Positions 1-64,000 of a stretch of DNA of 64,000 bases are shown one piece after another. Every line of letters begins with the position of its first letter. Position 1 is the first letter of the stretch. This DNA is from Asparagopsis taxiformis. Its lineage: Eukaryota > Rhodophyta > Florideophyceae > Bonnemaisoniales > Bonnemaisoniaceae. The notes under the pieces are model-generated. The model was not told the origin of the DNA. It did no database searches and saw only the letters and a list, made by a program, of their open reading frames with translations. The position numbers were made by a program, and so were the translations under genes. The DNA is taken from NCBI GenBank assembly GCA_030407315.1, contig JALQPE010001752.1, positions 1 through 64,000 on the forward strand, written 5' to 3'.

Positions 1-659
1 GGGACGAAGGAATTGTGTGTGGGAAGTCCTTCGTCGAGGAATGACAGATGGCCGAATACAATTGGAGCGCGTGGAAGGTGAAATCAAACTGATATTTCAC
101 GTTTTGACGTGTAGGGAGATCGTTTCCCGCAAAATACCACATGAAAGAGGAATATCTCTTGATCGTGTACTCGAGAGAAAAGGTGTCTTTGTCATCCTGA
201 CGGCTTCTCTCTCTACGCGTCCAAATCTTTGCAATGGCCGGAAGCGACACTGAGCTGCGCGCTGCGGGAAACCAAAGGATACCGTCGAAAGCGTTGCAGA
301 GAGGACTTGCAACGACGGTAGGCGGTGATAAAACACCCTCCGGAGGTTCTGCTGCTATGGAGGGGCTCCGTCTGCAGCGGGAAGGGAGACGGCAGATAGC
401 CAGACACCCATTCAGGGAGCAGACGCTGCCATGATAGAGGCAGCAAAAACCCTTGGTGATATATCACCATCTGGGAAAAACACTCTAAACGCTTTCCATC
501 TACTCCTTGGACGGTGAAATCGAAAAACAGGGAGATGTCTAACGTTCCGTGGAAGGTGAGGGGAGTCCTGCTGGCATGGAAGCATCAGAAGAGTCTGTGA
601 TGGGGATTGACATCAACATTGTCGAATGCAGGGACTGAACCTAAAATGATCAATCCGCT

Positions 660-1519
660 AGATGTTGCCAAACCGGAATCAACTTCTTCTTGTGCAGGAG
701 GCCAGAGTGCGCGATCTGGTCAGCAAAATATCTACCGAGGGGTTTCTGGAAACTGGTACCCGAATGACAATCTGTGAAACAATGGGTCAGACGGACGGAA
801 GAAACTGCAGTGCATTGATGGAGGTCATCGTATCAGCGCTTTGCAGTCGATTGTGGAAAACAAACCGACAGTTGCTGATCGATGGAGACTGAGGAGCATT
901 AGCGTTGACTTCATTTATCCGACCACCTGGAACCCGTGAAATGTTTTTCATCCTCTTGAAGTGATGCGAATATCGCAGAAGCTGAACGAAAAGACTCATG
1001 ACGTGATAGAAGTTTTCTATTGCTGACCACGTCTGTACGGTCATGAAGTTCATGATGATGAAGGGCTTGATGAAGGCGAAGGTAAATGTGTGCACAAAAG
1101 TTGTAGTCGAGAACAAGGTCATTCCAGGTTGTCAGGAAGGAATCATGATGAAGTACGTTTCGATTGCGCAGGGCTTCGGAGACGTAAATAACCCGGCGTT
1201 CGAACATTGGTCAGCTATCCCAGTCGATTTGCAACTGAAACTAGTCCGCCAGACTCGAAGAATATGCAGGGATGCACTGTGGACGTCCTATTCGCTTCTG
1301 CGTTTCGAAAAGTTCGGTGGACACCAAACTTGTCATTCAGAGCTCACTGCAATGTGGACGATGTGGAAACGTAGGAAAGGAGATGGTGGTATAAGTCTAA
1401 AGACATGCGCGCAAAAGTGGTGCTACAGCATCTGTGAAATAATGACATACTTGAGAAAGCTGTACGGAAAGAAAACTCCTGGCATTCCTCACCTCATCCA
1501 TGTTTCGGAAGTTACATGA
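660..1519 (+). pseudogene. ParB-like domain gene, N-terminal part, split by element 1
   Basis: Three reading frames in this stretch resemble consecutive parts of the intact ParB-dioxygenase protein at 33554-37165. Around 690-760 the frame reads VRDLVSKISTEGF, matching the first ParB helix and strand. Around 815-850 another frame gives CIDGGHRISALQ, the G-x-H-R-x-x-A box of ParB/Srx domains. Around 958-1000 a third stretch, VMRISQKLNEKTHDV, aligns with MLYLSQRLNELVHTV in the intact protein. Stops and frame changes separate them, so this is either an intron-rich gene or a decayed one. The second half of the gene lies at 16127-18430, on the far side of element 1, and the AG target duplication joins the two. 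The first 650 bases show no recognisable domain and may be the 5' end of this gene. Confidence in the family is good; in exon structure it is low. Confidence 0.6.
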
Positions 1520-1738
1520 AGTACCGGAGCCAGGTGGACGAACACGAAAACCAGACGATATGCATTTTGACTGTCCTCAAAGATTGCTATCCTTCCGACG
1601 CACCAACTGGGAGAGGTATACCGTGCAGCATTGACGCGGTCTAATGATGAAAGAAATCCGTTTATGTTTTTCAACGGCCCAATTCTATCGGATGACTCTC
1701 TCGACCATTCCGTCGCGCCTGAATAGCACTACGGTGTT

Positions 1739-1960
1739 GAAAAGGGGGCCTCAGACAGTACTGCGAGACAGTGATTTTTTTACTGTCTGAGACAGTAAAA
1801 ATCACTATGCGGCAAATGAAAATTAATGCCACACTTGGAGACAGTGATTTGTACTGTCTGGCAGACAGTACGGAACACTGTCTGCAGACAGTAAAAAACA
1901 CTGTCTCACAGTACTGTCTGAGGCAGTGAATGGAGACAGTAAAAATTAATGATTTATTCA
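1739..1960. repeat. Left subterminal palindromic ACAGTAAA repeats of element 1
   Basis: Just inside the left TIR the sequence is built of GACAGT/ACTGTC palindromes separated by AT-rich spacers, for example GACAGTAAAAATCAC and its inverse. The same block lies inverted at about 59960-60170 in element 2 and direct at about 62245-62460 in element 4. Subterminal arrays like this usually bind the transposase or an accessory DNA-binding protein. Confidence 0.85.
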
Positions 1961-2092
1961 ATAGTTGGATATGATGTAATTTACTGTACTGGGCAGTGTT
2001 GGCGGATAGTGTTTTGTATTGGCCAAGGCAACATGGCCGGATAGTGAAATACGCTGCCTGGGACAATAGATGGAACCAACACGGTGCACTGT

Positions 2093-2335
2093 CCTGGGCA
2101 GTACCTGGAGACAGTGATTTTCACTGTCCTGGGCAGTACCTGGAGACAGTGATTTTCATTGTCCTGGGCAGTACCTGTAGACAGTACTTTGTGCTGCCCT
2201 GGGCAGTACCTGTAGACAGTATTTCGTGCTGCCCTGGGCAGCACCTGTAGACAATACTTTGTGCTGCCCTGGGCAGCACCTGGAGACAGTATTTCGTGCT
2301 GCCCTGGGCAGCACCTGGAGACAGTAAAAGTAGTG
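2093..2335. repeat. 35-bp minisatellite in element 1 left arm
   Basis: About seven units of roughly 35 bp begin CCTGGGCAGTACCTGGAGAC or a variant (starts seen at 2093, 2128 and 2163). Long antisense open frames across it are simply translated repeat, not a gene. The same array occurs inverted in element 2 and in more copies in element 4. Confidence 0.9.
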
Positions 2336-3010
2336 TCCTGATATAGTAAAATTCGGTGTCTGGGAGTGGTGGATGAGATGGAGCGTCACGCTGTCGTGGG
2401 CATCTTTCTGGGGTAGAGGAAGGCAGTTCTAGCGCTATGAGGATGGGGCATGGACGGTATTCATATGGGAATGGACAGAATAGTACGGCTAGGAATTTTT
2501 ATTTCGTAGTGACTATGATCTAGCGAGAGGTATACGCGGTAGGATAGGTAGCAATCTAAGAGGGTGCGATATGGGAAGCTTCACTCTGTATTTGTTTATT
2601 TGCGCAGGCTACATTGAGAGTAAACTATCCCTATGTTAAAACTGCTTCTACTACAACTAACACTATTCTGACGAGTAAAACTAAAACTACTAGAAAAGCC
2701 TACAAATCCATCAATTGATTGAGCTGCATGAATGAACTAAGAAAGAAAGAGAAGAAGAGAAAAATGATGTAGGGAAAGGAAACAAGTTAGTGACGTTGAA
2801 TTGGAGTTGTAAATTAATGGTGATTAGGAGACTAACATACCATAACGAATACCATTGTATCCCAAATCGAAATATGTACTCACAGGAAGAGCAGAAAAGA
2901 AATGGAGAACGAGTAAGAGAGAAAGATGAATGAAAGAAGAAGTGGAAAATTCACCGACTGAAAACCTGAGGAAGTGAAAACAAATAGGATACTGGGTTAG
3001 TGGCGTGAAA

Positions 3011-3042
3011 TGTGGAAACGTACCATATGATACGTTTCCACA
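3011..3042. repeat. Near-perfect palindrome with AT core
   Basis: TGTGGAAACGTA and its inverse flank a short CCATATG core. It lies in the left arm upstream of the decayed ParB gene of element 1. The surrounding 2340-3780 is shared arm sequence with no supported gene. Confidence 0.6.
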
Positions 3043-3779
3043 TTTCCATCTCCATATCCGTCGGAAAAAAGAAACAATAATCACGCTTTGGAAGCAGTAT
3101 TGATATCTATACCGCTTCCAAAGTGTAGTTATTGTTGCTTTGTTGCCGGAGGATACAGAGATGGAAACAGGGATTTCCAGAATCTGTCGTTTAAGTAGTA
3201 CTCTGCGGGCGGAAAGGACGTGTAGGAGAACAATAGAGGGATAAATTTAAAACAGAGCGGTGCGATGTGAGGCCCAGAAAAACGAAGCCTAGGGTGTGAA
3301 TTACGCTTAGAAGCACATGATCTGGCAGAACAGTCCCACATGATCGCATCTTCGACCGCCTTTTATGGTCTAGAATGACGTCATCACTACAGAAATATAG
3401 GAAAAACACTAGCATATGGGGCCTACAGAAAAGGGGGAGGTGAGGAGTAAGAAAAATGGCGCACTTTCCTGGACGAGGAGTCCGCGCTTCCAGTGATGAT
3501 GTGGCTGGTATATATAGATGACGTCATTACATACTCTGAGCACACTTGGCAGGCAGTCAAAGCGGGCCACGTAGATGGTGGCGGTTAGGAAATAGCAGTG
3601 TGGAAGAAATTTTATAATTTTCATGTTGCAAGCGAGCAGTGAATCTGCATTTTAATAAATAAATATATGCTAATTTAAGATATCACACCGAGTACGATTA
3701 AACGAGAGATCATGTTTTCACCTTGTGAATAGGGCCTAGAATATGGTAGAGTATACAACTAGGAACTACGTGTATGAGA

Positions 3780-4760
3780 AAATCAGATTCGGTATTAGTG
3801 CTTAGAGCATCACCGTGTAATAAACGTAAATGGATACGTCTTTGACAGGTTTGTCTTGAGGGAATGCGATACAAGATAGCAAAACCATTTTGAGTAGGTC
3901 CAGCCCGGATATAATAGCAATAATTCAGCAGAAAGTAATAAGCATAGGACAAATCATTGTGGTGAACCAGTTCATCTGATCGAATGAAACCCTCGAAAGG
4001 TTTCGTAACGGTTGAATGTAGTGGCAGAGAAGTAGCAGAGAAGATTAATTCTCCCTCAGCTAGCGAGACAATCATCACTACTGCGCAGTACAGTTCGCCT
4101 GAAATGCAAGTTGACCCTCGCAAAGTGAATGTCAGAGGTTTTTCACAAGTGGTTGAAGAAGTCTGCAACGATGGAGCAATTCGTGCGAACAGATTTGGTA
4201 GCAGAAAACTTGAAAGGGGTCGGGGATACTCATCATCGCATTGAAGAGCGCATTTTATTCATCCTTGTTGACTTTCATGACGACTTGATAGACAGAAGCA
4301 GTCTGAGAACCAAGAACGGGATGTTTACAAACAGTTTCGATGACAAACTGGAATATGCTGCGGGGACAAAGGCAATTCATCTTACCAAGGCCGAAGAGGA
4401 CAGAGAACGGAGTCGAATGAAAACAAGTCCAGGTTGGATAAGAAGCGAAGAAGATAACCCAAGATTCTCTGAACCCGGTATGCCTGATAAAAACAATGAG
4501 ACTGAGCCTCCCCGGTAAAAGAATAGGAGATTCACTGCAGGGAAACGAACGACTGGAGAAGAAGCACTACTTTTCACTGATGAGCAAGAAAACTCCCTTT
4601 CAGACGGCACATTTGCTGAAAAACTATTTGAGAAGTTGCCTTTATGCATTCCTTCCAGCTCGAGAGTGAAGTATTGTATCGCAGGAGATATAAAATACTG
4701 AGCTCCTTATGAGCAAGAGAGGAAACGATGGCGGGTGGCACTGGAATAGAACAAGAAGGC
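3780..4760 (+). pseudogene. Decayed ParB-dioxygenase family gene of element 1, 3'-truncated
   Basis: Frames on the plus strand align to the element 2 copy on its minus strand (58225-55624) and more distantly to the intact gene at 33554. At about 3930-4010 one frame reads SIGQIIVVNQFI, matching VMSIGQIIVVNQFI of element 2. Around 4129-4518 a 129-residue frame is rich in E, D, K and R, like the linker of the family. Near 4640-4690 the frame SSRVKYCIAGD matches DSRMKYYVNGK, which precedes the dioxygenase domain in the 16127-18430 copy. The dioxygenase part itself is absent and repeat arrays follow directly. Multiple stops and shifts show that it is dead. Open frames on the opposite strand here are shadows. 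Confidence 0.6.
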
Positions 4761-5225
4761 GATGAGCGTAATGACGCAGTCGTCTTCGTCTGCAAAATTG
4801 AGAGGATCAGGAAGGCTTACGGAGGGGGCAGTTTCGGCGGAGCGCCGACAGAAAAGTCATGGTAACGATCGCAGCGATGACTTTGCTGTGAGGCAACAAA
4901 ATATTACAGCAGCCACGATTTTTACCCTGGAAAAAACTTTTTGGTAATTTTTTTACCCGGTAAAAACTATTCGGTCACTGCGATAGCAATGTTTCCTCAC
5001 AGCAGCCAGGATTTTTTTACCTGGTAAAAATTTCTTGGTGATTTTGTACCTGGTAAAAATTCTTGGTGATTTTTTACCCGGTAAAAATTCTCCAGTCACT
5101 GTAATGGCAACGTTTCCTTACAGGAAAGCCATCGTTACGATGACTTTGCTGTAAGGAAACGTTTCATTACAGCAGCTGCAATTTTTTACCCGGTAAAAAA
5201 TTCTTCGGCCACTGTAATGGAGACC

Positions 5226-7670
5226 TTTCCTTACAGCAAAGTCATCGTAACGATGACTTTGCTGTAAGCATCCCTTGTAAACGGCTTCTGCTGTAAGCGT
5301 TTGGGAGTTTAGTCACTCTCCCACCTTGGGAAGGATAGGAGGGGAAGTGTGAAGTCGGGAACATCGCGAGCGGTTTGTTTCGACTAGTGTTCATGGCTCT
5401 GGCGAGCACTCTGTGTTACGCTCAACCGGGTCTGAGCTGGATGCAACACATAGTATGGCAGCAAGAGTGCACAAAATTTGTGCCACCATTTTCTCACGGC
5501 AGAGACTCGGGCGGCCGAAATCCGACCTCGCTGAAAAGAGCTAGAACAGGTCTGGAGTACATCCAAGACTGCTGGAAAGGTGCTATCAGAAATTTTCCTG
5601 AGCATGCGAGGGGCTTTCCTCACCGAAATCGAGCATAGCAGTTCTGCGACCAAAGCTTACTCATGGAGGAGGTAGGGTGCTGGGTACCACCCCAACCATA
5701 GCTACTTACATTTGCAGTGTACTCTAGCCATCTAGTTAGTATTCTACTTCCTCACTGTACAATGATGTTCAGGAAGTTGGATATGCTCTGGGCCTAGCAC
5801 AGGAGAGGAAGAAGGAAGGGTGGGCATGCAGAAGTATAGAGGCAGTAGTATGTGAAGACTATGGCAGTGGTAGAGAAGTATTTCATGCACCAAAGGGGCG
5901 GGCAGAGTGGCACTAGAGACGTGGTGCGCAGGGCGAAGGGAGGTGGAGATGATGGAGGACAACAGACATGAGAGCGAGGGTTGAGACCAACGGCTTACAG
6001 ATGGAGCAGTTTACTAGGGATGCTTACAGCAAAGTCATCGTTACGATGACTTTGCTGTAAGGAAAGGTTTCATTACAGTAGCCATGATTTCTTTACCCGG
6101 TAAAAAATTCTTCGGCCACTGTAATGAAAACATTTTCTTACAGCAAAGTCATCGTAACGATGACTTTGCTGTAAGCATCCCTGGTAAACTGCCTCAGCTG
6201 TAAGCGGCTGGGGGCTTGGTCCCTCCCTCACCTTGGGAAGGGTGAGCAAGGAATTGTGAAGCCAGAAAACATGGCAAAGGGATGGTTTGGACGGCTGTTG
6301 GCGGCGTTGGGGAGCACTCTGCGTCGTGCTCACCCGGTCTGGGCTGGGTACCCTATCTGGTACGGCGGCAGGAGTGCACAAAATATGAAACACAATTTTC
6401 GCAAGAGTGAAATTCTGACTGTCGAAACTCAACCTCCCTAAAATGAACTAGAGCTGGCGTGAGCACCTCCACGACGTCTGGAAGGTACTGACAGCACGTT
6501 TTCGGAGCATGGGCGTAGCTGTCCTCTCTGAGATCAAGCATAGGGTATCCGTCGCCAGATTCTATTCCTGGTGCCATGTGGCACAGTGACCACACCAAAT
6601 TGCCCTTTTTAGTACAATATAGATTTTTGTTACTCGGAATCTAGCTGTCTTCTATACCAATATAGTTGGTAAGTAAGCTAGCCTAGGATTGTAGGACAAT
6701 CAGGAAGGATGGGGGGTTAGGTATGCAGCAACATGAAGGGATAGTATGAGTAGACTATGGCGGTGGTAAACACAAGGATTACACTCACCGAAGGGTCGGC
6801 TGGAGTGACACCGGAGTCGACATAGCAGGGAGGCTGGGATGAAGGAAGACAAGAGACATGAGAGAGAGGGTGAAGCCAGACCGCTTACAGCTGAGGCAGT
6901 TTACCGAGGGTGCTGACAGCAAAGTCATCGTTACGATGACTTTGCTGTAAGAAAAGATAACATTACAGCAGGCACGATTTTTTACCCGGTAAAAAAATTC
7001 TTGGTGATTTTTTACCCGGTAAAAATTCTTCGCCCACTGTAATGTTTCCTTTTCTTACAGCAAAGTCATCGTAACGATGACTTTGCTGTAAGTAAACGTT
7101 TCATTACAGTAGCCACGATTTTTTACCCGGTAAAAAATTCCTTGTGATTTTTTTACCCGGTAAAATCCTTCGCCCACTGTAATGTCTTCTTTTCTTACAG
7201 CAAAGTCATCGTAACGATGACTTTGCTGTAAGCATCCCTGGTAAATTGCCTCAGCTGTAAGTGGCAGGGGAGCTTGGTCCCTCTCTTACCTTGGGAAGGG
7301 TGAGATAGGAATTGTGAAGTCGAGAACATTGTGGAAGGATGGTTTCGACGGCTTTGGGCGGCTTTGAAGAGCGATCTGTGTCTTGTTCACCCGGCCTGAA
7401 CTACCTAAAAATTTCAGTATTGCGAGAGGAGCACGCAAAATTACAACCACCATGGTGGTGGGAAAATGCATTTTCTCACGACAGAGATTCTGGCGGTCGA
7501 AACTCAAACTCGTTAAAATGGACTAGAGTTGGTGTGAACACCTCCAGGACCTCTGGAAAGGTACTACCTGCACATTTCCCGAGGCTACAAGAAGCTGGTC
7601 TCTCCAATATCAAGCATAGATTATCGGTGCGCAAAATCTACTCCTGGTGCTGTGTAGCACATTGACTATA
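5226..7670. repeat. About 1-kb direct repeat, three copies
   Basis: Three blocks begin with the 39-nt hairpin followed by a CATCCCTGGTAAA-like stretch, then TTGGGAAGG and a degenerate 300-bp open stretch (near 5230, 6137 and 7194). Element 2 has only one such block (about 54600-55182), so element 1 has expanded its arm by tandem duplication. The short open frames inside (for example 5375-5638) are repeated with the block and have no recognisable product. Confidence 0.7.
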
Positions 7671-9141
7671 CAAAACCGTCCGTTTCCCGTTCTAATAAAC
7701 TATACTCTCAAGTAGGTAGGAATCTAGATATTCACTTTACATCGATGGTTATGAAGTAGGTTAGCCTAGGATTGAAGGACAGAATGTAAAGGATAGGATG
7801 GTAGGCATGGGGTAAAATGAAGGCGGTGGTATGAGTAGAATACGGAAGTGGTAGACAGGTATTTAATGCACAGGAGGGGCGTGTGAAGTGACACCAGAGG
7901 CGCATTGCGTCACAGGAAGGGAGACTGGAATGATGAAGGAGAACTAGAGAAATGAGAGATAGGTTGTGGAGGCATGCTTCTAGCTCTATTATATAACTAC
8001 ATTGCTCCTCTATAGGCTACGCAATCCATTCCAGCAGTTCTAGTTAAAAATGGACTATATGAATGTTTCATTTCAATGTCAGCATTGTGCAGTTGAGCCT
8101 CTTCAAGGTCCGAAAACTTGTCCAGAGTACGCTTCCAGGCCACTCGAAGGAATCCAGAACACTTGCACTTCGTTCTTACAAAGTTCAATTTTGGCTATCA
8201 CATCTCCAGTTGTGGGAGTCTGGTGACCAAAAATCGATGCATTCTGGAATCCCTACCACGCAAGTCCGCAGCTTTACGGAAGCATAAAACACTTTTCCGT
8301 ACTCCCTAGAGCCACTCCAGCCCTTACGGATCACTTGCACTTCGTTCCGACAAAGTTCAATTTTGGCCATCACATCTCCAGTTGTGAGAATCTGGCGAGC
8401 AAAAATTAGTGAACTCCGGAAGCTCTACCTCGCAAGCCACCAGCTTTCAGGGCGAATAAAACCGGTTACAGTACTCCCCAGACTCACTCCAACCCTCCCA
8501 GACCACTTGCACTTCGTCCCGACAAAGTTCACTTTTGGCCATCACATCTCCAGTTGTGGGAATCTGGTGACCAAAAATCGATGCATTCTGTCAGCCCTAA
8601 TGCGCAAGCCAGCAGCTTTACGAACTCATAGAACACTTTTCCGTACTCCCTAGAGCCACTCCAACCCTTACAGACCACTTACACATCATTCGGACAAAGT
8701 TCAATTTTGACCATCACATCTCCAGTTGTAACAATCTGGTGACCGAAAATCGATGAATTCTACCAGCCCTACTACGCAAGCCAGAAGCTTTGAGTGCAAT
8801 TAAAACACGTTTTAGTGCTTCCTAGAACCACCCCAACCCATCCAGACCACTTTGCAGCCTTTTTCGCGGGGTCCGAAATCGTCTCCTTCTTCTTCCCGAG
8901 TGAGAAACATCAGTCCCTCTCGAAAGCTTACAGAGAGGTTGGTTTACCATGGTTTCTTACAGCAAAGTCATCGTTAAGATGACTTTGCTGTAATGTTTTG
9001 TTTTCTTACAGCAAAGTCATCGTAACGATGACTTTGCTGTAATGTTTTGTTTTCTTACAGCAAAGTCATCGTAACGATGACTTTGCTGTAATGTTTTGTT
9101 TTCTTACAGCAAAGTCATCGTAACGATGACTTTGCTGTAAG
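5230..9141. repeat. Array of 39-nt perfect hairpins in element 1 left arm
   Basis: The unit is CTTACAGCAAAGTCATCGT, one central A, then its exact inverse: 19-bp arms with a 1-nt centre. Clear copies are 5230-5268, 6137-6175, 7055-7093 and 7194-7232. A tandem run follows at 8956, 9005, 9054 and 9103 with a 49-bp period. Shorter TTTTACCCGGTAAAA palindromes are interspersed. The same hairpins lie inverted in element 2 (about 53587-55182). No coding function is seen. Confidence 0.9.
8170..8760. repeat. About 170-bp tandem repeat, roughly four units
   Basis: The phrase CATCACATCTCCAGTTGT recurs with a spacing of about 170-173 bp (near 8195, 8370, 8540 and 8712), each time within a conserved context including TGACCAAAAATCGATGCATTC. 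The same units occur inverted in element 2 at about 53920-54330. No coding potential is evident. Confidence 0.8.
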
Positions 9142-9834
9142 CAACCTGGGTAAACTGCCTTTGCTGTAAGAAAACTGAATAGCAGTTCCGACAGCTTGTC
9201 CTGAAGAGGCAAATCCGCCTTAACGATGACTTTGCTGTAAGAAAATAGAGAACTTACAGTTTTGACAGCTTGTCCTGAAGAAAAAAATCCGCCTTAACGA
9301 TGACTTTGCTGTAAGAAAACAGAGTAATTACAGTTCTGACAGCTTGTCCTGAATACCCGTCCTCCCGCACAAGTTCATTGTCTGTTACCTACCCTAGAGC
9401 TCTCTTAACGTTCCCAGTCCCAGCTGTCGTACCACTTGAACACTCATGTAGTATATTTGTATGGCTATACACATTAGAATCATCATTGATGGAAAGCATC
9501 GGTTCCTTTTATTGTTGCGGATAATTCTCTACCGAGGGTTCAAACGACGCTTTACCGTAGTTGTCCATAAAGTCGTGGCGAACAGTTGCATACAAATATC
9601 TCTTCTCGAATGTGCGTAGTGCGGACATAGATTCCAATCCTAACATGGTACTATCACTTGACGGTCACGCTCAGGGGTACGGAGTTCATGTACATGACCA
9701 TGAAGAGGAGTTTCGTGTGCTAGAAAATGCAATGGATGATGGTAGCGAAATGGTTCACCAACAAGAGTATTCGTCGCTGGAGGCTGCGCAACGCGATGAA
9801 TTTATATTGCACAGTGGCTTAAGCCACTGTTCAA

Positions 9835-10436
9835 TATGAGCTTGCCGATCAGGAAGCTAAGGAACAACAGGACATGCTGGGCGCGGTGGTGGTGGGAACG
9901 ACGACCGCGTCGGGCGGCGGCACGATTTGCGATGGTCTTATCATCTGGACACGTCCGTTCCGGACCACTGAACCGGGTTATCTCACTCTATCCATCCTGG
10001 TATCATTGGCGACATTCTCGCTCTGGCCACGCCAATAAGACGCCAAGGTGTCGCCGTTTTTCGCCACCGACGCGCTGGGCTTCGGCGCCTTCTGCGTCAT
10101 CGGCGCGCAGAACGGACTCCACGCCCACTTCATCCCGCTGATCTGCGTGCTATGCGGTCACATGCCGGCATGGCGACCGCTACATTTGGCGGCGCCGTTC
10201 GCGATGTGCATTGTAAACGCGATGTGGGTGTTCTGCATAGTCATTCGGAGATTTGTGAATCCACAGCGGCTGCGGGCGCCGCCATGTATGTATTCGTGCG
10301 CAACCTGTCACCGCGTTCCGCCGCCTGCGTTGCGGCTGGTGTAGGCGTCGCAGTGCTTACAAGGGGCGTCGCATATACGCGCGGCATTCGATTGCCGGTT
10401 TGGGATAACGCTACGGAAGATGCGAAACAGATGTAA
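9835..10436 (+). pseudogene. UPF0126 (YicG-like) membrane protein fragment, captured cargo
   Basis: UPF0126 proteins are small integral membrane proteins with two repeated three-helix halves; YicG of E. coli is a glycine transporter. Frame one gives DMLGAVVVGTTTASGGGTI, the first-half glycine-rich motif. Near 10050 another frame gives ATDALGFGAFCVIGAQNGL, the D-A-x-G-x-x-x-F-x-x-x-G-A-Q signature. From 10160 a third frame gives ATFGGAVRDVHCKRDVGVL, the second-half GG-x-x-R-D motif, and ends in GIRLPVW. At least two frameshifts and a stop break it. The upstream open frame 9561-9839 may be its N-terminal extension, but I cannot support that. It is found in bacteria and some algae, hence probably a host gene copied into element 1. 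Confidence 0.8.
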
Positions 10437-11019
10437 CACGCTGCTTTTTTGTTGCAGAGCGCGTACATTGTTGGTGTTTGTTGGCGGCTGATGCTGTCGG
10501 CGCGAAATGCGATGGTTGTAGATGGTGCGCACATTCCTTCCAACCCATCTTGTTGAGGTCCTGAAGACAAACGACAAGAGCATAAGCGCGCTCGGCGTTT
10601 GCGAACGCAAATGCAAGGTCGCCATCCTTGTCGAGCTGTAGACTTACGCGGCGAATAACCTCTACAGCGAGCTGGGGTGGTTTGGCGGTGCGGTGCGGTA
10701 AAATCGATCCTCATTCTTACGGTACTCCGCAGCCATCAGTTTGAGGAGACTGGGTAATGCGAGGGTGGAATGTGAAATGGCAGCTTTTGGCGAAAGCAAG
10801 AAGCTAGACGGTTGCACAGCTTAGTTATGAGCAGGAAATTTGGGCTGTAATGTGTCGGAGCCTAGTGAAAGAAATTGCATTGTTGTCATTGGCGAACTTC
10901 CAAGTTGCAACAGGTAGACATTTCTCAAACGTCATTACGGGCTACCCAGCGATACACGTGCGTCAAATATCGGCGCCTGCAATAAATATTTTATTTCATC
11001 GTTTCTACGCACTTCATCT

Positions 11020-11854
11020 CTACCCAGCCTGCGAGCCATCCGGCACTTTGAATACATTGTTTGCCTCTGATCGTAACACTCGGATGATGATCACAATGCC
11101 CGCACCAGCTGCCAACACAGCGTACACAATCGACACGATGTACGTCACTGAGTCGTAAGTTGATGGTGCAACGACCACATACCAGAACAAACTCAGATTG
11201 CCGACGATCAACAACGGTTCCAGCTTCGAGATGAACACGGTCAGCACAGCTAACGAAGACACTCATAAAGTCAGCACACCAAACGCAGTCCACCGGTATT
11301 TGCGTGGATTGTGTAACAAATTGCGTTGACCGTTCGCGTTGGGGTAAAACACACCAAGGATTAAAATCGGGATCAGTGACAGCTGTTTCAACAGCATGTA
11401 CAATAATTGCAGAAACAGAACCGGAATGATTATCCCCATGTCAGCGCCCAGGATTCCGCATTGTACGCCTAGATAATCATCAACGAAAACGGACACCTCC
11501 TCCCGATTCGACAACCATTCGATAAAAATTCAACAAGCTCAACACAACATTTGTAATCTCATGCGCTATATACAATGCAGCTGAACAAATCAACAGTGTC
11601 TTCACAAACGTACTACACGTCACTTCTCTGAAAAATGTCGACTTGTCTAGCAAAAACGAATTATCTTGACTATTAACCATTGATTGGTGTTCCTCCGCCG
11701 CTATCGGGCTTTTTGGGCTGGGTAAAGTTTCGGGCAAAACATGGATATTGTCTGTTGTGGCTGTTGCAGGTGTTGCACTTTTGAGCTCGGACAAAGGCCA
11801 TGGCGCAGATTCTAGTGTAACCGGTGATGTTGTCTGCATTCTTTTTCTCCACAT
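11020..11854 (-). pseudogene. Unrecognised multi-pass membrane protein, frameshifted cargo
   Basis: Three successive minus-strand frames join into one membrane protein. The first (from 11854) has a polar N-terminal region rich in S, T and P, then a hydrophobic helix TLLICSAALYIAHEITNVVL. The second (about 11510-11263) carries GIIIPVLFLQLLYMLL and LIPILILGVFY. The third (11262-11020) has IVGNLSLFWYVVV and VSIVYAVLAAGAGIVIIIRV. The changes of frame near 11500 and 11263 look like single indels or a stop. I recognise no family. It lies in the cargo of element 1 between two transporter-like fragments. Confidence 0.5.
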
Positions 11855-11945
11855 ACATCATTCGCTTGAGTAACTATTTTAACACAGTAGCTGCCACACC
11901 GCTTGTTGCTACGAAGATTTTTGTACAGACATTGTTATCATTTGC

Positions 11946-12347
11946 ATGAACGGCGTTTGCGAAAATCGGGGCAGTGCTCAATCATTATGCTCCGACAGAC
12001 GTGTCATCCGGAACGGAGGAAGTGATCACTTGGCATCAATGTCCATGGCATCGATGCCATGGACATTGGCTGGAATTGCAGTGAATGTGGCCGTTGTTAG
12101 CTGGACGGGGCTATTCTCTTCAGCCGTATCTGGTTGGGCGCAAACGAAAGGGCAACAGGTCGTTCCGGCAAGTGAGGCTGTTGTCATTTTCCCAACACAG
12201 CCGCTTTGGGCAAGTACTCTAGCTGCACTGCTGTTGGGGGAGAGTTTTGGACCGAAAGGATTCGCTGGCGGTGCGTTGATTGTTGTGGCAACACTGATAG
12301 CAAGCAGGCTAAGTGGTGAGGGAGAACAGAAGGATGCAGCAGAGTGA
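11946..12347 (+). pseudogene. EamA/DMT-family transporter, C-terminal fragment
   Basis: The frame from about 12049 reads like the last two to three helices of a drug/metabolite transporter (EamA). It has SGWAQTKGQQVVPASEAVV, then IFPTQPLWASTLAALLLGE, then FAGGALIVVATLIASRL, in the usual order (helix, conserved P-L/E-P loop, helix, G-E, G, last helix). EamA proteins have ten helices and about 300 residues; here the N-terminal half is missing, so this is a fragment. Its style resembles plastid-lineage members. It is cargo of element 1. Confidence 0.65.
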
Positions 12348-12671
12348 GGTTATTGAAATTTTCAAGTGTTGCCAACTGCGCTGGACAACTGCAACGGAGC
12401 CTCTGTTTCGGACGATAGGGGTTTCTTGGGTTGCAGTGAACGAACTGGGTGTGTGTTAATCTGTCAATGCATAAAATCAACTTTTCGCGGTTGCTGCTTC
12501 CTCAAGCACTGTACCGGAGACCATAAGTTGTCAACTAGACCCACTTAGAAGGCTTGTAAATTGTTTCTTTACCTGCAATAAGAAATGTTTATAATAGTGC
12601 ACAAGGAGAAAAAATCGCATTTTAGAGCGAAGCAAGTTGGTAGCGAGCAAATGCCGGTCGATGTGTTTTAG

Positions 12672-13968
12672 TTACCATATGGTTAAATGGGGTAACTGAG
12701 CGACCAGCAAGTTAGGGCCGTCTCCTATTGCAAACAAGATTTGTGGCCCACAGGCAAAGAAATTAACAAGAGTCTCTGTGGAAGCGTGCATATCTACATA
12801 CGGCTCAACGAGTTGTTGCAGGTTAATGCTCGAGATAGATAGGTCATCATCGCACAGAAACATCACATCCCCATTCTCAGCAAGAAATACACAGCATGGC
12901 GGTTCTCGGTGCGAAAGTACAGTCAAAGAAGATATATCTTCTTCAACTGTATACATTTGATGTCGTAGGGTTGAACAGTGGCTTGGTTTCAACAACTCTA
13001 CCCGATGTGTAGCGAATATATACAACATGCAGACTATTTGCGAGAGGAGCGCGATTAGGAATAGGCACTCACGGTCGGTGATGGGTCTCCAACAGTTTGC
13101 ACGAATAGGACTGCTGTGCGGAGCTCTCGAGAAACGTGACGGCCAGAGGTTTGAATTTGGATAATGGAACATGAAATGCAATCCTTGTGTCTTCAATAAA
13201 GAATACCTCGCTGTCGGCCAGTAGTGCAAGGACAAGAGTACCGGAAGGAGTAATTAGAATGACGTGCATCGAGAGCGATGAGGATCTATTTGTGATGGTG
13301 ATATCTAGAGATTTAGTTTGAAGGATTGCATTGTAACCTGATTGAAAGGTATAGATTGTTAAGGTATCAGCGCCGGCGTGAACTGCGAGAGAATATTGGG
13401 CATGGTTATATGTCAGAAATGGTTGGGAAGAGGCTTTCTGTGGGATGGTTAATGCCAGAGTGTGATAAGCATGGCGGAGATGTGGCGGTAAGTTTGAGGC
13501 GACCGGAATTGTGGATGGATCGTATTCTGGAGCCGCTTTGGATTGTAGAGAAGTGGGAGGCGAGATGAAAGCGAGAGTTCTTCCTGGACAGTTGCGCGGA
13601 AATGAAAGCGTCGACAGTAGTACAATTCACATGAGAAGCGCTGCCGTGCGAGGATTGGGCAGAACGAGAGAGGATTGATGGTACAACGATGGTAAGTCCT
13701 AAATTATGATGGCGAGAGCTGAATCGTCTGGTGTTACGGCTATAGCAGCAATATCAAAGTCTTCTGGTGCGGGCCATTGCGAAATGAATTTGACCTGAGC
13801 TGGTGGAGTTGTTGGGGATTGCGGAGTGATTACCGTGAGCAGCGAAGTAGTTGCAAAGGACAGGATAGTATCACCAGTGACTGCGTATCGAACAGGACAT
13901 GATTGCAAGGGAGATGAGGGATAGGGAGGTGGTTTTACCACGATTGGCGGAGACGATACCCCTTGCAT
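12672..13968 (-). pseudogene. Beta-propeller-like protein, decayed cargo
   Basis: Minus-strand frames in order give IAAIAVTPDDSALAIII (around 13720), MHVILITPSGTLVLALLADSEVFFI (from 13269) and, after a frame change, PPCCVFLAENGDVMFLCDDD and QILFAIGDGPNLLVAQLPH (to 12672). Repeated short beta-strand blocks with D-G/N-G turns suggest a WD40-type or similar propeller. No clean W-D dipeptides are seen, so the fold is an inference. Several stops interrupt it, so it is not a working gene. Confidence 0.4.
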
Positions 13969-14397
13969 GTGAAGCCGAGTGAACGATAGTGCGTTTGGAC
14001 TGAGGCGACTGCAACGTGCTCGGAAATTTTATAAATTTGATGATGGAAGGGACAGACTGCCCTTCGTCTTCTGTGCGCTGATCTCATTGTACTTTGCTGA
14101 TCTGCAAATCGTGCAGATGATGCACCGTGGACAACCTCGGTCGTGTTGAACGTCTTTCCGATCGTGAACAACCGACCACGTCGCGGTCATGCCGCCATCC
14201 TCCCAACGCCCAATTCGCTTTTCCTTAACTTTCCAAACCATGCAACGACGAACGGTCCCGTTTGCCTTCCAGTCCTCCTCACTGTCCTCACTGCCATCGA
14301 TTCGTCGAATCGGTTCCCAGCCGCTCACCTCCAACTTCTGCCGTCCCATCGTCCACTCTCACCCCGTGCAGTACCATGTCATTTCACGCCGACGACC

Positions 14398-15346
14398 ATG
14401 TCTGCCTTTCGGCTCACTCCGCGTCCCAACTCAGACAACGAGCAGCATGTTGCAACAGCGCGTGCAGTAACTCCGATGCGCCGTCGCGGTGCTGCTCCCG
14501 AGCAAAATCGCTTCTCTGAGGAGCAGCCATTGCCTTCTCAGCGCCGCTCCGATCTAATGGCACCAAAGCAAGTTGGCTTCTGGGCGCTCATTCCTTACAT
14601 GGCAGCCACAGCAGTTGTCATGGCTTCGATGTAGGTAGCCAAGAAACGCTTTGTTGCCCGTCAGCAGCAGCTCGTGGCTGAATATGGTCAGCTTGTTGTG
14701 CTTTATGGTACCACGCCTGATTATATGCGTGAGGTCACCTCTGAGTACAAACGCAAACTTGGTCCAGGTATCTTGCGCGGTGCCTTGTTTTCCAGCTACT
14801 TGAGCAATCTCGTCACTGAGAAGACAATTGTACCATCGGCAATTCAAGATGTGGCTGTTATCAAAGCCCTGCTTAAAATTGGCAACGATAAGGCTGTGAA
14901 TGTTTTCAAAAATCTTGCCCCGACGATGCAAGACGCGCCAAGTTTGCTCGGAAAACTACTCTTTCCTTGCAGAGCGCGTGCTGCCCCCAGAGCAAGTGCA
15001 GCGCCTGTCGCTCGTCCCGCTCTTTCCGTACAGCGAGAGTACAGTGTGAGATCTGCAGCGCAACATTCTCGAGCGATGCTATCGCGAATACGTGAATCAA
15101 CAGATCGAGGAAAATGAAATCCAAGAGGCGCCGATGACAGCTGCTGCCAATTTACGAATGGATGCATCAGATGCAAAGGTATTGTTCGATGGTATCATCC
15201 TCTCGAGACAGCGCAAACGTGATGAGGAAGCAGCGGCCTTGGCTGCCGCTGAAGCCGAAGAGTCTACAAAGCCGCAAGTGGCTGAACTTGATTATCCTGC
15301 TAGATCTGGAGAACCGGCTGTTCATGCCGCATCTGTGTGGGGTTGA
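14398..15346 (+). pseudogene. Possible plastid-envelope protein, broken cargo gene
   Basis: The ATG at 14398 opens a frame with a Ser/Arg-rich N-terminal region like a transit peptide, then a hydrophobic segment FWALIPYMAATAVVMASM, a TAG at about 14632, and in the same frame a soluble helical domain (EYGQLVVLYGTTPDYMREV onward). Near 14964 the frame shifts. The continuation reads FLAERVLPPEQVQRLSLVPL, hits a TGA, then runs through DASDAKVLFDGIILSRQRKR to an A/E-rich tail ending at 15346. One membrane segment followed by a long helical domain fits an envelope protein such as a Tic110 relative, but I do not recognise it with certainty. Two stops and one frameshift make it a pseudogene. Confidence 0.4.
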
Positions 15347-15589
15347 GCGGCTAAAGCGGCGCAGTGTAGTACTTCCTCATAGCAGTTATTGTCTTTATTA
15401 TCATTGAAAACTTTACTATTAACAGAACTACTAAATCGACTTAACTAAATCTCAAACTCGAACTGTCACTGTCGCTGTTACGTGGCAGTACTACCAACGT
15501 GACTCAGAAGTGATTCATTCCATGTCTTACAAAGATGATCCTATTGTGCTTATGTATGACATAAACCATCATACCCATCCGAAGGCGGT

Positions 15590-16124
15590 CGATCCGCTCT
15601 CCTGTAGAACTTATCTTCCCTCTTACTAACTTTGCTACCTACAAATATCTGAAAAGCTCCATCAAAATCAATATAGTCGTGAACCACAAACCATTCCAAT
15701 ATTTACCTTCAAATCAACACTATGCTCCATATTTTCTCTCAAGTCCACTCCACCAGACAGTGTTGTCAACCAATGCACATTACTACCCGCAGACAATACA
15801 ATTTGCTATCTACACTACTGTCTACAGATTTCCCCAGACAGTGCAGTATTCCAATACAATGCATTGCCTCAGACAGTAAAATGTACTGTCCGCGCATACT
15901 GTCTGGCGGCAACACTTCCGGACAGTAAAATTTACTGTTCTGGACAGTAAATTTTACTGTTTTTGGTACTGTCCAGATTTCGTGCCAGTTTACTGCTGCA
16001 GCAGTATTCTGAAATTTCCAGACAGTAAATTTTACTGTCTCCGCGCACTGTCTTGGCCAGACAGTAATTTTTACTGTCTCAGACAGTAAATTTACTGTCT
16101 TTTTTCATTCTCAACACCGTAGTG
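15590..16124. repeat. Right arm of element 1
   Basis: The last 535 bp are shared with element 3 (about 45890-46434, same orientation) and element 2 (48803 to about 49370, inverted). The outer 250 bp consist of GACAGTAAA...TTTACTGTC palindromes and end in CAACACCGTAGTG. The 240 bp between the last cargo frame and this arm hold nothing recognisable. Confidence 0.85.
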
Positions 16125-16126
16125 AG

Positions 16127-18430
16127 GTGTGCAGGAAAGGCGGACTAGGCGAAAATCCTTGGAAGGGAATACTGCACCTCAACCACGACAACAATCCGCA
16201 TCGTATGGTGATACTTCAAATGCTGCCATTGATCGCTCGGACGTGGTACAGAGTCCAAATGTACTTACCCAACAGCAGACACAGGGCAGTCTGGAAATAT
16301 CGGATCGTGTTAACGCTGAGGTCGGTGCTGCAACACAGGTTGGTGAAGAGGCGACAGGGAAAGCGGCAGATTCCGAAAGCGCAAAGCAGGTTACAACGGA
16401 CCGCGCAGTGCCTACTGCGCCTACCGAGAACAATTCTTCGAAACCTGGAGATTGTGAAGTTGGGGATGTGTTGCAGAAGAACGTAGGAACTCCAGAGCTT
16501 GAACCAACTGGTGCAAATCGAGGAAGAAATGACCACGGTGACCCAGTAAGACTCGAAGATGTACCAATGATGGCCGTACGATGAACATATGACATACATG
16601 GTGTTCCTCTGATGTACCGATAAGGAACAATCGCTCTTCAGCTGATGGCCACATAGCGATACACCAAAGATGGACCTGAGATGTCTTTACGCTCATCTTT
16701 CGGACATCAGCGAAGTATCTCTTGCGCACAGTAGAGATATCACGTACATCATAGGTTCATCTGAGGTATATCCTGGGTACATATTCATTTTCTTATAGGG
16801 TGATGAAAATGACCTGCAACAATCACCTAACCCAGTGGCAGCCGGAAGTGCCACGCTCAGACCAGAGCAGGGTGGAAAGTCGCCGGCGAATATGTCAGTT
16901 GGTCATCCAAGAACTGGTCGAGATGGTGAAGGAGGTCCTGAATCTAGGAAGAGCGATGGGTCTGGAACGAAAGATGTCCGCGAAGAATGTCCCGAACATT
17001 CTTCTGGAAGGACAACGGAGGACCCGATGAAAGGTGTACGAAATCAGGGTGATGGCACTGGAGACGCTATGTTATCTACAGCGGATGTCGGCCTACCTGT
17101 TTTACCTGAGCTGGAGGACACGGAAACACCTGTTACCAGTTCTACGCCTAGGAAGTTGATGACAGCCAAGCACAGCAGTGGTTTCGTGCCCTTAAAGGCA
17201 AAGCCAAGGAATACGGAGACGCCGCCAATGATTCTACGATCCAAACGGAAATTGGTGGATGTCACCCCTCAAGAGGTTATTGACCTGGTGGGAGAGGATA
17301 CCAGCAGGCCACGGCAGAAGAAGAAGCAAAAGATGCGTGAAGACGCAAATTTGCAATCCGGCAAAGACGCTGCAGTCCACGCGGTTCAAGGAGGTCAGTA
17401 TTCGGACAGGCAACAAAATGATGTCCCTGACAAAGATGTGGAGGAAGGTATAGAAGCGAAACTGCCTGTTATCATTCATCCCGACAGTCGAATGAAATAC
17501 TATGTGAATGGGAAACTGGTCGATACGCTTCGAGCCGAGGTCGCTGAAGCAGCAGCGAGTGCCTATTCGGCACAAAATGTTTCCGCTGAGTTTCTCTCGA
17601 GGGCTTATTTCCGAGAGAAACGAAATGAAATAGACTTGGTTGGGTTTACAATTCTGGACGGAATATTCAAGTCTTCTACTACTGCAGATGCGATCCACGA
17701 ACTGCTCCTTCATTTTTCTGCGTTGTTTGAGGAACGTCTCGAGGATGCCAAGAAGAACTCTGAATCCGGTGACACCCGCAGAGATCCGGACTGGACACCG
17801 TGGTGCATGGCTATGATGGATGGGAAAAACTCTGATGAAGAAGGTGAGAAGGGCATAGGAATCTTTATAACAAAGCGGAAGAGCTTATGTGATGACCTCG
17901 AGGATAACAATAATAATCTCTATCGGAAGAAGATGATTGTTGAGCTCGGTCTAGGTATTTGTGCGGAAGGTTTGGAATTGAGGACTAGTGGGAAGGACCC
18001 GATGGCCTTCCCCAGCACTGGAACTACTTTAGTGCTGACTGGAGAGCGGACTAAACCTCGTGCTGGACATACAGACTATGAAGTGGGAATCGATGAAGTT
18101 AACAGTCCCCCTTCTCCGCCATCCTACTTCATGATGTCAAGCGGCGCAGATGGATTCGGCCTCGTGCTTGCACCCTACAGTCATGTCTGTTTATCCCATC
18201 CCAACAGAGAGTTATACAGAGTTCCAATGAAGAGGTGTGAAGTACCACTATATTCTGTTCTTGTCTGCCGAGGGGATGTTTATCACCACGAGGAAGGATT
18301 TGAGAGCAATAAGGGTCTTCAATACAAGTTCCCGATCCGATCTCACATATTCCTCAAAACTGAGCAGCATCAAAGTGAAGAAGGAGAATATGTCGTTGGA
18401 CATTGGGAGGGCAATTCGAAATTGAAGTGA
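16127..18430 (+). pseudogene. ParB-dioxygenase family gene, C-terminal half (2OG Fe(II) dioxygenase-like)
   Basis: Exon 16127-16560 and exon 16799-18430 join in phase 0 across a GT-AG intron to give about 690 residues of low-complexity linker plus a folded domain. The linker includes a basic patch PRQKKKQKM, a likely nuclear signal. The folded part starts about 17640 with VGFTILDGIFKSSTT and matches YVVLDGILQPSEL of the intact protein. HTD at 18068-18076 and a histidine at 18284 (in CRGDVYHHEEG) fit the H-x-D...H iron ligands of 2OG dioxygenases. The domain continues with YKFPIRSHIFLKT. The zinc finger of the longer paralog is not evident. The half itself is intact, but element 1 separates it from its ParB half and no start codon is present. 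Confidence 0.7.
16561..16798 (+). other. Probable spliceosomal intron, 238 bp, phase 0
   Basis: The upstream frame ends ...RLED, then GTACCA. A pyrimidine-rich stretch ends in TTCTTATAG at 16798 and the frame resumes GDENDLQQ. Reading through gives a stop at about 16582, while splicing restores one long frame. Confidence 0.7.
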
Positions 18431-20119
18431 TGAAGGGCATCTGTCCAGCCGTGTTGAAGCCTTAGTTGGGTATGAATCCGTAGAGTAATAAACACAATTC
18501 CAATAGAACATGATAAAAGAGATACTGCATGGATTCTTTATATAGTCAGATCAACTTCACAAATGTAACAATCACCACATGCAGAAAGCTATTCTCCACA
18601 GAAAGCTCTACCTATAGGAGCTGCAAATTCTAAACCTCTTCAGTAGATGTAAGAAACGATAGCAGATAGTAAAACCTGGTATTATATTACATCGTTCACT
18701 ACCCCCGGTAAAATTTTCAGTTCCTGAGAACAGGATGTGGAACAACGTTAGTTCTAGAAGTAGCTGGTACGAGCCACGGACACGCTGTCCTTAACGAAAC
18801 GAAACGAGCAGTCCACCCGCTGGTGTTTTGACTGTATTGTTAGGTAGGAAGGTAGAGTGGTTAGCGAGTAGACACGAGCGTCACGACGCAACAATCCACG
18901 CGAGGATTACGTTAGCACACGAGGTGGTACGTCACCGGAGGCGCTCTCGACCAAGCCCGGAGGCACTACACGCAATCAGCCTTACGTGCGGCGATGGGTA
19001 GGGAGTACGCAGCTCGACGGAGACGAAGCCTCGTTAGGCAAAACGTAAACGTAAACGTAGAAGTCAGTCGTAGACTAGAGCCGTTGCTCGATCGTTGTCT
19101 TGTCCCCTTTCCCTCCCGCACGATGCCAATACCTATATGGCCACGATGGCATCGCTTTACAGTGTAAACACTGCTCGTAACGTCCCCGAATGGGAAAGGA
19201 CCTTGTGGGTCACACGTAGGGACCCGTTGGTCCGTTGGCCGTTGCCAGTACGTTCGTTGCACACGTGTGCCGGTTGCGCGCGCGCATGCGCCAGCAATGT
19301 TCGTGCATTGCTGTCGCCGGTCGTGTCCGCCGAAATTCGAATTCCGCGGAAAACGTAAATATTTGCAATTTCGGAATTGCCACGTATACTACACAGGAGT
19401 CTGGCCGGGTATAAAGTTGGGTGGGTGTAGACCAAGTGCACAAACCCCATTGCCTGGGGGTACTCCGGATAACCTCAGCCAATGGCGTTGGTGCACCTGG
19501 CTTTTGGGAGGCCAAAATAATACCCGGTATTATTTTGGGTCGGTATAGACCAAGTGCACCAACCCCATTGGCCGAGGTTGTCCAAACTACCACCGGCCTA
19601 TGGCGTTGGTGCACCTGGCGTTTGGGAGGCCAAAATAATACCGGGTATTATTCCTAGTTTCTCAAGCCAGGTGCAGTGCACTCATTGGCCGAAGCCCACT
19701 TATTCGTGGTTCATGTTGAATACAGACGCATTTGGTATGTACGCATCAGCTCCACGAGTTGGTGCAAAATGCTGGGAAGTATGTCACTTCAGCATTATGT
19801 AGTTATTACTTGAGTGGTTTTGGGGTAATCATCATGACCAACTCGTACCTGTTTAGCCACTTTGAGTATGAACTCGTCGTATAGCGATTGTATTTGGCCG
19901 CAGAAATTAACTGAATTTCGAGTATTACTCTTGATCTGAGTCGAGTGGTCTAGAAATAAACAAAAAATTGAAATCAGAGTTGAAACGGATTGTTCACGTT
20001 TGATCCTTTATCAGACTGCAGTAGCGAAATAAACCTATCTTAATCGTCTCTGTATCGTCGTTATCGAGGTCGTACACTCAATCAAGCCTCTCTCCATTCC
20101 TGCTTTCCCTCATCCTTCA
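18431..20119. other. Non-coding stretch, possible LTR/leader of GC-rich retrotransposon
   Basis: No supported gene. The first 250 bp are AT-rich 3' flank of the dioxygenase gene. From about 18720 the composition becomes GC-richer and continues to the gag-like start at 20120. This could be a 5' LTR and leader, but no clear TG...CA boundary or primer-binding site was found. Confidence 0.4.
19431..19665. repeat. 118-bp tandem repeat, two units
   Basis: ACCAAGTGCA recurs at 19431 and 19549, each unit ending in GGCCAAAATAATACC-GGTATTATT, itself a short palindrome. Weak open frames here are repeat translations. Confidence 0.75.
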
Positions 20120-23100
20120 ATGGCTCCTCGCACTCGCTCCAAACCCTCTGCCCCCCGCCCCTGCTCGCGCTTCGACTCGCGGTCGGGCTCCGCTCGCTCT
20201 CGTGCCCCTTCTCGCAGCCCTGGTCACGATAACTCTGTCACCGCCGAAGTTCAGTTGTCAGACTGTCCCAAAGCTGACCACAGGCTGTCTCCCTTGGATT
20301 TGCACAGACCCCCCCTATTCTCTCTGCGGTGCAATTTATGCCGCTAACGCGAACGCGGGTTGAAGCGATATCGACGAGTTGAGTCCGCGTGCATCCGCGC
20401 TGAGTTAGTTAGTAAGCGAGCGTACGCGTGGCGGATCGATTACGTGTCACGGTGCACCTGCGCGAACGCGTGCGATTGCGAACCCGGCGCCACGTGTAGC
20501 GATTTCGACGAATTCCCCTTTTATTTCCCTTTTTGGGTTTTTTACGACGAAAGTCTTTTTCCCAAATATTTCCCTTTTTCGCGTGCGAGCGAGCGGCCGC
20601 CGGCCGGCCACGCAAGGACAGCCTGTCATGAGTAGTTAGCTACTAATGGTCGTTCAGCTTCGCACCTTACCAATAAACAGCCAGCATCTTCGCAGCTACG
20701 AGTTAAGCGTTTAGCGAATCGCGAGGACCGATTGCGTGGAAACGTTGCGTGCGGGTTGCTCACGATCGCCGACGTTCGCGTGCGCGCTGCGCATAAACCG
20801 ATCGTCGAACCGCGTCGCACCGCGATAGCGCGCGTTGCGTCGCACGCCACTAGGCCAGGGATTTACGACCCCTGTGTGGATCGCGTTGTGCTCGAGTTTA
20901 CTCGGTGATCTCCCCCTGAGATCACGGCTTGCGCCGGCCCGCGAATCCCGTGTTGCGATCGTTCCCTACGCGTTCCGCCGTTGTACCACCCGTTCGCCAG
21001 CGCGACCGAGCGACGCGCGAACGCAAGTTCAACCAGCGCGTTACGGTTCACCTCGCCCTGACACGGCTGCAATTCTAGAACTCCCTTAGCGATCGCCACC
21101 CCGGCTGGTCCTACAACTGGTCTCTCGACCTAGAATTGCGCGAACCGACGTGCGAACTCAGCGAAGCACAGAAACTCCGCTTGGGGAAAACACGGGACGC
21201 CAAACCTATCGCTTACTCTAATTCTTCTTTTATCCGTTCGTCGTGCGCGACAGCGAGGGCGATTGACGCGTGCGCGCGTATCGCTATCCCGGAAGCGGTG
21301 CTATAGCCTCTCTGGTTTGTATAACTACCCTATCTCTACTACGACGATTCGCCACGCGGAACGACGCGATCGAAGACACAGCGCGTGCGCGCGCTAGTTC
21401 GCAACCCTAACGCGGGTTCGGCGGTGCCGAAAATATTGGGTTCGCGAGCGATCGAGACCCGTCTTTGCGCGTTCCGAGCGAGGAAGAAGCCCTCCTGCGA
21501 GCGAACTCGTCCCCCTCACCCTTACTACGCGCGCCCGATACGCAGACAATTTTCGGGAAGCGCTTCCCTTTTTACTTGCCAATTTTTCGACGCACCGACG
21601 CGAGATTTTGACGTGGACCGAATTCCCGTTTCTCCTTCCCCATCATCCCTTTTTCCCTTTTCCCTAGGCGACGATCGAACGCAACCGCGCCGATGGATCC
21701 CATCCGCGCCCGAGCGATCGAACGCGCCGACCGAACCGCCGCCAGTCGCGTCGCAAACGCACGCAGTCGACGCGCTGGTCGCTTCACATATCCCCTGACC
21801 CTACCGCTTCCCGTGGCCGCCGTTACCGACGCAAGCGCTCGCGAGCATTGACGACGACGCGCAAAACCTCCGACGACGGCCACAACGAAGCGCGAGGCCG
21901 AGTTCCGCGTTTCCGACGCGCACGCTACGCCGTCCGCAACGCTTCCGAGCCTGGTTCGACAAGTAGTGGACGACCCTACGTTCCAAAGCATGCTCCAGGC
22001 TGAAGTACGAGCTGCGGTGGACCGCGCTATCAAGGGCCAATCACGTGGATTGACGGCTCAGATGAGGGCGCAAGTCCACAACCTAATCGTCACTACGATG
22101 GACTCCCGCGAGGAGTACAATATTGAACGCGCGAACGTCGCTGCGCGCGAAAACCGAACGCGAACCGCAGCGCGCGTGACCCCTACAAACTACGTGCGCA
22201 ACGCGGACCCCGAAGGATGGCTGGAACTGGCGCGCCAGGACCTGTCATTCAACGACCACCCGCGTTCGGATAGCGACGATGGACCTGCACATCCCGGCTG
22301 GTAGAGATCCAGCCGTTGAACGAGCTGTTCACGCGCGCGCTTTCGTACCGCACGTATCGCTTGCGTAATACGGACCGCGCGTTTAACCGAGCAATTGTGA
22401 GCGAATTGGCTAACACCGCGAAAATGGTGCGCCATTCGATGCAGGGAGAGAATTTCACGGGCGCTGACGGAATCGCCGTACTATCGTTCCTGAAGTATTT
22501 CAAGAGCGCATGCGACGACACCGGCGTATCCGAAGGCGCAGCGTTGCCGATTCTCAAGTATTTCCTCGCGACGAGGCGCGCGACACGTTCCAAACGTACG
22601 TGGGACGAACGTTTTCCGAGGCTCGCGCGCGGGCGTCGATTCGATTACGTGGCTACGCGGAAGCCGTTCAGTGACTCCTGCGGACCTATGCGCGCGAAGG
22701 CGACGTCGCCGCAAGGCGTATCGTGATGTGGCGCAACAAACGCAAGACCCGAAGGAAACCGAAACGCAATTCGCTACGAGACTACGACGCCGCGCGCTGC
22801 GCTGCGGCGATGCGTTTAGCGAGCGAACGCTTCTTTCTATTTTCGTCGATGGTCTACGACCCTATGCGCAACATCTCGTGCGGACGCGCTGTTTCGCGAC
22901 CCGCGTCGATACACCTTTCGAGAGCTAGTCTCCTGGCGCAGAGCCACGGGACACGCACCGAGCGATGACGCCGACGACCGCGCGGACCGCTACTGCGAAG
23001 AACGCCTGCGCTCTACGTGGAAGAGAGGAGACACCAACGATGCAAGCACTGACCGTGGGGCATACCCCGCCATCAGGCTTCTCATCGCCAAATGTCTCAA

Positions 23101-23182
23101 CCTCCGCCGCGACGCCGCACGCTCCGCGCGAACGGAAGTTCTCGACCCCGAGCCCCATGCGAAGTCCAACCTCGCTGGGCAC
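20120..23182 (+). pseudogene. Degenerate GC-rich Ty3/gypsy-like gag
   Basis: An ATG at 20120 opens a short Ser/Arg/Pro-rich frame. From 21966 frames resemble the gag of the other gypsy copy (46478-48402). FKSACDDTGVSEGAALPILKYF here matches FQDACDSCGVSEGEATKLLKYF there. DAFSERTLLSIFVDGLRPYAQH here matches NVFSERDLVNYYLKGLRPEVKH there. Several frameshifts and stops break it. The sequence stops at the left end of element X before any zinc knuckle or pol. Its GC content is visibly higher than that of its neighbours, so it is a different retrotransposon family or source. Confidence 0.65.
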
Positions 23183-24124
23183 CACAGCATAAGCAATTTT
23201 TTGAAAAACCAGTAAATTTTATGGTCTGGACCACTAGAAATTAGTGGAATGGCAAACCATCAAAAAAATCCCAGAAATTACCGGCGCCGTGCCATAGATA
23301 AGTAGTGGAAATACCGTAAAGAATGTAATGGAATGGAACTGCGCCGTGGGAGTGGGTGTAAGCACCGTGACAGTTGGAATTTTCCAGTACTGTACGGAAA
23401 AATAACATTGGAAAGGACAAAGACACGTCGCGTTGGTCATGACGGTGACCAGAGGTGGCATATTCCATTATTTTTGGAAATTCTATGCTGGAATGATGGA
23501 ACGGCCGAACCATATGTATGACAGTACCATGATGGACTGGAACCATGATCTTTGATGGTCACTCCAGTCTGTGCAATGGATGGCAGCCGTAGCAGTGCAA
23601 GGACGGTAGAGAGATGGACTGGTACTGACTGTTCCCATGTGATATCCACGTAGATGAAGTCACATTTTGGATGTCCATGAGGAATATGATATCATATGGA
23701 AGAGGAGAAATGCAAAGTGTATGGCTTTAACTATCCTATCTCGATATGGTCATTGTTTTATCATAGATAGGGTATGGTCGAAAGAATGGAACCATCTACA
23801 TTGATTTTTAGCACAGATAATACGGCTTGGTTACTATTTTAGTCGCTAAAGTCTGTAATCAAGCCACTCCCCTATACACGGGATTGACCCGAATAGTGAT
23901 TTTCGCCCTGGCTTTAAGCGTTAGTAGTAACATAAACGCAGTAGTAGTGTAGTTGACAACTTTTGTGGCAGTGGGGAACATTGTAGTGATTTCGTATCAT
24001 ACGGTAAAAATGCAAAATTGGACGTTACGGATATGGGTGAGTAGTATTGAAGAAGTCAACGAAGACTTTTCCTAAACAGAATTGCAAATTGTGGGCTCTA
24101 GTATCTTTATTTGGTGGAGGAACT
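23183..24124. repeat. Left arm of element X, no gene
   Basis: AT-rich sequence with short diverged repeats of the type GATGGACTGGAACCATG and GTGGAATGG. It weakly mirrors the right arm (43780-44690). No supported coding region; the promoter of the reader-like gene should lie at its right end. Confidence 0.6.
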
Positions 24125-25819
24125 ATGACCAGGCGGGAATCATTGCGAATTAGGCGCCAAAGCGAAAAAGCAATAGCGTGTCGGGAGCGTGAACGAGCTG
24201 CAGCTGTTGATGCACTTCCGTCTGTCGGCACCCAAATAGAGGTATGGTTCCAGGTGGGGGACGACTCAATGTGGTGGAAGGCTGTGGTAGTGGAAATGAA
24301 ACTTCCCGAGCAGTATCCTATTTGCTCGGGTAAACCATCAGTGGGTGACCGCATCGATGTGGACAGAGGAGATGGCGTGTACACGCCCGGAGTGGTGGAG
24401 CAGCAGGGTCAGGATTTGGATACTGCAATTGTGAAGTTGACGACGGAGGAAAAGGATATTGCAGTAACGGAAGTGTCAAAGTGGCGGTATTCGGATTCTG
24501 TGAAGCCAAGGCATGATGAAATAGTGGTTGCAGAAGGCAGATTGTTATACGATGCAATTCCTGAAAGGAATTACCCTTGCGTCTCCTATGAACACGTAAA
24601 ATTTGTGCTGGGAAGTAAGTTAATGTCCGGGGGTCAGCCACCAACACCGTGGCGAAGGAGCAACGGAGAGGTTGTGGACTACGAAGAGGCCGGAGTGGAA
24701 CATCATGTCGAATCGGATGGTGAATCTGAAGCGATGTCCCCGCAAAAGAAGAAGCCAAAAGTGGAATCGGTACTTGATTCCAACACATACAGTGGCATGG
24801 AGAAGAGGCTGAGAACACTAGAAAGTATTATTCTTTCTGGAAGTGGTGGCGATCATCGGATGGTTTACGATGGGAAAGTTCCAATAGAACCTGCACTCAC
24901 GTCCACTGGACCGGTTCTATTGATGCTTTTGCGCCGCTCAGTCGAGAAAGCTGTAGAACAGGCAAACAGAGTTACGTTGTCAAACTCCGGGACGGATTTT
25001 CCGCATAGTGAGGTGGATGGTGCATGTACCAGTGGGACAGTTGTGAGTGGTCCAGTGCATATTCCTGCTTCATTGAGCACAACCGTATTCCGGGAAATGT
25101 TGAAGGGAACAACAGAGTTGTATGCAGGATGTTATTACAAAGTTTACCCTGGGCTTCATGAGGCAGTGAGCGGAACTGGTGCTGAAGCTGTGAACATTAC
25201 ATGTTCCAGTTTTGCAGCAGTATCGGACTTGTTAGGATTACCTCACCCGTGGCGAATGGAGTCATTGCTGCACAGACGAAAGCCTGGAGCGGCAGTGGAA
25301 GAGGAAGAAGGGGGAGTGATTAGCGGAAATCGGCCTAGGAGGCCATTGTTCTTGCGCTTGCTTGGTGCATTGTTGTGCACAGAAACGACGAACGGAGATC
25401 CATCATCTGTTGCAATTGGCAGTAGCTCGTTCTGCGTATCCGGAGCAAAATCGAACACGTGGTGCCTAGTGCGCAAGAATAGTTCTGCGGTCCAAGGTCA
25501 ATATGTGCATGGCATGGAGCTGAAAAAATGCCCATCGATTTGTGCCGTACATAGGAGGCCTGACGGGGATGCGAGTCGGGAAGGGTGGAAAGGTGACGGG
25601 AAGAAGAGTTTTCGTATAGAATGGCAACCGATAACGCATAAGAAAAGGGGACAGACAGGGGATGTGTTGTGGGGAACATTTCGAATTCATATACCCTACG
25701 TCGTATTCCGAGGTTTTGGCGAACCATGGCGAATAGACAAGTTGATATCGGAAGATCTAGTCAAAGATGTGGTGGGGTATAACTTTTCAGACAAAAGGGC
25801 AGAGGAGTACATAAAATGA
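24125..25819 (+). CDS. Reader-like nuclear protein of element X (Tudor/Agenet-like N-terminus)
   Basis: 564 residues from the first ATG (context AACTATGA); the open frame extends 26 codons upstream but only from a TTG. Residues about 30-135 hold two copies of a small beta pattern: V-G-x-x-I-E-V-W...W-W-K-A-V-V, then V-G-D-R-I-D-V...Y-T-P-G-V-V. This resembles tandem Tudor, Agenet or other Royal-family chromatin readers. A basic KKKPKVE motif near residue 210 is a likely nuclear signal, followed by a heptad-like stretch MEKRLRTLESIIL. The C-terminal 250 residues (from about PVHIPASLSTTVFREML) form an unknown globular domain ending in HIPYVVFRGFGEPWRIDKL. It is convergent with the next gene, 127 bp away. 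No family is certain; the Tudor call is inferred from pattern. Confidence 0.6.
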   Translation: MTRRESLRIRRQSEKAIACRERERAAAVDALPSVGTQIEVWFQVGDDSMWWKAVVVEMKLPEQYPICSGKPSVGDRIDVDRGDGVYTPGVVEQQGQDLDTAIVKLTTEEKDIAVTEVSKWRYSDSVKPRHDEIVVAEGRLLYDAIPERNYPCVSYEHVKFVLGSKLMSGGQPPTPWRRSNGEVVDYEEAGVEHHVESDGESEAMSPQKKKPKVESVLDSNTYSGMEKRLRTLESIILSGSGGDHRMVYDGKVPIEPALTSTGPVLLMLLRRSVEKAVEQANRVTLSNSGTDFPHSEVDGACTSGTVVSGPVHIPASLSTTVFREMLKGTTELYAGCYYKVYPGLHEAVSGTGAEAVNITCSSFAAVSDLLGLPHPWRMESLLHRRKPGAAVEEEEGGVISGNRPRRPLFLRLLGALLCTETTNGDPSSVAIGSSSFCVSGAKSNTWCLVRKNSSAVQGQYVHGMELKKCPSICAVHRRPDGDASREGWKGDGKKSFRIEWQPITHKKRGQTGDVLWGTFRIHIPYVVFRGFGEPWRIDKLISEDLVKDVVGYNFSDKRAEEYIK

Positions 25820-25946
25820 TACCAGTAGTGCAATGAATAAAGCAAAAACGGTTCTGCCAGGCTAATAGAGACACATGTATACTGAGAACTAGAGGCAAAC
25901 AATGCCAGGTTACGTAGGCAAAGATAGCAGAACAGTAAACAGAAAT

Positions 25947-27620
25947 CTACACATCAATTAAAGAAATACCAAGTTCATCATCTTCCTCTAGAGGTACACA
26001 ATGAACATTAGATGCTACCCTGGCTGTTGGGTTTTCGTAGGATTGTTCCATCTGTGTGGCATTAGAATCGAACCGCACCGACATGTATTCCTCTGCAGTG
26101 ATGTTTCTCTTCTTCCTAATAATACCTAGAAGGCAATCACCCCCCATGAGGTAGTCACGGAGGTCGATGTGACCCCATGTAACACGCAGAGGGAAACCAT
26201 CATTCCCGAAATTACCGGTAGGCGCCATTGTAAGGGCTGTGGTGAATAACCCGTGCAGGCAAATTGCAATGCGATAACATGCCTGAATTGAATGGGGTTC
26301 GTGACAGAGCATCTCGAGTTGTGTGCATTGGCAGAAACTACACAACAATATCATAGCTAATGTAAGAAAAGAAAAAGAACAGACGGCCAATCTCTCAACC
26401 GGGGCCTTTGTACCTGCATTGCAGGAGCCGTCTACGGCGCCGCTAACCTGAACTTTGTAAGTAACCTGAATGTGAAGCTCAGGTCGACTCAAAATAAAAT
26501 CCGAGAAGATATCATCATTTTTGGAATAGACAGCTTGAGACTCATCCCCTGTGCCGTAAGCTTTCGAAGTTATCGGAATTTTTTCAGATGGACACATATC
26601 CAATGCAGAAATGTCATTGTCAGGCGAAAGAGAAACTTTAGCCTGCATATCTCGATGGATGAGGAAGAATGCATGTTTGACTAATTCCATTTTCATCTGC
26701 TTCCGGGAAGTATTGAAAAACTGTGTGAGCTGCCGCAGTGCCGAAGTAACGATCGGAATGGACTGTAAGTCCGAAGGAGAAAGATTAGATACACAAGAAG
26801 ACGAAGATGAGGAAGAACCAGTACGGCGCTGTTCTCCTTTAGAACCCGAGAGTCGGCGACGTTTCGAATAATTGATTGGTAGAGTTGTGGACTGTGGCGC
26901 AGGTCGATCTGTTTCCGTTGGCATCGAAATATCCATGGCATGGAAAAGAGCCCGCTGCGAAATCTGCAACCAAGCAGGCTTATTGATTGGCACGATGGTT
27001 GCATTGCGAAGTGCGTAGTCACGAGAAATGGTATTGCTGTTCAGGTCATCCTCCTCCCCAGGGTCAAGGGTACCAGAATTCCTCGTCGCCGAATCCTTCC
27101 ATCGCACAATTCTGTCATTTGCCATAGAAATAAACGCAGTTCCGACAATAGCACGTTTCAGGAACACATGCTTTTTCCCTACAGCTGTTCCAATTAGGGA
27201 TTTCTTGGACTGCCTGACCTCAGAATTAGAACTGGATGTCTGAGAGAAGGAAAGGGAAGCCAGAAGCAAAGTAGTGCAGGAATCTTCATTTGAACACGGT
27301 ACAGATGTTGCACAGAACGAGTTTGGGGTAACAGAGGTTTTGATGAACTCTGCAATGGTTCGAAACGCGACGAACCTGGATGTCACAAGTCTGTTGTTGA
27401 AAAGAGAGGACACCAGAGTGGTAACTTGTGCTGATTTTCTTGAACGCTCTTCCAGAACCACAGGTGGAACAACGTTTGTACCAGCTGCAGCAGAGGCCAT
27501 ATACCGAATGCAGGCTAGTTCCATTTGAACAGATGAAAGAGAATCGCGGAGGTACTGTTCAAGGTAGGCAAACCGTTCCTCAAACTGCGCAAACCTGGTT
27601 AAGGATAGTTCGTCTCTCAT
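25947..27620 (-). CDS. Unrecognised coiled-coil protein of element X
   Basis: 557 residues from the first ATG at 27620; the longer frame to 27692 begins with TTG and is not preferred. The N-terminus FEERFAYLEQYLRDSLSSVQMEL is a likely coiled coil. The middle is Ser-rich with a basic cluster SKRRRLSGSKG (possible nuclear signal) and a run of serines. The C-terminal third contains hydrophobic and Cys-rich stretches and GHIDLRDYLMGGDCLLGIIRKK, which resemble no domain I know. A possible 76-bp GT-AG intron (26413-26338, minus strand) would change the frame, so the C-terminal structure is uncertain. It may partner with the convergent reader-like protein, but that is only proximity. Confidence 0.5.
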   Translation of the reverse strand: MRDELSLTRFAQFEERFAYLEQYLRDSLSSVQMELACIRYMASAAAGTNVVPPVVLEERSRKSAQVTTLVSSLFNNRLVTSRFVAFRTIAEFIKTSVTPNSFCATSVPCSNEDSCTTLLLASLSFSQTSSSNSEVRQSKKSLIGTAVGKKHVFLKRAIVGTAFISMANDRIVRWKDSATRNSGTLDPGEEDDLNSNTISRDYALRNATIVPINKPAWLQISQRALFHAMDISMPTETDRPAPQSTTLPINYSKRRRLSGSKGEQRRTGSSSSSSSCVSNLSPSDLQSIPIVTSALRQLTQFFNTSRKQMKMELVKHAFFLIHRDMQAKVSLSPDNDISALDMCPSEKIPITSKAYGTGDESQAVYSKNDDIFSDFILSRPELHIQVTYKVQVSGAVDGSCNAGTKAPVERLAVCSFSFLTLAMILLCSFCQCTQLEMLCHEPHSIQACYRIAICLHGLFTTALTMAPTGNFGNDGFPLRVTWGHIDLRDYLMGGDCLLGIIRKKRNITAEEYMSVRFDSNATQMEQSYENPTARVASNVHCVPLEEDDELGISLIDV

Positions 27621-27692
27621 GTCAGCCTGGAATAAGGAGATCTTCACAGATATGTTTCGTAACGTCAGAGCTACTGGGATCAGGTATTCCAA

Positions 27693-28159
27693 GATGAAGA
27701 GTTATCCAGTAGAATGGTGGTAAAGGTAATTTAAGTTCGGAACTTGTCCGTTTATTGAAGAAGGGAAGGAAAGGGGAGAGATCGAAACGTTACAAATGCT
27801 ACGTGTTGTAACCGACCTATTCAATTTGTAGAAGTAGGAAGAGATAAAGGAGGCTGTGGAACCGTTACGAATGCACCGTGCCGTAACGGTCGTAGATCTA
27901 AATAAATGGTGTGGTACAATAACTGTTTAAATTATGCATAATTTCGGACGGGAAAATTACTCGAGTAAAAAGAGATCTAGACCTGAACATTAGGTAGATC
28001 AGGTCCTCGTCCTGTTCACGGGAAAGAAATGCACCTAATCATCGCGGATGTTAGAGGGAATGAGGAGATAGAACATACTTTGCCTATTTTACTATTTGCG
28101 GGGTAATGGGAAGCAGGGAGAACATGATGTAGGTGTGAAAAACGCCAATGCGTTCCTGT
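27693..28159. other. Intergenic gap with one half-hairpin
   Basis: AT-rich with no gene. At about 27955-28010 the motif AAAATTACTCGAGTAAAAA and a GATCTAG core recall the long hairpins around the ParB gene at 32210-38076, here in shortened form. It lies between the 3' end of the methyltransferase gene and the 5' end of the coiled-coil gene. Confidence 0.5.
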
Positions 28160-31100
28160 TTAAACTGAGAAGTAGTCATTACCATATTCTATGAACAGCT
28201 CGGAGCCAGCAGAGATCGGCACGTTGGCAGTAACACAGACAACTTGATAGTTTGAGACAGTATTCTCGTCGAGGAGCTCTTGAACGGGAGACGAGAAACT
28301 AACGTTAGCTGCGCGTGAAGGACGTTCAGTTCCCTCAGCTGGATCCACAAAGTTGGGGTCATTGATTTTCGAAGCGACACAGTACTCGAAAGGGACGACA
28401 AATATGGGGCTTCCAGCAGTAGAAGGAAGCAAACAAGATATATTCGAATCCTTGATTTGAAGAGCGTAGCTTCTGAAGCGCTCCACGGTAAATGCGGTGG
28501 GACCTGTTCCAAACGTCTTGCCTTTTGATTTATAGAGATCTCTGTAAACCAATGAACCGAAATAAAATCCAACAATGTCACCAGGGTCGATCTGGCCTCT
28601 GGCAAAAAGACCGTCACCAGCCCCCGGAATAGTTGAGGGCGCGACGTACACGTTGTGTGCCATGGCATCAATGGAAAGCAGAAGATTGTTGTCAATGGTG
28701 GACAGCATGCCGAGAAGTGATTGAGGCCATTTGTGAACTGGAAGGTCGCCCAGTTGTTTGTATTGGTCTGGGATACCCCACATGCTAGTGAGGAAACTGA
28801 CGAGGTGGGGCGGAAGTCGCGTAGCAACTGGCAAACCTGAGGTAGGCTTTGAAACCGTACCCTCCTCGGAAACCGGTAGATGTGATGAGGCGAGTTGTTG
28901 TAGCGAAGGATTGGAGAGCTGAGCAAAATTACCAATTGCTACTTGACGCAGAAATGCAGTATGAACTCTCGGAAGAGATAATTCAAAGCAATCTTTGTAC
29001 TTTTCACAACCGACAAACCGCCTATACTGACCGTGGCGCATGTTAAGGCAAGCGACTGCAGTGGAGAATGTTCCGGCGAACAAGTCGACAACCAAATCTC
29101 CCTGGTGTGAAAATCGCCCAATTAGTTCCTGCAACAAACCAACGAGCTTCTGCTCCGGGCGCAGTACCTTGTTCTTCTGTTCCGTTTGGTCGAAATATTT
29201 GACAGTCTCTGAAGGCGATATCCTTGGAATGTTGTCGATAATATTTGTCCATGCTCGGAATCTGGTTGGGATGTAACCGGCATTTTTATAGTTCACCATC
29301 GCCCATCCTTTTCTTCCCTTTCCGAGCTTTGTAGCATGTACAACCAGCTCAGACATATTCATTAAACTGGTCGTAAATCTATATGGCGGAGAAGTGAAAT
29401 GCGTTGGGCTCCGAATACAGAAGATAGGCTGTGAATCAACTGAAAACATGGGAGTGTTCGTAGAAGTCTTGACCTTTCGGAGTTCGTAAACCCAGTTGTA
29501 GAAAAGGGCAGCAGATGTGAAGATGAGAACATGACCACCCTGTCGTGTTACCTTTGCGATAGTTGCCACTGTGTCCACGATTTCTTGTTGGCGGAGAATG
29601 TCATACGCTGAATTCTCTCTCCCAGCTGTTCGTCTCGAATTATACGGTGGATCTGTGAGAACCAATTGGGCACCCTCTACAAGCTCCGGTTTTGCAGGAA
29701 TATCAATGCGTTCATAGGTCTCAAGAAGATCTCTGAAACTGCAATTGAGTGTGTGTAGGCAAGAAGCCTTCATGTTTTGTAGGTTTGCTGGAATTGAAAC
29801 AGGGTCTCCGAGACGCATAGATTCGATGTCTAAGGACTCGGCAGTACTTGTGTCTGATGGCCTTCTATGAGCGCTCACCGGCTCAGAAGTGCGAGCTGAC
29901 TTTGCAGGAACATCAGTTTCATTACTGTTGTCCAGTCGCTTCCGTTTGACACCTGTATCCGTGTTTTGTTCAATGGATGGTGACGCAGGAACGGGAGCGA
30001 AAGATGTATCAGCTTCTCCAAAAAGCTCCTCGTTTGGTTCAGGAGTCGATTGTGGTAGTTCAGAGTTTCTGAAGGCCGTGAGCTGCCTCTCGACGTTTTG
30101 AAGGCCAGGAATAGAAGTGAACCTCCCAGAATCAGTTTCTATAGAATCTTCCTGTGCTTCGAATGCGCAAAGAAACGCGTTTTGTTTCGGAGAAGAAACG
30201 GTCTGGTCAAATAGTTTTCGATCCTTAGTAATATCTGTAATGTGTGCCCAGAAGGAGGAGGCGCAGAGGCGCATCTGAGCGTCTTGGAGGACGGAGCGAT
30301 GAACTGCTCGATGGGATATACTTTTGGCATGCTGCAACTTTCGCACGGCCCCTCTGCCATGCAATAACGTCTTTAGCTCTCGAAGAGGAGAGAACCCCCT
30401 TTCCTCTGAGTCTAGCACATGGTACTTGAACATGCGCTGATCATAAAGAAGATAAGGTTGGAGAAGTTCCTCGGCCGTTGAAACATCCAGTGCACGAGCC
30501 AGTGTATCCCATGCCTTCACGACCACATGAATAGCGTAGCCGAGGCGCTGAGCGGAAGCAGGAGATTCCTTTCTGATCAATACAGTTCGATTAGACGAGG
30601 ACCTTGTTCTCGGCCTCACCGGGGTGGCTTTTAAATCTCTTTCCATTTGTAGCATAGCCATGAGAAATATAATCTTCTCGAAAGCGGAAGAAACTCTTGG
30701 AGTAGCCCAGTTTCCATGGTCCGTAGTTCGTAGCTGGGTATGCGCAACAAAGAATTGGCAAGCCAGAGTCTGCCGCACGAATGATTCACGACCAATTGAA
30801 GACCGAGACGCCGTGTGCACTGAGTGGAAATACTGTGCAACGGGAAGAGGTTCCGAACCTTGGCTGTGGAGGCTTTGGCTGGATGGTAACTTTGTGGTTG
30901 TTCTGTGCTCTTCTACAACGAACACTGGCGTGAAGAGAGACATTGATAAGTCTTGTAAGGAACAACTGGTCAGGAACATATCCCAAACCCTCGTGTCTAC
31001 GTCGTTAGACCCCTCATCGCATTCCGAAGACGAGAAAGTGCGGAGGGACTGGACGATATTGAAGGTATGACGATGGTAGGCCTTCCCAAACCAATCTTCC

Positions 31101-31657
31101 ATGACAGCGACTGCCGCAGGCGGAAGCTTTGATTGGAACATGGCCTTGACAGCAGCTCGAAATCCTGGGAGGGTGCGATGTGCAAGGGGAACGTTATCCT
31201 CATTCCTCTCCCGATCATGCCAGTAGTCACGAAGGTATGCAAGTATGGCAACTGATTCAGTGAAGGGAACCCGTCTTTCTCTCCTGAGGATGTGATAAAC
31301 AATAGAGATCAGTGTGTGTGGCTCTGAAGAGATAGACTCGTAGCTCATGCGTACTAAAAACCGTGAAGTTTTCGTGCGGGGGCGCGACCAGATCTCCTCA
31401 CAGACGTCCATGCCTCCGACAAGGGTGACATCACCATTTTCAGTGATAGATCCGTAAAGATGGAGTGCATCAAAGTCCAGAGACACTCGGGAAGAAATGT
31501 CTGAAGCTGCAGTACCAAAACCTTCAATTGCTGGTATAGAAACAACACGAGCTGGATCTACCCATATGATAGTTCCGTCTCCATACAAGTCCCCTGGATT
31601 GGTGGGGCCACGCTCGCTTGCAGAGATAACAGCCCCATGTTTCATTGTATCAACCAT
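28160..31657 (-). CDS. DNA methyltransferase (DPPY, permuted) fused to SET-like domain
   Basis: 1165 residues, ATG at 31657. Residues 1-600 are a large region of unknown fold followed by an acidic/Ser-rich linker. Residues about 640-900 form an adenine/N4-cytosine-type DNA methyltransferase. Catalytic motif IV DPPYN is at 669-673, followed by GGHVLIFTS, and the SAM-binding motif I DLFAGTFSTAVAC starts at 858. Catalytic motif before SAM motif is the beta-class order (N6_N4_Mtase family). DPPY rather than SPPY favours N6-adenine, but does not prove it. Residues about 1000-1165 read as a SET domain: VYVAPSTIPGAGDGLFARG and GDIVGFYFG at its start, ISAGSELFIEYGNDYF at its end. The usual N-H-x-x-x-P-N core is replaced by a weaker AANVSFS, so lysine methyltransferase activity is doubtful. 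Divergent from the ParB gene; one 3.5-kb frame without breaks. Confidence 0.8.
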   Translation of the reverse strand: MVDTMKHGAVISASERGPTNPGDLYGDGTIIWVDPARVVSIPAIEGFGTAASDISSRVSLDFDALHLYGSITENGDVTLVGGMDVCEEIWSRPRTKTSRFLVRMSYESISSEPHTLISIVYHILRRERRVPFTESVAILAYLRDYWHDRERNEDNVPLAHRTLPGFRAAVKAMFQSKLPPAAVAVMEDWFGKAYHRHTFNIVQSLRTFSSSECDEGSNDVDTRVWDMFLTSCSLQDLSMSLFTPVFVVEEHRTTTKLPSSQSLHSQGSEPLPVAQYFHSVHTASRSSIGRESFVRQTLACQFFVAHTQLRTTDHGNWATPRVSSAFEKIIFLMAMLQMERDLKATPVRPRTRSSSNRTVLIRKESPASAQRLGYAIHVVVKAWDTLARALDVSTAEELLQPYLLYDQRMFKYHVLDSEERGFSPLRELKTLLHGRGAVRKLQHAKSISHRAVHRSVLQDAQMRLCASSFWAHITDITKDRKLFDQTVSSPKQNAFLCAFEAQEDSIETDSGRFTSIPGLQNVERQLTAFRNSELPQSTPEPNEELFGEADTSFAPVPASPSIEQNTDTGVKRKRLDNSNETDVPAKSARTSEPVSAHRRPSDTSTAESLDIESMRLGDPVSIPANLQNMKASCLHTLNCSFRDLLETYERIDIPAKPELVEGAQLVLTDPPYNSRRTAGRENSAYDILRQQEIVDTVATIAKVTRQGGHVLIFTSAALFYNWVYELRKVKTSTNTPMFSVDSQPIFCIRSPTHFTSPPYRFTTSLMNMSELVVHATKLGKGRKGWAMVNYKNAGYIPTRFRAWTNIIDNIPRISPSETVKYFDQTEQKNKVLRPEQKLVGLLQELIGRFSHQGDLVVDLFAGTFSTAVACLNMRHGQYRRFVGCEKYKDCFELSLPRVHTAFLRQVAIGNFAQLSNPSLQQLASSHLPVSEEGTVSKPTSGLPVATRLPPHLVSFLTSMWGIPDQYKQLGDLPVHKWPQSLLGMLSTIDNNLLLSIDAMAHNVYVAPSTIPGAGDGLFARGQIDPGDIVGFYFGSLVYRDLYKSKGKTFGTGPTAFTVERFRSYALQIKDSNISCLLPSTAGSPIFVVPFEYCVASKINDPNFVDPAEGTERPSRAANVSFSSPVQELLDENTVSNYQVVCVTANVPISAGSELFIEYGNDYFSV

Positions 31658-33553
31658 CGCGCCTTGAATATAGCAATAGAAGAGGAAAAGAAGGCAGAAT
31701 CCGAAATGAGGTCGATGCGTCGGTGGCAGCGGAGGTGCTGGTAAGAAAAGGACCGCAAATTTGAAATCGTAATTTGTGCATTCCTCGGAACAATCTGTAA
31801 AGTGCTATGGAGAGGTCGCGAGGACATGCATGTCAGCACCTGACATTACAAGGGTTGTCCATGAAACTATGAGAATCCGAACTGAACGGTTGGAAGTATC
31901 GTATTAGTGAAATCGGGGTCTACTGCGGAGGACTCTAAGCTGGCTAATACACTGCTTCCACCCGTTCACACCTCATTCACTGTCTATGCAAAATACAATT
32001 TTCGTGGAAGACATCCCACACCCCTTCTAGAACGGTTCTCATGATATTAATACCGGAGCGGATCGATGGAATTGAGCGTGAAGGGGCGCACGTCTCGAAT
32101 TATAGCGCTATAATTCGAGACGTGCCACTTGTGGTAAATTGCGCGCGCAATTTCCCACAAGTGGCAATGGGTGGGCAGCAGCGAACGAACGCGAACAGGC
32201 GATTTCGGAGATGATAAAATTTGGTAATTTTTGGGCTCCAAAAATTACTCGAGTAAAAACTGATCTAGGAGAGCTAGATCAGTTTTTACTCGAGTAATTT
32301 TTGGAGCCCAAAAAATACCAAATTTTATCATCCACGGAAAGGCGCTGTGGAGGTGTTCTGGTCGTTGGTAGCAGTGCCAAGGCACACCTGAGGAGTGGTA
32401 TGGAAGGTCCCCAACCTTTGTTCTAGCTCACTTCGGCCCAGCTTTCAAAAATGGTACAACAGTAAATGATAGCCGGACGGGCACACAAAGACGCGGAGTG
32501 AGGTGTATTGAGGTCGGTTCAGATAGGTAGATGAAGACGTAGAGAGTGGTGGAGTGGGTTTGGTGGCGAGCAGAAAGGCTGCCATGGTGGTCCGAACGGA
32601 CGATTTGGGAGATGATAAAATTTGGTAATTTTTGGGCTCCAAAAATACTCGAGTAAAAACTGATCTAGTCTTTGTCGAGCTAGATCAGTTTTTACTCGAG
32701 TAATTTTGGAAAAGGCGCCAGCAAAATTACCAATTTTATCATCTACGGGTAAAAGATAGCGACTGTGAGATTGGGTCGTTCAGATAGGTAGATGAAGACG
32801 TAGAGAGAGCGAGTGCCATGGTGGTCAACGGACGATTTGGGAGATGATAAAATTGGTAAGGGCTCCACCGAGTAAAACTGATCTAGAAGATCAGTTTTTA
32901 CTCGAGTAATTTTGGAGCCCAAAAATTACCAATTTTATCATACGGAAAAGGCGCTGTGGAGGTGTTCTGGTCGTAGGGAGCAGTGCCAAGGCACACCTGA
33001 GAACCGTTATATCTAACGAGAACAAAAGATACTGACACTTCAGCACTGCGCGGAAAAGGTAGGTAGGAGAAATAAAAGGGTGTGAGGCTCAATAAACGGT
33101 TCGTGTAGCTGCATCCGGCACATGTCTGAAGAACATTGACTAACTGGAACAAGTCATGAATGGTTCAGGACTACTTCCGTTGTATTAATACTTGCTGAGA
33201 TAGAGTCAGTTTCCATTTCTTCTTTTCTTATTTATAATATACGAGTCATGAAAGGTGTATGTAGTTCGGTAACTTTTCGAGATTGCAAAATTACCGAAAT
33301 TAACATTTTTATTCGAACTGGCGCTATGACCGTTTATTCGATTCAGGTTGGACCATGCGCCAATAGAAACCGCTCGCGCGGTCTGAATTTTTACGCACAG
33401 TTTTGGTGTCCTTCCAGTTGAACAAATTTGTTGTTAATACATTGTCCCTCGCTGGCTAGCTGATTAGTACTCCCCTGCTACTTGAAAGGCATACCGCGTT
33501 ACTCTGGTACCGTTTCAATCGTCAGCTATTCGACCCTCCTTGCGATCCCAACC
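31658..33553. promoter_or_regulatory. Divergent intergenic region with nested palindromes and three long hairpins
   Basis: 1.9 kb separate the divergent methyltransferase and ParB genes, so both promoters should lie here. It holds a 32-nt perfect palindrome (32091-32122, centre AGCGCT), directly followed by a second palindrome (32123-32166, centre GCGCGC). Long hairpins lie at 32210-32333, 32611-32743 and 32843-32941, each with arms GATGATAAAATTTGGTAA... and CTCGAGTAAAAACTGATCTA meeting at a short loop. The third is shorter. No gene is supported between them. Confidence 0.7.
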
Positions 33554-36500
33554 ATGAGCCTACGTCCCCGCCGAGGGGAAGCTTCTTCCAGCGCACGTCA
33601 ACTAGTCATTCCTGCGATGTCACGCTCCGTTGCTTCTTCGTTGTCGAATTACGTTTTCAAGATGATCAAGTTGCCTATTCTGGACATATACGTCCCCGAT
33701 GAAACATCCCGGGAAGTTGACGACTCTCATGTTGACTTGTTGTTCCGCAAGATGGTTATGGAAGGCTTCCAGACCTCTGCGGTGGGATGTATCACTGTTG
33801 TTTCCTTACCCTACCAATCCAGTGGAAGCCGCTATTACATCGTGGACGGACTCCATCGTCGCCGTGCTCTTTTACGATGCAAAGAAAAAGGGGTGGAACG
33901 TTTGGCGTCTGTGGTTGACAATGTCCCAGTACAAGAAGCTCAAAGACCTGACGGAGAAAAGATGACAATGGAGGACATGCTGTACCTCAGTCAGCGTTTG
34001 AATGAACTCGTCCACACGGTGTTACCGACCACAGTTCGAGATCGTATCCACGCGATCATTAGCATTTATAACTGCAATGTTAAATATGCCCGACCCGGTG
34101 AAAGAACTGTCGCTGATATGCCTGCATCACAGGTTGCGAACTGGTTCTTCCAGCGCCACTTCAGCGGTATTCTGAAGAAGAGCACGGTATCTTCTATAGT
34201 GAATGTGGCGTTGAACATGAGGCGTTCACCCCGCACATACGCTGCGTACAAGGCTTCCTCAGGAAGAAAGGAAAACGAAGTTGGAATCAGTCTTTTAATT
34301 CTCAAGGACACTGCTTTTACAAGGGCGGAGGATCGTGCCAGTGAGCTAATGGTCAAGTGCATTCACTACCGCAATGTCCAACTGCTTCCCACCTTCGGTC
34401 GTGTCCCGTCTTTCGACCTTCGGACGTACTTGACCTACATTCAACAATATTACGAAGTCATTCGTGAGATGGCACGTGCCAGTAACCTGTCGACCGAAGA
34501 CATCGCTGACCTCGAAGACTTGGAATCAGACGGAACGGATATGATACCAACGTGGAAATCCGTCTACAAACGTATGATTCAATACGAGGAAGAGCCCGTG
34601 CCGAGGAAACCCGAAAACCAGGAGGCACGGCTGGAGAGTTTTCGATCCGTTCTTCGAGACCGCTTTGGAATTCAGTCCACTCGCCAGGTTTCATCCGAAT
34701 CACACGGCCCGGATGAAGAAGAAGACGGCAATGGAGAAAACAAGGGGGTTCAAGACAAGCGCCAAGGTGGCGAACCAGTCACTCAAGCTATTATGCAAGC
34801 TTCGCAGTCGACTGGTGCTGCTCAACCAGCGACGAAGACTACGGGTGCTTCGAGACATGAACGTCGTTTAACCCAATTCGAAGACGTTATCATGGAACCT
34901 CTCCCAATCCCCATCTCTTCTGATGACGTCGTTATCGACGAGACCGTCGAGGAACTACCGTCCACTCCCGCATCAAAACAGGTGATACCCGAAACCAGCG
35001 CTGGGTCGGATGACGACATGGAGATTTCCAAGGATGCACCTGAGGAGGATGCACCTGAAAAGGATGCACCTGAAAAGGATGCAGATTCTCCACATCCCGA
35101 GCAACTGGGCTCCGAGGACGAGAACCGTTCTGAACCACCCGACGCGCATTCCACTCCCTCTTCACGGAATGAAATTGGTGCGGATGGTGCGGAAGATGGC
35201 ACAGAAGTTCAGAAAGCTCCGGATTCAGCGTCGAAGGGAGCAAGTAAGACTGTATCTAACATCACAGTCAGCCGCATACCGCGTGACAGTACTACTCCAC
35301 GCCCGTTTCCATGCTCTTTGGGAGATTACTGCGCTTTTCCTGGAAGTGCCGCTGTTCATAAATGCACCGCTTGCGGAATTAATCCGGTTCACAATCTATG
35401 TGACTATGCGCGAGTGCATCATCTCATCCCAAGGAAGTACCTCGCTGCAGGGGAGCGTGATATGGTCTTCGTTTGTTCCAGGAAATGTTACGATGGTGGG
35501 AAAGATGGTGACCCACCATCTTGGAAGCCGCCAGCGGGAGTAACGGAACAGGAAGCCTGGGAAGGGGATGACTTCAACCCATATGCGAAGGCCAGTTCCA
35601 GTACTGATTCGGTGGAAAAACCTCAGCAGCCCTCTGAACCCGCTCCTCAACAGACGGGGGCGAAGAGGAAATTTCCTTCTTCTCCAGGAGCTCCACCCGC
35701 GAAGCGGCGAGCTATATCATCCCCCCAATCTCTCTCTTTCCCTTCCCGTCTTACTCGTTCAAAGGCTAGATCTGCTGCTATTGCTGAGCACATCGCGTCA
35801 CTTGATTCCCCATCTACTCCTTCGGTTACTCCTCGGTCTGCCTCTGGAACAAAGAAGACGAAGAAAGCAGCAATTGCTTTAAAGCAAGTCAAGCAAGGTA
35901 ATGATGAGGGAGGAAGCATGGACGGCAATGAAGACTCCGGAGAAGAAAAAGAAGACGAGGATCAAATCACTCCTACGAGGTTGCAATCCAAAGGTTTCAA
36001 AGTACATCGGTACGAGGATCAGCAACCTGAGCCCCCATCATTTTTCACCAGTCATACTTCTGTAGAGGAGGCTGCTTCAATGGTGCGTTCCATTTCCAGT
36101 TTGCTGCATCCGGAACACCGCTCGGGATTTCATGTAACGGAGGGTGAGGTGGAAGAGTTTCAGCAGGATATAGAGTCCGTGGCAGGGGATACAAGTTCTT
36201 CAAGATTGGTTTACTTCGAGCGTGCCAGGGCCCGATTGGACTCTCTTGGTTATGTCGTCCTTGACGGCATCCTACAACCATCCGAGCTCAGCTCTACTAT
36301 CCACAAACTCCTCGACTCGTTTTGTAACATGTTCGTAGATGGGCAGGATGGTGCTTGGGGGCCCATTCTGAATTCGGGTTCTTCCGACCAGGATGCGCGT
36401 GGTGGCCCGGATGAACAAAGGTTCATGACCCCATGCAAGGCTGTAGTGGAAGATCTGGAAAAGGATTCTACTTCCACTCTCGCGAGAGACAAGGCGGCCT

Positions 36501-37165
36501 TGGATGTTTTCTTTGCTATCATAGCAGAAAAGTTGCATCTAGAGGATTCAACTCCGTCTCTGGACGGATTTGAAAAAGGCCCGAAGCTCCAGTTCGGGAA
36601 GACAGGGCTCAGGTTGCTTCTAACTGGATCTCGTTGCGAGCGCCAAGTCCCACATCTCGACTTCGTCTACCCTGGTCCTCCGTTAGAAGACGAAAACCGC
36701 TTCAACGGGACTCCTATTCCATTTCCGGATTATTCATTCATCGCTACTGGTGCAATGGGCACTCCGCTTATTGTACGGCCGCGAAGCCATGCATTCCTTA
36801 ACGCTCCCCATCGATCTGCAGCGGCCATATTTCCCCTTCTCAAGCCAGAATTGGTATGGATCCCACCGTATTCTGTTATAGTATGTCGTGGGGACCTCGA
36901 GCACAGCGGCCCGGGATGGAAAGATCACGAGCTGATGAAAACCAAGCTTGGGAAGAAATACAAGATGGTTTATCCTCATCATATTAGGGCCCACACCATG
37001 GCAATTCGGGAAACATCGGTCTTAGTCAACGATCTAGTCTATGCACCGTTGAAGGACTCGCGTCCGGTCGCAAGGCCAGATATGTACGAGTTACCCCACG
37101 ACGTCGAGAGTGATACCAGCTCTTCTTCAGCTGGCAGTTCTGGGGAGGATTACATGGAAGTCTAG
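33554..37165 (+). CDS. ParB-like / zinc finger / 2OG-Fe(II) dioxygenase-like fusion protein
   Basis: 1203 residues from the ATG at 33554 (context ACCATGA). The open frame reaches 33482, but only from a TTG. Residues about 35-130 are a ParB/Srx-type domain with DGLHRRRAL at 98-106, close to the G-E-R-R-x-R-A nucleotide-binding box, followed by a helical region to about 330. A charged low-complexity linker holds three DAPEKDAPEK-like repeats (near residue 500). A Cys/His cluster at 587-645 (C-x6-C, C-x2-C, C-x3-C) looks like a zinc finger. From about 893 the C-terminal domain reads YVVLDGILQPSEL, then H1034-x-D1036, VRPRSHAF, and H1117 in CRGDLEHSG. This is the H-x-D...H iron triad on a double-stranded beta-helix, nearest in style to PhyH/TET-like dioxygenases. 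The HIRAH arginine may bind 2-oxoglutarate. The substrate is unknown; DNA or chromatin is inferred from context. Confidence 0.75.
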   Translation: MSLRPRRGEASSSARQLVIPAMSRSVASSLSNYVFKMIKLPILDIYVPDETSREVDDSHVDLLFRKMVMEGFQTSAVGCITVVSLPYQSSGSRYYIVDGLHRRRALLRCKEKGVERLASVVDNVPVQEAQRPDGEKMTMEDMLYLSQRLNELVHTVLPTTVRDRIHAIISIYNCNVKYARPGERTVADMPASQVANWFFQRHFSGILKKSTVSSIVNVALNMRRSPRTYAAYKASSGRKENEVGISLLILKDTAFTRAEDRASELMVKCIHYRNVQLLPTFGRVPSFDLRTYLTYIQQYYEVIREMARASNLSTEDIADLEDLESDGTDMIPTWKSVYKRMIQYEEEPVPRKPENQEARLESFRSVLRDRFGIQSTRQVSSESHGPDEEEDGNGENKGVQDKRQGGEPVTQAIMQASQSTGAAQPATKTTGASRHERRLTQFEDVIMEPLPIPISSDDVVIDETVEELPSTPASKQVIPETSAGSDDDMEISKDAPEEDAPEKDAPEKDADSPHPEQLGSEDENRSEPPDAHSTPSSRNEIGADGAEDGTEVQKAPDSASKGASKTVSNITVSRIPRDSTTPRPFPCSLGDYCAFPGSAAVHKCTACGINPVHNLCDYARVHHLIPRKYLAAGERDMVFVCSRKCYDGGKDGDPPSWKPPAGVTEQEAWEGDDFNPYAKASSSTDSVEKPQQPSEPAPQQTGAKRKFPSSPGAPPAKRRAISSPQSLSFPSRLTRSKARSAAIAEHIASLDSPSTPSVTPRSASGTKKTKKAAIALKQVKQGNDEGGSMDGNEDSGEEKEDEDQITPTRLQSKGFKVHRYEDQQPEPPSFFTSHTSVEEAASMVRSISSLLHPEHRSGFHVTEGEVEEFQQDIESVAGDTSSSRLVYFERARARLDSLGYVVLDGILQPSELSSTIHKLLDSFCNMFVDGQDGAWGPILNSGSSDQDARGGPDEQRFMTPCKAVVEDLEKDSTSTLARDKAALDVFFAIIAEKLHLEDSTPSLDGFEKGPKLQFGKTGLRLLLTGSRCERQVPHLDFVYPGPPLEDENRFNGTPIPFPDYSFIATGAMGTPLIVRPRSHAFLNAPHRSAAAIFPLLKPELVWIPPYSVIVCRGDLEHSGPGWKDHELMKTKLGKKYKMVYPHHIRAHTMAIRETSVLVNDLVYAPLKDSRPVARPDMYELPHDVESDTSSSSAGSSGEDYMEV

Positions 37166-37551
37166 AATCTGTTAGTTACCGTAGACATTAGTTGATCTCT
37201 CGTATTTCAACGATTCTGTTGCTTGCTGCAACCAGTTGACTATTCCATAACTCTACGATATGTCTTCATAAACCGTCTCTTTTTTCATTCTATACATCAA
37301 CTCTCCCAGCCAACCTGAGCTGAACAAACAGAGCGTGATATTGAAATATACCTGTCCTGTCCCTTCCTCCATGTACACCTCCCTTCTCGTAGATACTTGT
37401 CTAGCTTTTAGTTACAGTTACAGTTCTATCATCTTTTAAAGCAGAGTAGAAGTAGGCTAGAACAAAGGTTTGGGACCTCTCATACTACTCCGCAGGTGTG
37501 CCTTGGCACTGCTACCAACGACCAGAACACCTCCACAGCGCCTTTTCCGTG

Positions 37552-38076
37552 GATGATAAAATTTGGTAATTTTTTGGGCTCCAAAAATTACTCGAGTAAA
37601 AACTGATCTAGCTCCCGACAAAGACTAGATCAGTTTTTACTCGAGTAATTTTTAAAGCCCGAAAAATTACCAAATTTTATCATCTCCCAAATCGTCCGTT
37701 CTGACCACCACGGCAGCCTTCCTGCTTGCCACCAAACCCACTCCACCACTCTCTACGTCTTCATCTACCTATCTGAACCGACCTCAATACACCTCACTCC
37801 GCGTCTTTGTGTGCCCGTCAGGCTATCATTTACTGTTGTACCATTTCTGAAAAGCTGGGCCGAAGTGAGCTAGAACAAAGATTTGGGACCTCCCATACTA
37901 CTCCTCAGGTGTGCCTTGGCACTGCTACCAACGACCAGAACACCTCCACAGCGCCTTTTCCGTGGATGATAAAATTTGGTAATTTTTTGGCTCCCGACTA
38001 GATCAGTACTCGAGTAAAATTACGTTCAATTTTTTTCCAGTAATTTTCGCACCTCAAAAGTTACGAAATTTCAGCA
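37552..38076. repeat. Two long hairpins downstream of the ParB gene
   Basis: Inverted copies of the hairpins at 32210-32941 lie at 37552-37684 and, degraded, at 37965-38076. Their flanks (GTGCCTTGGCACTGCTACCAACG and similar) also match 32345-32400 in inverse. The ParB gene is therefore bracketed by inverted repeats on both sides. The rest of 37166-38354 shows no gene. Confidence 0.8.
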
Positions 38077-38354
38077 TCTCGCAACATGTCTTTCTCACTG
38101 TTCAGCGAATGTCGAATAGAGTACTATTAAAGGAATCCTATTCGACATTGAAATTTTACTGTTCGCTTCAGGTATTACGGAATCGTATTACGTAATATGA
38201 AAAACTCTTGTAACGGTATTATGTGAGTGACTACTCAGTACCAGACTGCCCTCAACTTATGGTTGACCAAACGATTTCGTCCTAATCGAAACCATCCACT
38301 GTCTCTGAATCCATTTCCATCTTAGAACACCTTCAGATTCCCAGTTGTCACTTC

Positions 38355-38588
38355 ATGGGAAGACCAAGGAAGCCCCGTTCCGGTCTGCGCCTTCGTTACA
38401 ACACTGTTCCGCATCCCCATAACCGATCTAGACGTTCGACGTCCAGAACCGTATCTGATCCTTTTGCACTTCGGCAAGATGACTCGAGACCCTTTCAAGT
38501 CGATCGAGTTGCCTCATCCCTTGACTCGCTACTGCACCAGGATCCGAGCCTAGTCTGCGATTACCCCTGGAAAGCCCCTCCGAAGTAG
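38355..38588 (+). CDS. Small basic AT-hook-like ORF next to the transposase
   Basis: 77 residues, ATG at 38355, ending TAG 11 nt before the transposase ATG. It starts MGRPRKPRSGLRLR, and G-R-P-R-K is the core of an AT-hook, a minor-groove DNA-binding motif. The rest is Arg/Ser-rich, then acidic. It is in a different frame from the transposase. It could be a small accessory protein, an upstream ORF, or a first exon of the transposase spliced or shifted into it. Short length makes it uncertain. Confidence 0.45.
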   Translation: MGRPRKPRSGLRLRYNTVPHPHNRSRRSTSRTVSDPFALRQDDSRPFQVDRVASSLDSLLHQDPSLVCDYPWKAPPK

Positions 38589-38599
38589 TTCCTACTTCG

Positions 38600-41500
38600 A
38601 TGTCTCCCGAAGGCCTACTTCCGCAGGAAGGTAGCATTGCCTTCGCAGACAGCGATGGTATCCAATATATCGTTCCCCCTGCTTTGGAAGGTCATCAAGT
38701 TTTAAGTACTGTTGAAGATGAAGTCGTTTCCGTGCCATGCAGCGAGAACGCGACCAGGGGGCCTACTCATGACATCGAAACTGATAGAACAGGAGGTTCC
38801 GAACATTATCCTGGCCATATTGATGAAGATGATACACATCCAGAATTTAATGATGTGTGTGCTGAAGATGAAGACCTTCTTCTACAAGAAATGACACAAT
38901 CGAAGCTTCTCCTCTCGTCCCCTTTCATCGAGGATACCTCGAATCCGCTCAAGGCACGCCAATATATGACGCAATGGACAACTCTGTATGCAGTAGCGAA
39001 GTTGACCGGATCCATGAAATGCACTGCCGCAGATCTGAATGAAGATCGCGTTTTGTTCGATTTCGCAAGGAAGGGTTCAACTGAAAAGCACGTTCAGAAA
39101 GGGCTACCTCATTATTCTACGATCACCCGAAAAGTTAGACCATGGCTATTCTTCAACGCCTGGTTGCGTTCGGAAACGGTGTATTTCCCCGTGAATGTAG
39201 ACCGCAGTGCAGCACGTATGGCATCTCAGGCCATTTTGCGAAGAAGCAAGATTGAACAGAACACCGCTGGCCAAACTGCACCAGTACTAATCGTTCTACC
39301 AAGTGAATACGCCCGAGAAGACATATCTACTCCAGAACTGTTCGATCTTGCCTGGCGCCATAACGTAGCCTCCAAGTCATTCGAATCTGATGGGGTACCA
39401 ACTATACATGGAAACATATATACGTCGAATCTGGGGAAATTCAGAGAGCGCTTCGTGAAAGGACAAAACCACTCTCTCAGTGCTGAGGAGATGGATGGTA
39501 CACCCATCACTGCTTTCGGGGGTGGTACTGTCCAGGTCCGAGTTACCACTGGTCAACAAGCCAACCATCTGGACCCTAGAGCCGCCTCCTGCTTTCAGAA
39601 GAAATCAATTTCCTCCAACTCAGATTCTTTCGTGGCTTTCACGTCCTCTTCATGGGTGAACAACAGTAAGGCCTCTGATCAGCAGCAGTCCGTTTCTCCC
39701 CACTCCTTCGGGCCTGGTTTGGTACTCCGCAAAAAGTCCTTTGAGCAATTCGCTCGACCTGGAGATCATCTCACACTTTTATCTCCTGCTTCAGGATGTA
39801 ACTTTACGTATACTACTGGGCAGCCTTTCATCGTCGGTCTTATAGTCAGCTCTCCGGGTCCCCCGTCTCCATTTCGCAAACTCATGTTCTTCATCAATTC
39901 TGAAGGACTTTACACTAATATCGGTGGCAGTCGTGCGATTAACAATGTCATTTTATTGAGTCAGGGCACGAATACCCTTCCCTGCCATCCGACAAGTATC
40001 CGTGGTGTTCTCGACTGTGGCACCACATACTATGTCTACCCTTTTCTTTTGTACTGCGATGACTTCAATGAGGCCTCTGGTAAGAGTGGTAGTGCTGGAG
40101 GATGTTATATGATCCCCATGGGGCTGCCCCTGGACTGTCGCCGGAATAGTTCTGCAGTGCGTATTATCGGTGTCACTGGTCCCGGTGTAAGTACAAACCA
40201 TATTCTTCGACATATCTCTCGCGACATAATCCAGGGATGTACGACTGGTTTCCATGACGTAGATCCAGAGGGTAACGATTGCATCATTTTCCTGGACTTT
40301 GTCGGTTTTGTATCAGACTATCCCGCATGTTCCCATGTTCTCGATGTCATGGGACACAATGCAGATTGTCCATGCCACTTGTGTTTCTTCGTCAGAGGAG
40401 GTAAACACGGGAAACATTCACAGTTCGGGTACGACACCAGTCTTCATTCTAGTTCGGATTCTCTATTCCGTACTTCAGAGAGAACTCAGGCAGTTCAGTC
40501 ATCACAAAGTACGGTGAGCATCATGAAATACCTGGGAATGAGGAAAGTGCAAAGCGCTACTGAAACTCCAATGCTTCTTATAGAGCAACTGCTTGATGAA
40601 ACTAGGTCTAAAGGCCTCGTTCCATCTGGCACACCCCTTGGTATGGATTCTGTGAGCATCCCTGTTGTTCCCGCTATTATTGATTCATACCGTTCCACAT
40701 TTATTGGGATCGACCACCTCCTCCAAGGGCTTGCTAAGGATGCCCTGGACAATGCTTTTTCGTGCCTGCCTAGTGATGGTAGTAGAAGGATGGCAGAAAG
40801 TTTTATGGTAGATGCCCTTCACGTCCTAGGTCTCACTAACCAGAAGAGGATATATAACTTCACCTCGGGTGAAACAAATACAATGGGAATCTCGGACAGA
40901 TTTGCTTTACTTCTAGTCGCAGATCACTGTTTTGGGTTGGCTCTGAGCTTCCAGTCCGGGGAGTCTTCAGAAGGCTCTGGAGCAAGGTCTATCCGAGCTT
41001 CCGAGAAGCAAAGAGAACTTTCCCTAGAACTTGTTCGATTGCTATCCTCAATCGCCGCAGCTACTTATTTTCTACCTCGTGTCGATATTGACGGCATAGA
41101 GTCAGTACAGAGCGCGACCGGACTATCGGCAGCTAAGCGTTTTCGAAAACTGCAACAGCTTTCGAAAGATTATGCAAAACGTGTAGATGACCTGCTCGTA
41201 ACCGTTCCTCCGAGAAAAAGGAGTACGGTACCATCAAAGAAAAGAAAACTGAAAGGAGACGGCTCTGTGGTAATTGACGCCGACCAAAATGAAGTTGAAC
41301 AGAAGACTACGGGATTCAGGGCAAGGAAGCTTTTGGACAATAAGCCAAACTTGCATAGACTCATTGAAGCTTTCGAACACACGGTTCCTCTACTCAACCA
41401 TGCTCGTCAGGTGGCTGAACTTTCCTTCGAAGCAACCCACCAACAGATGAAAAGAGGACTTGAACGTTCGGGAGGTGCTGACAGGCAGTTGGATGCAATG

Positions 41501-42373
41501 ATGGCTGCACTTGGAAACCACTGGAAGGGAAGGCTCAACCTGGCTCTCAACAATTTTTCAAATGCGCCACCAACTTCTGTTCAGCGAGATATCTCGAAAC
41601 GATTCCTTCTCCGGGTCTTGTTCGGACGCGACCATTGTAAATCGATGGAGGATATCCCAGCAAGCACTCTACATGATCTTCGGCAGGACCCACTTCTCGA
41701 ACATCTCAGGAAGTCTTCTCTCCCATGCTTCTCATCTCCTTTTTCATATTACTTTTGGTCTCCTGTGCGTTCCATATCAACCCAGCAGGACTTCACCTGT
41801 GGGCACAATTCAGATACTTTACACATTTCTGGAATACTTTGCAAAGGTGCTCGACTTATTTCTATGCACCCTGCTTGCTCCACACCATTCTCTGGTACAT
41901 CTAGAGAGTTTTTCAAGTGTCATGAAATAGCTTCCGGGTGTGTTGTACAAGCTTGCTACTCGAATTTGCTAAATTCTAAGATCTTACAGAAGACTTCTTC
42001 ACCCTCCTTCTGGGCTGTAGATACTGTCTTCGAACCGGCTTCGGGACAAGAACACGTCCTACCTCATCTCTCTACGAAGGACAGATCTTCCGGCGGAATT
42101 AATCCTCTATCTTATGCAATTGTGCATTGTGTTTCCAAGAATAACTCCGATAATTCTAGTTTTACTGTGAATAGGGATTCAGGTTCCTGGTTCCTCCCTC
42201 TTACATCCGGGGTTCGAAAGGTTGGCTTGCTGCACAACTGCACTCCGTCACTTTGCAAAGTGGACAACAGGAGTGGAAGAGGAGGGATAACGCACGGTGG
42301 TCCTTCTTTCACAGAAGGAGGTTCTTTCTCTTTCATTACCAGAGCGGATGGTTATCCGCCAAGGACAGCGTAG
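38600..42373 (+). CDS. KDZ/Plavaka-like transposase of element X
   Basis: 1257 residues from ATG. The order of motifs matches Plavaka-type transposases of the KDZ group. YPFLLYCDDFNEASGK (CDD at 486-488) corresponds to the family Y-x-D-D-x-S-G motif. GLPLDCRRNSSAVRIIGVT follows, then FVSDYPACSHVLD (D573). CPCHLC at 590-595 is the family Cys/His cluster. GIDHLLQGLAKDAL (D705) resembles the family D-x-x-H-x-x-x-x-G-x-x-K-D segment, and SFEATHQQMKRGLERS (E944) its E-x-x-H-x-x-x-K segment. These are candidate DDE residues, assigned by eye. A basic KKRKLKGDG near 880 may be a nuclear signal. KDZ elements are known mainly from fungi and a few other eukaryotes, some with TET/JBP dioxygenase genes, which fits the neighbour. 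No internal stop in 3.8 kb. Confidence 0.65.
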   Translation: MSPEGLLPQEGSIAFADSDGIQYIVPPALEGHQVLSTVEDEVVSVPCSENATRGPTHDIETDRTGGSEHYPGHIDEDDTHPEFNDVCAEDEDLLLQEMTQSKLLLSSPFIEDTSNPLKARQYMTQWTTLYAVAKLTGSMKCTAADLNEDRVLFDFARKGSTEKHVQKGLPHYSTITRKVRPWLFFNAWLRSETVYFPVNVDRSAARMASQAILRRSKIEQNTAGQTAPVLIVLPSEYAREDISTPELFDLAWRHNVASKSFESDGVPTIHGNIYTSNLGKFRERFVKGQNHSLSAEEMDGTPITAFGGGTVQVRVTTGQQANHLDPRAASCFQKKSISSNSDSFVAFTSSSWVNNSKASDQQQSVSPHSFGPGLVLRKKSFEQFARPGDHLTLLSPASGCNFTYTTGQPFIVGLIVSSPGPPSPFRKLMFFINSEGLYTNIGGSRAINNVILLSQGTNTLPCHPTSIRGVLDCGTTYYVYPFLLYCDDFNEASGKSGSAGGCYMIPMGLPLDCRRNSSAVRIIGVTGPGVSTNHILRHISRDIIQGCTTGFHDVDPEGNDCIIFLDFVGFVSDYPACSHVLDVMGHNADCPCHLCFFVRGGKHGKHSQFGYDTSLHSSSDSLFRTSERTQAVQSSQSTVSIMKYLGMRKVQSATETPMLLIEQLLDETRSKGLVPSGTPLGMDSVSIPVVPAIIDSYRSTFIGIDHLLQGLAKDALDNAFSCLPSDGSRRMAESFMVDALHVLGLTNQKRIYNFTSGETNTMGISDRFALLLVADHCFGLALSFQSGESSEGSGARSIRASEKQRELSLELVRLLSSIAAATYFLPRVDIDGIESVQSATGLSAAKRFRKLQQLSKDYAKRVDDLLVTVPPRKRSTVPSKKRKLKGDGSVVIDADQNEVEQKTTGFRARKLLDNKPNLHRLIEAFEHTVPLLNHARQVAELSFEATHQQMKRGLERSGGADRQLDAMMAALGNHWKGRLNLALNNFSNAPPTSVQRDISKRFLLRVLFGRDHCKSMEDIPASTLHDLRQDPLLEHLRKSSLPCFSSPFSYYFWSPVRSISTQQDFTCGHNSDTLHISGILCKGARLISMHPACSTPFSGTSREFFKCHEIASGCVVQACYSNLLNSKILQKTSSPSFWAVDTVFEPASGQEHVLPHLSTKDRSSGGINPLSYAIVHCVSKNNSDNSSFTVNRDSGSWFLPLTSGVRKVGLLHNCTPSLCKVDNRSGRGGITHGGPSFTEGGSFSFITRADGYPPRTA

Positions 42374-44696
42374 AAATCTATGAAATTGTGTATTCGGTTT
42401 GGTTCGTCCTGTCAGAATGCTTTTTCTTGGATTCACTCATTCCTGTTCTACAGATACTACTTTTTGTACTTCTCCAGCCGAATATATGACTTTATTCCTT
42501 TCCGCACTCGTAAACTTGCACCTGTTTGTCGCTAGACTACTTCCCTATCCTTTTCCGACGTATTTATTCCCCAGTCTACCTTCAGCTTATCCATTCGTTG
42601 AACTACCGTCAACCTGAACCAGCTGTGCTGCAGTAAAAAGTGATCTACCAAATGCATCTTCCTAGATCACTTTTTACTGCAGTAACTAGTCATTTTTTTC
42701 TAATTTTTCATCATTGGCTCCTTAGCCTGCAATACACGTTTCCGCTCAAAAGCGTGCAGCTATACGCCAGTGTTCTAGTTCATGACGTGTCCATGACGTG
42801 TCCATCTCGAGTCCATGCCGTGTCCATGAATCATCGATGATTTGTCTCTGATTTGTCAGTACGAAAAGCGCGCGCTTTCTCACTACGCAAGTGAAATACG
42901 CGACCTCTGGGCTCACTCTGCAACAGTATTTAAGGCTTGCGTCACGCTAAGCGCTATCGTCATCGCCTGTCGCATGGAGCACACCACCTACGCAGGATGG
43001 GGTCGCGGTGTGCAATCGCATCCCTACGGATGTGGTTCCGCACCGCGGCCTCATCCTTCGATAAGGTTTTCCAGCTCATTTAGTCTTTTATCCATTCCTC
43101 CCACTGTCTTTTTCTGCGGTTCTTCGTTGTTCTTCTGCTAACGTACTTTGCTGCCTTTCCTACTTTCTGTTTCGTCTTTCTCCAGGGCTACTGTCATTAC
43201 TACGTTTTCTAACTTCTAATCGAGCTTTTGGCATACCGTTTCTAGCACTAACCACTGTGTCATCCACTTCTTTCCATCTCTGTGCCAGCAGAAGTTTCTG
43301 GGTTCTCTACAATACGTTTACTAAAGCTCTGGCTGCACTATCAACGGTATGTTCTCTCGCTTCTAATCATGCTTCTAGCGTTGATGAAGTTACATTCCTA
43401 GCACTAACCATTGATTCATCTATTCTTTTCCTTCCAGGTGCCAACAGAAATTTCTGGCTTCCCCTCATCTCTCTTTTCATGCCTATATGTATTTGTAGTT
43501 ACTTTATGTAGAGCTAGTGTTTTGCCGTTTAGTATCTGCCATGGTGGCGTAGTTCATAGTTCCTTAGTGCAGTGTACAGATGATCTTCATGTCGTGAAAA
43601 TTTTGGCGTTAGCTGCCCATTTACCTATTCCATATCCACTATACCATATCGTAAATCTTGCGTGCCCGCTACTGGCTGCACCCTAGTCTAATTCTTTATC
43701 CCTATCCAGATTTCCATTCTTCCTAGATATCGTTTCAGTCAGACCTATCCGTCCTGCAGTTTCTCCGCAAAAGTGCGATGTGCCGCCCATTCTACCTTTC
43801 AGTTTCTACCCAGAGCGCCCACCGGTATAACCACTCTACCCAGTGGACATGGACCACGCCCACCCGACGGTACAACTACTCTACCCAGTAAACATGGTCC
43901 ACGCCAACCCGACGGTACAACCACTACATCCAGTGGAAGTGAACCGTACCCATTACAGTGCTCCACGGTGGAATAATTCCAGTGTCACGAGCAGGTGTGA
44001 TAATAGAACATATCCGGGCTTTACACAGTACTGTAGTTTGGAAACTAACCGCGCTTTGCCTTGGGCCGCACATGCCCAGTCAATGGTCCCTTTCCAAATT
44101 ATCGTTTGGCCAGTTCCACAAGTCAGCTTGGTCACGTCCCATGAGCAAAAAGTCACCTACTCTGGAATTATTCCAATGAATACAATAATCATACTTTGGT
44201 CACCGTCCATTCAGCGAGTGCTGCTTACGCCTGGTTTCAGACACCGGACCGTCACGGTGTGCCCATTATATTTTATAGTTTATTTCTACGAATCGCTCTG
44301 CACCTTCCACCACATATCGCAGTCACGGTGCACCCCATATCTAACTATACCCATATACAGTACTGGTTCCATTCCAACAGTCCGTGCCTGCGTGACTTGG
44401 CCCGTTCTAGTCAACCCGCCGTCCTGCTCATATATGGACGTGGTTCATTTCCATCCCTACGTGTCCTTCCGTACATGGTTCAGCCATCACCTCACCGCCA
44501 CACCATAGTTCTGCTTGGTTCCTGCCTACTGTAAAACAAAATCGCCGTGCTGGTCTCAGCCCATGATTTTTTACATTTTTTTCGATGGGCCTTATCCAAA
44601 CGTTGGGGATGGGCGTTCCGCTAAAATATGGTGACTAGTTCTACTGTACAATACGGCATTTTCCATGGAATATTCTCTATTTTTGCTTATGCTGTG
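42374..44696. repeat. Right arm of element X
   Basis: 2.3 kb without a supported gene. It holds a 55-nt hairpin at 42628-42682 (CTGCAGTAAAAAGTGATCTA and its inverse around a short loop). A tandem repeat of about 51 bp lies at about 43824-43960, with CTCTACCCAGT and CCACGCCCACCCGACGG. Many short GTCCAT/CCGT motifs follow. It ends in the TIR TTGCTTATGCTGTG. Open frames here are weak and compositionally biased. Confidence 0.6.
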
Positions 44697-45890
44697 ACGG
44701 GTGGGAAGATTCACTTGCAAATGGCCAGCATAAAAAGAGTCGTCTGCAGAACAACGTGGACATTTTGTGTACAAAAGCGGTGCAAAAGCTGTGTCTCGGC
44801 GAGTCGAAACTCGAGCACGACCGCCGACATGACTTGAAAAATGTGCACGTGTTCCTCAGAGAAGATGCGACGGAGGTAGAGCCACCTAGAGTGGCGCAGT
44901 GACGATCACACATTTGCCATCGCACAGTGGCACGCGTGCGCGAAGAAAAAGAGTGCGGAGGTGGTGCAGCGGGAGCGTGAGCGCATGAAGCGAGATTCGA
45001 AAGGCATCAATACGCTGTGCGTCATCGGTGAACATCGACCAATCGGTTTGGAAGCGACTAAGCAGCGTGGTGGCGACGATAAAAGCACGTGTGGCGTTGC
45101 ATTGGTGTCAATCAATTGCGTGCATATGGACGATGCGGATTGTCAACTACGCAAGGCGATGAGATAACGATTCGCTTGCGGTACTTGTGTGCCACGGTCG
45201 AGTGCGGTCAAAGCTAGTTGCACATTGGCGAGCGTGAACTGATGATTTTTTGGCATGAATTTGGGTTGGCGGCTTGATGCATGAAAATTTTTGTTGGATA
45301 CATTGTTGAGAGCATGCGTTTTGTGGTGTGGGGCGTTGGGAAATTCTTGCAATCAGCCTTTCTGTGCGCCTGACAACCCCATTTCCGGACACCTGTCTCA
45401 ACACACGTTCTGCTCGACAATTGGATGTTTCGCATATCGGCGATCTCTACATTGTCAGCATCTCTCACAAATGTACAAGTCGCAGGATTTAACATGGAGA
45501 CGGCACCGGAGGAGATTACAGCTGTTTACGCTTTGGCCCACTCGGCGCATCGCGACTATGATCGCAAAAGGCTCTCGAATTGAGAAAATAATCAACTATG
45601 GAACACTCTTCCATATCCGTTTCAGTGCCTTCACAGCAGCCTCAGCGATTAGCTCGAAAAGCTCTTCTGCACCAGCTTTTTGTGCATCGCTGCTCCCATT
45701 CGTGAACCCGAATTTATTCCCAACTTTCGTTGGAAATTGAGGAATATGACTTCACATTCCTCAGCGATTGCAGGCCCTTCAGCACGCTTCCAATCGTCAT
45801 CACACTGAAATCGACAATGTAATCTCCTATCCCAACTGAACTAAACATGATTCTATTCTCTATTGGCAGAATAAGCTTCATTGAGACTCG
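44697..45890. pseudogene. Unrecognised gene remnants right of element X
   Basis: Several plus-strand frames look protein-like but are short and shifted: DILCTKAVQKLCLGESKLEH (about 44760), LKNVHVFLREDATEVEPP (about 44840), and VQRERERMKRDSKGINTLC continuing to 45165. I do not recognise the product. By position it resembles the cargo zones of elements 1 and 2, so it may be captured host sequence inside element 3. It does not continue the gag found left of element X. Confidence 0.35.
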
Positions 45891-46434
45891 AAACCCCATT
45901 CCCATTCTAGCTCGGTCGATCTGCAATCCTCCTGAACTTATCCTCCCTCGTACTAACTTTGCTACCTCAAAATATCTGTAAAGCTCGAGCACAATTATGA
46001 TGGTCGTATACCATACACGATTCCAATATTTACCTTCACACCAACACTATGCTCTATATTTCCTCTCAAGTCCACTCCACCAGACAGTATAGTCAACCAA
46101 TGCACGGTACTACCCGCAGACAATACAATTTGCTATCTACACTACTGTCTCCAGATTTCCCCAGACAGTGCAGTAATCCAATACAATGCATTGCCTCAGA
46201 CAGTAAAATGTACTTTCTGCACATACTGTCTGGCGGCAACACTTCCGGACAGTAAAATTTACTGTTCTGGACAGTAAATTTTACTGTTTCTGGTACTGTC
46301 CAGATTTCGTGCCAGTTTATTGCTGCAGCAGTATTCTGAAATTTCCAGACAGTAATTTTTACTGTCTCAGACAGTAATTTTTACTGTCTCAGACAGTAAA
46401 TTTACTATCTTTTTCCATTCCCAACACCGTAGTG
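45891..46434 (+). mobile_element. Element 3, right arm and right end
   Basis: Nearly identical to the right arm of element 1, ending in CAACACCGTAGTG at 46434 and followed by TA. Its left end is not in the window between here and 16125, and pairing with 1727 fails because the flanks differ (AG versus TA). The left end therefore probably lies upstream of base 1. In that case element 3 contains element 1 and element X. Confidence 0.7.
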
Positions 46435-46477
46435 TAAGTCTCTTTGAGAGAAATTTTCCTTCACAATCATCTTCACG

Positions 46478-48402
46478 ATGCCTCGTAACCCTACAGCGGG
46501 GCCCTCTAGTGAGGACATAGCGCCTGCCAGCGACTTATCCGATTCGGATCTGATCGCCGAAGAAGGCGTGGTGATTAACACCCTGCAAGACCGAGCCGAC
46601 CGAATCTTCAACGAACGTTGGAAGAGTTCAAGGCTGAATTCAGCACCGTCGTCGAGAAGACTGTTCAAGACCACAGGGCAGAAATCGTAGACGCTACGGT
46701 CGAAACCGTCATGGAACTGGTCGAGCCAAAGCTGATGGCCGCCAGCCGAGAAGCTACCCAAGATTGGGACGCTGAGTTCCTAGCGGAAACCTGGAATCAG
46801 GTCAAAGCCGAATTCGCTAAACGCGTATCCCTTTTGGAAACTCGTCTGGAGGAGCTTTCAATTCACGGCTTTAGTGCCAGTCCATTAGGACAACAGGAGT
46901 TTCCTGCTCGCCGCATCCGATCGGCTGATTCCCCTGACCCTACATCCGGTAGGGAGGAAGAAGAAGATCCCCGATTGGATCAAGTCGCAGAAGCAACCCG
47001 ACATCTGCCCGATCGTGTCGACGCCCTCGCCGAATCACTATCCCAAACAGGGAATATCTCTCGCACGAGACAGCACACTCGTGCTACCGGATCTGCACCG
47101 GAAAATCCCTCGTGGGATGATGAAGAAGGACCTCTTGAGGAAGGCTTGGTGCCTTTGAAGGCCCGCGAACCTGCGTTCGACTTAGTGGTCTCCTATCGGT
47201 ACTACCGACTCAAGAACAAGTCCCTAACGACTGATACCCCAATGGGTAAATCAGGAAGCTTGTATAAGCTAACGGAGAAGATCCGTAATTTCAACGCGTC
47301 ATTAACGCCGTTCGATGGTACGGAACCCATCGATATCCTCCGGTTACTCGCGGAATTTCAAGATGCATGTGATTCATGCGGAGTCTCGGAGGGAGAAGCT
47401 ACCAAGTTACTCAAGTATTTCCTGGAAGGAGAACCTCAACGGTTTATCGCTGCTGAGGCGCGAAAGCGCAAGCTTCTCAACCACCTGCACCAGCAGATCA
47501 CTTGGCCTCAAGCCGTAAATGCCCTTTTGGCTCGCTACGCGACGGACAACGTCCTAGCGGACGCTTATGACGCGGTAACGCGTATACGGCAAGGGCCGAA
47601 TGAAGATGAAGCTGCATACGCAGACAGACTGCAGGACGCTGCTCTCCTGTGTGCGAATGTCTTCTCGGAAAGAGACTTGGTCAACTACTACCTCAAGGGC
47701 CTACGCCCAGAGGTTAAACACACCGTTAAGGTGACTATAGGTCGCAGTGGCGGAGAAGATTTTCTTGTTGTCCGTAACCTTACTAAGGGACTCGGGGACT
47801 CTTTACGAGCATCGCTACCCGCGAAACTTAAGGCCTACCCTACTCGGGAAATCGCGGACCGTAAACGCAAAGCGTTGCTCGCTACCGTACCCGGAGAACC
47901 GGCTGTGATACCGCGGACCCCGCCGCCGACCTTACCTTCCCCTACCGGGAACCCAATGGGCGCGCCAATGTAGGCCCCTACCCTAACGGGAGAACATCTT
48001 AAACTCGCTGAGAGTATGATCCCCGAAGGGGTTGTCACTTGGAGATGCTCTGGCTGTCGCCAATCAGGGCACGTGTTATACACTTGTCCTTATTTACCGC
48101 CCTCTGTGGGAACTTACTTCGCCTTTGCGAACTACGCCTATCAGCAAGAACCGGAACAGGTTATGCGCCGCCAACAGCGCCAGTCCGACCGGTTCAACCG
48201 GAAAAGGGATTACCCTAAAGCCGTTCTCCAACGGTCAAACCCTCCAACATGCATGGTTGCGTTGGCCGATGACGAAAATCATCCCAAATCGGGCCCTCTG
48301 AGCCGAGACGTTTTAGAACGTAACGGATCTTCCGTAACGGCTCAAGACGTTGCCGACGCCTTGGAAACCTCCGACGACTCCGACACGTCGTCGGAAAGCT
48401 AA
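46478..48402 (+). pseudogene. Gypsy gag polyprotein with zinc knuckle
   Basis: The ATG at 46478 begins 40 bp after the element 3 end. A one-base shift near 46615 moves the reading frame. The main frame then runs to a TAG at 47973 and continues in the same frame to TAA at 48400-48402. The central capsid-like part has PFDGTEPIDILRLLAEFQDA. At about 48045-48090 lies CSGCRQSGHVLYTC, a C-x2-C-x4-H-x4-C nucleocapsid knuckle. Gag forms the particle and packages the RNA. The stop and shift suggest an inactive copy. The gag stop overlaps the pol ATG. Confidence 0.85.
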
Positions 48403-48802
48403 TGACGGGGAGTGAGGTGTCGCACTCCCGTCAGGAGGTGGAGCGATTATGCTATTCGGTGGACATCTCACCACATCCACCTCTTCAGGAAAAGGCTGCA
48501 ACTCCCTCTAGGGACCAAAGTATTTTCCAGACACCAACCCCTTCGGGTTCCCCCACAGGGACTCGAACCTCAAGGCCGAAAGCCTCATGCCTGCTTAAGG
48601 CCGCCCATTACGTAGTAATGGGTTCCATCGGACTCGATCCGTCAATTCTCACGCCTATGCGTTTGGTGATGGACACCGGGTCCGGACCATCGGTCATCCA
48701 TGAAAGGAGCTTACCCAGCAACTGGGAACAATTTCAAGTCCCTACGGGAAAAGTTCCGCAACTGTCCGATGCTAACGGCAATCCTCTTCGGATAAAAGGC
48801 AA
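48402..48802 (+). pseudogene. Gypsy pol, 5' part with aspartic protease active site
   Basis: The pol ATG (48402-48404) overlaps the gag stop as TAATG, in another frame. The catalytic DTGSG of a retropepsin-type aspartic protease lies at about 48673, in MRLVMDTGSGPSVIHE. The frame is cut by element 2 after GNPLRIKG. Joining to 60182 gives an in-frame K-I-L-L-S-L continuation. Confidence 0.85.
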
Positions 48803-49370
48803 CACTACGGTGTTGGGAATGAAAAAAGACAGTAAATTTACTGTCTGAGACAGTAAAATTTACTGTCTGGCCGAGACAGTGCGCGGAGACAGTGAAATTT
48901 ACTGTCTGGAAATTTCAGAATACTGCTGCAGCAATGAAATGACACGAAATCTGGACAGTACTAAAAACAGTAAAATTTACTGTCCAGAACAGTAAATTTT
49001 ACTGTCCGGAAGTGTTGCCGCCAGACAGTATGTGCAGACAGTACATTTTACTGTCTGGGGCAATGCATTGTATTGTATTACTGCACTGTCTGGGGAAATC
49101 TGGAGACAGTAGTGTAGATAGCAAATTGTATTGTCTGCGGGTAGTACCGTGCATTGGTTGACAACACTATCTGGTGGAGTGGACTTGAGAGGAAATATGG
49201 AGCATAGTGTTGGTGTGAAGGTAAATATTGGAGTGGTGTGTGGTATACGACTATAGTAATTTCGATGGAGCTTTACAGATAGAAGGATGCAGGTAAGTTA
49301 GTATGAGGGACTCGGATCCGAGTGAGGTCTATCTGCTCTCCTCTAGAACTTATCCTCCCTCAGTGGCTTA
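48803..49370. repeat. Right-arm repeat of element 2
   Basis: Inverse of 15590-16124: palindromes GACAGTAAATTTACTGTC repeated, then a diverged unique part containing CAATGCATTGTATTG and CTGCACTGTCTGG. Confidence 0.85.
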
Positions 49371-50152
49371 CATGCCTTCTTCGCACATTTCATATATTTT
49401 GCTCCCAATCGATGGGAGCATGCTTCTTTTGGACTCAGTGTTACAAAAGCTCTGTGAGCAAACCTGAGCCTGTTCTTCTACCATCAGGATATCGTCTTGC
49501 GGGAGCAATAGTATCTGCGACGATCCAAAACAGCCCTCATAGCCTCGAATTTTTGAAAGCCTATTTCACAAACTGTCTTTGTGTTGCAATAGTTGTACAA
49601 CTAATCACGTGATTACACGAAGAACACGGAGTATGGACGGCCCGCCACATCAACGACACGTCTCTGTTTAAAGGAGTTGCGCAACTCGTCCTTCTACGTA
49701 TTAGGAAAGCCAGAGGCTATCTAGTGCATAATTTATTTGCAGATGGAGATATTCATGGCTGGGAGACGAGGTTGTCTACTGCGTAGCTCAGTGATGCAAG
49801 TGTAATCGAAACCAAAGTGACTTGATATTACACAACCGTATCAATAAATACCCGAAAACGACTGCAATCATCTATCCTATACACACATTTAAATTTTTGT
49901 TCACTGTGCAAATTGGAGCGACGCACACATCGATACCGAGCTCAATTGAACTTTGAAGTTATTACCTCGCTAGCAAACAATGTCTTGCAGAACAAAGCTC
50001 ATCAAGCGCTTGTAGCAAGCTACAGCAAAGGTCTTCGTAAGTGTCGACGAGCAGAGAAGAACCGTCATGCGAACTGAACAAAACCTGCTCTATAGAGCGG
50101 GTAATGGTCGCTTGTTTCGGAACTTTGCGGCTCTACACTAGCATCGGTACGC
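49371..50152. other. Cargo zone of element 2, no recognisable gene
   Basis: A plus frame around 49322-49612 (LLPSGYRLAGAIVSATIQNS and flanks) looks mildly protein-like but matches nothing I know. The remainder is AT-rich and closed in all frames. Confidence 0.35.
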
Positions 50153-50914
50153 TCAGTTAACTGAGCTAATTACAAATCCCAACAGCGACGAGGCAGTGTA
50201 GCTAGAATGCGGCCCAAACTGGCGAAATATGCACTCTGTAGCACGGCGGTGCAGTCGGGATTGATTAGCCTGGTTTGTGAATTCTGCGGGATATGATCGA
50301 CATGTCGATGGTGCACCATTGAGATCAAAGGCGTCACTGAGACCTCTGCAACTGATTCGAACGTGATTGCGGCCAGTAACAAGGAAATCGCAAGTAGTGA
50401 GCGCATCCCTAAGAGACAAACGATTGGTGTGTGCCACAGAAATCGCCGATATAAACAGGGAGAGCATAGCTCACAAAATCGCTTCTCCAAAATAATGATA
50501 GCGATGGTCCGGAGTCGGCGCGATGAGAATTAAATTTCGAAATGTATCGGACACGTTCGCCAACACCACGTTATTGGTCACGGGCATAGCGGCGGTAGTA
50601 TTTTTGGTGAATTGACGCCTTATAAACACCTCTTTTGAACGCGAGAATAGTCGGATGATGGACGCCTTCCTACGCCTCAGTGACGCAAAGAATCTGAGTG
50701 CCTTTGGAGAAGGGAGAGATCGAGGAGTGAAAAAGTTGTTGAAGAGGGGCGAGAGGAGGAGATATTGAGTGAGAGACTGGACTCTATTTCGTGAACAGGT
50801 GTCCCAGTTGATTTCCCATTGCCACTGCCAATCGCTCATGATCGCATAGTACCCATGTCGAGAAATGACATCCATACGTGGATGAATGCAAGCGGAAGGA
50901 GGGCGGTACATCAT
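50153..50914 (-). pseudogene. Unrecognised minus-strand gene remnant
   Basis: A 147-codon frame from 50914 includes a basic stretch SLRRRKASIIRLFSRSK and ends VSDTFRNLILIAPTPDHRYH. A second frame continues below 50467. No family is recognised. Its position within element 2 cargo suggests captured host DNA. Confidence 0.3.
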
Positions 50915-51700
50915 CTTGAGGATATCGTTGTGGGAGATGTTGAAGAGTGTGCACTGACGATACGAAGCATTGGGAGTGATGCTCGATAGTGAAAAAGACT
51001 TATATAAATATATAAAATGCGATGTTTAGCACGTGGTGCCATATGCAATGATTTGGCAAAAATGAGCGTTTATCTCTCGCTTCACTGCCCCAACTGGCCT
51101 TACCTTCAGACTGTAAGCCTGCTTACAGACAGCCCGAACCACTGGTTACCATTCTCCTCGACCCCGGCCCGTCTGCTTTGGCCTCCACATTCTCACCCTT
51201 GACGCTCTCCTCTACAATGCAATTCGTCTGGTGAAAACGCATGTGTTGTGTGCACAAAACGGAATATGCCACTGGACCTAGACCTGAACCGCGACCCAAC
51301 CCATACCCGTCCCCATCCCCGAACTCACGAGTACTACCTCTATCCTCGATGAACTAGATTTGCCAGTTCGTAACCACCCTTATCGCCACAACCTCCTCCA
51401 TCCCTCTCACCAGATGCCGCTCCACATATTGCTATCGACGACCTTTTCGACAATGAGATAGATTAAATCTTTCTCTCTGAGACTGACCCTTTGTTACAAC
51501 CACTATCGCAACAACCACTGCAACAACACCCAACGCAGCCTCCCAACCAAACCGCCTTTCTAGTCGTGCTCGTTCTGCTGTCGACCTGCCAACGGGCGTG
51601 TGCAACGGTTGCACCCCGTTGCACCTTACTTCGAGGGATGAACTGAATTGCGACGGAACGATCGTGATCATCTCCCCTTTCGTCTAAGCTCCATCGCGCG

Positions 51701-52451
51701 ATGAAGCTTGGACGAAAGCATGCGCATGCTCCACATCGCTGTGCTCCGCGTAAGAAACAAGAGCGTCAAAAATCTTCGCTGGTTGACCACGAGCGCATAT
51801 GTCCTGTCATTTCGGCTGTCATACTTCCATCCCTATCAATCATCACCCTCACCACCCTGAGTTGCGACCCAACCAGTCGGGCACCACACACAAATCAATT
51901 CGCGATGAATTGGCTACGCGGCGACAGTTCCAACCGGCTATCCGACAACACAGACCCAAACGCAGTAGAAGCGTTCACGGCCCCCGATTCCAACGAACTG
52001 TGCAGACGTCGACTAGCCAAGCTCGAGGAATGCCTCCTGCGCTTAAGTGCAGGAGGCTGAGAAGGCGCGTCGCAAAGATTTAGAAGAAAGAAAGGCAAAA
52101 TGGATGGCCGAGAAAGCTAAACGCTAACAGGCAGCACCGCCTCCACCGTCGCTAGACCCTGCGCCAGCCGTGCCGAAACCCGTGCCAGTGGAGGAACCCG
52201 CTCCGAAGCGACAGGCACCTGCGCTACCGACCATCGAGTAAATGCAGTCGGATATCGTCGCGAAATGTCTCGGCATAGCATTGACGCCCGCTCCAGTCAC
52301 TGATTCGCAGCGTTTCTGGGTCGAGCAACTGCGCGAGGATGGAAGTCTGTCCGAGCAGCAGCAATTGTTGCTAGACGCTGATATGCGCGTGGACGCGCGA
52401 TTCCATCGATTGCATCTTTTTTTCAATGCGCACCTTCCGGCAGCGAATTGA
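51701..52451 (+). pseudogene. Unrecognised plus-strand remnant with Ala/Pro linker
   Basis: Frames join from KLGRKHAHAPHRCAPRKKQE through a low-complexity A/P/E linker (about 52130-52240). They end in VAKCLGIALTPAPVTDSQRF and SEQQQLLLDADMRVDARFHR, stopping at 52451. Helical and charged; product unknown. It runs tail-to-tail into the DUF3326 fragment, overlapping its last codons, which suggests two unrelated fragments fused during capture. Confidence 0.4.
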
Positions 52452-52765
52452 TCCAATGTATAGCCGTCCACATACATAGCATTGGAAAAAGGCCGATACA
52501 TAAGCGCGCCATTTAGCACGTTGGGATGCGTGATGACATTGTCTGCTATGGATGCAATCAGACGCAATACAGGGATTGCATCACCTGCATACCCACCGAT
52601 ACTGGCACCCATTCCAGTTGGAATAATCAACACAGAAATGTAGCTAGCTGCAGCTGAAGCTCGAGGCTCCACACGGAAATTCAATGGCGTTTCGCGCCGA
52701 CATGCTTTGCTACCGATCTCGAGTTTTGGAGGTGGACTCGGGAAATGGGTCACGAACGCTGGCAT
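52436..52765 (-). pseudogene. DUF3326 protein fragment, captured cargo
   Basis: The frame from 52765 reads ISVLIIPTGMGASIGGYAGD, then DNVITHPNVLNGALMY and SNAMYVDGYTLDQFAAG. This is the distinctive N-terminal signature of DUF3326 proteins (I-P-T-G-x-G-A-x-I-G-G-Y-A-G-D and T-H-P-N-V-L-N-G). The family occurs in cyanobacteria and plastid-bearing eukaryotes; its function is unknown to me. Only about 100 of more than 300 residues are present, and the frame then runs into unrelated sequence, so it is truncated. It is the best single clue that the host carries plastids. Confidence 0.8.
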
Positions 52766-53282
52766 ACTTTCTTCAGCTCGTAGAGATGCAGATGCTCGCT
52801 TCGTGATCGCTGATGTAGCGATTGAGCAAGGTCTAGTTTACAATAGCTCCGTAAAAAAAGCACAATAATCATTATAGCCTTGTGAAACGTTCAGCCCCGG
52901 GCAGAGAGAACATTTCGTTCGTTTCGCCGCATTCTAAACTTGAAACATTGGGTATAGCAGTGTCAAAATCTTCGTAGGTGGTATCCCTGGCACAATTGAT
53001 GATGTCACCCAGAAGTGCTCTCTTGAAAGGGTGGTCGACCACGATCGCTGCGATCGCAATGTGCGACCTGCCTCTGCTCTACTCGGTAATGCTAGTGGCT
53101 CTTGGTCAGAACCATCTGACATCCTCCGTTTCGACTTTTGGCGATCTGCAGTGCTATATCCACTACGTGAGTGCCTCTCTTTGGCAAACGCGAGTGGTTT
53201 CAGAGACTCTTTTGCCCTCGAAATATCTCCAACGTGACGAGAGAGCTGAGTTCGATGCGTTCCTGCTGCATCCACAAGTATA
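52766..53282. other. End of element 2 cargo, weak open frames only
   Basis: Open frames on both strands (52978-53283 plus, 52934-53275 minus) overlap and resemble no known family. Element-1-like arm sequence resumes at about 53283. Confidence 0.4.
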
Positions 53283-55200
53283 GTACATGAGTGATCAAGT
53301 GGTACGACACTTCGGACTGGGAACGTCTCTAAGGTAGGTAAAAGACTATAAACTGCAGCGGAAGGAAGGGTTTTCTGGACAGGCTGTCAGAACTGTAATT
53401 ACTCTGTTTTCTTATAGCAAAGTCATCGTTAAGGCGGTTTTGTTTCTTCAGGACAAGCTGTCGGAACTGTAATTACTCTATTCTCTTACACCAAAGTCAT
53501 CGTTAAGGCGGTTTTGTTTCTTCAGGACAAGCTGTCGGAACTGCTATTCAGTTTTCTTACAGCACAGGCAGTTTACCCAGGTTGCTTACAGCAAAGTCAT
53601 CGTAACGATGACTTTGCTGTAAGGAAACAAAACTTTACAGCAGAGTCATCGTTAAGATGACTTTGCTGTAAGAAAACAAAAATTTACAGCAAAGTAATCG
53701 TTACGATGACTTTGCTGTAAGAAACCATGGTAAACCAACTTCTCTGTAAGCATACGAGAGGGACTGATGTTTCTCATTCGGGAAGGAGTCGATTTCAGAC
53801 CCCGGGAAAAGGCTGCAAAGTGGTCTGAAAGGGTTGGGGTGTTTCTAGGGAGCACTAAAACGTGTTTCAAATGCACTCGAAGCTTCTGGCTTGCGTGGAA
53901 GGGCTGGTAGAATTCATCGATTTCTGGTCATCAGATTCTCACAACTGGAGATTTGATCGCCAAAATTGAACTTTGTCAAAACGAAGTGCAGGTGGTCTGG
54001 AAGGGTTGTGGTGGGTCTGGGGAGTACTGGAACAGGATTTATTCCCCCTGAAATCTGACAGCTTGCGAGGCAAAGCTGCCGTAATGAACTAATTTTTTGG
54101 TCGCCAGATTCTCACAATTGGAGATGTGATGGCCAAAATTGAACTTTGTCGGAACGATGAGGATTTGGTCTATAAGGGCTGGACTGGCTCTGGGGAGTAC
54201 AGAAAGGTGTTTTATCTGTCCGTAAAGCTTCTGGCTTGCGCATTAGGACTGGCAGAATGCATCGATTTTTGGTCAGCAGATTCTCACAACTGGAGATGTG
54301 ATGAATTTCGGCCATGGCCAAAATTCAACTTTGTCGGAACGACGTAGATTTGGACTGGATGCCTCCAAGTGCATGCACTTAAAAGTTCACTTAGTCCAAA
54401 AATTTGTCCAGAGTACACTTCCAGGCTATCGCCTGGAAGTGTACTCTGGACAAATTTTTGGACCCGGAAGAGGTTGAATTGCACAATGCTTGTGTTGAAA
54501 TGAACCATTTTTATGGCCCATTCTTTACTTGGACTGCTGGAATCCGATCTACTCGAGAGTAAAGTATAAAAAAATGGAAACAGACGGTTTTGTATAGTCA
54601 ATATGCCACATGGCACCAAGTGTAGATTTTGCCCACCGATAATCTATTGTTGATTTCAGAGAGGATAACCGCGTGCAGTCACAGGACATGTGTTACCAGA
54701 ACTTTCCCAGAGGTCCTGGAGGTGTTCAAACCAACTCTAGTCCACTTTAACGAGTTTGAATTTCGAAAGTCAGAATCTCTGTGGTGAGAAAATTGAACCA
54801 TTTCCGACCACGTGGTAGAAATTTCGTGCACTCCTCCAACAATACTAGACACAACACCCAGCTCAAACCGGGTGTAAACAACAAAATGTGTTACCTAATG
54901 CCGCCTACAGTCGTCCATACCTTTCCCATACCCTGTTTCCTGACTTCATAATTCCTTCCTCACCGTTCCCAAGGTCGGAAAGGGACGGAAGTCCCTGCCG
55001 CTTACAGCGGAAGCAATTTACCAGGGATGCTTGCAGCAGAGCCATCGTTACGATGACTTTGCTGTAAGAAAATAAATCATTACAGCTGCCGTGATTTTTT
55101 TACCCGGTAAAAAAATTCTTGGCCACTGTAATGGAAACGCTTTCTTACAGCAAAGTCATCGTAACGATGGCTTTGCTGTAAGAATCTCCGGTAAACGGCT
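53283..55200. repeat. Hairpin and 170-bp repeat arrays in element 2
   Basis: Inverse of element 1 about 7190-9455. 39-nt TTACAGCAAAGTCATCG hairpins lie at about 53587, 53685 and 55143, with variants between. The 170-bp units with CTCACAACTGGAGAT lie at about 53930-54310. An inverted pair around 54400-54460 (GTCCAGAGTACACTTCCAGG and inverse) forms another hairpin. Only one copy of the 1-kb block is present. Confidence 0.85.
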
Positions 55201-55623
55201 TCCGCTGTAAGGGGCTGAGAGTTCTTCCCCCCTCCCACCTAGGGAAGGGCGAGCAAGGATTTGGGAAGTCAGGAAGATGGCCCAGCAAAACGTTTGTACC
55301 GGCTGTGAGTGGCTCCCAGGAGCATTCTGTGTCATGTTTTATCTCAGCAACGTCTCGAGACGTAATACGATCGTATTGTCGAACCTCACCGGTTGTCAAA
55401 ATCTAAAACTAGTCTCCCCCTACGGTCTAACTAGTGAAATCATGTAAAGTTTTAGACTAATACTAAAAAGTAGCAATCAATAGGCTTAATAGCACTAAAC
55501 TATAACATGATGACCAGATGTATAGATGAAAATAGAAAGGTGGGCTAAGCGAATAATGTTGAGATGAGAAAGACAGAACTTCATAGCAGGAAAAATAGCA
55601 TAGGTTTTAGTACTTCTCGTATG

Positions 55624-58225
55624 CTATCTATTGCTCCTGTCATACTTTTGATATTCGACGGTATGGATGTGGTCTGTGAGGACGTCCTTCTCCGTCTTCA
55701 AGTAGATGTGGCCGCGCGTGGGCAGACCATAGACTAAATTTTGCTCCCACAGGAAGATCTCCTCACCTGAAGCCGACCCCGTAATGGTAAAGGTCACCGC
55801 GATCATCCAAGACGGAATAGGGTGGCACATTAAAGTGGTTGACGGGAACCTTCCACATATCGGCGTCTGTATGGACCAGGCATACATGACTATAAGGTGC
55901 AGCTAGTATAAAGAACCCATCGACTCCGCTCGACATCATGAAATAGGATGGGGATTGGGGAGGTCCGACTCCTCAAAATTGGGATACTCAGAAGTCCCTG
56001 TGCCCATCCTGGTCCGCAGCCCCATCTGTTGTAAGAAGCAGCCGTAATCCTGTCTTCGGGAAAAGACAGGATCCTCACCCTCCATTCCCAACTTCAAGAA
56101 ATCCGCACAAACACCAAGAGCAAGCTCTGCCACCAACTTGTTCCTGTACAAATCCAAATTCCCCTCCTCCAGCTTGTCGCACAATTCACACCGCGGCAGA
56201 GGGAGTCGCCCACGAACACCATCTATGCGGTCCTTCGCAGCACCCACGTTGCGGATGAAATGCCACGGCGAAGGATCAAAACCGGGCTTGGCGAATGCTG
56301 GCGGCTAGTCCTGTGGTTTCCTGTCTTCATCATCAGAATCAGACTGCTGGGAGAGTTTCTGTGGCTTTTCAACCTCCTCAACCAGCGGGAATTGCCGAGA
56401 AAAGTGACTGAAGAGGTCATGCGTCGCACTACCAGCCGTGGACGACTGCAAGAGGCCTTCCACAACAACCACCCCCCTGTTGTCCAGCAACGCCACTTCA
56501 CCACAAAGTACTATTCCACCACTGTGTCCTCAGCACCTGGCGATGCAGCTGCCAGGAATGCTGCCGCCTTTATTTCCGCCCGCACCGTCTCCACCGTCGT
56601 AATTTCCATGTAGTACTTCATCCGGCTACCAGACGCAATTGCGCTGGGGAGAACGGCGGCCACATTCTCATCGACGAAACTGTCGGGAATGGGATTCTCA
56701 TGGGCGTCGTCGAACTGGAGAATCGGCTCCCGAGAACGTCCTCTGGAAGCCGACTTGGATTTCTTTGACGACGACTTTGATGAAGTCTCATTGAGCTTCC
56801 TCTTTTTGGTAGAGGGCTCTGGCGTCGCAGAAACGGCTTCCCAGTTGCGCTTCCCGAGGATGGAGCTTTTACCCGCATCCTCGGGGTGCGCTCTCCAGTT
56901 CGACGACCTGAACAGGGCTCGCACCACCCACCGTCGCCGTTCCACCACGACCGGAACGACTCTCTTGCAGGCAGGTACTCCTTCTGGGCATCACTTTCCC
57001 AGAAGTTTCCACTCCGGACGATGCAGACACGGCAGGGGTAGTGGCAGAAACAGAGGCAGCCTCGGAATAGCTGGAAGAATCTAATTGAGTTGGTACTACC
57101 TCAATTGGATTCTTCAAAGGCAAAGGAATGGAGGATGAAGGGATGGTCAGGGAAATGGAAGGGGAAGCGATGGCGGCATCATGACCACATGTGACTGGGA
57201 GCGCAGCATGTTGGATGTGTGGGTCCACCGCGTAAAATTGTTTCCGCATTTACATGTAGCGGTAGCCAGTTACGAGCAGGAGCATTTTCCTGGCGTCCTT
57301 TCAAAACACAGACTTCCGTTTGGGAAAGATGTTCTCAAACTTGGAGCCATCTGGAGGGCCTTCCTTGGGATGTAAGTCCGCTCAGAACCCCTTCTTAGGC
57401 ACCATCGGCGCAAAAACTTCGACAACGCGTGAGTGAATGTCGAAGCTCTTGCTCGGGTCACCCACGCTGGGAATGGAGCCATCCAGCATCCTCAACACAT
57501 CCGAAACGTTCCAATACTCGGCCACCTCCTTCACGTACCCGAAGATTTCCAACAAACCAGCAATCCATTCCTGCCCAATGATACCAACCGAGTTCGGTTT
57601 CAGCCCGGCCCACCAACGGCTACAAGTGTAGTACGCCGTCATCTCGAGGTTGACACAATTTTGGACGTCCGGAGCACCCCTAAACGATCCGTTGAACAAC
57701 AATTTCACCGTACACCCAGCCAGATTCTCCGTCGAAGAGAACTACACGAACTCTGGCCTGTTCGTAATAGTTTTCTGCAGCCAAATCCGTTTTCAAGAAT
57801 TGCTCCATCGTTGCAGACTTCTTCAACCACTAGCCAACGACCTCTGATATTCACTTTGCGAGGTTCAACTTGCACTTCAGACGAACTATACTGGGCAATA
57901 TTGATGCATGTCTCGCTTGCTGAAGGAGATTTACTCTTCTCCGCTACTTCTCCGCTATAGTGCAGAAGTATATTTCTCCGCCACTAAATTCAACCATTAC
58001 GAAACCTTTCCTGGCTTTCATTCGATCCAATGAACTGGTTCACCACAATAATTTGTCCTATGCTCATTACATTATGCACAATGATTGCTATTTCATCCGG
58101 GCTCGACCTACTCAATATCGTTTTGCTATCTTGTATCGCATTCCCTAAACACCAACCTGGCCAAGACGTATCCACTTCCGTTTGTTACGCAGTAATGCTC
58201 TAAGCACTAATACTGAATCTGATTT
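55624..58225 (-). pseudogene. Decayed ParB-dioxygenase family gene of element 2
   Basis: Minus-strand fragments follow the domain order of the family. ALLRNKRKWIRLGQVGV near 58180 matches the end of the ParB box. VMSIGQIIVVNQFIGSN (about 58040) and VEEVCNDGAI (about 57815) follow. 57708-57382 holds a helical region. 56948-56511 holds a charged linker with SGSRMKYYMEITTVETVRAE, matching DSRMKYYVNGKLVDTLRAE at 16127-18430. VVVVEGLLQSSTAGSATHDL (about 56470), LYRNKLVAELALGVCADFLK (about 56150) and RGHIYLKTEKD (about 55700) match the dioxygenase region. The H-x-D motif is lost to a frameshift. Many shifts and stops show that it is dead. Confidence 0.7.
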
Positions 58226-59584
58226 TCTCATGCACGTACTTCCTACTCGTATACTCTACCATATTCTCGGCCCTATTCACAAGGTGAAAACACGATCTCT
58301 CGTTGAATCGTTCTCCGTGTGATATCTTAAATTAGCATACATTTATATATTGCAATGCAGACTCACTGCTCGCTTGCAACATGAAAATTATAAAAATTCT
58401 GCTACACTGCTGTTTCCTAACCGCCACCATCCACGTGGCCCACTTTGACTGCCTGCCAAGTGTGCCCGGAGCATACAATGACGTTATCGATATATAACAT
58501 CCACATCATCACTGGAAGCGCGGACTCCTCGTCCATGAAAGTGCGCCATTTTTCTTACTCTTCACCTCCCCCTGTCCTGAAGGCCCCATATGCTAGTGTT
58601 TTTCCTATATTTCTGTAGTGATGACGTCATTCTAGACAATAAAAGGCGGTAGAAGATACGATAATGTACGCCTCCTCTGCCAGATCATGTGCTTCCAAGC
58701 GTAATTCGCAGCCTAGGCATAGTTTTTCTGGGCCTCCCATCGCACCGCTCTGTTTCAAAATTATCCCTCTATTGTTCTCCTACACGTCTTTTCCGCCCGC
58801 AGAGTGCTACTTAAACGACAGATTCTGGAAATCCCTGTTTCCATCTCCATATCCGTCGGAAAACAAAGTATCAATTATTACGCTTCCGGAGCAGTGTACA
58901 TGGTACGTCACCACAATTCACGCCACTAACCCAGTATTCTATTCGTATTCTCAGGTTTCCAGTCGGTGAGTTTTCCAATTCTCCTTTCGTTCATCTTTCT
59001 CTCTCACTCCTCCATTTTTGTTGCTCTGCCTGTGAGTGCAGATTTCGATTTGGGATGCAATGGTATTCGTTAAGGTACGTTAGTCTCCTGGTAACCATCA
59101 GTTTCCCACTCCAATTCAACGTCACTAACTTATTTCCTTTCACTACATCATTTTTTCTTCTTCTCTTCATTTCCTAGCTTATTCATGCAGCTCAATCAGT
59201 TGATAGATTTGTAGACTTTCTGGTAGTTTTAGTTTTACTCGTCAGAATAGTGTTGGTTGTAGTAGCAGTTCTAACATAGGGATAGTTTACTCTCAATGTA
59301 GCCTGCGCAAATAAACAAATCCAGAGTGAAGCTTCCCATATCGCACCCTCTTAGATTGCTACCTATCCTACCGCTTGTACCTCTCGCTAGCTCATATTCA
59401 CTACGAAATAAAAATTCCTAGCCGTCAAATTGTGTCCATTCCCACGTAGATACCGTCCATGCCCCATCCTCATCGCACTAGAACTGCCCCCCTCTACCCC
59501 AAAAAGATGCCCACGACAGCATGACGCTCCACCTCATCAACCACTCCCAGACACTGAATTCTACTAGATCAGGACACTACTTTT

Positions 59585-59830
59585 ACTGTCTGCAGGTGCT
59601 GCCCAGGGCAGCACGAAATACTGTCTACAAGTACTGCCCAGGGCAGCACAAAGTACTGTCTACAGGTACTGCCCAGGGAAGTGAAAATTACTATCTACAG
59701 GTGCTGCCCAGGGCAGTGAAAATTACTATCTACAGGTGCTGCCCAGGGCAGCACAAAGTACTGTCTACAGGTACTGCCCAGGACAGTGAAAATCACTGTC
59801 TCCAGGTACTGCCCAGGACAGTGCACCGTG
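59585..59830. repeat. 35-bp minisatellite of element 2
   Basis: Inverse orientation of the 2093-2335 array: CTACAGGTACTGCCCAGGGC units, about six to seven copies. The long plus-strand open frame 59521-59952 is repeat translation. Confidence 0.88.
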
Positions 59831-60181
59831 TTGGTTCCATCTATTGTCCCAGGCAGCGTATTTCACTATCCGGCCATGTTGCCTTGGCCAATACAAAACA
59901 CTATCCGCCAACACTGCCCAGTACAGTAAATTACATCATATCCAACTATTGAATAAATCATTAATTTTTACTGTCTCCATTCACTGCCTCAGACAGTACG
60001 GTGAGACAGTGTTTATTACTGTCTGCAGACAGTGTTCCGTACTGTCTGCCAGACAGTGCAAATCACTGTCTCCAAGTGTGGCATTAATTTTCATTTTCCG
60101 CATAGTGATTTTTACTGTCTCAGACAGTAAAAATCACTGTCTCACCGTACTGTCTGAGGCCCCCTTTTCAACACCGTAGTG

Positions 60182-62235
60182 AAGATATTACTGTCATTAC
60201 AGTTAGGCCACAAGTCCTTTGAGGAAGAATTCCTCGTCGCGCCTAAGTTGGCCGTACCCCTTATCTTGGGAACTGGGGCAATGAATACCCATGTAGACGC
60301 AATTAGGTGCCGGGCCGAACGAATTGGTATTCACGACGGCGGGTCGATAGCTATCCTAGTGATGTCGCCTACGCGTAAAACAACCCCCACCTTTTCGTGC
60401 TACGTGGATGCCTCGCGACCCTCTAATGGGATTAACTTAGACCGCCAGCCTCATGGCATAAGATTATCACAAAGTGTGAATGTTCCTCCGCGGAGTCAAG
60501 TAACAACTACTGTTGTATGCGCCGGTGGCGGCTTGAGTATAATCTCACCGAGAGATCGGATCCTTCACCGACATCGTGTCTCTATCCCGAATGGGGTTGC
60601 GGAAGTCATCCCGCAACAGGAATTCCTGACTATTTTAACTAACTTCGGTACATCCGACAAGTACCTCCCTAAAGGGACAATCTTAGGCTATGCCCTTCGG
60701 GCACCCGAACGGCCAATGCGCCCCATGGCTCTCAGCCGTTCTACCCCTTCCTCCCCAGAGGCCTCCACTATGGTGACTACTCTCCATCAGGAGCAAGAGG
60801 TCGAGGCCACACAACCATCAAGTTGGAAGCAAGAAGTCTCTCTAGACCACCTTGGTCAAACCCCGTTAAGGGAACGCATCCTTAGCATGCTATCTCGACA
60901 CGAGTCTATGTGGGATGGATCCCTAGGGGATATCCGCGCCACGGAACACCGAATCGATATTATCGAAGGAAGTAAGCCTCGACGGCAACAACCCTACCGG
61001 ATGGGACCCGCTCGTCGAGAGATTGCCCGTAAGGAAATAACCAGCATGCTGGAAAAAGGAGTGATTGAACCGTCGACCTCCGAATGGGCTAGCCCAGTGG
61101 TACTGGTTCCGAAGAAGGATGGTAAATTACGCTTTTGCGTCGACTATAGGGGTCTTAACGACATCACTGTCAATGATGTGTACCCCCTTCCACGAATGGA
61201 TGATTGCATTGGCTCCCTCGGAGATGCTCAAGTATTCACCACATTGGATTGTAACTCTGGTTACTAGCAGATCCCTGTTACACAGGACGACCGTGACAAA
61301 ACGGCATTTACTTCCCACTTGGGGACATATCGCTTTAAGGGTTTGCCCTTTGGCTTGAAGAATGCACCGGCAACGTTTCAGCGTGCTATCGACATTATTC
61401 TTAGCAGCGTTCGCTGGCAGACCTGTCTGATTTACTTAGACGATGTGATCGTATTCTCTCGGGACGAGGCCGAACATCTCCACCATGTGGACCAAGTACT
61501 CTCCCTCCTACGGGAAGCAGGTGTCACCCTGAAGTTGACAAAGTGTCAGTTCTTCGAAAAGAAGGTTGACTACCTGGGACATGTCGTGATGCCAGGAAAG
61601 CTAGCTGTTGCACAGAACGCCACTTCGGCTATTGCTGACGCGATCTTTCCGCAAACGCCTACGCAAATGCGATCCTTCCTCGGAAGCTGTGGCGTCTTTC
61701 GACGATTCATCAAAGGGTATGCCGCAATTGCACACCCCTTGAACGAAATGCTGACCAAAGACAGCCTCCCTAAATTGGGAAAGAACCTCCTACCGAGGAC
61801 CAACGACGCGCGTTCAACGCTCTCAAGGAGGTTATGACCAAGCCGCCGATACTGGCTCTACCCAAGTTGGGTCAGCCGTACACCGTGGATACGGACGCTT
61901 CCGCGTACCAGATAGGATGCGCTCTGCTTCAGCAGCAAGACGAAGAGAATGATCTCAAGCCAATTGGCTATTGGTCGCAGACCTTGACTAAACCTGAAAG
62001 AGGATACTCCCCTACGGAGCGTGAATGTCTAGCCGTCGTATGGGCTGTCACTATCCTACGTCCATACTTGGAGCAAACAATGTTTGTAGTCCGGACGGAC
62101 CATAACGCACTGCGTTGGCTTATGAATATCAACGACCCTTCAGTGAGACTATGTCGCTGGCGCCTCCGACTTGCGGAATTTGACTATCAAATAGTCTACC
62201 GACCCGGTCGGGTTCACCAACTACCAGACGCCTTA
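60182..62235 (+). pseudogene. Gypsy pol: protease end, reverse transcriptase, RNase H
   Basis: Starts with the protease C-terminal part (VAPKLAVPLILGTGAMNTHV), then a linker and the RT palm: LRFCVDYRGLNDITVNDVYPL, then LIYLDDVIVFS, the Y-x-D-D catalytic box near 61431. RNase H reads VDTDASAYQIGC and ERECLAVVWAV, with RTDHNALRWLM near 62092. A TAG at 61265-61267 replaces the usual Trp in Y-W-Q-I. A one-base shift near 61780 moves the frame before KEVMTKPPIL. The frame is cut by element 4 after QLPDAL, normally followed by S-R and then integrase. It is not functional. Confidence 0.88.
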
Positions 62236-64000
62236 CACTACGGTGTTGAAAAGGGGGCCTCAGACAGTACTGCGAGACAGTGATTTTTACTGTCTGAGAC
62301 AGTAAAAATCACTATGCGGCAAATGAAAATTAATGCCACACTTGGAGACAGTGATTTGCACTGTCTGGCAGACAGTACGGAACACTGTCTGCAGACAGTA
62401 AAAAACACTGTCTCACAGTACTGTCTGAGGCAGTGAATGGAGACAGTAAAAATTAATGATTTATTCAATAGTTGGATATGATGTAATTTACTGTACTGGG
62501 CAGTGTTGGCGGATAGTGTTTTGTATTGGCCAAGGCAACATGGCCGGATAGTGAAATACGCTGCCTGGGACAATAGATGGAACCAACACGGTGCACTGTC
62601 CTGGGCAGTACCTGGAGACAGTGATTTTCACTGTCCTGGGCAGTACCTGGAGACAGTGATTTTCACTGTCCTGGGCAGTACCTGGAGACAGTGATTTTCA
62701 CTGTCCTGGGCAGTACCTGTAGACAGTACTTTGTGCTGCCCTGGGCAGTACCTGTAGACAGTACTTTGTGCTGCCCTGGGCAGTACCTGTAGACAGTATT
62801 TCGTGCTGCCCTGGGCAGCACCTGTAGACAGTACTTTGTGCTGCCCTGGGCAGCACCTGGAGATAGTACTTTGTGCTGTCCTGGGCAGCACCTGGAGACA
62901 GTATTTCGTGCTGCCCTGGGCAGCACCTGGAGACAGTAAAAGTAGTGTCCTGATATAGTAAAATTCGGTGTCTGGGAGTGGTGGATGAGATGGAGCGTCA
63001 CGCTGTCGTGGGCATCTTTCTGGGGTAGAGGAAGGCAGTTCTAGCGCTATGAGGATGGGGCATGGACGGTATTCATATGGGAATGGACAGAATAGTACGG
63101 CTAGGAATTTTTATTTCGTAGTGACTATGAGCTAGCGAGAGGTATACGCGGTAGGATAGGTAGCAATCTAAGAGGGTGCGATATGGGAAGCTTCACTCTG
63201 GATTTGTTTATTTGCGCAGGCTACATTGAGAATAAACAATCCCTATGTTAAAAATGCTACTACAACTAACACTATTCCGACGAGTAAAACTAAAACTACT
63301 AGAAAAGTCTAGAAATCTATCAACTGATTGAGCTGCATGAATAAGCTAGGAAATGAAGAGAAGAAGAAAAAATGATGTATAGAAAGGAAACAAGTTAGTG
63401 ACGTTGAATTGGAGAGGGAAATTGATGGTGATTAGGAGACTAACGTACCTTAACAAATACCATTGCATCCCAAATTGAGATATGTACTCACAGGCAGAAA
63501 AGAAAATTAGTGGAGAAGTGGTAAGAGAGAAAGATAAATGAAAGTAGAAGTGGAACACTCACCGACTGGAAACCTGAGAAAGAGAAAACGAATAGAAAAC
63601 TGGGTTAGTGGCGTGAGTTGTGGAAACGTACCATCATGGTTCATATCCGTCGGAGACAAAGCAACAACTTTGGCCTTGGAAGCCGTATTGATGATCTAAA
63701 ACTTACGCTTTGGAAGCAGTTTAGATGATCTATACGGCTTCCACGGCCAGGGTTGTTGCTTTGTTTCCGACGGATATGAAGATGGAAACAGGGATTTCCA
63801 GAATCTTTCGTTTAAGTAGTACTCTACGGGCGGAAATGACGTGTAGGAGAACAATAGAGGGATGAGTTTGAAACGGAGCGGTGCGATGGGAGGCCCAGAA
63901 AAACGATACCTAGGCTGCGAATTACGCTTGGAAGCACATGATCTGGCAGAGGAGGCGCACATTATCGTATCTTCTACCGCCTTTTATTGTCTAGAATGAC
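62236..64000 (+). mobile_element. Element 4, left end (continues beyond window)
   Basis: Begins CACTACGGTGTTG after a TA flank and runs nearly identical to 1727-3400 of element 1: subterminal palindromes, minisatellite, then shared arm sequence to the window end. Its right end is not seen. A hairpin at about 63655-63780 (GTCGGA...GCAACAA around GGCTTCCA) lies near its outer arm. Confidence 0.85.
62597..62935. repeat. 35-bp minisatellite of element 4, expanded
   Basis: About ten CCTGGGCAGTACCTGGAGAC units, against about seven in element 1. Unit types (GTACC versus GCACC) occur in the same order, so the arrays share ancestry and differ in copy number. Confidence 0.88.

Follow-up and report, generated by a model that had tools for sequence, protein, structure and literature searches.

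A giant, probably EnSpm/CACTA-like transposon of the red alga Asparagopsis taxiformis carries a predicted DNA methyltransferase-SET fusion and may mark its own chromatin

Introduction

Giant EnSpm (CACTA) families of 16-20 kb with 4-5 open reading frames (ORFs) have been described in the red alga Chondrus crispus (Kojima et al. 2013, as cited in PMC6431247), and in Ectocarpus a ParB-methyltransferase (MTase) protein is carried by a transposon with a Sola-1 transposase (PMC12477816, citing Iyer et al. 2011 and Petroll et al. 2025); self-marking by such ParB-MTase transposon proteins has already been proposed (PMC12477816). The TET-plus DNA transposons of fungi include EnSpm, Plavaka and KDZ lineages (PMC12730594), SET is carried by HarbingerS and MuDR transposons of Phytophthora (cited in PMC12730594), and in bdelloids the host gene N4CMT joins a bacterial-type amino-methyltransferase to a chromatin domain (PMC8885841).

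Here we analyze a 64,000-nucleotide stretch of Asparagopsis taxiformis DNA (contig JALQPE010001752.1, positions 1 to 64,000; hereafter the window) that holds a 21.5-kb element with five ORFs. The element resembles the Chondrus families in being an EnSpm-type DNA transposon of a red alga with a similar ORF number (4-5), a likeness drawn from their description, and its red-algal host does not fit the fungal comparison made in the first-pass annotation. With the Ectocarpus system it shares (i) an N4/N6 DNA methyltransferase part, together with a ParB-like region, encoded opposite to the transposase strand in a 21.5-kb element, and (ii) the proposal of self-marking; it differs in its transposase, putatively EnSpm-type and not Sola-1, and in the degenerate ParB part of ORF3, and the account cited above mentions no SET domain or oxygenase gene for Ectocarpus. 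Like the fungal TET-plus transposons, it is a DNA transposon with an oxygenase-like gene of the kind thought to counter silencing, but unlike them it has no Tet_JBP match in ORF4 and a host with no detectable C5 methyltransferase. In the Phytophthora elements, too, a DNA transposon carries a gene for a histone methyltransferase; the citing text says nothing of its being fused to a DNA methyltransferase as in ORF3. The bdelloid N4CMT likewise combines an amino-methyltransferase with a chromatin domain in a host without canonical C5 methyltransferases; however, it has an SPPY motif, a 4mC product and a chromodomain and is not described as transposon-borne in that report (PMC8885841), whereas ORF3 has DPPY and SET and lies in a transposon. 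The earlier statement that no such element had been described was too strong, as giant red-algal EnSpm elements with 4-5 ORFs and algal ParB-MTase transposon proteins are both in print, while the combination of enzymes found here may be new. A search of titles and abstract openings, with the key primary reports outside its reach, found no MTase-SET fusion or ParB-oxygenase in a transposon.

Results and Discussion

The element and its ends are as follows (TIR, terminal inverted repeat).

23183-44696: complete DNA transposon, 21.5 kb, with five intact ORFs, 14-bp TIRs and a 2-bp target duplication
23183..23196, + strand: left TIR, CACAGCATAAGCAA, exact 14-bp match
44683..44696, - strand: right TIR, exact 14-bp match
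23181..23182, no strand: AC next to the left TIR, putative target duplication of 2 bp
44697..44698, no strand: AC next to the right TIR, putative target duplication of 2 bp

The ORFs encode 564, 557, 1165, 1203 and 1257 aa from their ATG codons, and none is interrupted. At up to 2 mismatches, the only two TIR matches in the window were those at the element ends, where shuffling expects 0.43 and 5 of 100 shuffles also reached two. Exact TIRs were found genome-wide 46 + 49 times (95 in all), with 0 + 0 for a reversed control pattern; pairing them gave facing TIRs at element length on 12 contigs (the spacing is 20.5-21.5 kb on eight and 27-38 kb on the other four) and three further pairs about 2.05 kb apart. 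Among the long copies with both flanks read, 7 of 11 had an identical 2-bp duplication (GG, GC, AC three times and TA twice) and four did not. Against a chance of 1/16 this gives p = 1e-6, or p = 1e-5 when copy C2132, which has its right flank in common with the window copy, is dropped; the 11 copies are not fully independent because C2057 and C2058 sit in similar flanks. Since C2132 matches the window copy over its right flank (99.9% over 1554 bp) and differs in the 100 bp of left flank compared, the two AC flanks of the window copy might not come from a single target. The one 2.05-kb copy read (L047) had tt/at flanks and no 2-bp match. When the flanks of copy C348 were joined and one GG removed, the resulting empty site was matched without interruption at all 40 places scored, of 973 first-look candidates, with 98-99% identity; 39 of these matches cover positions 1-198 and the other covers 1-196. 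Flanks were also common to the copy pairs L010/L012, L014/L015 and L016/L018, each of which probably represents two haplotypes of one insertion. The element is a mobile, multi-copy DNA transposon: host genes between chance inverted repeats are ruled out by the copies, the ends and the empty site, which bear out the first-pass annotation of a mobile element with exact 14-bp TIRs, AC flanks and five uninterrupted ORFs, and many copies carry both ends instead of the genes occurring as ordinary separate host genes. As to surroundings, copy L013 lies beside or inside the transposase gene of another family, and C348 lies within another repeated sequence.

The class of the element was examined through its termini, its target duplication and ORF5.

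38600..42373, + strand: ORF5, 1257 aa, putative EnSpm/CMCT-type transposase, with DDF, DYPA..CHxC and FExxHQ blocks common with the family-B transposase

EnSpm/CACTA-like (CMCT) elements are defined by 5'-CA..TG-3' termini and a target duplication of 2-5 bp, and their transposases by C(2)C and H(3-4)H motifs between the second D and the last E (PMC12730594). The CACAG...CTGTG termini fit this definition, and the 2-bp duplication, seen in 7 of 11 copies and one empty site with no match in the other four or in L047, falls within its range. In ORF5, C592..C595 is conserved, while H919 and H927, conserved in family B, have seven residues between them and not 3-4. By these motifs ORF5 is a putative EnSpm/CACTA-type transposase. 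The KDZ/Plavaka-like assignment given to it earlier does not agree with these features: the duplication of Zisupton (KDZ) is 8 bp and Plavaka termini read TGT..ACA or CATCA..TGATG (PMC12730594), so that KDZ is ruled out by the 2-bp duplication together with the lack of a family match, and the CACAG..CTGTG termini differ from those of Plavaka. In Pfam, ORF5 matched no family at E up to 1, nor did its core at E up to 10; a PDB profile search with the core alignment returned chance-level rows only, and the structure model of the core (alignment of 2 rows; pLDDT 34.5) was unusable. Among copies, 2 of 31 variable sites in ORF5 were synonymous (p = 0.02), which does not look like constraint on a transposase.

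ORF3 carries two predicted writer domains.

28160..31657, - strand: ORF3, 1165 aa, DNA amino-methyltransferase-SET fusion (Pfam PF01555, 1.5e-12; PF00856, 7.3e-5)
28979..29668, - strand: N6_N4_Mtase domain, residues 664-893, with DPPY and FAGT motifs
28181..28618, - strand: SET domain, residues 1014-1159 (PF00856, 7.3e-5)

By its domains ORF3 is an N6/N4 DNA methyltransferase-SET fusion, as had been proposed, and the DPPY motif suggests 6mA over 4mC as its product. The TDPP[YF] and F[AS]GT motifs were present in all four proteins aligned. A profile of ORF3 and the family-B protein L042 matched SETD7 chains best in PDB, named there as H3K4-specific, over the first part of the SET domain and weakly (~2e-4). 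SET domains carry an 'NH' motif, the place of which reads NVS in ORF3. The ParB region of ORF3 is degenerate and gave no library match; the intact ParB motif, present in L042 and in L045, is absent from it. ORF3 and L042 are 28% identical over 1121 columns with both the MTase and SET domains kept, a retention that argues for purifying selection. Of 3506 candidates, 79 were scored for stops in the MTase-SET part, which was stop-free in 39 of the 43 listed copies of the element's own family and in 34 of the 36 listed copies of a sister family of 74-76% identity. The low variation in ORF3 and ORF4 alone is no proof of selection, because diversity is uneven along the element.

ORF4 combines a ParB-like domain with two further parts.

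33554..37165, + strand: ORF4, 1203 aa, ParB-like, zinc finger and oxygenase-like protein
33668..33946, + strand: ParB-like domain with VDGLHRRRAL (phrog_1033, 4.8e-5)
35312..35488, + strand: Cys/His-rich finger resembling the C-terminus of the ParB-MTase protein L045 (pairwise alignment only)
36101..36997, + strand: oxygenase-like domain, HxD...H conserved across three families

Of the ParB-zinc finger-dioxygenase fusion first annotated here, the ParB-like part was upheld by phrog_1033, the only library support within ORF4, and by a DGxHRxxA motif common to all four proteins aligned; the Cys-rich finger also stood. The oxygenase-like part had no match in Pfam or NCBIfam and only chance-level PDB profile rows, and its assignment draws on the HxD...H motif, which recurs at the protein end in two other families. 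Its structure model (alignment of 3 rows; pLDDT 30.8) was unusable, and two scans of viral contigs, with the alignments of this part and of the ORF5 core, found no relatives. Residues 11-402 of ORF4 are 69% identical to L011 at the amino-acid level with pN of 0.194 and pS saturated, which argues for purifying selection on this region. Pfam detected no Tet_JBP in ORF4 or in its oxygenase part; a genome search with PF12851 gave 0 matches, as did its control queries. The parallel to TET/JBP drawn earlier is unlikely in the sense of a 5mC eraser, because no C5 DNA methyltransferase was matched in the host genome, in a search that could miss intron-split or very divergent genes.

The element is one of several families in this host with predicted amino-methyltransferase or ParB-oxygenase genes. 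In addition to family B (L042), these include the families of L045, a ParB-MTase-finger protein, and of L046, a ParB-oxygenase protein. Thirteen contigs were listed both for a methyltransferase and for a third-type oxygenase. On five of them the two genes were divergent, with 6.3-7.6 kb between them, and all five were among the six that carry a low-scoring methyltransferase class; the other eight had no divergent pair. A second oxygenase family (window positions 16799-18427) was considered as part of family B and left unassigned, since in the three contigs compared (spotted by eye, both genes within ~21 kb) the gene distances differed, at 10.7, 16.4 and 20.5 kb (C706, C227 and C267, respectively).

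We favor, at a probability of roughly 0.55, a giant EnSpm/CACTA-like (CMCT) transposon whose accessory enzymes mark its own chromatin to an anti-silencing end. ORF5 would bind the TIRs and move the element by cut-and-paste, leaving the 2-bp duplication. ORF3 would methylate DNA to N6-methyladenine, or less likely to N4-methylcytosine, and its SET domain would methylate a histone lysine, while ORF4 would be brought to DNA via its ParB-like and zinc-finger parts and oxidize a substrate that is probably not 5mC. Acting on the element's own chromatin, these accessory proteins would have a net anti-silencing effect, with open chromatin keeping the genes and ends of the element usable. Adenine methylation accompanies permissive chromatin in other eukaryotes (PMC12695648). 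We infer to which class the transposase belongs, what the enzymes do, which targets they choose and which way the effect runs, and sequence cannot decide between chromatin opening and closing. The MTase-SET protein might instead set repressive marks, either to hold down the copy number of the element itself or to silence competitors, as N4CMT marks silent transposons in bdelloids, where a captured bacterial amino-methyltransferase is likewise fused to a chromatin domain in the absence of canonical C5 methyltransferases (PMC8885841). The coexistence of several such families, with copies placed as L013 and C348 are, would suit this reading; we nonetheless consider it unlikely, as the best, if weak, SET match is to the H3K4-specific SETD7 and not to an H3K9 enzyme, and DPPY suggests 6mA and not the 4mC of N4CMT. 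Accessory genes of algal giant transposons are mostly without assigned function (PMC12477816), and those found here could be captured passengers of a successful element and of little use to it. This is improbable, however, as several families have retained these domains over deep divergence, mostly stop-free. Least probable is that modification serves transposition by analogy with some bacterial transposons, in which Dam methylation times or licenses the transposase, with methylated ends acting similarly here and ORF4 resetting the state: ORF4 does have a ParB-like DNA-binding domain, as do methyltransferases in two other families, but a short-word count in the element ends gave no word far above interior controls, no clear binding site and no cluster of binding or methylation motifs.

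If the anti-silencing, self-marking reading is correct, there are DNA transposons in which a writer for both DNA and histones is accompanied by an oxygenase, divergent families have retained these domains, and the host has no C5 methyltransferase match. It would then become possible to test whether algal transposons write epigenetic marks on themselves, as already proposed in print, and ORF3, which may methylate DNA and histones together, would be a target for in vitro study. A wider picture, which we regard as doubtful, is that the host has lost C5 DNA methylation and that transposons supply most of its nuclear DNA modification: several giant families, whose competing adenine writers are fused with a histone methyltransferase or a zinc finger and paired with ParB-guided oxygenases, would mark, recognize and overwrite each other's chromatin in a modular arms race.

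The remaining features are two ORFs and a pair of repeat blocks.

24125..25819, + strand: ORF1, 564 aa, no Pfam or PHROG match
25947..27620, - strand: ORF2, 557 aa, no family above cut-off in Pfam or PHROG (best Pfam E 0.027)
32192..33010, no strand: repeat block on the left side of ORF4, in inverse orientation to the one on the right
37415..38072, no strand: repeat block on the right side of ORF4, in inverse orientation to the one on the left

The reader-like role once suggested for ORF1 found no support in Pfam or PHROG; its pN/pS was 0.46 versus the window copy (20 aligned segments, with C2217 entered twice). An Rfam search of the window gave no matches. The inverted repeat arms around ORF4 reach up to 194 nt with 96% complementarity, and the gap fraction between copies in the left block was among the highest.

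Termini, genomic copies and target sites of the element

An exact 14-bp inverted repeat, CACAGCATAAGCAA, was found at both termini of the element (window positions 23183-44696), as the first-pass annotation had claimed. When the host genome (G000; 141.5 Mb, 3,156 contigs) was searched, 95 exact copies of this repeat were detected versus 0 for the reversed control pattern. The right 851 bases of the element gave 394 first-look candidates, with the 40 scored all at 99-100% identity; 38 of these stopped at query base 795-807 (the element itself ends at 797), and those running on into common flank were the window itself and contig C2132. With the left 918 bases as query there were 199 candidates, and the 40 scored were at 98-100% identity. 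Copies were delimited by pairing facing exact repeats on one contig, yielding eight pairs at 20.5-21.5 kb, four at 27-38 kb and three at about 2.05 kb. Copies with both repeats, for which the first-pass annotation had proposed to search, do exist in the genome; those of 27-38 kb must contain additional DNA. Except for C226, every long copy had its flanks examined on both sides (11 of 12), and an identical 2-bp target duplication was observed in seven and was absent in four (C1771, C2057, C2079, and C2392). The joined, element-free C348 site was matched without interruption at 40 of 40 scored places in G000; thus, the element ends and the 2-bp duplication hold at C348. This target is itself a repeated sequence, and another copy (L013:2415-3917) is located next to or within a transposase gene that belongs to a distant family (family B), from which we conclude that these elements insert into one another.

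In the short copy L047, the left end is kept for about 1.67 kb and the right end for about 0.38 kb; its flanks do not match each other, and it is an internal-deletion derivative. Forms of about 2.05 kb with both repeats comprised L047, plus C286 and C2415 as judged by repeat spacing; the L047-type derivative presumably moved in trans. Compared with C2132, the window copy had 1,554 bp of right flank in common at 99.9%, while the left flank (100 bp compared) was not common; therefore, one of the two copies is rearranged or misassembled there. In the window, the left flank that is not common is at 22800-23182 and the common right flank at 44697-46250.

Predicted products of the five genes

ORF3 (1,165 aa) matched the N6/N4 DNA methyltransferase family PF01555 (1.5e-12) and the SET domain PF00856 (7.3e-5) in Pfam, in agreement with the methyltransferase-SET fusion proposed at first. 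Its top phage family was phrog_67 (DNA methyltransferase), and the best PDB match of its SET part was SETD7, over the first part of SET only. The motifs TDPP[YF] and F[AS]GT were found in all four families aligned; ORF3 reads DPPY, described in PMC8885841 as the motif of bacterial N6-adenine enzymes, with SPPY in most N4-cytosine enzymes. ORF4 matched a ParB-like family at residues 39-131 (4.8e-5), which carry VDGLHRRRAL, and this part was followed C-terminally by a Cys/His-rich finger similar to that closing the ParB-methyltransferase protein L045. The C-terminal part keeps HxD...H in three families and was recognized by none of the libraries searched; because of this, only the motif suggests that it is oxygenase-like. 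Thus, the ParB and finger portions of the annotated ParB-zinc finger-dioxygenase were recovered, and its dioxygenase portion is reduced to this motif. Inverted repeat blocks flank ORF4 (window 32192-33010 and 37415-38072) and are possible boundaries of an exchangeable module.

ORF5 (1,257 aa) and the family-B transposase L043 were found to have the blocks FLLYxDDF, DYPAxSHxLDVxGH...PCHxC, and ELxFExxHQ in common, which we take to resemble EnSpm/CACTA transposases. No Pfam model matched ORF5, and its predicted structure model was too poor for use. Together with the CA..TG termini and the 2-bp duplication, these blocks point to the EnSpm/CACTA-like CMCT clade, as defined in PMC12730594, instead of the KDZ/Plavaka-like transposase suggested earlier; the H(3-4)H spacing stated there for CMCT transposases was not seen in ORF5. 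Profile searches placed ORF1 and ORF2 in no family above cut-off.

When near-identical copies were compared with the window, pN/pS was 0.46 for ORF1 (copy C2217 counted twice), 0.35 for ORF2, 0.63 for ORF3, and 0.15 for ORF4 (few changes). Unlike these, ORF5 had a pN/pS of 8.35, with 29 of 31 variable sites protein-changing, one to a stop (9-10 copies); two of the 29 set the window copy apart from nine others. ORF4 residues 11-402 were 69% identical to L011 (pN 0.194; pS 0.865, saturated).

Related gene sets in other families of the host genome

Candidate figures here are first-look counts, not gene counts, and the numbers scored are lower bounds. PF01555 gave 2,605 candidates in G000, and the best 150 scored were all above cut-off and fell into several score classes. 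The methyltransferase-SET search gave 3,506 candidates, with the 79 scored falling into two identity groups: among the matches listed, (i) 43 at 92-100% (39 without stops); and (ii) 36 at 74-76% (34 without stops), representing the sister family A2. No scored PF01555 match lay within 3 kb of a scored methyltransferase-SET match; together they mark at least 229 places, which probably include two haplotypes of one place in some cases. For seven of the 40 scored right-end matches, the contig also carried an A2 methyltransferase (C2263, C2235, C134, C2078, C2066, C2236, and C644), positioned 15.9-16.6 kb inside the right end; the window element has this layout too (16.5 kb). The right end of A2 elements is common at about 99%, yet the methyltransferase is about 25% different, which suggests that modules are exchanged.

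The family-B protein L042 (1,186 aa) was 28% identical to ORF3 over 1,121 columns, with methyltransferase and SET both present plus an intact ParB motif. Its family's transposase gave 1,447 candidates (104 scored, listed at 100%), and facing transposase and methyltransferase genes were 13.3-15.2 kb apart on 15 of the 21 contigs in both the PF01555 and family-B lists (16 pairs), the pair being absent on C214, C2464, C289, C489, C625, and C718. L045 combines ParB, methyltransferase and finger; the methyltransferase protein L044 had no SET match; and L046 is a full-length 1,184-aa ParB and oxygenase-like protein, whose family gave 3,406 candidates (125 scored at 97-100%, 6 with a stop). A third oxygenase type gave 3,240 candidates (150 scored at 99-100%), and 13 contigs were common to its listing and that of PF01555. 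On five of these (C1850, C1937, C1861, C2475, and C266) the two genes are divergent and their matched domains lie 6.3-7.6 kb apart, a pair that was absent on eight; these five are among the six contigs with the lowest-scoring PF01555 class (the sixth is C1833). The methyltransferase and oxygenase-like domains of the window element are likewise divergent and about 6.7 kb apart.

C5 methylation and identity of the host

No candidate for the C5 DNA methyltransferase family PF00145 was detected in G000, while 10 of 14 control genomes (those named being prokaryotes) were matched; the enzyme is likely absent from G000, though an intron-split or very divergent gene could escape such a search. The zero C5 matches stand against the at least 229 amino-methyltransferase places. 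PF12851 had no match in G000 or in the control genomes. Contig C469 (224 kb) carried 11 of the 13 phycobilisome matches of G000, including an allophycocyanin gene that matches PDB allophycocyanin chains, and on this basis the host is taken to be a red alga. Two phycobilisome matches of equal score on C469 were 177,170 bp apart, as expected if the contig follows a circular plastid genome round beyond its starting point.

Possible function and relation to described elements

We propose that ORF3 may act as a writer on DNA and histone, ORF4 as a DNA-guided oxygenase and ORF5 as a transposase, and that self-directed chromatin marking would keep the element usable. Sequence does not settle in which direction chromatin would be affected. 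Adenine methylation accompanies permissive chromatin in many eukaryotes (PMC12695648), but a bdelloid enzyme puts N4-methylcytosine on silent chromatin (PMC8885841). The first-pass annotation knew of no described element with this gene set; however, En/Spm families of 16-20 kb that contain 4-5 ORFs have been reported from Chondrus crispus (PMC6431247), and the element is thus of a known giant, multi-ORF kind. A literature search of limited reach found no description of the SET fusion, of its ParB-finger-oxygenase partner or of the recurrence of the two.

Other features of the window

1010-1516 and 16126-18427, + strand: ParB-oxygenase gene pieces of another high-copy family (full length 1,184 aa in L046; first piece by eye)
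2089-2326, 59583-59823, and 62596-62939: arrays of a 35-bp unit
9972-10433, + strand: glycine-transporter-like piece
11883-12344, + strand: EamA transporter piece
about 22.3-22.9 kb: diverged gag-like stretch
46579-47970 and 60158-62280: LTR-type retroelement ORFs, gag-like and reverse-transcriptase-like
52127-52837, - strand: DUF3326 piece (1.7e-33)
55687-56717, - strand: decayed, stop-containing relative of the oxygenase gene

The DUF3326, EamA, and glycine-transporter-like pieces are probably host genes. The two ParB-oxygenase pieces lie about 14.6 kb apart, as if another element had inserted between them, and many short palindromic repeats surround the arrays of the 35-bp unit.
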